A stretch of DNA of 35,712 bases from Treponema sp. (GTDB lineage: Bacteria; Spirochaetota; Spirochaetia; Treponematales; Breznakiellaceae), in assembly GCA_031281025.1 (NCBI GenBank), contig JAITFY010000002.1:1-35712 (forward strand). Reading direction: 5' to 3'. Positions 1 through 35,712 of this stretch are shown in pieces (positions within the stretch are counted from its first letter, which is position 1; each line of letters opens with the position of its first letter). Below the pieces are notes generated by a model. That model saw nothing but the letters and a program-made list of their open reading frames with translations. It did no database searches and was not told where the DNA came from. The position numbers and the translations under genes were made by a program.

Positions 1-224
1 GGTGGATTTTCAGAAAACATATCTCCGTTTCCTGTGAGAATCCAGTCTTTATTGACTTTGAATTTTGAACAGATTAATTGGATTATTCTTTCATTAGGGT
101 CTCTTTGACCAATTTCGACTTGACCGTAAACTCCGTGAGTAAAATATATCTGTTTGGAGAATTCCCTAATCGACATTTTGAAATGTTTTCGGATTAGTTT
201 CAGCCGGTCTTTTATCTCGGTCAT
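1..224 (-). CDS. XRE-family (Cro/C1-type) transcriptional regulator, 5' part only
   Basis: Reading the - strand from the ATG at 224 gives 74 uninterrupted codons to the window edge, so only the N-terminal part is present. The first ~60 residues form a Cro/C1-type helix-turn-helix: MTEIKDRLKLIRK, then MSIREFSKQI, then GVYGQVEIGQRDPNE. The end, KDWILTGNGDMF, is the hallmark that closes this domain in phage-repressor-like regulators, which read N-x-x-W-L-L-T-G-x-G. It should bind DNA as a dimer; the effector domain, if any, lies outside the window. No Shine-Dalgarno is visible before the ATG, and a promoter-like -10 sits only 9 bp upstream. It is divergent from the small ORF starting near 294, so it may control it. 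Confidence 0.8.
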   Translation of the reverse strand, partial: MTEIKDRLKLIRKHFKMSIREFSKQIYFTHGVYGQVEIGQRDPNERIIQLICSKFKVNKDWILTGNGDMFSENP

Positions 225-233
225 ATCTGTCTA

Positions 234-263
234 ATTATATGACATTCTGAGGTCTCTGTTCAA
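234..263 (-). promoter_or_regulatory. Candidate promoter for the XRE regulator
   Basis: On the - strand there is TTGAAC (258-263), an 18-bp spacer, and a perfect TATAAT (234-239). The transcription start would fall about 3-5 nt before the ATG at 224, giving an almost leaderless message. The sequence is AT-rich, so chance matches are possible. Confidence 0.4.
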
Positions 264-293
264 TCGTAAATATTTTGACTTTTTGTGTAATCT

Positions 294-518
294 TTGAAAA
301 AAAGACTTGGCTGTCTTATTATATTACTGTATAAGTATAATAAAGAGACGTTGGATATTGTGGAAAAAATAATCGATAAGAATATAGACCAATTACGTCA
401 GAATTACGAAAAAATGGACGAAACGGGGAAAGAAAGACTATTAAAAGTATCTGAGGAGATATTAGAAAGACACCGTGCAGTTGAGGAAATCGAAGATTTA
501 ACGACTAAGTTAATTTAA
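294..518 (+). CDS. Small helical protein of unknown function
   Basis: I do not recognise this gene. The 74-codon frame opens with TTG after an in-frame stop at 288-290. Its N-terminus is short and hydrophobic (GCLIILLY). The rest is charged and strongly helical, with LRQNYEKMDETGKERLLKV and then EEILERHRAVEEIE. The phrase 'Y-x-x-(M/L)-D-x-x-G-K-E-x-L-L' is common in the C-terminal tails of XRE-type regulators, so this could be a free-standing helical partner or the remnant of a broken regulator gene. No clear ribosome binding site precedes the TTG. A GTG at 360, behind a weak AAAGAGA, is an alternative start that would drop the hydrophobic stretch. An AT-rich terminator-like hairpin follows the stop. 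Confidence 0.4.
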   Translation: MKKRLGCLIILLYKYNKETLDIVEKIIDKNIDQLRQNYEKMDETGKERLLKVSEEILERHRAVEEIEDLTTKLI

Positions 519-533
519 TAAATATGATGATTT

Positions 534-566
534 GAAACCAAAATATTTAGTTTCTTATTTTTTATT
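534..566 (+). terminator. Terminator-like hairpin after the small ORF
   Basis: GAAAC (534-538) and AAA (540-542) pair with TTT (546-548) and GTTTC (550-554) around a three-base loop, with one C-A mismatch. A T-rich run follows (555-566). The stem is AT-rich and therefore weak. Confidence 0.4.
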
Positions 567-632
567 AAAGGAAATGAAGTCTCGTATGAGATTTTAAATA
601 TAAGTCAACGAAGGACTAAATCAACTTCGTAT

Positions 633-637
633 AGGAG
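633..637 (+). promoter_or_regulatory. Ribosome binding site of the Ig-like lipoprotein
   Basis: AGGAG lies 8 nt before the ATG at 646 and fixes this start. The frame from here gives a complete signal peptide with a lipobox. Confidence 0.7.
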
Positions 638-645
638 AAAAGAAA

Positions 646-1461
646 ATGAAAAGAATTATTAAGATGTTGAACATTGGACTAATTTTAATATTAGGAGTGT
701 TTGCGATGAGTTGTGATAATGGAAATGGTGGAGTTGATTTATCTGGTGATATTTTTATTACTCCCAGAACAAATGCAAGAGTTGGAACGGAATTGACGGT
801 CATTTATAGGGGAGATGAAGATGTAAATTTCCAATGGAGAATGGGAAACACGAATGTTGGAACGGGTGAAAAATTTACACCAGAACAACCTGGAAATTAT
901 ACTGTAATTGTATCAGCTTCTGGATTTAAAAATAAGATAAGTGATATAGTTGAAATTGGAGAGATCGTTAATTATGCAAGATGGCCTATTGGATTTGTAT
1001 TTGGTTATACAACCGTTCCTGAAGATATTGGAGAAGATGAAGATATTGAAGTTAAAGTAGGACAGTGGGGGGATTATGGTACCTTATTTGATTCTACTTA
1101 TCCAGTCAGCATTTCATTCCGAAATGATGATATAAAAAATATAGCCACATTAAATGTAACCTATTATAAAAGTGGTAATAGTTATTCTTTTAAAGTAATT
1201 TCTGTTGAAAATAATAAAATTGATTTAAAATGTATAAGTTCATCAGATACTTCTGTTTGGCGTATAGATGACCCATTTACTATTTCTAATTTTGAATTTA
1301 AAATTGGAATTTATGAAGAATGGAGTACTTTAGATACTCTTTTTTTAATATTCAGTGGAGATTCTGGATTCGGTGATATTACTTTTTTTATGAGTGGTGG
1401 TAGTGGTATTATAATTCAAGATTGGAAGTTAACAGAATGTCCGTATGAGATTTTTAATTAA
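646..1461 (+). CDS. Predicted lipoprotein with an N-terminal Ig-like domain
   Basis: The 271-residue product starts with basic residues and a hydrophobic stretch, then VFAMSC with Cys23 as the probable lipidated residue. This loose lipobox is acceptable for spirochaetes. Residues ~32-100 look like a bacterial Ig-like or PKD fold: VGTELTVIY, a central FQWRMGNTNVG, then PGNYTVIVSASG, with the tryptophan of the core in place. Such domains are widespread in surface lipoproteins of environmental Treponema. Residues ~110-271 are rich in beta-strand-forming and aromatic residues and match no family I recognise. It has few GC-rich codons and is clearly more AT-rich than the housekeeping genes to its right. 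No partner gene is adjacent. A role at the cell surface is inferred from the signal only. Confidence 0.75.
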   Translation: MKRIIKMLNIGLILILGVFAMSCDNGNGGVDLSGDIFITPRTNARVGTELTVIYRGDEDVNFQWRMGNTNVGTGEKFTPEQPGNYTVIVSASGFKNKISDIVEIGEIVNYARWPIGFVFGYTTVPEDIGEDEDIEVKVGQWGDYGTLFDSTYPVSISFRNDDIKNIATLNVTYYKSGNSYSFKVISVENNKIDLKCISSSDTSVWRIDDPFTISNFEFKIGIYEEWSTLDTLFLIFSGDSGFGDITFFMSGGSGIIIQDWKLTECPYEIFN

Positions 1462-1491
1462 TTATATCTTCAATTAGTTCTAATTCTATTC

Positions 1492-1542
1492 CCGCTCCAT
1501 TTTGCATTTTATTCCGCTGGATTTGATTACTAAATGGAGCGG
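1492..1542. repeat. 11-bp perfect inverted repeat with 29-nt loop
   Basis: CCGCTCCATTT (1492-1502) and its exact complement AAATGGAGCGG (1532-1542) flank a 29-nt loop, 30 bp after the lipoprotein stop. There is no T-run, so it is not a standard terminator. The loop contains CCGCTGGATTTG, a near copy of the left arm. The rest of the stretch up to 1597 holds nothing I can name. Confidence 0.6.
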
Positions 1543-1597
1543 AGGCGTTATTAAGTGATACTAAAGAATTTGGACGAGCCAAAACTATTTTTCCCCT

Positions 1598-1662
1598 AGA
1601 AGCTGCAGGAGTGGCAGCTTGCCGCTTTAACTAACTTTTTACAAAAATGAAAAAACCAAATA
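1598..1662 (+). repeat. ~65-bp direct repeat, copy 1
   Basis: It matches 1992-2055 with four differences over the whole length. It begins with a hairpin, AAGCTGC-7 nt-GCAGCTT (1600-1620), and then a conserved tail containing GCCGCTTTAACTAAC and TGAAAAAACCAAATA. It sits just past the 3' end of the - strand antitoxin gene. Confidence 0.8.
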
Positions 1663-1694
1663 GCGGTATGAGTGTCAAGCAGGTAACGCTTCAT

Positions 1695-1925
1695 TTACAT
1701 ATAATCCTTAAAATCATCAAGCGGAGCATCAAAGTCATCCGCCATTTTGAATTGCCCTTTTGCACAGCCAAAAGTACGCTCTTTCAGCGACTCAACTTTA
1801 TCCACAAGCGGTTTATTGCCGTTCAGTGCTTTGTGCTGCAAATATCCAGCAAAATCAATCATTTCGCCAAGATAATGGGACGGGAGTCTATCAATTATTT
1901 TCATCAATTCAACCTGTTGGTTCAT
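1695..1925 (-). CDS. Orphan DUF2281-type (VapB-like) antitoxin
   Basis: This 76-residue protein carries the features of DUF2281 antitoxins: an N-terminal helical segment (MNQQVELMKIIDRLP), then MIDFAGYLQHK, and the diagnostic C-terminus with FGCAKGQF and DDFDAPLDDFKDYM. In this family the C-terminal acidic-aromatic tail normally contacts a PIN-domain (VapC) ribonuclease toxin encoded just downstream. Here the downstream DNA (below 1695) has no PIN gene, so the antitoxin is alone. A strong GGAGGT 5 nt before the ATG and a promoter upstream indicate it is still expressible. The gene is enclosed by two direct repeats, which suggests it moved as a unit or lost its toxin in a rearrangement. The family call is by motif recognition. 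Confidence 0.75.
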   Translation of the reverse strand: MNQQVELMKIIDRLPSHYLGEMIDFAGYLQHKALNGNKPLVDKVESLKERTFGCAKGQFKMADDFDAPLDDFKDYM

Positions 1926-1930
1926 TGTGA

Positions 1931-1936
1931 ACCTCC
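1931..1936 (-). promoter_or_regulatory. Ribosome binding site of the antitoxin gene
   Basis: GGAGGT on the - strand, 5 nt before the ATG at 1925, is a near-perfect Shine-Dalgarno and settles the start. Confidence 0.75.
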
Positions 1937-1946
1937 GTATGTGATA

Positions 1947-1975
1947 AACATAGCATGAAACAAAGGAAAAGACAA
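1947..1975 (-). promoter_or_regulatory. Candidate promoter of the antitoxin gene
   Basis: TTGTCT (1970-1975), a 17-bp spacer and TATGTT (1947-1952) on the - strand. It lies inside the repeat-bounded segment, so the antitoxin carries its own promoter. Confidence 0.5.
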
Positions 1976-1991
1976 GTAATATGCGCTGTCA

Positions 1992-2055
1992 AGAAGCTGC
2001 AGGAGTAGCAGCTTGCCGCTTTAACTAACTTTTACAGCAATGAAAAAACCAAATA
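1992..2055 (+). repeat. ~65-bp direct repeat, copy 2
   Basis: This is the second copy of the element at 1598-1662, in the same orientation. Both hairpin arms are identical and the loop differs by one base. The copy starts 16 bp upstream of the antitoxin's -35 box. Within the gene-free stretch 1926-2232, the rest is the antitoxin promoter, 46 bp with nothing recognised, and the rpsF promoter and leader. Confidence 0.8.
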
Positions 2056-2101
2056 ATATGTTTCCTGACCATTTGAGGAGGTTTTCTTCTATACAGGGTA
2101 C

Positions 2102-2130
2102 TTGTCATAATTCCCAATTTTTGCTAATAT
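2102..2130 (+). promoter_or_regulatory. Promoter of the rpsF-ssb-rpsR-rplI-dnaB operon
   Basis: TTGTCA (2102-2107), a 17-bp spacer and TAATAT (2125-2130) form a good sigma-70 promoter. It would start transcription near 2137, leaving a structured leader of about 96 nt before rpsF. Confidence 0.65.
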
Positions 2131-2138
2131 AAAACCAT

Positions 2139-2209
2139 GAGTTTCTACTAGCAGAAACTCTAAGCAAAAAACTGAAGTTTTTTGTACCTCTTTTCCGGTA
2201 AACTACTGG
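2139..2209 (+). promoter_or_regulatory. Structured 5' leader of the rpsF operon
   Basis: Three hairpins can be drawn in the leader. The first is GAGTTTCT/AGAAACTC (2139-2146 with 2153-2160, 6-nt loop). The second is AAAAAAC/GTTTTTT (2166-2172 with 2177-2183, TGAA loop). The third is CCGGT/ACTGG (2195-2199 with 2205-2209, 5-nt loop, one G-U pair). In many bacteria the rpsF leader binds the S6:S18 pair through a structure with an exposed CCG, as feedback control. The CCG at 2195-2197 is compatible with that, but the fold has not been tested here. Confidence 0.4.
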
Positions 2210-2232
2210 ACACAAGGCCATAAGGAGGAACT

Positions 2233-2514
2233 ATGCGCCGGTATGAACTTACGGTTATCTTTCCAATGGAAGAAGACCAACACAAGGCAGGGCGGGAACA
2301 GTTGCTTTCCGATTTATCTGCAAACGGAGTCGAGATCGAAAAAACCGATGAACTTGGAGATCGGACTCTCGCCTATGAAGTTAAAAAAAGAAAACAGGGA
2401 AAATACGTTCTTCTGATTATTAAGTCAGACCCGGCTAAAATTACTGCTCTTGATCGTATTTTTAAGCTTAATGCAAATCTTCTTAAATTTCTCTTTGTAA
2501 GAATAGAAGAATAG
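2233..2514 (+). CDS. rpsF: 30S ribosomal protein S6
   Basis: The 93-residue protein has the S6 ferredoxin-like fold: MRRYELTVIFPMEE at the start, LGDRTLAYEVKKRKQGKYVLL in the middle (the conserved L-x-Y-x-I-x-K-x-x-x-G-x-Y) and LLKFLFVRIEE at the end. S6 pairs with S18 on the platform of the small subunit, and both are encoded here. The length is normal. AAGGAGG lies 4 nt before the ATG. It is the first gene of an operon, 9 bp ahead of ssb, downstream of a strong promoter and a structured leader that may mediate feedback. Confidence 0.96.
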   Translation: MRRYELTVIFPMEEDQHKAGREQLLSDLSANGVEIEKTDELGDRTLAYEVKKRKQGKYVLLIIKSDPAKITALDRIFKLNANLLKFLFVRIEE

Positions 2515-2523
2515 GGGAGAAGT

Positions 2524-2958
2524 ATGGCAGATCTAAATCATGTTGTTTTAATTGGGCGCCTGACAAGAGATGCGGAATTAAAGTACACTTCAGGCGGACA
2601 GGCAGTTTGCAAATTTTCCATTGCAGTAAACCGCCGGAAAAAAGTCGGGGATCAATGGGAAGACGAAGCGAATTTCTTTGATATAGTATTGTGGGGAAAA
2701 CAAGGTGAATCCCTGCAAACTTATTTGGTAAAAGGGAAAATGGTAGGAGTCGAAGGTGAACTCCGTCAAGACCGTTGGCAGCAGGATGGGCAAAACCGTT
2801 CAAAAATAGAAGTAATTGCAAATTATATTCAGCTTCTGGGCGGCGGACAGTCTTCGGGTGAACGTCACAGTAACCAAAATTCATCGTCTCCTGCAGCAAT
2901 AGATGCTTCTGGCGGCCAATCAAAAGATGATGGCTTTACCGATGATATTCCATTTTAA
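2524..2958 (+). CDS. ssb: Single-stranded DNA-binding protein
   Basis: The 144-residue protein binds and protects single-stranded DNA at forks and during repair, normally as a tetramer. Residues 1-108 form the OB-fold, with NHVVLIGRLTRDAELKYT, then FSIAVNRR and WGKQGESLQTYLVKGK. A flexible glycine/serine-rich linker follows. The last residues, DDIPF, are the acidic tip that recruits replication and repair proteins. GGGGAG precedes the ATG. Its position between the S6 and S18 genes is the usual bacterial arrangement, and it links SSB supply to ribosome production and to DnaB at the end of the same operon. Confidence 0.96.
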   Translation: MADLNHVVLIGRLTRDAELKYTSGGQAVCKFSIAVNRRKKVGDQWEDEANFFDIVLWGKQGESLQTYLVKGKMVGVEGELRQDRWQQDGQNRSKIEVIANYIQLLGGGQSSGERHSNQNSSSPAAIDASGGQSKDDGFTDDIPF

Positions 2959-2987
2959 CCAATTAAACCAAAAATTAGGAGTCTTTT

Positions 2988-3311
2988 ATGTCTGATGATA
3001 AATACTTTGATAACGAAACTCATTCCCGCCATGATAGGGGAATGGATTTTATGGAAGATCGCGATGGTGATGATCGCGGGCGCGGCGGTAAAGGCGGAAA
3101 AGTTTTTTATAAAAAGAAAATATGCAAATTCTGCGCGCAAAAATTAAAAATAGACTATAAAGAAGCTGATACGCTCAGACGCTTTATAACAGAAAGAGGT
3201 AAAATTCTTCCCAGGAGAATTACCGGAACTTGTGCCAAACATCAACGTGCTTTAGCTCTTGCAATTAAGCAGGGACGAAGTATAGCGCTTCTTCCCTATG
3301 TTGCAGAATAA
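2988..3311 (+). CDS. rpsR: 30S ribosomal protein S18 with acidic N-terminal extension
   Basis: The S18 core spans residues ~38-107: [36 protein letters not shown], then a basic helix and LLPYVAE. Cys46, Cys49, Cys82 and His85 form a plausible zinc site, so this is the zinc-ribbon (C+) form. At 107 residues it is longer than the usual 75-90. The extra ~37 N-terminal residues are highly charged ([19 protein letters not shown]) and probably disordered. AGGAG lies before the ATG, and no internal ATG gives a better start for the family. S18 forms a dimer with S6, encoded two genes upstream. Confidence 0.94.
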
Positions 3312-3339
3312 TCCTGTTTGGCATTATTATCGCTTTGGC

Positions 3340-3356
3340 GCCCCATACTCCGGGGC
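3340..3356 (+). promoter_or_regulatory. GC hairpin between rpsR and rplI
   Basis: GCCCC (3340-3344) pairs with GGGGC (3352-3356) over a 7-nt loop. A run of six T follows only after 10 nt (3367-3372), so it is not a standard terminator. It may be an attenuator or an mRNA processing or stability element in the 89-nt gap before rplI. Confidence 0.35.
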
Positions 3357-3400
3357 AAACAGCTACTTTTTTGCGGCTGATGAATAATTAGGAGCTTGGT

Positions 3401-4027
3401 ATGAAAGTTATTTTAAACAAGGATCTAACGCCGCTTGGCGAAGAGGGAGACGTAAAGGAAGTTGCAAAAGGTTATGCCCGTAATTACCTTTTTCCAAGGG
3501 GGCTTGCTCTTCCCTTTACTCCGCGCATGATAAAACTCATAGAAGGACGCAGGGCGCAAATCGAAGAACGTAAAGAGCAAAAACGTCTTGATGCAAGAGG
3601 GCTTAAAGAAAAACTTGATACTCTTGAGCTGACAATTACCATGCCTGCAGGAGCAAACGGCAGGCTTTATGGCGCTGTAACCAACCAAACCATAACAGAT
3701 GAACTGGCAAAGGTTGGATTCCAGATTGAACGTAAGCGTATCGAAATTGCCGGGAATGGTTTTAAAGCTGTAGGGAAATATAAAGCAACAGTAAAACTTT
3801 ATGAAAACCAGACAGCAGAAATTTCAATTTTGATTGCCGCACAGGAAATAAAAACCGAACCTGTAATATCCAAGTCCGCTCCACGCCGAGGCAGAAGAGT
3901 TGATCATCGAAGCGAAGTTAAAGAGAGTACCGAAACTTCCGCAGCTGCAGAGCCGGTTGCGCAAACAATCGAGCCTGATAATTCGGATGTCAGCCCATCC
4001 GTTGCTGCGGATTTGGCAGCAGAATAA
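3401..4027 (+). CDS. rplI: 50S ribosomal protein L9 with long C-terminal tail
   Basis: Residues 1-~148 are a complete L9: MKVILNKDLTPLGEEGDVKEVAKGYARNYLFPRGLA is the conserved start that binds 23S rRNA (split here: LGEEGDVKEV, GYARNYLFPRGLA). A long helix (RRAQIEERKEQKRLDARGL) and the C-terminal domain follow, with GRLYGAVTNQTITDEL. The protein is 208 residues, about 60 longer than usual. The excess is low-complexity and charged or alanine-rich (APRRGRRVDHRSE, ETSAAAEPVAQ), probably disordered. GGAG precedes the ATG. It sits between rpsR and dnaB, as in other spirochaetes. Confidence 0.95.
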   Translation: MKVILNKDLTPLGEEGDVKEVAKGYARNYLFPRGLALPFTPRMIKLIEGRRAQIEERKEQKRLDARGLKEKLDTLELTITMPAGANGRLYGAVTNQTITDELAKVGFQIERKRIEIAGNGFKAVGKYKATVKLYENQTAEISILIAAQEIKTEPVISKSAPRRGRRVDHRSEVKESTETSAAAEPVAQTIEPDNSDVSPSVAADLAAE

Positions 4028-4044
4028 CTTAAGTTGAATAACTT

Positions 4045-5409
4045 ATGCCGCAATCGTTCAGGGATAAAACACCTCCTCATGATGATGACCTGGAACAGGC
4101 GGCTTTAGGCAGTTTACTTGCAGATTATGAAGCGGTAAAAACCGCAATCCAGATGCATCTGCGTCCTTTTGACTTTTATTCACGCGCCAATATTGCAATA
4201 TATGAGGCAATAATGGCCCTTGATTCAAAGAATGTGCGCCCGGATATCCAAACAGTTGTTCAGGAACTAAAACAGCTAGGTAAACTTGATGAAGCCGGAG
4301 GCGCTTCTTATGTATCAAGCCTGACAACGATTATTCCATCAAGTGCGAATATCGAATATTACGCGCAAATGGTAAAAAACTATTCGCTCAAACGTTCTCT
4401 TTTAAAAGCTGCTTCAAAGATAGGAGTAAGCGTATACGATGAATCAAAAGATTCAAGTGAACTTTTGGAAGAAGTCCAACAGGATATATTTGATCTTTCA
4501 GATGATAATCAGTTTTTTACTGCAAGAAGTATTCGTGATATTTTGGGAGAAACAATTGAAATTCTTGATTCTGCGATGAGGTTAAAGGGCGCTATTACTG
4601 GTATTTCGTCCGGTTTTGAAGAACTGGATCAATTTACATCCGGTTTTCAACGGGATGAATTTATAATTATTGGCGCAAGGCCTTCGGTTGGTAAAACCGC
4701 TCTTGCGCTTAATATGGCATCCCATATCGCGTTTCATCAGAAAGTTCCAACCGCCTTTTTTTCTTTGGAAATGTCGGATATCGCGCTTGTACAGCGGCTT
4801 ATCAGCAGTGAAGGAATGATTAGAGCACAAAATCTAAGAAAAGGCGTTTTAAGCAGTGATGAATATGGTAAAGTTGTTAATGTTATGAGTATAATAGATG
4901 CAGCTCCATTTCATATTATTGATATGCCCAATATGAAACTTCTGGATCTTCGCGCTCAAGCCAGAAAGATGAAAGCGCAGCAAGATATAAAAATTATTTT
5001 TATAGATTATATGGGTCTTATTGGACACGAAAGTAATTCAATGGCACGTTATGAACAAATCTCCGAGATTTCAAGGTCTTTAAAGAGCCTTGCCCGCGAA
5101 TTACATATTCCGATAGTAGCTTTATGTCAGTTGACTCGTGATGCGCAGAGTGAAACGCCTACACTGGCACATTTAAGGGATTCAGGTTCTATAGAACAGG
5201 ATGCGGATTTGGTATTATTTCTTAACAGAGTGCAACAAAAAAAGAAAAAAGATGAAGAAGTACAAGGCCCAATTAACGCTATTCCTACAGACCTTATTAT
5301 AGCCAAACAGAGAAACGGTCCTATAGGTGTAGTAAAACTGGAACTTATTACTAAATATGCTAAATTTACACCATTGTCAAAAGATGACAAATATGGTAAT
5401 ATATCTTGA
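4045..5409 (+). CDS. dnaB: Replicative DNA helicase DnaB
   Basis: The 454-residue protein is the ring helicase that unwinds DNA at the replication fork. Residues ~12-115 form the N-terminal primase-interacting domain, beginning DDDLEQAALGSLL. The RecA-like ATPase follows: Walker A GARPSVGKTA at 210-219, FFSLEMS, the Walker B strand IIFIDYMGLI, LCQLTRDA, and DSGSIEQDADLVLFLNR with the arginine finger. QRNGPIGVVKLEL and FTPL close the C-terminus. Length is typical. It starts 17 nt after rplI without a strong Shine-Dalgarno, so translation is probably coupled. No intein or insertion is seen. Confidence 0.96.
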   Translation: MPQSFRDKTPPHDDDLEQAALGSLLADYEAVKTAIQMHLRPFDFYSRANIAIYEAIMALDSKNVRPDIQTVVQELKQLGKLDEAGGASYVSSLTTIIPSSANIEYYAQMVKNYSLKRSLLKAASKIGVSVYDESKDSSELLEEVQQDIFDLSDDNQFFTARSIRDILGETIEILDSAMRLKGAITGISSGFEELDQFTSGFQRDEFIIIGARPSVGKTALALNMASHIAFHQKVPTAFFSLEMSDIALVQRLISSEGMIRAQNLRKGVLSSDEYGKVVNVMSIIDAAPFHIIDMPNMKLLDLRAQARKMKAQQDIKIIFIDYMGLIGHESNSMARYEQISEISRSLKSLARELHIPIVALCQLTRDAQSETPTLAHLRDSGSIEQDADLVLFLNRVQQKKKKDEEVQGPINAIPTDLIIAKQRNGPIGVVKLELITKYAKFTPLSKDDKYGNIS

Positions 5410-5430
5410 AAGTATTTTTTTGGGGGATTT

Positions 5431-5724
5431 ATGGCTTTTATAGACGAATATGATTTTCACATGTTAAAAAACGAAGCAGAAAATTTAGTGCTCCGTGAAA
5501 TGGAATTCCAGTTAAAATCCGGTCATGAAAACATGTGCAGTTGCAACGAATGTATTGTAGATATTGCGGCAATTGCATTGAATTTAGTTAAACCAATGTA
5601 CCGTTTTTCTTTGCTTGGAACCCTTTACATGCAGGCTATTTCAGAAAAAGCATATGCAGACAGTATCAAAGAAGCTGTAAAACAGGCAATCGCTAAGGTT
5701 AAGAAAAATCCGGCTCACGATTAA
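5431..5724 (+). CDS. ComFB-family protein
   Basis: This 97-residue protein matches the late-competence ComFB family: an N-terminal helix (FHMLKNEAENLVLREMEFQL), the cysteine cluster MCSCNECIVDIAAIALN with Cys36, Cys38 and Cys41, and VKPMYRF. Family members bind zinc through such cysteines. Some cyanobacterial members have been described as cyclic-di-GMP receptors; whether this spirochaete copy binds a nucleotide cannot be told. GGGGG precedes the ATG, 21 nt after dnaB, so it is probably the last gene of the operon. It faces the - strand beta-propeller gene 29 bp away. Confidence 0.8.
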   Translation: MAFIDEYDFHMLKNEAENLVLREMEFQLKSGHENMCSCNECIVDIAAIALNLVKPMYRFSLLGTLYMQAISEKAYADSIKEAVKQAIAKVKKNPAHD

Positions 5725-5736
5725 AAGTGTTTAAAG

Positions 5737-5749
5737 GTAACGAAGTTAC
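5737..5749. terminator. Weak symmetric hairpin between convergent genes
   Basis: GTAAC (5737-5741) and GTTAC (5745-5749) around GAA. It has no T-run on either strand. It lies in the 29-bp gap between the ComFB gene and the convergent beta-propeller gene, so a bidirectional stop is possible but not supported beyond its position. Confidence 0.25.
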
Positions 5750-5753
5750 AAGA

Positions 5754-7694
5754 TCATTGCAGTCTAAAATGGTTTAACAATTTTCCATTTAAATCATGCC
5801 ATGTTATATTCCCTTCGCTGTCAAGACAGATAAATAAATTGCCGCTTGTTAGTAATCGGGTGGGTAGTCCGCTTGTTCGTTCAAATTTGATAATTCCCGG
5901 TAGAATCATTGCTCCTTCACTGTCACAAATAATTGCCAGGCGGTTTGCGGCTTCGGCAATAGAAAGATAATTTGCTTCCCCTGGATATTCATATAATCTG
6001 CTCTGCTGACCAGTAAAAGAAAGATTCAAAAAAACTATGTTAAAATAATTGTTAAATTCCAATGCAACTCCAAAATGGCTGGTATTGCCACGGTAAACAA
6101 TAAGGCCGGATTGTACAGGGAAAAAAACAGGAACTGTTTCGCCTGTCCTTACATCTAAGGTAAAAAAAGGACTGTTATTATTTATTACACTGCGGCTGAT
6201 TAATAAAGTATTATCATTAATAAATACAGCATCAATTGCTCCAACAGAAGAAATTGTATGTTCCGCTCTTGTAGAAGGAAGCGCCAATTGTATTGATTCC
6301 AGATTGTAAACAGAAATATTTCCTCCTGTATCCAGCGTTAACAATCTGTTATTAAAAACAGAAATAGTTCTTAAGGGAGATTGACGGGTAAGAAAACTTA
6401 AGTCTTTAGGCTCATTATTTGTTAAATCAATCAACTGCGCAGGAATTCTTGCGTTTTGGGTTTGCCAAAGAATATAGTAATCGTTGCCTTGCAGGGAAAA
6501 AGAAGTTATCCGGTTATAATTAGTGTATTCTTTAAAGTTTAAATTTAAATTCCCGCCAATCATGTTATGTTGTAATGGAAGATACGAAAAATATCCGTCT
6601 TCTGTTAAAAGAGCAATTGTTTTTTCCCCTGCGGCAATTTCTGTTATACGTCTGGGAAAATTACTAAATGTAAATGGAGTAATTCTATTTTGTATATTAC
6701 GGGAATTTGCGCCCTGTTGTTCTATAAGAAAAATACAACCTTGTGATGTTCCAAAAACAAGGCTTCTGTTATATGTTATTGATGTAATAGTACCCATTTC
6801 GTTTAAAGACAGGGGAAGCCTTTGGTGCGTAATTATATTCCCGTTACGATCTACAGAAAAATTGTAAAGAACTGCAGAGCTTGCGCTCATATCAAGACAG
6901 AAAAAACCATCATCAGATAAGCATAACAGGGCGTTTGGGCCTATGTTTCTATTGTTATAGATAACACTGCCGGATGTTGTATCCATGACAAATAATCCAT
7001 CATGACTAACACCAGCGATTAAAATACCGTTTCCAAAGAGAACAGTATTTAAAAGAAAACCTGGAGATTGAAAGCTGGCTGTTACAGAATTGGATGTTAT
7101 ATCAAAATACAAAATATTGCCTGCATTAGACGAATGTCCAAAATAATTATCATGTTCATTTTGATAAATCATAATGTTTCTTTCTGCGCGCCCTGTTACT
7201 GCAAGAGAAGTATTACCTGCAGGAATTTCTGCATTTAGAAAAATTTCTCCTGTAGTAGAATTTAAAAGAGTCAGCGGAAAACCATTAAAACCAGATACAA
7301 TTAAATAGCTGCCTGCTGCAGAATAGTTAACATAAGATACTGGTTTATTTGAATATACAGAAAAAAGTTTTTCTTTTTGTTCATAATTCCAGACAGATAT
7401 CCTGTGATTATCCAAATTTACAGCTTCAATGATACAAATTTCATGTTTTCCGGGATGTTTTATCATTGATTGTATTCTGTATGTTGTTAATTGAAAACGA
7501 TCAACGGCAGTTTTTTGGCTGAGACTCCATGTTACTAAAAAACCGTCACATCCTGCGCTTAATATAGTATCGCCGTTATGGACCAAAGCTGATATTTCTC
7601 CTCTGTGGCTTCCTGCAGCATTAAGAGAAAATAAAGGTTTAACATTTAAAAGAATAATGATAAATAATAAAGATTTTAAAATATTTTTATTCAT
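5754..7694 (-). CDS. Exported beta-propeller (WD40/PQQ-like repeat) protein
   Basis: The 646-residue protein begins with a signal peptide (MNKNILKSLLFIIILLNV ... FSLNA), so it should cross the inner membrane. The rest is made of repeated four-strand blades. The clearest is the first: HRGEISALVHNGDTILSAGC with DGFLVTWSL, a WD40-like pattern. Later blades are diverged (ISVWNYEQKEKLFSVYS, TSGSVIYNN, LLTLDTGGNISVYNL). It is probably a periplasmic or outer-surface interaction scaffold with no enzyme motif. It overlaps the CpXC gene by ATGA and so is translationally coupled to it, downstream of rseP. I cannot assign a substrate or partner. Confidence 0.75.
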   Translation of the reverse strand: MNKNILKSLLFIIILLNVKPLFSLNAAGSHRGEISALVHNGDTILSAGCDGFLVTWSLSQKTAVDRFQLTTYRIQSMIKHPGKHEICIIEAVNLDNHRISVWNYEQKEKLFSVYSNKPVSYVNYSAAGSYLIVSGFNGFPLTLLNSTTGEIFLNAEIPAGNTSLAVTGRAERNIMIYQNEHDNYFGHSSNAGNILYFDITSNSVTASFQSPGFLLNTVLFGNGILIAGVSHDGLFVMDTTSGSVIYNNRNIGPNALLCLSDDGFFCLDMSASSAVLYNFSVDRNGNIITHQRLPLSLNEMGTITSITYNRSLVFGTSQGCIFLIEQQGANSRNIQNRITPFTFSNFPRRITEIAAGEKTIALLTEDGYFSYLPLQHNMIGGNLNLNFKEYTNYNRITSFSLQGNDYYILWQTQNARIPAQLIDLTNNEPKDLSFLTRQSPLRTISVFNNRLLTLDTGGNISVYNLESIQLALPSTRAEHTISSVGAIDAVFINDNTLLISRSVINNNSPFFTLDVRTGETVPVFFPVQSGLIVYRGNTSHFGVALEFNNYFNIVFLNLSFTGQQSRLYEYPGEANYLSIAEAANRLAIICDSEGAMILPGIIKFERTSGLPTRLLTSGNLFICLDSEGNITWHDLNGKLLNHFRLQ

Positions 7695-8314
7695 TTTAAT
7701 ACATCCGGCCGGTATATATTTTGAACCGATAAATACTTGCGTACTCTAAGAGAAGCAAATAAAGCTTTTTGGGGATTTTTTTCGTAATCCTGGAGTGTTT
7801 TAGCGTACATATCCAACGGGATTTTTACTACAGCGACTTCGTCTTGTTTGATTCCCTCCAGATGAAATTCTAAACCATCATCTGTCTTGCGGTGATACCA
7901 GACATTTATATTGTTATCGTTGTTATCATTGTAGCTTTCCATTGCTTTGGCAATAAGGAATGTTTTAATCGCTTCTATTACAACGGGTTCAAGGTTGTCA
8001 TTAAGTACTTTAATTCTGTCTATCATTTCGGGAAAACCAATAACAGTTTCAAAGGGCGGATTTTCCTTTTTTTTGATATAAAACATATTACGATCAAGCT
8101 CAGGAATTACTGCCAATTTATAATTTCTGGATTTCCATATAATAATAATTTTATATTCAGGTTTATGCTGCTTAAAACATGAAGGACAATCGAAACTTAA
8201 AAACTTGCCTTGTTGAATATCTTCCAAATGATTGGGGTTTTTATCGATATCAACTTCTTCTTCAAAACTAAAAGGAAAATTATTTCCACAAGGACAACTA
8301 ATGTTTATTTTCAT
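7691..8314 (-). CDS. CpXC-domain protein (zinc-ribbon-like)
   Basis: The 207-residue protein starts MKINISCPCGNNFPFSFEE and has FDCPSCFKQHKPEY near residues 40-55. The two C-P-x-C knuckles define the CpXC domain and probably hold a zinc. The remainder is a conserved but functionally unassigned domain, with FYIKKKENPPFETVIGFPEM and a helical C-terminus. No signal peptide or membrane segment is present, so it is cytoplasmic. GAGGG precedes the ATG. It lies 24 nt behind rseP and overlaps the exported propeller gene by 4 nt; the three look like one operon. Confidence 0.75.
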   Translation of the reverse strand: MKINISCPCGNNFPFSFEEEVDIDKNPNHLEDIQQGKFLSFDCPSCFKQHKPEYKIIIIWKSRNYKLAVIPELDRNMFYIKKKENPPFETVIGFPEMIDRIKVLNDNLEPVVIEAIKTFLIAKAMESYNDNNDNNINVWYHRKTDDGLEFHLEGIKQDEVAVVKIPLDMYAKTLQDYEKNPQKALFASLRVRKYLSVQNIYRPDVLK

Positions 8315-8338
8315 AACACTACCCTCAATATAAAATCA

Positions 8339-9469
8339 TCAACGGAAAAAAAACAAGATATCTCCAAAAATGGCCAGTATCAAAAGCCCAAAAATTATTA
8401 CCATGCCGAAGCCTTGAAAAATAGAAACAGCTTTTGGGGGAATGGGTTTTCTGCGTATCAATTCAACAAAGAAAAGAATAATCATGCCTCCATCAATTAT
8501 TGGCAGGGGCAAAAGGTTCATCATACAAAGGACAATGGAAATAAGCGCAATAAATTCAAAAGTTGAACGCAAACCCGTTGCAAAACTACGGCTAAAACCC
8601 GAAGTAGCCATGTCTCCTATCATATATGTTATACGCACAGGTCCAGAAACTGCCTGAGTAAGATCGATACCCATAAAGAGCAAGCGTAAACTTCTTAAAG
8701 AAACCGCAAGCGTTTTTAAACTTTCTGTAAAACCTTTTGTTATTGCTGCCGGAACAGAAAGAACAGGAGTACGGTATTGAATGGGAAGTGAGTCAAAATT
8801 AGTTATGCCAATTCTTCCTGCGCCGCTTTTTCTGACAAGAGAAGGGGTTACATTCAGCGAATGAATTTCGCCATCCCGATCGATTGTCATAACAAGCGAA
8901 GACCTGGCGTTTAAAACTACGATTTCATGGATTTCATGAAAATAATTAACAGGGCGGCCATTTATTTGTATAATTCGATCACCGGTTTTTAAACCTGCTC
9001 TATCTGCCGGAAAACTTCGTTCGTTTTTTGTATTTGAAATTACTTCCGAATATAATGTTATCCTGTTTGTAAATGTATTAATTTCCCTGCCAGCGCCCCA
9101 AATAATAGAGAGTATTATTACTGCAAAAATTAAATTAAAAAACGGGCCGGCAAAAGCAATTAACATTCTTGCCAAAGGGCTTGCGGCAAGGTAAGTTCCT
9201 TTTTCTGGTTTTATGTTGTTTTGCATATTATTCCAGGCTACGTTATAGTCAGTTTCCCCCCTCATTTTACAATAACCGCCAATAGGGAACATACCAAGCC
9301 GGTATTCAACAGAGCCGATTTTCTTTTTTAAAATAGGGTTTCCCCACCCAATGGAAAAAGCATCAACACCAACTCCCACCAGACGGGCAGCAAGAAAATG
9401 CCCAAGTTCATGAACAAATACAACAATTCCAAGGCCAATAAGCCCAATCACAATATTGATAAGCATCAT
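8339..9469 (-). CDS. rseP: RseP-type site-2 membrane metalloprotease
   Basis: The 376-residue protein is an intramembrane zinc protease that, in this family, cuts anti-sigma factors and signal-peptide remnants within the inner membrane. The catalytic HELGH (20-24) lies in the first membrane helix. A single PDZ domain spans ~150-210 (PADRAGLKTGDRIIQINGRPV), whereas E. coli RseP has two. The second motif, NLLPLPIIDGG (318-328, Asp326 the third zinc ligand), and a final membrane helix are present. AGGA precedes the ATG. In T. pallidum this gene directly follows dxr; here ~18 kb of signalling genes lie between them, and it has its own promoter. Confidence 0.93.
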   Translation of the reverse strand: MMLINIVIGLIGLGIVVFVHELGHFLAARLVGVGVDAFSIGWGNPILKKKIGSVEYRLGMFPIGGYCKMRGETDYNVAWNNMQNNIKPEKGTYLAASPLARMLIAFAGPFFNLIFAVIILSIIWGAGREINTFTNRITLYSEVISNTKNERSFPADRAGLKTGDRIIQINGRPVNYFHEIHEIVVLNARSSLVMTIDRDGEIHSLNVTPSLVRKSGAGRIGITNFDSLPIQYRTPVLSVPAAITKGFTESLKTLAVSLRSLRLLFMGIDLTQAVSGPVRITYMIGDMATSGFSRSFATGLRSTFEFIALISIVLCMMNLLPLPIIDGGMIILFFVELIRRKPIPPKAVSIFQGFGMVIIFGLLILAIFGDILFFFR

Positions 9470-9485
9470 AATAATTCCTGTATAT

Positions 9486-9514
9486 ATTCTACCATAAACC
9501 TTCTTTTTTGACGA
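9486..9514 (-). promoter_or_regulatory. Candidate rseP promoter
   Basis: TCGTCA (9509-9514), a 17-bp spacer and TAGAAT (9486-9491) on the - strand. It would start transcription about 10 nt before rseP. It is back to back with the response-regulator promoter, with 21 bp between the two -35 boxes. Confidence 0.5.
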
Positions 9515-9535
9515 TAGGGTAAATTATACATATTA

Positions 9536-9564
9536 TTGACAAACATTTGGTGTTATTGTAGAAT
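9536..9564 (+). promoter_or_regulatory. Promoter of the pseudo-HPt response regulator
   Basis: A perfect TTGACA (9536-9541), an ideal 17-bp spacer and TAGAAT (9559-9564). It is the best sigma-70 promoter match in the window, so this gene may be strongly expressed. The start codon lies 25 nt after the -10. Confidence 0.7.
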
Positions 9565-9588
9565 ATAGCTAAATATGGGGTGTAGTAC

Positions 9589-10464
9589 ATGAAAGATATA
9601 AACAGTAAAAACTTTGATCTATTAACTCTCTTAAAATTGGGAGACTTGGACATTAGGAGTATATCCGAGGACTTTGATACATTATCAGTTAAAGAATACT
9701 TCAATTTGTTGTCGGATTTTTTTGAACTTGCGCCGGTTGCTATAAGTGCTCTGGATAAAATTGTAGGTTTAAATGCCGAAAAAGATTCTTTTAAAAGCCT
9801 AAAAGACATGAAAAATCTTTTAAGGAGCCTGGGTTATAATAAGTGCACTCCCGTCATTGAAGGTATCCTTAATGCAAGTGAAAAGGGCAACATGGACCTT
9901 GCTGCCGACTGGGCAAAAAAATTCTTTGGCGATTTTAAAAGGTTGTATACCCGGACATTAACAGCTGTTAAAAAAGAATACGCATATTCTTACACAAGCA
10001 ATGTTGAAAATGTGAATTATCTTGAAACTTATGGAACACAAAATTTAAAAGTAGCTCTGGAACAGATAGACAATGGAGAAGCTACCCGCAAGCTGCGAAT
10101 TCTGGCAGTTGACGATGCTCCAGTTATGCTAAAAACAATTTCTTCCACACTAGGTACCGAATATAAAGTGTATACACTTTCTAATTCAATGATGGTTGAA
10201 TCGTTTTTACAACAGGTTACACCGGAACTGTTTTTGCTTGATTATAAAATGCCGGGTCTTAACGGTTTTGATCTTATCCCCATTATACGGAACTTTGAAG
10301 AACATAAAGATACCCCAATTATTTTCCTTACATCTGTGGGAACAAGCGACAATGTGTCTGCCGCCGCAATGCTTGGAGCGAGCGACTTTATAATAAAGCC
10401 GTTTCAGGGAAATATTTTACGGGAAAAAATTGCAAAACACATCGTAAGAAAAAAAACGTTTTAA
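9589..10464 (+). CDS. Response regulator with an N-terminal HPt-like domain lacking the histidine
   Basis: Residues ~168-291 are a complete receiver: acidic pair Asp175-Asp176, phospho-acceptor Asp218 (FLLDYKMPG), Thr248 (FLTSVG) and Lys270 (IIKPF). Residues 1-~135 are all-helical. The stretch LKDMKNLLRSLG (71-82), followed by ~18 residues and EKGN, aligns with VHSMKGSLANIG ... DNGD of the HPt domains in the neighbouring kinases, with Lys72 where the phospho-histidine should be. The first 238 residues contain no histidine at all, so phosphotransfer through this domain is impossible. There is no DNA-binding or enzymatic output. It is alone on the + strand under a strong promoter and its stop overlaps the K5 stop by 4 nt, tail to tail. 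A role as phosphate sink, decoy or adaptor is inference. Confidence 0.85.
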   Translation: MKDINSKNFDLLTLLKLGDLDIRSISEDFDTLSVKEYFNLLSDFFELAPVAISALDKIVGLNAEKDSFKSLKDMKNLLRSLGYNKCTPVIEGILNASEKGNMDLAADWAKKFFGDFKRLYTRTLTAVKKEYAYSYTSNVENVNYLETYGTQNLKVALEQIDNGEATRKLRILAVDDAPVMLKTISSTLGTEYKVYTLSNSMMVESFLQQVTPELFLLDYKMPGLNGFDLIPIIRNFEEHKDTPIIFLTSVGTSDNVSAAAMLGASDFIIKPFQGNILREKIAKHIVRKKTF

Positions 10465-13400
10465 ACCAGCTTTTGCATCACTTCCAGGGCTTCGTTATAA
10501 TCCGTTATCATTACTGCATCTCTTATTTTCTCAAGTTCTTCTTCCAGTGTTTCACCGGTATTAATGCTACCAAGTTCTTCCATACATTCATCAATAGCCA
10601 AAAAATTAGAATCTGCGAATGCAGTTCTTAGTTTTTCAAAAATGGATTTTAGCATCTCTGACGTTTCGGGTGTTATCTCCAGCCGGCCTTTGAACCGGGA
10701 TTCTTCTGCAAAAGCTTCTTCAAGGTCTTTTTTTAAGTTTCCAAGATTCTCCAAAAATTGCGGCAGCCCGGAAGTACAGAATGATGAATCGCCATTATCG
10801 GCTGCAGTTTCAAGTTCGAATGCCCGCTTGGAAAGTTCCATTACGCCAATGTTGGCAAGAGAACCTTTCATACTATGAACCTCTATAGAAAAGTTTCGCA
10901 AATCATTAGATGCCAAAAATGTTTTAAGGTTTCTGTCGCATTTTTCAATTTCCTTTATTGTCAGTTTAAATGACTTTTCAAGTACATCCCGCTGGCCGGA
11001 AACCCTGTCAAGCCCAGTCTCTACCGAAAGTCCTTTTATTTGTTCAACCTTCTGCCAAAACCTTGCAACTGCGGGTTTTTTATTACCATTTCTGATAATT
11101 GATTCATTCGTTATTATGTTAACTTTTTCTTGAGGAAGCCAGAACAGGAGCAGTTGATTTAATAAAGATTTATTAATGGGTTTATTTAGTAAATCGTCCA
11201 TACCGGCGGCGATATATTCTTCCCTTGCGCCTGCAATGGCATTGGCGGTAAGAGCAATTATAGGCAACTTAAAACCTGTTTCGCGAAGTATTTTTGTGGC
11301 TTCTATACCATCCATTTCCGGCATCATATGATCCATAAAAACAAGGTCGTAATTGTTTTCACGAATCATTTTTATTGCCTGCTTGCCGGAAGAAGCTGTT
11401 TCTGCGTTTATTTTGCACAAACCCAAAAGCCCGGAAGCAACATTTAAATTAATGGAATTATCATCAACAACCAGTATTTTTGCATTTGGTGCGTATAGGA
11501 AGTTTTCGCTGTTTGATGTTTTATGAACCAGAGATTCATCACCGAAAACTTTTGGGATTGTAATATGAAATGCAGAACCCTCACCAAGTATGCTTTTTAC
11601 TGATATTTGAGCGCCCATTTGATCCAGTAATGATTTGGTTATGGAAAGTCCAAGACCTGTTCCTTCTTTGCCGCGGGTTATCTGTGTGTTAACCTGCATA
11701 AAGGCATTAAAGAGAATAGGTATTTCGTCTTCCGGTATACCTATACCAGTATCGTTGATCCTAAAGTGAATGTTTGTATCATCAGAGCTGATGTTGAAAG
11801 TCACTGAACCTTCGTCTGTAAATTTTATTGCATTACCCAGTATATTCAGAAGCACCTGTCTTAACCGCACATCATCTCCATATAAAAAACGGGGAAGATC
11901 ATTTTCTGTGATAAACTTGAAAATTACATTTTTATCTTTTAATAAAAAATGTACCATCGATTTGATATTGTCAATTAAGATATAGAAATCGTAGTGTATC
12001 GGCTGAAGATAAAAATTTCCGGATTGTATTTTTGAGAAATCCAAAATATCATTGATAATATTTACAAGCGCCAAAGCGGATACATGGATATCTTTAACAC
12101 AACGAAGCTGGCTAGAATCCATTTTTTCCAGAAGCAGCAAGTCCGACATTCCGATAATCGCATTCATGGGAGTGCGGATTTCGTGGCTCATGGTAGCTAA
12201 AAACTGGCTTTTTGCTTTGCTGCCTTCTTCGGCTATGGCATGGGCAACACGCAGTTCGCCGCTGATAAGCGAAAGCGCCCATAAATCGGCAAGCGAGGAA
12301 GCGAAATTTTGTTCTTCTATGGTCCAGTCACGTTTATCAGTATATTTCCCAAAACTGGTCTGCTCAATGCCGATTAACCCTGCCAATTTACCATCAATGT
12401 ATATGGGGATGTCAAGCGAAGCAGAAATATCGGGGTGATCGTAACCATCACCTGCGAACTCAGGCCATAAAAGGGATTTTTTTACATCATGTGTTATAAT
12501 CAGGCGTTCAGTTGTCAGAAGTTTATGAAATGTTTTTTTTCTTGATAAGTCAACATCATCCTGGATAATGAATTCTTTGGTAGAAGCATGATAACAAGAG
12601 ATGCTTTTAAGAATATCTCCCTCTTCTGATATGCTCCATACTGCAACACGGCTGGTGTTTAAGGCGCTGCATCCTTCCAGTGCAATCATTTCGGCGGCGT
12701 CTTTTAATATCCCTGCAGAAATAATCGGCGACCTTGTTATTCTTGCCAATGTGCCGGTAAGTTTATTTGCGTAGTCATAACTGCTCATCATTTTACGTTT
12801 TTCATTATTTCTCATTAATATGATTGTTCCGCAAACAAATATAATAAAAATCATGGAAGCAACGCCTATTATCCACGGCCTCTGTGCTTCTACCAGCATT
12901 ACACGGTAGTCGTATGTTTTGCGTACCCATTGTCCCGTTATTGCCCTGATGTTAATCAGAGCAAGCGCTTTGTCAACGATAGAGCGCAGAATAAAAGCGT
13001 CTTTATGAAAACCAAATGTAGATGCCAAAGTATTTTCGAATACAAAATTGATTTTATAACCCGGTTGTTCCTGAAAATTTGTAAGATGCAAAAGACTATT
13101 AGTGCTTGACATTACCATGTCAATATCACCGTTTGTTAAGGCTTTTAAAAGATTAAACTGATTGTCATACTCTATGGTATTTCTATGAGTGGGAAACCAC
13201 CTGCGAAACATTTCTGCATGACCAGTTCCTGTATGCACTCCTACTCTTACAGATAAAATTTCATTAAAAGTAATATCGTTATGGTCTATTTTGGATATAA
13301 GCGCAGATTGATCTGTTAAAACTATGGTGTTCGCCCATAAAAAATGGCCTTCCCGGTCCTGAGTATGGAGTAATTCTGAGATAATTTGCGCATCTCCGTT

Positions 13401-14483
13401 TTCGAGTACTTTAATCAATGCATGCCAATCAGTATATTGATCGTTGACAAGTACAAATTCAAGCCCTGTAAGTTCTTCCACTTTTTTAAGAACGTCAAAG
13501 CAAATTCCCTGCCACTGTCTTTCGCGGGTGTTGAAAAAACTCATCGGGTAATTGTCGATTTCGGCTGCAAATGGTACAGTGGAATTGTTTTTTATATATT
13601 CAAACTCTTCTTCGGTAAGCCGCATTAACAACTTGTTCTGTATATATTCCTGGTAACCTTGATTGTAAAATTCGTTTAAAGAACGGGTTGCGTTGTTTTC
13701 CAGCGCTTTTTGGATAACAGAAATAAACGGCTCAAGATCGGGATTTTGCGTTGTAAAGGAAACAGGGCTGTAAACAAGCGGTAAGAAATTCATTATCGCA
13801 ATATCATCAAAAATATCAAAAACTTCCTCATTTGAAGCTTCGGCAAGAAGAGCATCGACTTTTCCGGCTTTCATTAGTTCATACACTTCGGTGAATTCAG
13901 ATACTAATATAAGTTCAAATGGTTCCATTGCATTATACAAAACATCGTTAACAGTTGTAGTTCCCGAAAGAATTGCGTATCGCGGTAAACGGGTTTCTCT
14001 GATTTCCTGCAGGGGAGTGCTGTTTACAAGCCGGATATATATTATAGAGCGCTGGGCTATGGCATCAGTCATAAAATATGAACGTAGGCGTGTTTCAGTT
14101 TTAGTAAGGTCTCCTGTAAAGTCAATATCGTGGGTTCTTAACCCATCAATTAAATAAGTCCATGAAAAAAGTTCAGGTAAGAATTGAATATCAAATAATT
14201 TTGTCAGCCAATCACAGAAAATGGCTGTAAATCCTCTTACATCGCCGTCCACACTGCGAAATGCCTCAGTGCCAGTCAGCATCCCGTAAATAAAGAACTC
14301 CCTGTTTTTCTTTATCGCTTCTATTGCGTCAATTTCTTCGCTGGTTACACCAGGGATGTCACGATACGAAGAAAAAACTGGTGTTTTAATGGGTGGTGGT
14401 TTACTCGCATTATTACAAGATGTAAATATAAAAAGTAACAATATTACAAATAAAAAATAACCTAATAGATGCTTTTTTTTCAT
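10461..14483 (-). CDS. Hybrid histidine kinase K5: two solute-binding domains-TM-GAF-HisKA-HATPase-REC-HPt
   Basis: This 1340-residue phosphorelay kinase has a signal or anchor ending FIFTSC. Two SBP_bac_3 domains follow (~50-290 and ~300-530; GFTAIFCDWL and IDFTG are family-like), presumably in the periplasm. A membrane helix lies at ~537-560, then a GAF domain to ~745. HisKA has His767 in MSHEIRTPMN. HATPase has the N box (NILGNAIKFT), DTGIGIP and GTGLGLSI. REC has Asp1051 in MDHMMPEMDG, HPt has His1203 in VHSMKGS, and a helical tail ends the protein. All catalytic residues are present. It is last in the operon, starting on ATGA of K4 with AGAGG before the ATG. Its sensor is a clear paralogue of K2. 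An amino-acid-like ligand is suggested by the SBP family only. Confidence 0.92.
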   Translation of the reverse strand: MKKKHLLGYFLFVILLLFIFTSCNNASKPPPIKTPVFSSYRDIPGVTSEEIDAIEAIKKNREFFIYGMLTGTEAFRSVDGDVRGFTAIFCDWLTKLFDIQFLPELFSWTYLIDGLRTHDIDFTGDLTKTETRLRSYFMTDAIAQRSIIYIRLVNSTPLQEIRETRLPRYAILSGTTTVNDVLYNAMEPFELILVSEFTEVYELMKAGKVDALLAEASNEEVFDIFDDIAIMNFLPLVYSPVSFTTQNPDLEPFISVIQKALENNATRSLNEFYNQGYQEYIQNKLLMRLTEEEFEYIKNNSTVPFAAEIDNYPMSFFNTRERQWQGICFDVLKKVEELTGLEFVLVNDQYTDWHALIKVLENGDAQIISELLHTQDREGHFLWANTIVLTDQSALISKIDHNDITFNEILSVRVGVHTGTGHAEMFRRWFPTHRNTIEYDNQFNLLKALTNGDIDMVMSSTNSLLHLTNFQEQPGYKINFVFENTLASTFGFHKDAFILRSIVDKALALINIRAITGQWVRKTYDYRVMLVEAQRPWIIGVASMIFIIFVCGTIILMRNNEKRKMMSSYDYANKLTGTLARITRSPIISAGILKDAAEMIALEGCSALNTSRVAVWSISEEGDILKSISCYHASTKEFIIQDDVDLSRKKTFHKLLTTERLIITHDVKKSLLWPEFAGDGYDHPDISASLDIPIYIDGKLAGLIGIEQTSFGKYTDKRDWTIEEQNFASSLADLWALSLISGELRVAHAIAEEGSKAKSQFLATMSHEIRTPMNAIIGMSDLLLLEKMDSSQLRCVKDIHVSALALVNIINDILDFSKIQSGNFYLQPIHYDFYILIDNIKSMVHFLLKDKNVIFKFITENDLPRFLYGDDVRLRQVLLNILGNAIKFTDEGSVTFNISSDDTNIHFRINDTGIGIPEDEIPILFNAFMQVNTQITRGKEGTGLGLSITKSLLDQMGAQISVKSILGEGSAFHITIPKVFGDESLVHKTSNSENFLYAPNAKILVVDDNSINLNVASGLLGLCKINAETASSGKQAIKMIRENNYDLVFMDHMMPEMDGIEATKILRETGFKLPIIALTANAIAGAREEYIAAGMDDLLNKPINKSLLNQLLLFWLPQEKVNIITNESIIRNGNKKPAVARFWQKVEQIKGLSVETGLDRVSGQRDVLEKSFKLTIKEIEKCDRNLKTFLASNDLRNFSIEVHSMKGSLANIGVMELSKRAFELETAADNGDSSFCTSGLPQFLENLGNLKKDLEEAFAEESRFKGRLEITPETSEMLKSIFEKLRTAFADSNFLAIDECMEELGSINTGETLEEELEKIRDAVMITDYNEALEVMQKLV

Positions 14484-17400
14484 TTAATTACCTCTTTTGT
14501 GAACATTTCCATCATTTTCGCAGCGCCTTCATAATCTACCATCATGATGGCATCCTTTAAATTTTCTATTTTCTCTTTTAATGCACTGTCAGGATTAAGA
14601 GAGTCCAGTTCTTCCATACTTTCATCAATAGCCAAAAAATCAGGCATGACAAATGCTGCTGTTAGTTTTTTAAAAATAGCTGACAAGAGGGCAGACATCT
14701 CGGATGTTATTTCAATTGGGCCCTGGTGTATGGGTTTCTGTGAAAAAGCTTCGACAAGATCGTTTTTTAAAAGTCTAAGCTCTTCCAAAAACGGCGGTGT
14801 ATTTAATATACAAAAATTTAAATCCTCTTTGTCGGCGAAAGTTTCAAGTTCCAGCGCCTTTGCAGATAGTTCCATAACGCCTATGTTGGCCAGCGTACCT
14901 TTCATGCTGTGTACTTCTATAGAGAAATTATGTATATCATTGGAAGCCAAAAACATATTTAGGTTTTTATCGCACTTTTCAATTTCCATTATCGTTAGAT
15001 GCAGTGATTTTTCGTAAACATCACGCTGGTCGGAAACCCTGTCCAATCCTGTTTCTGTGCAAAGCCCTTTAATCTGTTCAACTTTTTGCCAGAATTTCGT
15101 AGATGTTTCATCATGCATTACAATTTCGTTATAAGATGTTTCACCCAGTATTATATTCAGTTTTTCTGAGGGAAGCCAGTCTCTGAGCATTTTACTTAAA
15201 AGCGACTTTTTAATTGGCTTTGTCAACAAGTCGTTCATGCCGGCTGCCAAAAATTCTTCTTTTGCGCCTGTTATAACATTGGCGGTAAGTGCAATTATCG
15301 GTAATGTAAAACCTGCATTGCGAATTTCCTTTGTGGTTTCTACACCATCAATTTCCGGCATCATGTGATCCATAAAAATGAGGTCGTATTGTTTGTTTTT
15401 GATCATCTCAATTGCCTGCTTGCCGGAAGATGCTGTTTCTGCGTTTATTTCGTACAAACGTAAAAGCCCGGTTGCAACATTTAAATTGATCGTATTGTCA
15501 TCCACAACAAGTATCTCTGCGTCCGGAGCACGAACTTTAATTTCGTTGCCGTCTGTCTGGAGAATCAGGTTTTCATTGCCTAAAACTTTTGGGATTGTCA
15601 CATGGAAAATTGAACCTTGACCATACACACTTTCCACTAATATACTGCCATCCATCAATTCTAGTAATGTTTTGGTAATTGAAAGCCCAAGGCCTGTACC
15701 TTCCTGGCTGCGATTTTTTGACATGTCTACCTGCATAAAGGCATTAAAGAGTATGGGGATATCATTTTCCGGTATGCCAATGCCTGTATCGCTTATTGTA
15801 AAATCGATGTTTGAATTTGTAGCGCTGATGGAAAAATGTACAGAGCCTTTGGCGGTAAATTTAATTGCATTGCCGATTATATTAAGGAGTATCTGCCTGA
15901 GACGGACATCATCTCCATAAAGACAAGCGGGGAGTTCTCCTCTAATATCCATCGTAAAAGTCAGTTTTTTATTTTTAATCAGAAACCGTGCTGTTGAGTT
16001 TATATTAACAAGAAACATAATAAAATCATAATGTATTGGAACAATGTCCAATTTACCAGACTGTATTTTAGAAAAATCCAGGATGTCATTGATAATATTC
16101 AATAATGCCTGAGCGGATACATGAATATCACGGACATAGTCATGCTGCGCTGATTCAAGGTTTCCGTCCGAAAGCAACAAATCTGATATACCGATAATCG
16201 CATTCATGGGTGTACGGATTTCGTGGCTCATGTTCGCCAGGAATTTGCTTTTTGCCCTGTTGCTTTCTTCGGCAATTTCCGCCCTTCGCATCTCCTCTAT
16301 CATTGCTTTTTGTTCACGTAAATCCCTGATATAGACTGCAATTATATTTTCATCCTTGTAATGAAGGCGGACAAGCGTAATTTCGCAGGGTAAAAGTTCA
16401 CCATCAAATTTTTTGCCCAGCCATTCAAATCGCTGGTAATTCTGCTTAAAAGTTTTTTCAATAACCTCCATAATCAATTCCATTGAGCGCCGTCCGCAAG
16501 GCTGGAATATCGGCGAAAAATCTTCAATTTTTGTCTTATAGTATTCGCCGGTATACCCGAACATTTTTGAGGTTTCCTTGTTTGAATCGATGATTTCCAA
16601 GTTCTTGTTAACCAGGAAACAGGAAATAGGGATGGCATCAATCATAATGCGCATACGTTTTTCCGCTGCTTCTGTCTGTGAAAGAGCTGAGCTCAAGCGA
16701 AAGGTTGTATCCTGTAAGTTATTAACAGTTTCGTTGCGAAGTAAGGCGCTGGCAAGCAATACACTGCCAGAGCGCAGAATTGCTTCTTCTTCATTGGTAA
16801 ATATCCTCTCTCTGGAGCAATCATCAAAACCTACTAACCCCCAGAATTTTTCTTTTATAAATACAGGCACTAGCAAAATGGATATAATGCCTTGAGGAGC
16901 TAAATGCTCCTGTTCTTGTTTAGGCAAATCAGACACTATACTGTTAATACAATATCCGCTAGAAAGTTCTTTTTCCCATCTGGAAATATTATCGCCATAA
17001 GATATGCCATGCGCAAAATCCTTATCCTGTTGTGGTTCTACGTTTTCCGACCATTCGAATAATTGCCTGCAATAAAGTTGATCTTCAAACATGAAATTTT
17101 TCCAGATATACATGCGGTCAACTTCAGCAGCCTCGGCTATTGCTTTCATGGCCAGGAATAAGGTTTGATTAAAGTTATCTGTTTCTGAGTTGAGCAAAAA
17201 CGATGCTGCGCTATTTACCGAGTTTAACATTTTTTGATTGTGTTCAAGTTTATTCTGTTGCAGTTTGGTTTCGGTTATATCCATCAGAGCACCTGCGACA
17301 CGAACAGCATTACCGTTTTCGTCGCGAATGGTTTCGCCGGATGCGCGGTAATATCCGTATTCGCCGTTTTTCTTTAATAACCGGTATTCTACGTCGTAAG

Positions 17401-18136
17401 GCGCCTTGGCGGTTGTATCAAGCAAATGTTTTGCAAAACTATCAAGGGTTTTGTTTTTATCCTCCGGATGAAGACGATCGCTCCAACTACTTAGTAAATT
17501 GGGAAAATCGTTCTCGTCTGTGAATTCAAGCATATTCCTGAATTCGTTTGACCAATTAAAAAAGTTATTCGGATTGACAGGATCATTTCCAATAACCTCC
17601 ATATCCCATAGAGCTATTTTAGTACCTTTAACCACAAGGTTTAATTTAGCCAACTGGAGTTCGTTTTGTTCGTGTGATCGAATGAGTTCCTGCTCACGTT
17701 CATAGATCGCATTCATCATTTCATTTTGTTCACGCAAATCTCTTGTGTATCCGGCTATAAAATAATCATCTTTGTGACTGACCCGGACCATTGTAGCTGC
17801 CGCAGGCATCTGTGTGCCGTCAAGCATTCTATAAGTCCATTCAAAGGAACAGCGTCCTTCTTCTACTGTTTTTTTTAAGTAGTTTAAAACTTTATCGGCG
17901 GAACGCTGTCCATCAGGCTGATATTCCGGGTATAACGCATGATAATTATTCAAATAATCCTGTTTATCCTTAAAACCAAAAAGCCGCAAAGCTTCTTCGT
18001 TACAATCAACTTTTTTAAAATTACTGTCAAATAACTGGCAGCAAAGCGGAGTAGAGTCAAGCATCAGCTTTATACGTTTTTCTGTTTCTGTTATTTCAAA
18101 CTTCATATCTGGTTTTGATTTGTTGTTTTCTTTCAC
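14480..18136 (-). CDS. Cytoplasmic hybrid histidine kinase K4: PAS-PAS-GAF-PAS-HisKA-HATPase-REC-HPt
   Basis: The protein is 1218 residues from the chosen start and has no membrane segment. Domains in order: PAS (~20-145, CNEEALRLFGF), PAS/PAC (~165-300, with VEYRLLKKNGEYGYY and GALMDITE), GAF (~310-475), PAS (~495-620, FEWLGKKFDGELLPCEITL), then HisKA with His638, HATPase (GNAIKFT, DTGIGIP, GTGLGLSI), REC with Asp923 and HPt with His1076. The frame also opens at a GTG at 18148, but GGAGG (18142-18146) is 5 nt before a second GTG at 18136, so I choose the latter. It follows K3 by 32 nt and overlaps K5 by 4 nt. PAS and GAF pockets suggest sensing of intracellular ligands or redox state; no cofactor motif is evident. 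Confidence 0.92.
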   Translation of the reverse strand: MKENNKSKPDMKFEITETEKRIKLMLDSTPLCCQLFDSNFKKVDCNEEALRLFGFKDKQDYLNNYHALYPEYQPDGQRSADKVLNYLKKTVEEGRCSFEWTYRMLDGTQMPAAATMVRVSHKDDYFIAGYTRDLREQNEMMNAIYEREQELIRSHEQNELQLAKLNLVVKGTKIALWDMEVIGNDPVNPNNFFNWSNEFRNMLEFTDENDFPNLLSSWSDRLHPEDKNKTLDSFAKHLLDTTAKAPYDVEYRLLKKNGEYGYYRASGETIRDENGNAVRVAGALMDITETKLQQNKLEHNQKMLNSVNSAASFLLNSETDNFNQTLFLAMKAIAEAAEVDRMYIWKNFMFEDQLYCRQLFEWSENVEPQQDKDFAHGISYGDNISRWEKELSSGYCINSIVSDLPKQEQEHLAPQGIISILLVPVFIKEKFWGLVGFDDCSRERIFTNEEEAILRSGSVLLASALLRNETVNNLQDTTFRLSSALSQTEAAEKRMRIMIDAIPISCFLVNKNLEIIDSNKETSKMFGYTGEYYKTKIEDFSPIFQPCGRRSMELIMEVIEKTFKQNYQRFEWLGKKFDGELLPCEITLVRLHYKDENIIAVYIRDLREQKAMIEEMRRAEIAEESNRAKSKFLANMSHEIRTPMNAIIGISDLLLSDGNLESAQHDYVRDIHVSAQALLNIINDILDFSKIQSGKLDIVPIHYDFIMFLVNINSTARFLIKNKKLTFTMDIRGELPACLYGDDVRLRQILLNIIGNAIKFTAKGSVHFSISATNSNIDFTISDTGIGIPENDIPILFNAFMQVDMSKNRSQEGTGLGLSITKTLLELMDGSILVESVYGQGSIFHVTIPKVLGNENLILQTDGNEIKVRAPDAEILVVDDNTINLNVATGLLRLYEINAETASSGKQAIEMIKNKQYDLIFMDHMMPEIDGVETTKEIRNAGFTLPIIALTANVITGAKEEFLAAGMNDLLTKPIKKSLLSKMLRDWLPSEKLNIILGETSYNEIVMHDETSTKFWQKVEQIKGLCTETGLDRVSDQRDVYEKSLHLTIMEIEKCDKNLNMFLASNDIHNFSIEVHSMKGTLANIGVMELSAKALELETFADKEDLNFCILNTPPFLEELRLLKNDLVEAFSQKPIHQGPIEITSEMSALLSAIFKKLTAAFVMPDFLAIDESMEELDSLNPDSALKEKIENLKDAIMMVDYEGAAKMMEMFTKEVIK

Positions 18137-18141
18137 AATTT

Positions 18142-18146
18142 CCTCC
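18142..18146 (-). promoter_or_regulatory. Ribosome binding site that fixes the K4 start
   Basis: GGAGG lies 5 nt before the GTG at 18136. The upstream in-frame GTG at 18148 overlaps this site and has no Shine-Dalgarno of its own. Confidence 0.7.
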
Positions 18147-18168
18147 ACATTAGTTGTAACTTCCTATT

Positions 18169-20541
18169 TTATTTTGCAATTTCTGGTATGCAATTTATCA
18201 TTACTTCCAGAGCTTCTTTATAATCCATAATCATAACGGCGTCCTTAATTTTTTCGATTTCTTCCTGCAGTGTGCCGCCTGGATTAAGGGTGTCTAGTCT
18301 TGCAATTTCTTCATCTATGACTGTAAAATTAGAATCATTTAAAGCATCTTTTAGTATTTTTAAAATTGCCGCCAGTTCCGACAGTAATTCAGGCGTGACT
18401 TCGGGCGGAACCATGGGTTGGGTATTATCCGCAAAGGCCTTTATAAGGTTTTGTTTTAATTTGTCAAGTTCTTTTAGAAAGGCAGGCATTTGGGCAGCGC
18501 AAAAAACAGCATCCTTGTTATCGGCTGCAGTTTCCAATTTGTATGCCAGGCCGGACAGCGCCATTACACCTATGTTGGCAAGCGAACCTTTCATGCTGTG
18601 TACCTCTATGGAAAAGCTGCGCATATTTTCTGCTTCCAAAAAAACATTAAGGTTTTTAACGCATTTTTCAATTTCCTTAATCGTTAACTTTAATGACTTT
18701 TTATACACATCCCGCTGACCAGATACTCTTTCAAGCCCAATTTCTAAAGAAAGCCCTTCTATTTGTTCGACTCTCCGCCAAAATTCTTCAGTAACAGGAT
18801 TCTCATCCCCATCGGCAAAAACTGCTTCATCCTCCAACAAGAAAACTTTTTCGCTAGGAAGCCATGTTTTAAGTATCTGGCTTAATAATGATTTGCTAAT
18901 GGGTTTAGTCAGCATATCGTCCATACCGGCATTAACAAATTCTTCTTTTGCGCCTATTATTACATTTGCGGTAAGGGCAATAATGGGCAGTTTTACACCC
19001 ATTTCACGAATGATTTTTGTAGCTTCTATGCCGTCCATTTCCGGCATCATGTGATCCATAAATACGAGATCATAGTGATTTTTACTAATCATCTCTATCG
19101 CTTGTGAACCGCTTAAAGCTGTCTGAGCTTCTATTTTATAGAGTTGTAAAAGCCCTGTGGCGACATTCAAATTGATTGAATTATCATCAACAACAAGTAT
19201 CTTAACATCGGGAGCAATTATTGCGATTTCCTCGTTCCCCAACTGCTGAATTAAAGCTTCATCGCCTAATATTTTTGGAATTTTCACACTAAAGGTAGTG
19301 CCCTTACCGTACTCGCTGTCTACGCTTATACTGCCGTTCATCATCTCAACCAATGTTTTTGTAATCGACAAACCAAGTCCGGTTCCTTCCTGGCTGCGGT
19401 TTTTTTTCATGTCCACCTGTAAAAAGGCGTCAAAAAGTATTGGAATCTCGGATTTTGGTATACCTATACCGGTATCACTTATTACAAAAGTGATACTTGT
19501 ATCATCTGCGCTGATAATCAGGCTTACAGTTCCTTTTTTTGTAAACTTGATTGCATTACCCAGAATATTTAGAATTACCTGCCTAAGGCGGACATCATCA
19601 CCATACAGGCAGGCAGGGCACTCTCCCTCTGTTAACATATTAAAACTAATGTCTTTTTCCATGATTAAAAAATGTGTTACTGAATCTATATTGTCAAGAA
19701 ATAAATTAAAATCATAATGAACAGGAACAAGTTCCAGTTTTTCTGTCTGAATTTTTGAGAGATCTAAAATATCGTTAATGATTTTAAGGAGCGCTATAGC
19801 TGAAACATGGATATCCTTGACACTGCGATGTTGATTTGAAGTCATGTTTTCCGAAAGCAGAAGTTCCGACATACCTACAATTGCATTCATTGGCGTGCGG
19901 ATTTCGTGGCTCATGTTTGCTAAAAACTTTGACTGGGTAGCAGTTGCATGTTCAGCTTCCATAAGCGCCTTGTCTTCGGCAATTTTCATTTTTATATGAA
20001 AATATTTAATTAAAATGGATTTAACAAAAGAAGCTGTAAAAAGCATTGGAAAGCGTAACATAAATGTTTGTGTATAATAATCGCTTACTATACTGTTTAA
20101 AGGCGTCCAAAAAAGAACAATAAAAAATATTAGAAAAAAGCCGGAAACGATTATGCCAAAACCAAACCCAATAACCTGCATTATAAATGGCGTGAATAAA
20201 AGAGTCCACAGAATCGCAAAGCCGTCATTCCCGCCTGTCAGCGTAAAAAATATACAAATCGATGATAATATAAAACAAAGCGTTGGTGCGACTATCTTTC
20301 TTGTTCTAAAAATCCTGCTAAAAATAAAAACAATAAACAAAGTCAACATTAATACTGTTGTTGCAATCAGCATTTCATATTGTTGATGTCTGAAATTCAT
20401 GTAGCTCATAAAAAAAGCAATGATCGAAGCCGTTAAAGAAACAAGACCAATAGCTTTTATTTTCTGCTGCAATTGATTTTCATCAAATTCATTATATTTA
20501 ATAATTTCGATTATATTAATTATATATTTTTTAATATTCAT
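18169..20541 (-). CDS. Membrane hybrid histidine kinase K3: 6-TM sensor-HisKA-HATPase-REC-HPt
   Basis: The 790-residue kinase starts with about six hydrophobic helices (roughly residues 31-48, 57-75, 84-101, 108-124, 126-145, 161-179) with very short loops, so it probably senses a membrane or hydrophobic signal. The transmitter follows: His212 in MSHEIRTPMN, GNAIKFT, DTGIGIP, GTGLGLSI, receiver Asp496 in MDHMMPEMDG, HPt His648 in VHSMKGS, and the helical tail. The frame opens at a TTG (20553) that is only 1 nt from a GGAG, too close to use. The ATG at 20541, 13 nt from that GGAG and 4 nt after the K2 stop, is the better start. I do not recognise the membrane domain as a named sensor family. 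Confidence 0.9.
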   Translation of the reverse strand: MNIKKYIINIIEIIKYNEFDENQLQQKIKAIGLVSLTASIIAFFMSYMNFRHQQYEMLIATTVLMLTLFIVFIFSRIFRTRKIVAPTLCFILSSICIFFTLTGGNDGFAILWTLLFTPFIMQVIGFGFGIIVSGFFLIFFIVLFWTPLNSIVSDYYTQTFMLRFPMLFTASFVKSILIKYFHIKMKIAEDKALMEAEHATATQSKFLANMSHEIRTPMNAIVGMSELLLSENMTSNQHRSVKDIHVSAIALLKIINDILDLSKIQTEKLELVPVHYDFNLFLDNIDSVTHFLIMEKDISFNMLTEGECPACLYGDDVRLRQVILNILGNAIKFTKKGTVSLIISADDTSITFVISDTGIGIPKSEIPILFDAFLQVDMKKNRSQEGTGLGLSITKTLVEMMNGSISVDSEYGKGTTFSVKIPKILGDEALIQQLGNEEIAIIAPDVKILVVDDNSINLNVATGLLQLYKIEAQTALSGSQAIEMISKNHYDLVFMDHMMPEMDGIEATKIIREMGVKLPIIALTANVIIGAKEEFVNAGMDDMLTKPISKSLLSQILKTWLPSEKVFLLEDEAVFADGDENPVTEEFWRRVEQIEGLSLEIGLERVSGQRDVYKKSLKLTIKEIEKCVKNLNVFLEAENMRSFSIEVHSMKGSLANIGVMALSGLAYKLETAADNKDAVFCAAQMPAFLKELDKLKQNLIKAFADNTQPMVPPEVTPELLSELAAILKILKDALNDSNFTVIDEEIARLDTLNPGGTLQEEIEKIKDAVMIMDYKEALEVMINCIPEIAK

Positions 20542-20545
20542 ATCA

Positions 20546-23500
20546 TTAATCAATCTCCGGCAAACACTTTGCCATTATAACCATTGCCTCTTCATAATCC
20601 ATAACTGTAACAGCATCTTTTATTTTTTCTACTTCCTCATAAAGCGAGCCGCTTAAATTTAGAGTGTCAAGGTCTATTATCGCTTCGTCTATGAGAATAA
20701 GATCAGTCTCTTTAAAAGCGTTTTTTAGCTTATCAAAAATGGCTGCTGTTTTTGCCTGTAGTTCTGGCGTCACTTCAGGTTGTTCCAGAGATGAGGTGTT
20801 ATCCGCAAAGGCCTTTACAAGGCTTTGTTTTAACTTGTCAAGTTCTTTTAAAAAGACAGGCATTTGGGCGGCGCAAAAAGCAGCATCCTTGTTATCGGCT
20901 GCAGTTTCCATCTTGTATGCCAGTTCGGATAGCTCAATTACACCAATGTTGGACAGCGAACCTTTCATACTGTGTACTTCTATGGAAAAGTTATGCATAT
21001 CACCGGCAGCCAGGAACTCTCTTAAATTATTATCGCATTTTATAATTTCCTTTATCGTTAACCGTAATAATTTTTCAAATAAATCCAACTGGCCGTAAAC
21101 CCTTTCAAGACCTGTTTCCACAGAGAGTCCTTCTATCTGTTTAATTTGTTCCCATAACGCTGTTTTTATTTCTTTGCTTGCCGTATTAACGGCGGACATT
21201 TCTTTTGATGTTATGGTAAGTTTTTCTACAGGGAGCCAATCTTTGAGTATTTGATTCAGTTGTATTTTATTAATCGGCTTGGTCAGTAAATCGTTCATGC
21301 CTGCTTCGATATATTCATTCTTTACACCTATAATAGCGTTAGCGGTAAAAGCCACTATTGGCATGACTGCGCCCATTTCGCGGATTATTTTTACAGTTTC
21401 TACGCCATCCATTTCCGGCATCATGTGATCCATAAATACAAGATCGTATTGGTTTTTACTGATCATTTTGATTGCTTCTTTGCCGCTGGAGGCTGTTTCG
21501 GCATCTATGCCGCATAAACCCAAAAGCCCGGAAGCAACATTCAAATTAATTGTATTATCATCAACAACCAGAATTTTTGCATCCGGTGCGTATACGTTTT
21601 CTGTATCGCTTGTTATTTTGTGTATAAGTGTTTCATTACCCGGAATTTTTGGGATTGTTACACAGAATACCGAACCCTTACCATAGACGCTTTCTACAGT
21701 AATTTCTCCGTCCATTTGATCCAATAAAGACTTGGTTATAGAAAGCCCAAGACCGGTTCCTCCTGTGCCTCGTATATTTTGTTTGTTGGCCTGCGTAAAG
21801 GCATCAAAAAGTGTGGGTAATTCTTCTTCCTGTATACCTATGCCGGTATCGCTAACCTTAAAATGAATGTGTTTATCGTCTGCACTGATAGTTAATTGCA
21901 CAAAACCTTCGTTGGTGAATTTGATTGCATTACCAAGAATATTCAGAAGCACCTGCCTAAGCCGGACATCATCCCCATAAAGACAAGAGGGGAAATTTTC
22001 CTCTGTAATAAGCTTAAAGTTTATATCTTTATTCTTGAGTAAAAATTGTATCATTGAATTGATATTGCCAATAAAAACCTTAAAATCGTAGTGTACAGGC
22101 AAAAGGCTAAAGTTACCGGACTGCACTTTGGAAAAATCCAGGATGTCATTGATAATATTTACAAGCGCCATGGCGGAAGTATAAATATCCTTGACACAAC
22201 GAAGCTGGCTTGAATCCATTTTTTCCGAAAGCAAAAGTTCCGACATACCGATAATTGCATTCATTGGCGTACGAATTTCGTGGCTCATGGCGGCAAGAAA
22301 AGTGGACTTTGCAAGGCTTGCTGTCTCGGCGGCATCTCGCGCTGCGCTGCGCTCGGCGCTGGAGAATGCAAGCGCCATTAAATCGGCAAGTGAAGAAGAG
22401 AAGTTCCGTTCTTCCATTTTCCAGCCGCGCATATCCGGGAATTCTTTGCAGCGCTCCTGTTCAATGCAAACCGTTCCTGCCAACTTGCCGTCGATGCGTA
22501 TGGGAATATCAATTATAGCGCAAAGGTTAGAATTATAATTGCCTGCAAAATTTGAAAATACATCGGAAGTTCTGACATTATTGGCGATAACCAGGCGTTC
22601 GGTTTCCAAAAGTTTTGCATATTTTTCGGCTTTTTTTAAATCAAAATCATTTTGATTTAAAAATTCTTTTGTAGAGGTAAGATAAGAGGAGATGTTTTTT
22701 AGGGTATCTCCTTCTTCATTTATGCTCCATACCCCAACTCGGCTTGCATTCAAAGCGGTGCCCCCTTCCTGAACAATCATATCGGCGGCATCTTTTAAAA
22801 CTCCGGCGGAAATAACAGGGGATTTTGTTATTTTTCCCAATGCGGCGCTTAGCTTATCTGCATATTTATACCTGGACATCATTCTGTGTTTTTGAATGTT
22901 TCTCATGAAAATGATTGTTAGGAAGACAAAAGTGAAAAAAATCATAGAGGCTACGCCAATTATCCATGGTCTTTGCGCTTGTGCCAGCATTAAACGGTAA
23001 TCATAGGTTTTGCGCAGCCATCGCTCTGATACGGTTTCGATATCTGTCATTCTTAGCGCTTTATCTACGATAGAACGCAGAACAGTTTGATCTCTGTTAA
23101 AACCAAATGTGGATTCAAAAATGTTATTAAATACGATATTGACTTTATAATCGGGAAGTTCCTCGTAATGCGTAAGCTGTAGGAGAATATTTGTTTTGTT
23201 CATTACCATGTCAACATCACCGCGCGTTAAAGCTCTAAGAGCAGCGTCTGTCGTGTCGAATTCTACGGTGTTTCTGTGATCCGGAAACCACATGTGGAAT
23301 AAATCGGTATGAATGAGGCCTTTGGTTAATCCTACTCGCACGGATAAAACATCATGAATGCTGATGTCAGGGAAATCCATTCTGGATAAAAGCGCAGACC
23401 GGTCTGTCAAAAAAAAAGTATCTGTCCAGGAAAAGCGCAGTTCCCGTTCCGGCGAACGGAGTAATTCGGTAATTAAATAGGCCTGTTCATTCTCAAGCAT

Positions 23501-24553
23501 CCTGAGTAATTCAGGCAATTCTTTATCGGGAGCATTAATAATTTTAAATTCAAGCCCAGTCAGAAATTCTACTTCTTTTAATATGTCCAGGGATATTCCT
23601 TGCCATTCTTTTTCACGGGTATTAAAAAAACTTACAGGGTAATTATCGAATCCAGCTACAAGCGGTATTATGGGATTACCATAAATGTAATCATTTTCTT
23701 CATTTGTTAGCTGCATAAACAGTTTGTGGTTCATATATTCCCGGTAACCCTGATTGTATAGTTCGCCTAAGTACTGGCCTGCATTGTTTTCCAGCGCTTT
23801 TTGCATAACAGAGATAACCGGCATTAGCTCCGGTCTTGTTGTCATAAGTGAAGTAGGAAGATACAATAGCGGTAAAACATCCGATACTACAACACCGCCA
23901 AAAACATCAAAAAGAGCTTCTGCAGGGCCCTCTGCGATAACGGAGTCAATTACTCCCGATTCCAAAAGCGCAAAGCCGTCTGTATATTCTTCTAAAATGA
24001 CAAGTTCAAATTCTTCGGGAAGATAAGTTGGAATCCTGTCCAGAAGAATTCCTCCTCGTAAAAGCCCGTATCGCGGAAGGCGCGTTTTCATAATTTCTGA
24101 AAGAGGAACGCTGTCAGGAAGCCGCATATGTTTTACCGTACGCCGTGCAATTGCATCGGTCATAAAATATATTTTACGGCGTTCTTCGGTTGGCGCCATA
24201 GTGCCGGTAAAATCGACGGCTCCATTCTCAAAACCTTCAAGCAGTTCATTCCAGGTGACAAGCGTGGGAACAAACGGAATTCCGAATAATTCGGTAAGCC
24301 ACTGGCAAATGAGAGCCGTGAATCCTCTAATTTCGCCATATTTATTTAAAAATGCCTCGGTGTATGGCATCATTGCATAAACAAAAAAATCAGTTTTTTC
24401 CTTAAGAGCTTCTATCTGGGTTATTTCTTCGCTGGTTACACCGGGAATATCAAGGTACGAAGAAAAAACCGGCCCCTCAAAAGGTTGCGATCTGTTTGAA
24501 TCTATACAATTAGAAAAAACAAGCAAAAGCAGCATTAATGAAATAAGCTTCAT
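20546..24553 (-). CDS. Hybrid histidine kinase K2: two solute-binding domains-TM-GAF-HisKA-HATPase-REC-HPt
   Basis: The 1335-residue protein has the same architecture as K5: a signal with LVFSNC (Cys16 a possible lipid site), two SBP_bac_3 domains (~40-285 and ~290-520), a membrane helix near 529-552, GAF, HisKA with His758, HATPase, REC with Asp1042, HPt with His1194 and a helical tail. The two sensors are diverged: for example FSSYLDIPGVTSEEI is nearly shared with K5, but many ligand-pocket residues differ, so they may bind different solutes. The ATP-lid motif reads DTGIGIQ instead of DTGIGIP, a mild change. GGAG precedes the ATG, which overlaps the K1 stop as ATGA. Its last ~150 residues resemble K3 more than K5 (see findings). 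Confidence 0.92.
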   Translation of the reverse strand: MKLISLMLLLLVFSNCIDSNRSQPFEGPVFSSYLDIPGVTSEEITQIEALKEKTDFFVYAMMPYTEAFLNKYGEIRGFTALICQWLTELFGIPFVPTLVTWNELLEGFENGAVDFTGTMAPTEERRKIYFMTDAIARRTVKHMRLPDSVPLSEIMKTRLPRYGLLRGGILLDRIPTYLPEEFELVILEEYTDGFALLESGVIDSVIAEGPAEALFDVFGGVVVSDVLPLLYLPTSLMTTRPELMPVISVMQKALENNAGQYLGELYNQGYREYMNHKLFMQLTNEENDYIYGNPIIPLVAGFDNYPVSFFNTREKEWQGISLDILKEVEFLTGLEFKIINAPDKELPELLRMLENEQAYLITELLRSPERELRFSWTDTFFLTDRSALLSRMDFPDISIHDVLSVRVGLTKGLIHTDLFHMWFPDHRNTVEFDTTDAALRALTRGDVDMVMNKTNILLQLTHYEELPDYKVNIVFNNIFESTFGFNRDQTVLRSIVDKALRMTDIETVSERWLRKTYDYRLMLAQAQRPWIIGVASMIFFTFVFLTIIFMRNIQKHRMMSRYKYADKLSAALGKITKSPVISAGVLKDAADMIVQEGGTALNASRVGVWSINEEGDTLKNISSYLTSTKEFLNQNDFDLKKAEKYAKLLETERLVIANNVRTSDVFSNFAGNYNSNLCAIIDIPIRIDGKLAGTVCIEQERCKEFPDMRGWKMEERNFSSSLADLMALAFSSAERSAARDAAETASLAKSTFLAAMSHEIRTPMNAIIGMSELLLSEKMDSSQLRCVKDIYTSAMALVNIINDILDFSKVQSGNFSLLPVHYDFKVFIGNINSMIQFLLKNKDINFKLITEENFPSCLYGDDVRLRQVLLNILGNAIKFTNEGFVQLTISADDKHIHFKVSDTGIGIQEEELPTLFDAFTQANKQNIRGTGGTGLGLSITKSLLDQMDGEITVESVYGKGSVFCVTIPKIPGNETLIHKITSDTENVYAPDAKILVVDDNTINLNVASGLLGLCGIDAETASSGKEAIKMISKNQYDLVFMDHMMPEMDGVETVKIIREMGAVMPIVAFTANAIIGVKNEYIEAGMNDLLTKPINKIQLNQILKDWLPVEKLTITSKEMSAVNTASKEIKTALWEQIKQIEGLSVETGLERVYGQLDLFEKLLRLTIKEIIKCDNNLREFLAAGDMHNFSIEVHSMKGSLSNIGVIELSELAYKMETAADNKDAAFCAAQMPVFLKELDKLKQSLVKAFADNTSSLEQPEVTPELQAKTAAIFDKLKNAFKETDLILIDEAIIDLDTLNLSGSLYEEVEKIKDAVTVMDYEEAMVIMAKCLPEID

Positions 24554-26787
24554 TTAATAATCTCCATACATTTTTGAATTATGTCCACCGCTACTTCGTA
24601 ATCCATTACAAGAACAGCATCTTTTATTTTTTCTATTTCCTCTTGAAGCGCGCTGCCTGGTTTTAGGGCGCTCAAGTTTGCCATCCCTGTATCTATGGCC
24701 AAGAAATCATTGTTGTCAAAAGCTGCTTTTAGCGTTTCTAAAATTGTTGTAAACTCTGTTGTTAGCTCTGCTGTTAATTCGACTGATATTTCCTGAGGAT
24801 TCAAAGAAGATTCTTTTTCTTCAAAAGAATTAATCAGACTTGTTTTTAGAGCCGTAAGCTCATCCAGAAATGGCTGTAGTTTTTCATTGCAAAAAAGCAT
24901 GTCTGCATTATTGCCTGCAACTTCAAGCGCAGAAGCCTGCATGGCAAGTTCCATAACGCCTATGTTGGCAAGCGTTCCTTTCATGCTATGCACTTCTATG
25001 GTAAAATTTCGCATATCACCTGATGCCAGGAAAACACTCAGGTTTTTATCGCATTTTTCTATTCCCTTAATTGTAAGCTTAAGTGATTTTTCAAATATAT
25101 CACGCTGGCCGGATACCCTGTCAAGCCCTGTCTCCAAAGAAAGCCCTTTTATTTTTTCTATTTTCTGCCAAAATTCATTTGTTGCAGGTGATTCATTCAT
25201 ATTTGCGGTAATTTTTTCTTCCTCCAGCATAATAATTTTTTCTGGCGGAAGCCAGGTCTTGAGTGTCTGGCTAAGCAATGACCTGTTAATTGGTTTACTC
25301 ATAAAATCGTTGACGCCAATGGCGTAAAACTCTTCCTTTGCACTCGTCATGACATTTGCAGTAAGGGCAATAATTGGAATGGTAATACCCATTTCCCGGA
25401 TGATTTTTGTAGCTTCTATACCATCCATTTCAGGCATCATGTGATCCATGAATATAAGGTCGTAATGATTGCTGCCAATCATATCTATCGCCTGCCGGCC
25501 GCTTATGGCAGTTTCTGCATTTATTTTGTAGAGCTTTAAAAGCCCGCAGGCGACATTCAAATTAATTGAATTATCGTCTACTACAAGAATTTTTACATCG
25601 GGCGCGCTTATATTGATTTCGTCAACGCCCGGCTGCACAATTCTTGCTTCGTCTCCCAAAACTTTTGGGATTGTAATATGGAATACCGTCCCCTTGCCAT
25701 ATTGGCTTTCTACCGATATTTTGCCGCCCATTATATCAAGCAATGACTTTGTTATGGACAGACCAAGACCTGTTCCTTCCTGGCTGCGATTCCTGCGCAT
25801 ATCCGCCTGTGAAAAAGCGTCAAAAAGCTTTGGGATGTATTTTTCCTCAATGCCCATGCCGGTATCGGCAATTACAAAGTTGATGCTTGTATCTGTAGTG
25901 CTGATAGTAAGTTGTACAGAACCTTTTTTTGTAAATTTAACTGCATTGCCCAGTATATTCAAAAGCACTTGTCTTAGCCGGATATCATCTCCATAAAGGC
26001 ATTTGGGAAGATCGTTCTGAGTTAAAAGGTTAAAGACAATATCCTCATCTTTGTTTTTAATGAGGAAATTAACCATAGAGCTGATATTGTCAACTAAAAG
26101 GAGAAAATCATAATGATCGTATACAAGTTCCAGTTTACCGGCCTGAATTTTGGAAATTTCCAGAATATCATTGATAATTTCCAGCAGGGCAACAGCGGAT
26201 ACATGAATGTCCCGGACACAGCCAAACTGGTTTGGATTCAGGTCTTCCGTAAGCAGCAGTTCCGACATGCCGACAATCGCATTCATTGGGGTTCGGATTT
26301 CGTGGCTCATTGTTGCAAGGAAAATAGACTTTGTATGGGCTGTAGCTTCTACTTCTATTAACGCATTTTGTAAATTACTATTTAAAAGTTCTATGGTTCG
26401 GATTTGGTTAACAATACGCAGCTGATTTTCTATTCTTAATTTAATTATCGATTTTTTAAATGGTTTATAAATATAGTCAGCAGCTCCAAGTTCCAGCCCT
26501 CTTTCTTCGCTTTCTTTGTCGCCAAGCCCTGTAAGAAAGATAACTGGGATATTTTTTGTGTTTTCGAATTCTTTTAACACAACAAGCACTTCATATCCAT
26601 TTAAATCGGGCATAATAATATCAAGAAGAATTATATCGGGTAAATATTTTTTTGCTGCTTCAATGGCGCTTTTTCCGTTTTTTGCTGCATGAATTCTATA
26701 ATCTGTTTGTAATATATGGGTTAGTGCAATTATATTAGATGAATCATCATCAACTATAAGTACGCTGTTTTTTTTTATTTCATCCAC
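24550..26787 (-). CDS. Hybrid histidine kinase K1: REC-HisKA-HATPase-REC-HPt
   Basis: The 745-residue protein is cytoplasmic. Its input is a receiver (residues ~7-125, Asp56 in ILLDIIMPD, IFLTG, Lys107-type YKPF), so it takes phosphate from another kinase or HPt rather than a chemical ligand. The transmitter follows: His162, GNAVKFT, DTGMGIE, GTGLGLSI, receiver 2 with Asp448, HPt with His600 and a helical tail. The frame starts at a GTG inside the end of the HD-GYP gene (8-nt overlap) with GGAG 13 nt upstream. Its receiver input and position right behind the HD-GYP gene make it a candidate integrator of the other four kinases; this is inference. Confidence 0.92.
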   Translation of the reverse strand: MDEIKKNSVLIVDDDSSNIIALTHILQTDYRIHAAKNGKSAIEAAKKYLPDIILLDIIMPDLNGYEVLVVLKEFENTKNIPVIFLTGLGDKESEERGLELGAADYIYKPFKKSIIKLRIENQLRIVNQIRTIELLNSNLQNALIEVEATAHTKSIFLATMSHEIRTPMNAIVGMSELLLTEDLNPNQFGCVRDIHVSAVALLEIINDILEISKIQAGKLELVYDHYDFLLLVDNISSMVNFLIKNKDEDIVFNLLTQNDLPKCLYGDDIRLRQVLLNILGNAVKFTKKGSVQLTISTTDTSINFVIADTGMGIEEKYIPKLFDAFSQADMRRNRSQEGTGLGLSITKSLLDIMGGKISVESQYGKGTVFHITIPKVLGDEARIVQPGVDEINISAPDVKILVVDDNSINLNVACGLLKLYKINAETAISGRQAIDMIGSNHYDLIFMDHMMPEMDGIEATKIIREMGITIPIIALTANVMTSAKEEFYAIGVNDFMSKPINRSLLSQTLKTWLPPEKIIMLEEEKITANMNESPATNEFWQKIEKIKGLSLETGLDRVSGQRDIFEKSLKLTIKGIEKCDKNLSVFLASGDMRNFTIEVHSMKGTLANIGVMELAMQASALEVAGNNADMLFCNEKLQPFLDELTALKTSLINSFEEKESSLNPQEISVELTAELTTEFTTILETLKAAFDNNDFLAIDTGMANLSALKPGSALQEEIEKIKDAVLVMDYEVAVDIIQKCMEIIK

Positions 26788-27883
26788 TGCTGCTTATTTT
26801 CTCCTTTGTTTGTTTAGCACTGCTTACTTTTTTTATCTCGTCAGACAAGGTTAGAAATAAATCTGTTAAATCAGGATCAAACTGTGTGCCGCCTCCTTCC
26901 GAAATAATTTTCATGGCTTCCTCGTGGGAAAAAGCTTTTTTATATGGACGCTCCGAAACTAGCGCATCGTATACATCTGCAAGAGACATCATTCTGGCCT
27001 GCAGCGGAATCTTATCGCCTTTTAAACCATCTGGATAACCGGTTCCATCCCATTTTTCATGGTGGCTATATGAAAGAGTTTTTGCATAATTTAAAAAAGT
27101 TTGGTTTGGTACTTTGTCTTGCAGGCTGTCCAGCAGCATTTTTCCGTGTTTAACATGGAGTTTCATGTTTTCAAATTCTTCTTCTGTGAGCTTATCTTTT
27201 TTTAATAAAATATCATCGCGAATTTTTATTTTACCAACATCATGAAGGGGGGCGGATTTAATAAAAGCTTCAATATCCCAGGATGAAACTTCGGCAGCAT
27301 ACAATTTGTGGTTTTCCATTGCACCCAACAGCAGCTGCAGGTATTGCTGAACACGCTCTACATGGTGGCCCGTTTCTTCGTCCCTAAACTCAACCATTTC
27401 TGAAGTCCAGGCAATAATTGCATTTTGCAGTTGATTTATGTCATTTGTCCGTTCATTAACCTTGACAGTAAGGCTGTCATTAAAAGTTTGCAACTCGTTT
27501 TTTTGCGATTGCAAAAGCAAATGCATTTCTATTCGTTTGATTAAAAGTGACGGCGAGAAAGGTTTGCTTATATAATCAACAGCACCAAGAGAGAGCCCCA
27601 AAAGCTCGTTTTCGGGTTCTCCTTTTCCGGTTAAAAATATTACAGGAATTTCTGCAGTTTCGGGGTTGGCTTTTATTTCTTTTATTGCATCATATCCGCT
27701 CATACCTGGCATTTCCACGTCAAGCAGTATTAAAGCAGGTTTGGTTTTTGATAAAATTTCCAGCAGTTTTATCCCCGAAGGTATGGTAACTGTGGTATAA
27801 CTATCCTTTAAAATGGCCTTTCCCATATTCAGGTATACAGGATTGTCGTCTACTAAAAAAATACAATTGTTTTGATCTTTCAT
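26780..27883 (-). CDS. REC-HD-GYP response regulator (cyclic-di-GMP phosphodiesterase)
   Basis: The 367-residue protein has a receiver (1-~122: Asp12-Asp13, Asp55 in ILLDVEMPG, Thr85, Lys107) and a short coiled linker (~123-160). An HD-GYP domain follows with all hallmark residues: His173, His214-Asp215 (LHDVGKIKI), His243/His246, HHEKWDGTGYP at 274-284, and SLADVYDAL. HD-GYP enzymes hydrolyse cyclic-di-GMP, often fully to GMP, using a two- or three-metal site. Phosphorylation of Asp55 should control activity. It is the first gene of the kinase operon, so it is the obvious local output. No Shine-Dalgarno precedes the ATG. Confidence 0.93.
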   Translation of the reverse strand: MKDQNNCIFLVDDNPVYLNMGKAILKDSYTTVTIPSGIKLLEILSKTKPALILLDVEMPGMSGYDAIKEIKANPETAEIPVIFLTGKGEPENELLGLSLGAVDYISKPFSPSLLIKRIEMHLLLQSQKNELQTFNDSLTVKVNERTNDINQLQNAIIAWTSEMVEFRDEETGHHVERVQQYLQLLLGAMENHKLYAAEVSSWDIEAFIKSAPLHDVGKIKIRDDILLKKDKLTEEEFENMKLHVKHGKMLLDSLQDKVPNQTFLNYAKTLSYSHHEKWDGTGYPDGLKGDKIPLQARMMSLADVYDALVSERPYKKAFSHEEAMKIISEGGGTQFDPDLTDLFLTLSDEIKKVSSAKQTKEKISSSG

Positions 27884-27889
27884 TATATA

Positions 27890-27918
27890 ATAATATGTTA
27901 GATTGGCAAAAAAAACAA
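27890..27918 (-). promoter_or_regulatory. Candidate promoter of the kinase operon
   Basis: TTGTTT (27913-27918), a 17-bp spacer and TATTAT (27890-27895) on the - strand, in the 38 bp between dxr and the HD-GYP gene. Transcription would start almost at the ATG (27883). No terminator separates the operon from dxr, so read-through is also possible. Confidence 0.45.
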
Positions 27919-27921
27919 TGA

Positions 27922-29049
27922 TTATTTTTGTATGATTGCTTTGGCTTTTAAACGGGCATCTGCGTCTATTTTTAGTATTGCTTCTATACTATGGCTATTT
28001 CCAGTCCAGTCTGAGTCCATAACACGAGAAGTAATCATAGAAATATCCAAAAATCCGCATTTTTGTTCCAAAAAAGAGGCAACTGCTACTTCATTTGCAG
28101 CATTGTAGGCGGTTGGATATAATCCCCCAAGTTTTGCCGCTGAATAGGCAATGTCCAGCATAGGGAATTTTAATAAATCGGGTTTGGAAAACTCCAGGGT
28201 AAGAGAGTCAAAACACAGTAACTCAAGGGCTGACGGCGTTGTTTGCGGCCAATATAACGCATCGTGAATGGGGTGGCGCATATCTGGTTTTGAAAGCTGC
28301 GCATAAAAAACCCCATTACACAGGCGGATCATGGAATGAACAATACTTTGCGGGTGTATAACCACTTTTATCTTGTCGGCAGGAGTATCAAAAAAAACGC
28401 AAGCCTCGATTACTTCAAGCCCCTTATTGGCCATAGTAGCAGAATCAATTGTAATTTTTTTCCCCATATTCCATGTAGGATGAATAAGAGCATCCTGAAC
28501 AGTGATATCCTGCATCTCATCGATACCTAAATTCTTAAACGGCCCTCCCGAAGCCGTTAAAACAATTTCGCTGACCAATTCTTCGTGCCCTTTGTGTTCT
28601 TTGTGTGAAAAGTACTGTAAAAGGTGAAAAACAGCCGAATGTTCTGAATCAACCGGAATTATTTTTACGTTTTTTTCCTTTGCCAGTTGTAAAACCAGTT
28701 TACCTGCCATTACAATGGTTTCCTTGTTTGCAAGGGCAAGGTTTGAGCCGCCTTCAATTGCTGCCACCGAAGGTTCAAGCCCTGCAGCTCCTGATATGCC
28801 GTTTATTGTAAGATCAACATTTGCATTTTTAACGGCATTTAAAAATAAATCCTTGTCTCCCAAAAGATCAGGCGAAGTCAGAATACATTTTGCATCAGGA
28901 AACTGATTTTTTAGTTCATCGAGCTTATTGCTGTTTGAATGAGCGGAAAGAAGGACAACCTCAAGGTTTTCTCTGTCACGCGAAATAATATCAAGAGCGC
29001 TTTTTCCGATGGAGCCTGTCGCTCCCAAAACAGCAATGCGTTTTTTCAT
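27922..29049 (-). CDS. dxr: 1-deoxy-D-xylulose 5-phosphate reductoisomerase with a short insertion
   Basis: The 375-residue enzyme converts DXP to MEP with NADPH, the committed step of the non-mevalonate isoprenoid pathway. Seen: NADPH loop GATGSIG (9-15), metal ligands in VDSEHSA (Asp134, Glu136) and NKGLEVIEA (Glu212, Glu215), TASGGPF, and HPTWNMGKKITIDSATM. Between HLLQ and IVLTASGG is a linker of about 17 residues where homologues usually have ~11. It contains HKEHKGHEE (149-157), encoded by a tandem-like DNA word at 28581-28607. The reading frame is intact, so the enzyme is probably active. It starts on TAATG shared with cdsA and provides precursors for the UppS reaction encoded upstream. 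Confidence 0.95.
   Translation of the reverse strand: MKKRIAVLGATGSIGKSALDIISRDRENLEVVLLSAHSNSNKLDELKNQFPDAKCILTSPDLLGDKDLFLNAVKNANVDLTINGISGAAGLEPSVAAIEGGSNLALANKETIVMAGKLVLQLAKEKNVKIIPVDSEHSAVFHLLQYFSHKEHKGHEELVSEIVLTASGGPFKNLGIDEMQDITVQDALIHPTWNMGKKITIDSATMANKGLEVIEACVFFDTPADKIKVVIHPQSIVHSMIRLCNGVFYAQLSKPDMRHPIHDALYWPQTTPSALELLCFDSLTLEFSKPDLLKFPMLDIAYSAAKLGGLYPTAYNAANEVAVASFLEQKCGFLDISMITSRVMDSDWTGNSHSIEAILKIDADARLKAKAIIQK
28581..28607 (-). repeat. CACAAAG-type repeat word inside dxr
   Basis: On the - strand this reads CACACAAAGAACACAAAGGG followed by CACGAAG, a run of imperfect CACAAAGA units. It encodes the HKEHKGHEE insert of dxr. Similar words are scattered in many bacterial genomes, usually between genes. 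No second copy was seen in this window. Confidence 0.5.
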
Positions 29050-29933
29050 TAGATGATATTTGCAAAAAGGAAGTAATAGAGCATATAAAATACAGGCGCT
29101 GCAGCTGCGATGGAATCAATTGAATCAAGAACACCGCCTCTTCCAAATATTAATTTTCCGGAATCTTTAAAGTCACAGCTTCTTTTAATTGCAGATTCGG
29201 CCAAATCACCTAACATTGCGGCAATTCCTGTTAAAAAGCCAAGTAAAATTGCAGGGAAGAGCAGGGGTAAAGAATAAATACTGTGTCCTGTAAAAAAGAA
29301 ACCTGGGAAAAAGAACGCTGCGCATGCGGCAATAATAACCGATCCCAAAAGGCCGCCTATAAAACCTGCGATGCTTTTATTCGGGCTTACTGCAATTAAA
29401 CCGCGGTTATTTTCGCCAAACAATGTGCCAAAGAACCAGGCAATCGAATCACATGCGAATGTTATCAATAAAAACAGCAGTATTATATAACTATTCCCCC
29501 AGATGTTCATTTTAATTACCCAATAAACAAAGAAACCAGGGTAAATAAGAAGAGCAAAACGGCCAATAACCCTGTTTAAAACATTTTCTAATTCTGATTT
29601 ACAGGTAAAAATACCGGACATCAGCGACCATCCTGCTCCAAGCATTAAAAAACAGGTAATAATCCAGGCAGGAAATAGATGAGGAAAACTAATAGTCAAT
29701 GTTATTGCAGCAGGGGTTAGACAGCCAAGAATAAAACTTTCTATTTTTGTAACCCTGATATTCTTTTTTCTAAGCATCGAGGAAAATTCAAGAGCGCCTA
29801 TACCGGATGCAATAACAGCGACGATATTCAAAACCAGATTTTGGCGCCATGGAAGAAAAAGAACAAGGGCTGCAACTGCCGGAAGCCCTATAAAAAATAT
29901 AGTTAATCGTGCAATTATTTTTTTTACCTTCAT
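29049..29933 (-). CDS. cdsA: Phosphatidate cytidylyltransferase
   Basis: The 294-residue membrane enzyme makes CDP-diacylglycerol from phosphatidate and CTP, the branch point for bacterial phospholipids. It has about eight hydrophobic helices and the C-terminal signature region: AIKRSCDFKDSGKLI with the Lys-Arg and Lys-Asp pairs, then GRGGVLDSIDS. The usual form of the last part is G-H-G-G-x-x-D-R-x-D; here Arg replaces His and Ser replaces Arg, while both aspartates are kept. SPNKSIAGFIGG and GDLAESAIKR are typical. It overlaps uppS by ATGA and shares one base with dxr. Confidence 0.93.
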   Translation of the reverse strand: MKVKKIIARLTIFFIGLPAVAALVLFLPWRQNLVLNIVAVIASGIGALEFSSMLRKKNIRVTKIESFILGCLTPAAITLTISFPHLFPAWIITCFLMLGAGWSLMSGIFTCKSELENVLNRVIGRFALLIYPGFFVYWVIKMNIWGNSYIILLFLLITFACDSIAWFFGTLFGENNRGLIAVSPNKSIAGFIGGLLGSVIIAACAAFFFPGFFFTGHSIYSLPLLFPAILLGFLTGIAAMLGDLAESAIKRSCDFKDSGKLIFGRGGVLDSIDSIAAAAPVFYMLYYFLFANII

Positions 29934-30631
29934 GTTTTTATACCACCGTAACGCCTGTCTCTTTTTTGAAAAGCCGTTATAGCCGCTTCAAAATCCTCTT
30001 TTTCCCACTCTGGCCACATTTTATCAGAAATATATATTTCCGAATATGCCCCTTGCCATAGTAAAAAATTACTTGTCCTATATTCGCCTGCTGTACGAAT
30101 TATTAAATCGGGATCTGGAATATCGGGATTATCAAGGTGTGCGCAAATATCCTTTTCGTTTAAAACTTGTTTGTCAGCAGACGAAGCAAGTATGAACTTG
30201 TTGACTGCCCGTACTATTTCATCACGGCCGCCATAATTGATAGCCAGTATTACCTGCATACCGGTAAAACCTGCTGTTTCTGCCATGGAAGTTTTTAGTT
30301 CTTTTTGGATACCAGGCGGAAGACCTGCCATATCTCCGGCATAACGAGTACGAATTTTATTCTTTTTGCTGAATTCAAACTCTGATTTTAGATATTTTTT
30401 TACAAGACCCATTATAAAACTTACTTCTTCTGATGTACGTTTCCAGTTTTCTGTAGAAAACGCATATAAAGTTAAATACTTTATTCCCAAATCACTTGCT
30501 GCCTTTACAATACGTTTTGACGCTTTTAAACCTTCCAGATGTCCCTGCGTACGGACAAGTCCGCGCCTTGCAGCCCAGCGTCCGTTTCCGTCCATGATTA
30601 TACCTACATGTGCAGGGATTATCTTATCCAT
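29930..30631 (-). CDS. uppS: Isoprenyl (undecaprenyl) diphosphate synthase
   Basis: The 233-residue cis-prenyltransferase builds the C55 carrier lipid for cell-wall synthesis from FPP and IPP. Motifs: HVGIIMDGNGRWAARRG with the catalytic Asp, GHLEG, YLTLYAFSTENWKR, INYGGRDEI, and PDLIIRTAGEYRTSNFLLWQGAYSEIY (split: PDLIIRTAGE, SNFLLWQGAYSE), followed by WPEW. The usual 'R-T-S-G' is R-T-A-G. It lies 1 nt after frr and overlaps cdsA by 4 nt, with dxr supplying its precursor route in the same operon. Confidence 0.95.
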   Translation of the reverse strand: MDKIIPAHVGIIMDGNGRWAARRGLVRTQGHLEGLKASKRIVKAASDLGIKYLTLYAFSTENWKRTSEEVSFIMGLVKKYLKSEFEFSKKNKIRTRYAGDMAGLPPGIQKELKTSMAETAGFTGMQVILAINYGGRDEIVRAVNKFILASSADKQVLNEKDICAHLDNPDIPDPDLIIRTAGEYRTSNFLLWQGAYSEIYISDKMWPEWEKEDFEAAITAFQKRDRRYGGIKT

Positions 30632-30632
30632 G

Positions 30633-31187
30633 TTATACTTCCATGATCTCTTTTTCTTTTTCTTCCAGAACCTTATTTACCTGATCAATGTAATTGTCAG
30701 TTAGTTTTTGCAACTGTGCAGTTGTATTGGTTTCGTCATCTTCGGTAATTTTGGAATCTTTTAAAAGTTTTTTAAGATCTTCATTGCCATCTCTGCGAAT
30801 GTTACGAATGGCAACTCTGGACTGTTCAGCCTGTGCTTTTGCCTGTTTAACAAGATCTTTACGCCGTTCCTCTGTTAATGGAGGGATCGAAATACGAATT
30901 ACCTTGCCGTCGTTTGAGGGATTTAAGGACAATTCCGAAGACCGGATTGCTTTTTCTATTTCTGTAATAAGATTTTTATCCCACGGTTGAATGACGACAA
31001 GCCTGGCTTCCGGTACAGAGATATTTGCTGTTTGATTAAGCGGCGTTTTTTCTCCGTATGCGTCAACTCGTATTCTGTCAAACAGGGAGGCGGAAGCCCG
31101 CCCTGTTCTTAATGTGGCAAAGCCGTCTTTTAAGTTTACCACTGATTTTTTCATGCGTTCTTCGTTAGTCGTTAATACATCCTGCAT
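30633..31187 (-). CDS. frr: Ribosome recycling factor
   Basis: The 184-residue factor splits post-termination ribosomes together with EF-G. It is the standard length and shape: a three-helix bundle with an inserted beta domain. Motifs include MKKSVVNLKDGFATLRTGRA, VDAYGEKTPLNQTANISVPEARL, IQPWDKNLI, and LTEERRKDLVKQAKAQAE. GAGGT is 5 nt before the ATG. It lies 7 nt after tsf, the common bacterial order rpsB-tsf-frr. Confidence 0.96.
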   Translation of the reverse strand: MQDVLTTNEERMKKSVVNLKDGFATLRTGRASASLFDRIRVDAYGEKTPLNQTANISVPEARLVVIQPWDKNLITEIEKAIRSSELSLNPSNDGKVIRISIPPLTEERRKDLVKQAKAQAEQSRVAIRNIRRDGNEDLKKLLKDSKITEDDETNTTAQLQKLTDNYIDQVNKVLEEKEKEIMEV

Positions 31188-31194
31188 TGTAACC

Positions 31195-32061
31195 TCATTC
31201 AGTCTGTGCGCCTACTTTATAATAAACATATTCGTTTAATGCAAAGCTGGCTTCGATTTTCTTTGAATAATCTTCGATTGCTTTTGCAACAGTGATTTTT
31301 TCGTCCATTACATACCCTTGTTCCATAAGGCATATTTCGCTTAAATATTTATTTACCTTGCCTTTTAGGATTCCTGCAAGCACATTTTCCGGTTTGCCGG
31401 CCATTTTTTCATCTTTTTGCATCTGCGCCTGGAAAATTTCTTCCTGTTCCTTAAGCCAGCCGCTGTCGATTTTGCTTCTGTCAATTGCAGCAGGATTAAA
31501 AGCGGCAATATGCATTGCAAGCGTAAATACAAAGTCCTGAGTTTCTTTGTTTTTAAACACTTCCGGTTTGTCAGATTCGCATTTCACTACGATTCCAATG
31601 ACGCCTTCTCCGTGGACATACTGGCAAAGGTATTCGTTGCTGCCTGCCTTAATCTGACAGAGACGTTTTAACCCCATGTTTTCACGGATTTTTGTAGCAA
31701 GGTCCTGTACCAGAGCATTGAGTTCATCAGTAGGCTGCGAAAGATCTTTTTCCAGGGCTAAATCAACAATTGTATTGCCAAGACTTATAAAATCCGGATT
31801 TCTTGCGACAAAGTCGGTTTCTGCATTTAATTCAACTAACACAGCAGATGAACCATCGCTTTTAATTTTTACAAAAACTTTGCCTTGATCGGTAGCCCGG
31901 TTGGCTCTTTTTTCAAGAGCGGCAAGACCTTTTTCCTTTAATAGTTTTTCTGCTTTTGCAAAATCACCTTCTGTAGAAACAAGCGCATTTTTGCACTCCA
32001 TCATGCCGGCTCCGGTTTTCTCCCGGAGTTTTTTTACTTCAGCAGCGCTAATATCAGCCAT
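31195..32061 (-). CDS. tsf: Elongation factor Ts
   Basis: The 288-residue guanine-nucleotide exchange factor for EF-Tu has the N-terminal UBA-like module (VKKLREKTGAGMMECKNAL), the core motif VELNAETDFVARN that inserts into EF-Tu, and a C-terminal region with MHIAAFNPAA. Length is normal. AAGGAG lies 7 nt before the ATG, 25 nt after rpsB. Confidence 0.96.
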   Translation of the reverse strand: MADISAAEVKKLREKTGAGMMECKNALVSTEGDFAKAEKLLKEKGLAALEKRANRATDQGKVFVKIKSDGSSAVLVELNAETDFVARNPDFISLGNTIVDLALEKDLSQPTDELNALVQDLATKIRENMGLKRLCQIKAGSNEYLCQYVHGEGVIGIVVKCESDKPEVFKNKETQDFVFTLAMHIAAFNPAAIDRSKIDSGWLKEQEEIFQAQMQKDEKMAGKPENVLAGILKGKVNKYLSEICLMEQGYVMDEKITVAKAIEDYSKKIEASFALNEYVYYKVGAQTE

Positions 32062-32086
32062 AAATATTCTCCTTAAAAGTTACTTG

Positions 32087-32992
32087 TCATTCGTCGTTAT
32101 AAACTTTATCAACATCAACCTGAATTTGAGAAGTGTTTTCATCGTCATCTTCCGGAACTTCTTCGTCTTCTTTTGCAGCTCTGTAAGCTTCTTCGGTTGT
32201 GTATTTTTCGATATCGATTTCCCTGTCTTCCTCTTTCATGGAGGCGTCGGTCATAAACCCTTCCATGTCTTCGTCATCGTCGCCGAGTGTTTCGATAATT
32301 TTAAGGCCAACTTCGTTATCTGCTTCGATTACGGCATTTGCAATGATTTGGGTAAAGAGGGTAATCGCCCTAATTGCATCATCGTTGCCTGGAATTGGAA
32401 AGTTGATGCCTTCCGGGTTACAGTTGGTGTCAACCACAGCGACAATGGGAATTCCCTGCCTTTGGGCTTCCGCTACGGCGATTGTCTCTTTGCGGGTATC
32501 AATTATAAAAAGAATACCGGGTAGTTCTTTCATTTCTTTGATACCGCCAAGGTTTTTCTGAAGCTTGGCACGCTCTTTTGAAAGGCCTGCAATCTCTTTT
32601 TTTGTAAGGTTCTCGAAAGTGCCGTCAACTTCCATTTTTTCGAGTTTTTTAAGACGTAGAAGCGATTTTTTAATCGTAAAAAAGTTGGTAAGCATACCGC
32701 CAAGCCAGCGGTTGTTTATATAGTACATTCCGCACCGTTCCGCTTCTTTTTGAACAGCTTGCTGGGCTTGTTTTTTGGTTCCTACAAAAAGCACAGTATT
32801 TCCAGCCGCAACGGTTTTACGAACCGCATCGTAAGCATCTTTTATAGACTGGATCGTCTTTTGTAGATCGATGATGTGAATACCGTTTCTTTCGGCGAAG
32901 ATATATTTCTTCATCCTTGGATCCCAGCGTTTCACCTGATGGCCGAAATGTACTCCTGATTCCAGGAGATTTTTCATGGTTACAACAGCCAA
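32087..32992 (-). CDS. rpsB: 30S ribosomal protein S2, TTG start, acidic C-terminal extension
   Basis: Residues 1-~230 are complete S2: [27 protein letters not shown] (as two parts, ESGVHFGHQ and [10 protein letters not shown]), [17 protein letters not shown], and [21 protein letters not shown]. The last ~70 residues are acidic and probably disordered ([10 protein letters not shown]). The family N-terminus MAVVTMK is encoded from a TTG with AGGAGG 5 nt upstream. The ATG five codons later has no Shine-Dalgarno. TTG may limit translation of this abundant protein or assist feedback control by S2, which is known in E. coli. It leads the tsf-frr-uppS-cdsA-dxr operon. Confidence 0.95.
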
Positions 32993-32997
32993 AGTTT

Positions 32998-33003
32998 CCT
33001 CCT
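32998..33003 (-). promoter_or_regulatory. Ribosome binding site that fixes the TTG start of rpsB
   Basis: A full AGGAGG lies 5 nt before TTG (32992) on the - strand. It is too far from the internal ATG at 32977. Confidence 0.75.
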
Positions 33004-33068
33004 AACATAGAGCTTCCAAGTACGGAAACCCTTCCATCACTATATCTCATCTAACCAATTAAGTGGCC

Positions 33069-33111
33069 AGACGGAAATTTCGTCTACCCTAAACATGCTT
33101 AAACTAAGCAT
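33069..33111 (-). promoter_or_regulatory. Two hairpins in the rpsB upstream region
   Basis: ATGCTTA/TAAGCAT (33095-33101 with 33105-33111, 3-nt loop) and AGACG/CGTCT (33069-33073 with 33081-33085, 7-nt loop). They lie within the 155-nt gap upstream of rpsB and could be leader structures for S2 feedback or, for the first, a terminator-like or operator element. I could not fix a convincing promoter in this gap. Confidence 0.35.
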
Positions 33112-33147
33112 CTGGTTAACATCAACTAAAGCATAACTATTTGCTAT

Positions 33148-33750
33148 TTACTCTCTGTTAAGTGTTGCTCCATAAGGGTAGCCGTTGCTTCTTAGCATGG
33201 CATAAAATAGATTTAATGGCAAGCCTGCTACTGTACTGGGGGAGCCTCGTATTTGAGTAATAAAACAACTTGCCAGTTCCTGGATACGGTATGCGCCCGC
33301 CACTCCCTGCCATTCATTGGTATCAAGATACCATTCGATTTCTTCTTCTGTAAGTTCGGCAAAAGTAACCGAGCAAGAAGCAGTGTTACAATCAATTTTT
33401 TTACTTAACCCGCTGTAAAGGGCAATTGAAGTTACTACCTTATGTTGTTTTCCCGATAGTTTTCTTAACATTGTTGCCGCTTCTTCACGGGTTGCCGGTT
33501 TGCCAAAGACTTTATCATCCAGGGCGATTACAGTGTCTGCTCCGCAAATCCACTTGGGGATGCGGTCGCTCATCACTTCAATTACTTTTTCTACTTTTTT
33601 GACTGCAAGTTCGGCTGTAAGCTTTGCTGGGTTTGTTTGCTTCACAAGGCTTTCATCAATTTCGGCAGGCAGGATACTAAACGGAAGCCCCATCATCTTA
33701 AAGTACTCCTGCCGCCGCAAAGAGCCCGAGGCTAGTATTATTGATTCCAT
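33148..33750 (-). CDS. maf: Maf-family nucleotide pyrophosphatase
   Basis: From the ATG at 33750 the protein is 200 residues and begins MESIILASGSLRRQEYF, matching the family start S-x-S-P-R-R with Leu for Pro. Further motifs: PAEIDESL, CGADTVIALDDKVFGKP, WQGVAGAYRIQELA, and GSPSTVAGLPLNLF. Maf proteins hydrolyse non-canonical or modified nucleoside triphosphates (dTTP/UTP type in the YhdE group) and restrain septation. The frame extends eight codons further to an ATG at 33774, but those residues are outside the family and would span the candidate promoter, so I prefer 33750. It is upstream of rpsB on the same strand with a 155-nt gap, so probably a separate unit. Confidence 0.9.
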   Translation of the reverse strand: MESIILASGSLRRQEYFKMMGLPFSILPAEIDESLVKQTNPAKLTAELAVKKVEKVIEVMSDRIPKWICGADTVIALDDKVFGKPATREEAATMLRKLSGKQHKVVTSIALYSGLSKKIDCNTASCSVTFAELTEEEIEWYLDTNEWQGVAGAYRIQELASCFITQIRGSPSTVAGLPLNLFYAMLRSNGYPYGATLNRE

Positions 33751-33756
33751 GCGGGT

Positions 33757-33786
33757 ATTATAGCGTGAATACATGTTTTATGTATA
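33757..33786 (-). promoter_or_regulatory. Candidate maf promoter
   Basis: TATACA (33781-33786), an 18-bp spacer and a perfect TATAAT (33757-33762), with the ATG only 6 nt past the -10 box. If used, the maf message would be leaderless. Confidence 0.4.
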
Positions 33787-33812
33787 GCTGAATAGCTGCA
33801 CAAAGGTCAGTC

Positions 33813-33841
33813 TTGTGTAGTTTTCATTTTTATTGGATAAT
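33813..33841 (+). promoter_or_regulatory. Candidate promoter of the RND efflux genes
   Basis: TTGTGT (33813-33818), a 17-bp spacer and GATAAT (33836-33841), about 20 nt before the adaptor's ATG at 33862. A ribosome binding site (GGAG) lies between. Confidence 0.4.
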
Positions 33842-33861
33842 TCTAAACAAGGAGCAGGGAA

Positions 33862-34806
33862 ATGAAGAAAAAACTGCCTAAATTTACAATGCCCATTATA
33901 ATCATACTTATTGCATGTATCCTCTTGTTTGGCCCTGGTTTGCTTGCGAGACGTAGCGGGACAGCGCCAGAAACAGTTGAGGCACCGGTTTTCTCGGTAA
34001 GAACCCAGGAAGCGGCGAGGCAGACCCTGTATGCCTTTTTGGATGTGAATGGCGATATTATATGCACCCAGCAGGCTGAAGTATTCCCCGATGTGGGGGG
34101 GATACTGGTTTCTGTCCAGGCAAACCTTGGCACTTATGTCAACCAGGGTCAGGTTATCGCAGAAGTGAATCCTTCAAGGCCCGGCATGGTTTTTTTAAAC
34201 AGCCCGGTTACAGCTCCTATAAGCGGCATCATAAGCAGAACCCCCCTTTCCACAGGGACAACGGTCGGTCCCCAAACTGCTATTACGACCATATCCAGAA
34301 ACGAAAACCTTGAAATTTTCGCCCGTATTCCCGAACGGGAAATTGCCGGTCTGGCTCCCGGACTGAGGGCTGAAGTATTCCTGCAAGCCTATCCGGGGGA
34401 AACGTTCCACGCTACAGTCATCCGGGTATCGCCGGTTGTAGACAACATTTCCCGGACAAAACTTATCAACTTAAGATTTGATTCAGGAGACAGACGGATA
34501 AGTTCCGGAATGTTCGCCCGCGTCAGGCTGAATACCCGCTCTTACCCTGATGTTGTAACCGTTCCTGTCGAAGCAGTTGTTTCAAGCCAGGGCGGGACTG
34601 CGGTATTTGTTATTGCCAATGACGAAGCCGGTTTGCCTGTGGCGGCAAGGCGGGAAGTCGGCATCGGCGCAAGCTTGCAAGGATTGACGGAAATCAGGTC
34701 GGGGCTTGAGGCCGGAGAAACTGTCATTGTTCAGGGCCAGCAGTTGTTAAGCGGCGGGGAATACTTGCGGATTATTGGAAGCGACATCTTCCAAGGGAGC
34801 CGTTGA
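33862..34806 (+). CDS. RND efflux periplasmic adaptor (membrane fusion protein)
   Basis: The 314-residue protein has an N-terminal membrane anchor (MPIIIILIACILLFGPGLLA) with the rest in the periplasm. The order is typical of HlyD/AcrA-like adaptors: a barrel strand (DVNGDI), a lipoyl-like half (VFPDVGGILVSVQANLGTYVNQGQVIAEV) joined almost directly to the second half (VTAPISGIISRTPLSTGTTV), then a beta-barrel (LEIFARIPEREIAGLAPGLRAEV) and a membrane-proximal domain (VPVEAVVSSQGGTAVFVI, LEAGETVIVQGQQLL). The long coiled-coil hairpin of AcrA is almost absent, so this is a short-hairpin adaptor. GGAG precedes the ATG. Its TGA overlaps the ATG of the pump gene, so the pair is coupled. The region is more GC-rich than its neighbours. 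Confidence 0.9.
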   Translation: MKKKLPKFTMPIIIILIACILLFGPGLLARRSGTAPETVEAPVFSVRTQEAARQTLYAFLDVNGDIICTQQAEVFPDVGGILVSVQANLGTYVNQGQVIAEVNPSRPGMVFLNSPVTAPISGIISRTPLSTGTTVGPQTAITTISRNENLEIFARIPEREIAGLAPGLRAEVFLQAYPGETFHATVIRVSPVVDNISRTKLINLRFDSGDRRISSGMFARVRLNTRSYPDVVTVPVEAVVSSQGGTAVFVIANDEAGLPVAARREVGIGASLQGLTEIRSGLEAGETVIVQGQQLLSGGEYLRIIGSDIFQGSR

Positions 34807-35712
34807 TGAGCGTTGCAAAAGCAGTAGTAAAGCGCCCCGTATTGTGGCTGGTAGTATTTTCCCTTTTATCAATAACTGGAATCTTTATGCTCTCGAATAT
34901 TGCTGTTGAAATGTATCCTGATATTGAATACCCGGCACTGGTGGTGGTTACCATTTATCCGGGCGCCGACCCACAGACAGTGGAAAACTCGGTTACCAGC
35001 ATATTGGAGTCGGCCATAGCAAACACCAGCGGTATTAAAAAGCTGACTTCCATGTCCCGGTCGCAAAGCAGCATCATCATACTTGAGTTTGAATTTGGGG
35101 CGGACATTGATGTCAAAACAAATAGGGTTCGGGAGAACATGGACAGGGTAAGTAGCCGGCTGCCCGGTGATGTTCAATCGCCCATGATTATACAGGTAAG
35201 GCCCGATGACCAGCCTATTATGTACATTGCCGTCCGCGGAATTCCGGGCAGCGGTCTGACCCAAAATGATCTGCGGGCTATTGCAATCAATGACCTAGAA
35301 GATCATTTCAGGCTGATTGAAGGTGTGGCTTCCACTAACGTCGAGGGCGGGCAGGACCCGGTTGTACGTGTAAATCTGTCCCAGAACCGCCTTGAAGCTT
35401 ACGGTATTACCATCAACGAAATTAACCGCATCCTTGCCATACAAAACCTCGACCTCGGTGCGGGCTTCATTGAAGAAGGGCTGGTGGAATATTCGATAAA
35501 GACATCCGGCGAATTTACAAGCCTGGCCGATATTGCCAATGTCGTTGTGCTCCAGATTGGCAGCGCGGATATACGTCTTCAGGATATGGGTGAAATAGCT
35601 TTTGGTTTTGGAGAAGAGCGTTCCTCGGTTTTTGTAAACGGCGAACCGGGAGTTTACATCTCCATTATGAAACAGGGAGGAGCAAATACCATCAAGGTGG
35701 CGGACAGCATAT
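34806..35712 (+). CDS. RND-family efflux pump inner-membrane subunit, 3' end outside the window
   Basis: An open frame of 302 codons runs from the ATG at 34806 to the right edge without a stop. It starts MSVAKAVVKRPVLWLVVFSLL, the first membrane helix of AcrB-like pumps, followed by NIAVEMYPDIEYPALVVVT and YPGADPQTVENSVTSILE, classic for the porter domain. Later pieces include LPGDVQSPMI, LSQNRLEAYGIT and SVFVNGEPGVYISI. Full RND pumps have ~1,000-1,050 residues, so about 30% is visible. It uses proton flow to export substrates such as drugs, bile-like compounds or lipids; the substrate is not predictable here. Confidence 0.92.
   Translation, partial: MSVAKAVVKRPVLWLVVFSLLSITGIFMLSNIAVEMYPDIEYPALVVVTIYPGADPQTVENSVTSILESAIANTSGIKKLTSMSRSQSSIIILEFEFGADIDVKTNRVRENMDRVSSRLPGDVQSPMIIQVRPDDQPIMYIAVRGIPGSGLTQNDLRAIAINDLEDHFRLIEGVASTNVEGGQDPVVRVNLSQNRLEAYGITINEINRILAIQNLDLGAGFIEEGLVEYSIKTSGEFTSLADIANVVVLQIGSADIRLQDMGEIAFGFGEERSSVFVNGEPGVYISIMKQGGANTIKVADSI

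Follow-up and report, generated by a model that had tools for sequence, protein, structure and literature searches.

Predicted RpfC/RpfG-like relay with five related hybrid kinases and a possibly new bacterial pseudo-HPt receiver in a Treponema genome

We have analyzed a gene block of Treponema sp. that is predicted to encode an RpfC/RpfG-like relay and a bacterial pseudo-HPt receiver of a possibly new kind. The block lies in a window of 35,712 nucleotides (the whole stretch of contig JAITFY010000002.1 that was analyzed) and holds a REC-HD-GYP gene, five hybrid kinase genes (K1-K5) and a gene designated R. We consider it somewhat probable that the block arose by lineage-specific expansion of a module common in treponemes, REC-HD-GYP plus HPt kinase, and that its five sensors would charge the shared outputs HD-GYP, R and the K1 front receiver. 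With one relay cassette present five times in one gene row under different sensors, the array is a sensor-swapping experiment done by nature, allowing one to ask how fixed HPt partner choice stays as inputs change. R is a previously unnoticed receiver protein with a putative histidine-free HPt-like domain, and is found beside HPt genes in treponemes.

Layout of the block and domains of its proteins

The block and its features are as follows.

9470..27921, no strand assigned: whole block, bounded by an rseP-type M50 protease (8339-9469) and dxr (27922-29049)
26780..27883, - strand: REC-HD-GYP, 367 aa; receiver Asp55; Pfam REC and HD_5
24550..26787, - strand: K1, REC-HisKA-HATPase-REC-HPt-tail hybrid kinase, 745 aa; N-terminal receiver Asp56
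20546..24553, - strand: K2, two SBP_bac_3 stretches, membrane span (by eye), GAF, HisKA-HATPase-REC-HPt-tail, 1335 aa
18169..20553, - strand: K3, hydrophobic input (sub-threshold MASE6 match), HisKA-HATPase-REC-HPt-tail, 794 aa
14480..18148, - strand: K4, PAS-PAS-GAF-PAS-HisKA-HATPase-REC-HPt-tail, 1222 aa
10461..14483, - strand: K5, two SBP_bac_3 stretches, membrane span (by eye), GAF, HisKA-HATPase-REC-HPt-tail, 1340 aa
9589..10464, + strand: R, N-terminal domain weakly HPt-like, without phospho-His; C-terminal receiver Asp218; 291 aa
9536..9564, + strand: sigma-70-like promoter match (11/12), 24 nt upstream of R, from a consensus scan alone

An initial annotation had described six tightly packed - strand genes with gaps of 4 and 32 nt. 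The packing stands, with overlaps of 8, 4, 8 and 4 nt; the gaps do not, because later starts had been taken in K3 and K4, and with the longest starts a single gap of 20 nt (K3/K4) is left. R, absent from that annotation, is convergent with K5 (tail to tail) and overlaps it by 4 nt. The consensus scan of the region gave 75 promoter-like matches, where shuffles averaged 56.9; a match at 27909-27882 (11/12) was rejected as the HD-GYP promoter, as it overlaps the HD-GYP start codon. No RNA family reached its gathering score in the window.

Pfam matches to HisKA, HATPase_c, REC and Hpt agree with the earlier description of a HisKA-HATPase-REC-HPt end common to all five kinases. The Hpt match falls under the cut-off in K1 (24.2 vs 24.6 bits) and K4 (22.5), and the phospho-His motif is intact in both. 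Residue counts in K1-K5 bear out the narrow spacings that had been claimed (284-286 and 152-153), being 286/284/284/285/284 from kinase His to Asp and 152/152/152/153/152 from Asp to HPt His. The inputs differ as had been proposed, namely REC in K1, SBP_bac_3 plus GAF in K2 and K5, a hydrophobic input in K3 and PAS/PAS/GAF/PAS in K4, with K2 and K5 as the one exception (inputs 52% identical); membrane spans were assigned by eye. Beyond the HPt, every kinase also continues into a conserved tail of some 73-81 residues, which the annotation had not included.

The REC-HD-GYP product is a predicted cyclic-di-GMP phosphodiesterase, with an HD-GYP part that aligns to structures 4r8z and 4mcw and keeps the HDxGK, HHE and WDGTGYP-type motifs. 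Five GGDEF and four PilZ stretches score above the cut-off in the genome, which suggests that the messenger is plausibly both made and read here. In the receiver tree, the internal receivers, the HD-GYP and N-terminal receivers, and the R receivers are separate (SH-aLRT 89, 80 and 84, respectively), and the K1 front receiver falls among the HD-GYP and other output-type receivers, apart from the internal receivers of the kinases.

In RpfC/RpfG of Xanthomonas, a hybrid kinase ending in REC-HPt stands beside a REC-HD-GYP regulator. The present block is alike in that an HD-GYP with catalytic motifs, fused to REC, adjoins hybrid kinases with REC and HPt, but it has five HPt kinases rather than one, other sensors, and R. 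The DSF synthase RpfF (crotonase fold) had no Pfam match among the 26 window ORFs scanned. K2 and K5 recall BvgS, which has two periplasmic solute-binding domains followed by HisKA-HATPase-REC-HPt; each has two SBP_bac_3 stretches, presumably tandem periplasmic Venus flytrap domains, ahead of the same series. They differ from BvgS/EvgS in having a GAF domain between membrane and kinase, with no PAS match by Pfam, in the extra tail after the HPt, and in their neighbors, which are REC-HD-GYP and R as opposed to the DNA-binding BvgA. Titles and abstracts of the papers retrieved yielded no description of this five-kinase layout.

Descent of the kinases and distribution in relatives

Judged from sequence comparison, K1-K5 are by common descent five copies of a single transmitter cassette, each under a different sensor. 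With K3 as the query in its own genome, the other four cassettes are 60-64% identical over about 590-600 residues (747-801 bits), while the next-best kinase reaches 325 bits and 40%. K1-K5 form one clade in the kinase tree (99/94), and its sister (100/97) is a lone kinase that adjoins the HD-GYP ortholog in another genome, G014. K1+K3 (99/94) and K2+K5 (100/99) are sister pairs, and K1 and K3, though paired, have unrelated inputs. Any sequence of events for the five-copy expansion is one that we infer. Identity between copies at third codon positions is just 47-56%, so these are old copies whose partner choice could since have diverged. The HPts of K2 and K3 are 74% identical, out of line with the whole-cassette tree, and the HisKA domains of K2 and K5 are 88% identical. 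Recent gene conversion among copies was considered and is unsupported, as no two copies share an exact DNA match longer than 32 nt.

Among the genomes sampled, all drafts or incomplete to some degree, a pair of REC-HD-GYP and HPt kinase is common in the genus and the five-fold expansion is seen here only. Conservation of the five-kinase set in relatives was not borne out, as a search of 38 other genus genomes, many of them incomplete, did not turn up the set. The HD-GYP ortholog occurs in four of the 38, with zero to three kinases per run. Five kinases are present in 1 of the 41 genus runs surveyed, the usual arrangement being one REC-HD-GYP plus one HPt kinase. The HD-GYP and HPt module does recur, with an HPt-bearing gene in 31/40 genus runs; in one genome (G061), the next gene after the HD-GYP ortholog encodes a stand-alone HPt with tail (L135). 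In other bacteria too, rows of up to five HK genes occur beside REC-HD-GYP, with just one HPt kinase among them (L116).

Over 27 pairs, HD-GYP receiver distances correlate with those of the neighboring HPt (r = 0.88, reached in 0/2000 shuffles). The correlation of the HD-GYP domain with the HPt is 0.94, and that of the HPt with the kinase domain of its own protein is 0.72. Once the HD-GYP domain is controlled for, the partial correlation of receiver and HPt is just 0.17; the receiver-HPt correlation is mostly shared inheritance, and coevolution of the HPt/HD-GYP-receiver interface is unsupported.

Gene R and its N-terminal domain

Profile comparison suggests, weakly, that the R N-terminus is an HPt-like domain without the histidine. 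Against K-type HPts it scores 24.0-24.2 by hhalign, at a probability of 10-13%, and 200 column shuffles and 50 reversed controls stay at or below 20.3 and 20.2, respectively. Readings of the domain as a receiver remnant (14.3) or a copy of the kinase tail (19.5) are not favored, as both score below the HPt. CheA chains are among the PDB sequence matches (E = 0.0078 and 0.017), and residue 72 of R faces the CheA histidine and likewise the K-type HPt His, the same register in two weak comparisons. If that register is right, the phospho-His position is not His in 9/9 R proteins, and R would be unable to donate phosphate. The best PDB match was calmodulin (E = 0.0018), which was taken as spurious, and Pfam gave nothing of use for this part of R.

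All ten R-type genes read in context lie at most one gene from an HPt protein, a raw count without a background rate, and one of the ten is fused to an HPt. R is found beside HPt genes even where a complete REC-HD-GYP was not seen adjacent. Tentatively, and with the odds against it, R could represent a new class of bacterial regulators, in which a receiver carries a fused pseudo-HPt; it would travel with HPt kinases and serve as a shared brake or phosphate sink, setting the gain of a cyclic-di-GMP phosphodiesterase fed by several kinases with swappable sensors. The plant pseudo-HPt AHP6 likewise has an HPt-like domain without histidine; R differs in being bacterial and receiver-fused, in the weakness of its similarity, and in that its brake function is putative. 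Of 15 papers that use the term pseudo-HPt, the 14 listed were all plant work, judged by titles and abstracts.

Relay outputs and chromosomal site

The initial annotation had pictured a hub in which five sensors converge on one phosphodiesterase. The HD-GYP/HPt module and the output-type K1 front receiver fit this picture; a single phosphodiesterase output is doubtful because R also belongs to the block and adjoins HPt genes in places where a complete REC-HD-GYP was not seen adjacent. On the annotation's own criterion of conservation in a relative the five-kinase set fails, although the underlying HD-GYP/HPt module survives. In the relay with shared outputs that we favor, each kinase would autophosphorylate and pass phosphate from His to the internal Asp and on to the HPt His, as is known for the family. 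The sensors would be a phospho-receiver in K1 and would respond to periplasmic solute in K2 and K5, at the membrane in K3 and through cytosolic PAS/GAF domains in K4. The five similar HPts would charge the same small set of receivers, namely HD-GYP Asp55, which may switch cyclic-di-GMP breakdown, R Asp218 as another shared output, and Asp56 of the K1 front receiver, through which K1 would respond to the pool's state. The likeliest role of R, put forward with little confidence, would be to act as a brake or sink, either by competing for receiver docking or by draining HPt phosphate. Convergence of several sensors on few receivers is known from KinA-E/Spo0F and from LuxN/LuxQ/CqsS, which act on LuxU; here the convergence is predicted, and the kinases differ from those systems in forming one clade in one gene row, each with its own HPt.

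It is possible, though we think it improbable, that R is instead the main cognate output of K-type cassettes and that HD-GYP is a second target recruited in few lineages. Two rows pair R with K3-like kinases 56-57% identical to the K3 cassette (G031 C45 and G001 C114), and HD-GYP was not found among the genes read around them (6.4 kb and 19 kb, respectively). The R gene of a third genome (G007 C18) is tail to tail with the gene of a protein whose HPt and tail are K-like, and has a REC-GGDEF gene on its other side. The R receiver also groups (SH-aLRT 86) with the receivers that partner the kinases of the clade next to K. However, the sister kinase of G014 overlaps the HD-GYP ortholog in a genome with no R homolog at E <= 1e-30, so R is not required for the HD-GYP/kinase pair; moreover, in our block R is on the opposite strand, whereas HD-GYP is co-directional with K1 and overlaps it by 8 nt. 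We regard it as distinctly unlikely that the kinases are mutually insulated, each HPt with its own distant receiver, in a neighborhood that is a mere pile-up of duplicates. The age of the copies and the many other receivers in the genome would allow it, but identity among the five copies is 58-74% for the HPts, whose sequence hardly varies near the phospho-His, and 63-77% for the internal receivers, and the sharing of runs by HD-GYP and HPt-bearing genes across the genus also argues against it.

The dxr and rseP genes are directly adjacent in 28/31 relatives where readable, and the block, R included, therefore looks like a unit insertion into this housekeeping string. A metagenome misassembly that joined the block to the dxr-rseP string, with no insertion there, is very unlikely: the genome is a draft of 175 contigs, 82% complete, and the same junctions were seen in no second genome, but on the dxr side a tight spacer of 38 nt joins the block to housekeeping genes that run in the same direction, and the gene set itself is independent of the junctions.

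The six-gene block and its position

The source genome is a draft assembly (2.35 Mb, 175 contigs, 82% complete) in which the window is contig C29. ORF calls and a domain search returned the same row of six genes as the initial annotation, with the same order, spacing and domains. The block is real and well delimited, and probably also holds a new second output protein, encoded by gene R, which the initial annotation had missed:

26780-27883 (-), the HD-GYP gene, encoding a receiver (REC) followed by an HD-GYP domain
10461-26787 (-), K1-K5, five hybrid kinase genes, each with an input part ahead of a HisKA-HATPase-REC-HPt-tail cassette
9589-10464 (+), R, encoding 291 aa, of which approximately 165 residues have no Pfam match and are followed by a receiver; tail to tail with K5

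The tail of about 73-81 residues that follows the HPt is common to K1-K5. Alignment with solved HD-GYP proteins found the main catalytic motifs retained in the HD-GYP protein.

The block is flanked by dxr and a gene for an rseP-type protease. This protease was found at E <= 1e-30 in 35 other genomes of the genus, and 34 of the loci were inspected (G004, in fragments, was left out). Among the 31 with room upstream, dxr directly adjoins the protease gene in 28 (24/27 plus 4/4). Two genes lie between them in G013, and dxr was not found within 9.1 and 1.7 kb upstream of the protease in G018 and G019, respectively. In G061, which has the protease closest to that of the window (61%), the gap is 6 nt. 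The window interval spans 18.45 kb, and its recognized genes are R, K5-K1 and the HD-GYP gene. Given the adjacency in relatives, the block, including R, looks like one inserted unit.

The window's protease (8339-9469, -) has 376 aa, compared to roughly 390 aa in G061 and 450 aa in most relatives, in which the match breaks mid-protein. A ComFB-family gene (PF10719; 5431-5724, +) stands at the end of an rpsF-ssb-rpsR-rplI-dnaB row. ComFB relatives are reported as cyclic-di-GMP receptors, and this gene, approximately 5 kb from the block, is a possible candidate for such a receptor.

Kinase expansion beside HD-GYP genes

The HD-GYP protein was matched at E <= 1e-130 in five of 39 genus genomes including the window's, with 71-75% identity in the four relatives. 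In G014 its ortholog adjoins one kinase of the K clade (two solute-binding domains, PAS and GAF). The G007 ortholog is accompanied by an R gene and three hybrid kinases, of which the first is truncated at the contig end, and the G061 ortholog by two HPt genes, one of them a stand-alone HPt-tail gene. The G024 ortholog borders a contig end on one side, and its neighbours on the opposite strand are a histidine kinase (HK) gene and a REC gene. A record labelled Symbiobacteriaceae (L054) carries a 63% identical HD-GYP protein with one HPt kinase. The window genome itself has four more REC-HD-GYP genes with an adjoining hybrid kinase (C48, C71, C136 and C21, the last kinase being truncated by the contig end).

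HD-GYP runs were surveyed with home-made profiles, joining same-strand genes with gaps of <200 nt. The genus loci were mostly those at the top of the match list, a non-exhaustive set, and the rule undercounts at contig or locus ends and where unmatched genes intervene, as for the G014 kinase cut in locus L049 and three related HPt kinases missed in G028 (L284). In the 41 genus runs (39 loci), HPt kinases numbered none in 16, one in 20, two in three, three in one and five in one, the window. The 79 runs from 78 named loci (L056-L133) held none (25) or one (54), and never more. The pair of HD-GYP gene and HPt kinase is thus common, and the set of five is not conserved among the genus runs. When any HK gene was counted, with HPt or without, 21 of the 79 runs held at least two and one, from Rhodoferax (L116), held five. 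Long HK rows beside HD-GYP are therefore not unique, and the feature unmatched among the runs surveyed is five HPt-ending kinases of one clade. The Rhodoferax row matches the HK profile in five genes, one with an HPt, beside a REC-HD-GYP gene. In G028 (C166, 7751-16668), a REC-HD-GYP gene is preceded by a row of three mutually related HPt hybrid kinases; this is an independent, smaller expansion, so local kinase expansion beside HD-GYP has occurred more than once in the genus.

The five kinases descend from a common cassette. In a K3 search of the genome, the other four aligned at 60-64% identity over about 590-600 residues (747-801 bits), and the best kinase outside the set reached 325 bits and 40%. 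In a tree of 62 HPt-kinase cassettes, K1-K5 form a single clade (support 99/94) whose sister is the kinase beside the G014 HD-GYP ortholog (100/97). R-linked kinases of G031 and G001 branch next with weak support (81/44), and the L054 kinase falls outside these eight (100/98 for the nine together). Within the clade, K1 pairs with K3 and K2 with K5. The inputs of K2 and K5 share 52% identity; those of K1 and K3 are unrelated, so at least one of these two changed after the cassettes split. Mean identity among the copies is 73% for HisKA, 72% for REC, 68% for HATPase, 62% for HPt, 45% for the tail and 42-49% for linkers. Third codon positions are 47-56% identical, indicating old copies held by selection on the protein. 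The block is a variant of the HD-GYP/hybrid-kinase module, and an extreme, sensor-swapped expansion of its HPt kinases. A study of myxobacteria (PMC4603909) describes domain shuffling as rare in two-component systems.

Co-inheritance was examined for HD-GYP genes that adjoin an HPt gene. There were 31 of these; four that lack a kinase domain were set aside, leaving 27 pairs, four of them from outside the genus. Distances of the HPt correlated with those of the receiver (r 0.88) and of the HD-GYP domain (r 0.94; 0/2000 shuffles for each), and less well with those of its own kinase domain (r 0.72). The receiver-HPt partial correlation given the HD-GYP domain was just 0.17, so these values indicate genes travelling together and give no evidence of a matched interface.

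Gene R and its relatives

R-type genes, matched by the N-terminus at E <= 1e-30, number nine in the 39 genus genomes, and the N-terminal profile occurs in five of 194 genomes of the order, one of another genus (G168); both counts include the window's. An HPt protein lies within one gene of R in all ten R genes read in context (a raw count, in which the Hpt match of G061 C111 is under the Pfam cut-off). R is tail to tail with it in the window and on G007 C18 and C110, shares a row with a kinase on G031 C45 and G001 C114, follows a stand-alone HPt on G031 C90 and is fused behind an HPt on G025 C7. One gene intervenes on G007 C88, G061 C111 and G168 C8, that of G007 C88 being the HD-GYP ortholog. 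A REC-GGDEF gene adjoins R on G007 C18.

The G025 fusion (L220, 17129-18475) reads HPt-RRn-REC. On G031 C90 (L222, 5181-15999), three hybrid kinases with solute-binding domains stand in a row facing the R gene; no HPt was detected in them, the third being truncated at the locus end. This parallel array has its HPt supplied in trans, by the stand-alone HPt before R.

The R N-terminus aligned weakly with K-type HPts (hhalign score 24.2; shuffled columns <=20.3, n = 200; reversed <=20.2, n = 50). Against PDB sequences, two CheA chains, which we take to be the CheA HPt domain, matched with E-values of 0.0078 and 0.017. Calmodulin ranked first (E = 0.0018) and was regarded as spurious. In both HPt alignments the phospho-His faces R residue 72, which in the nine R proteins is K, D, D, S, E, E, Q, E and S. 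The HPt-like alignment without a His suggests that R is likely a pseudo-HPt joined to a receiver.

Receiver classes and the relay

A passage in PMC9981736 describes a division of receivers into intermediary and terminal ones. A tree was built from 120 receivers (113 columns; SH-aLRT alone, with many weak forks). In it, HD-GYP receivers group with N-terminal receivers, including that of K1 (80), internal receivers of hybrid kinases group separately (89), and R receivers form a third group (84), close to the receivers that partner the kinase clade neighbouring K (86). This grouping agrees with a K1 front receiver that would be charged like an output.

Such relays run His-Asp-His-Asp, and HD-GYP domains break down cyclic-di-GMP. 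The window genome has five GGDEF and four PilZ stretches above cut-off, so cyclic-di-GMP is probably both made and read. The initial annotation had five sensors converging on one phosphodiesterase. Its gene row stands; a single output becomes one option among several, with R a probable second. K1-K5 may converge on HD-GYP, R and K1, and R would act as a brake or sink.

At the threshold used, a REC-REC protein occurs in 13 of the 39 genomes of the genus (L173-L185, L188-L195). Its neighbours are mostly HPt-matching genes, and at some loci a REC-HD-GYP gene; its second receiver groups near the R receivers.
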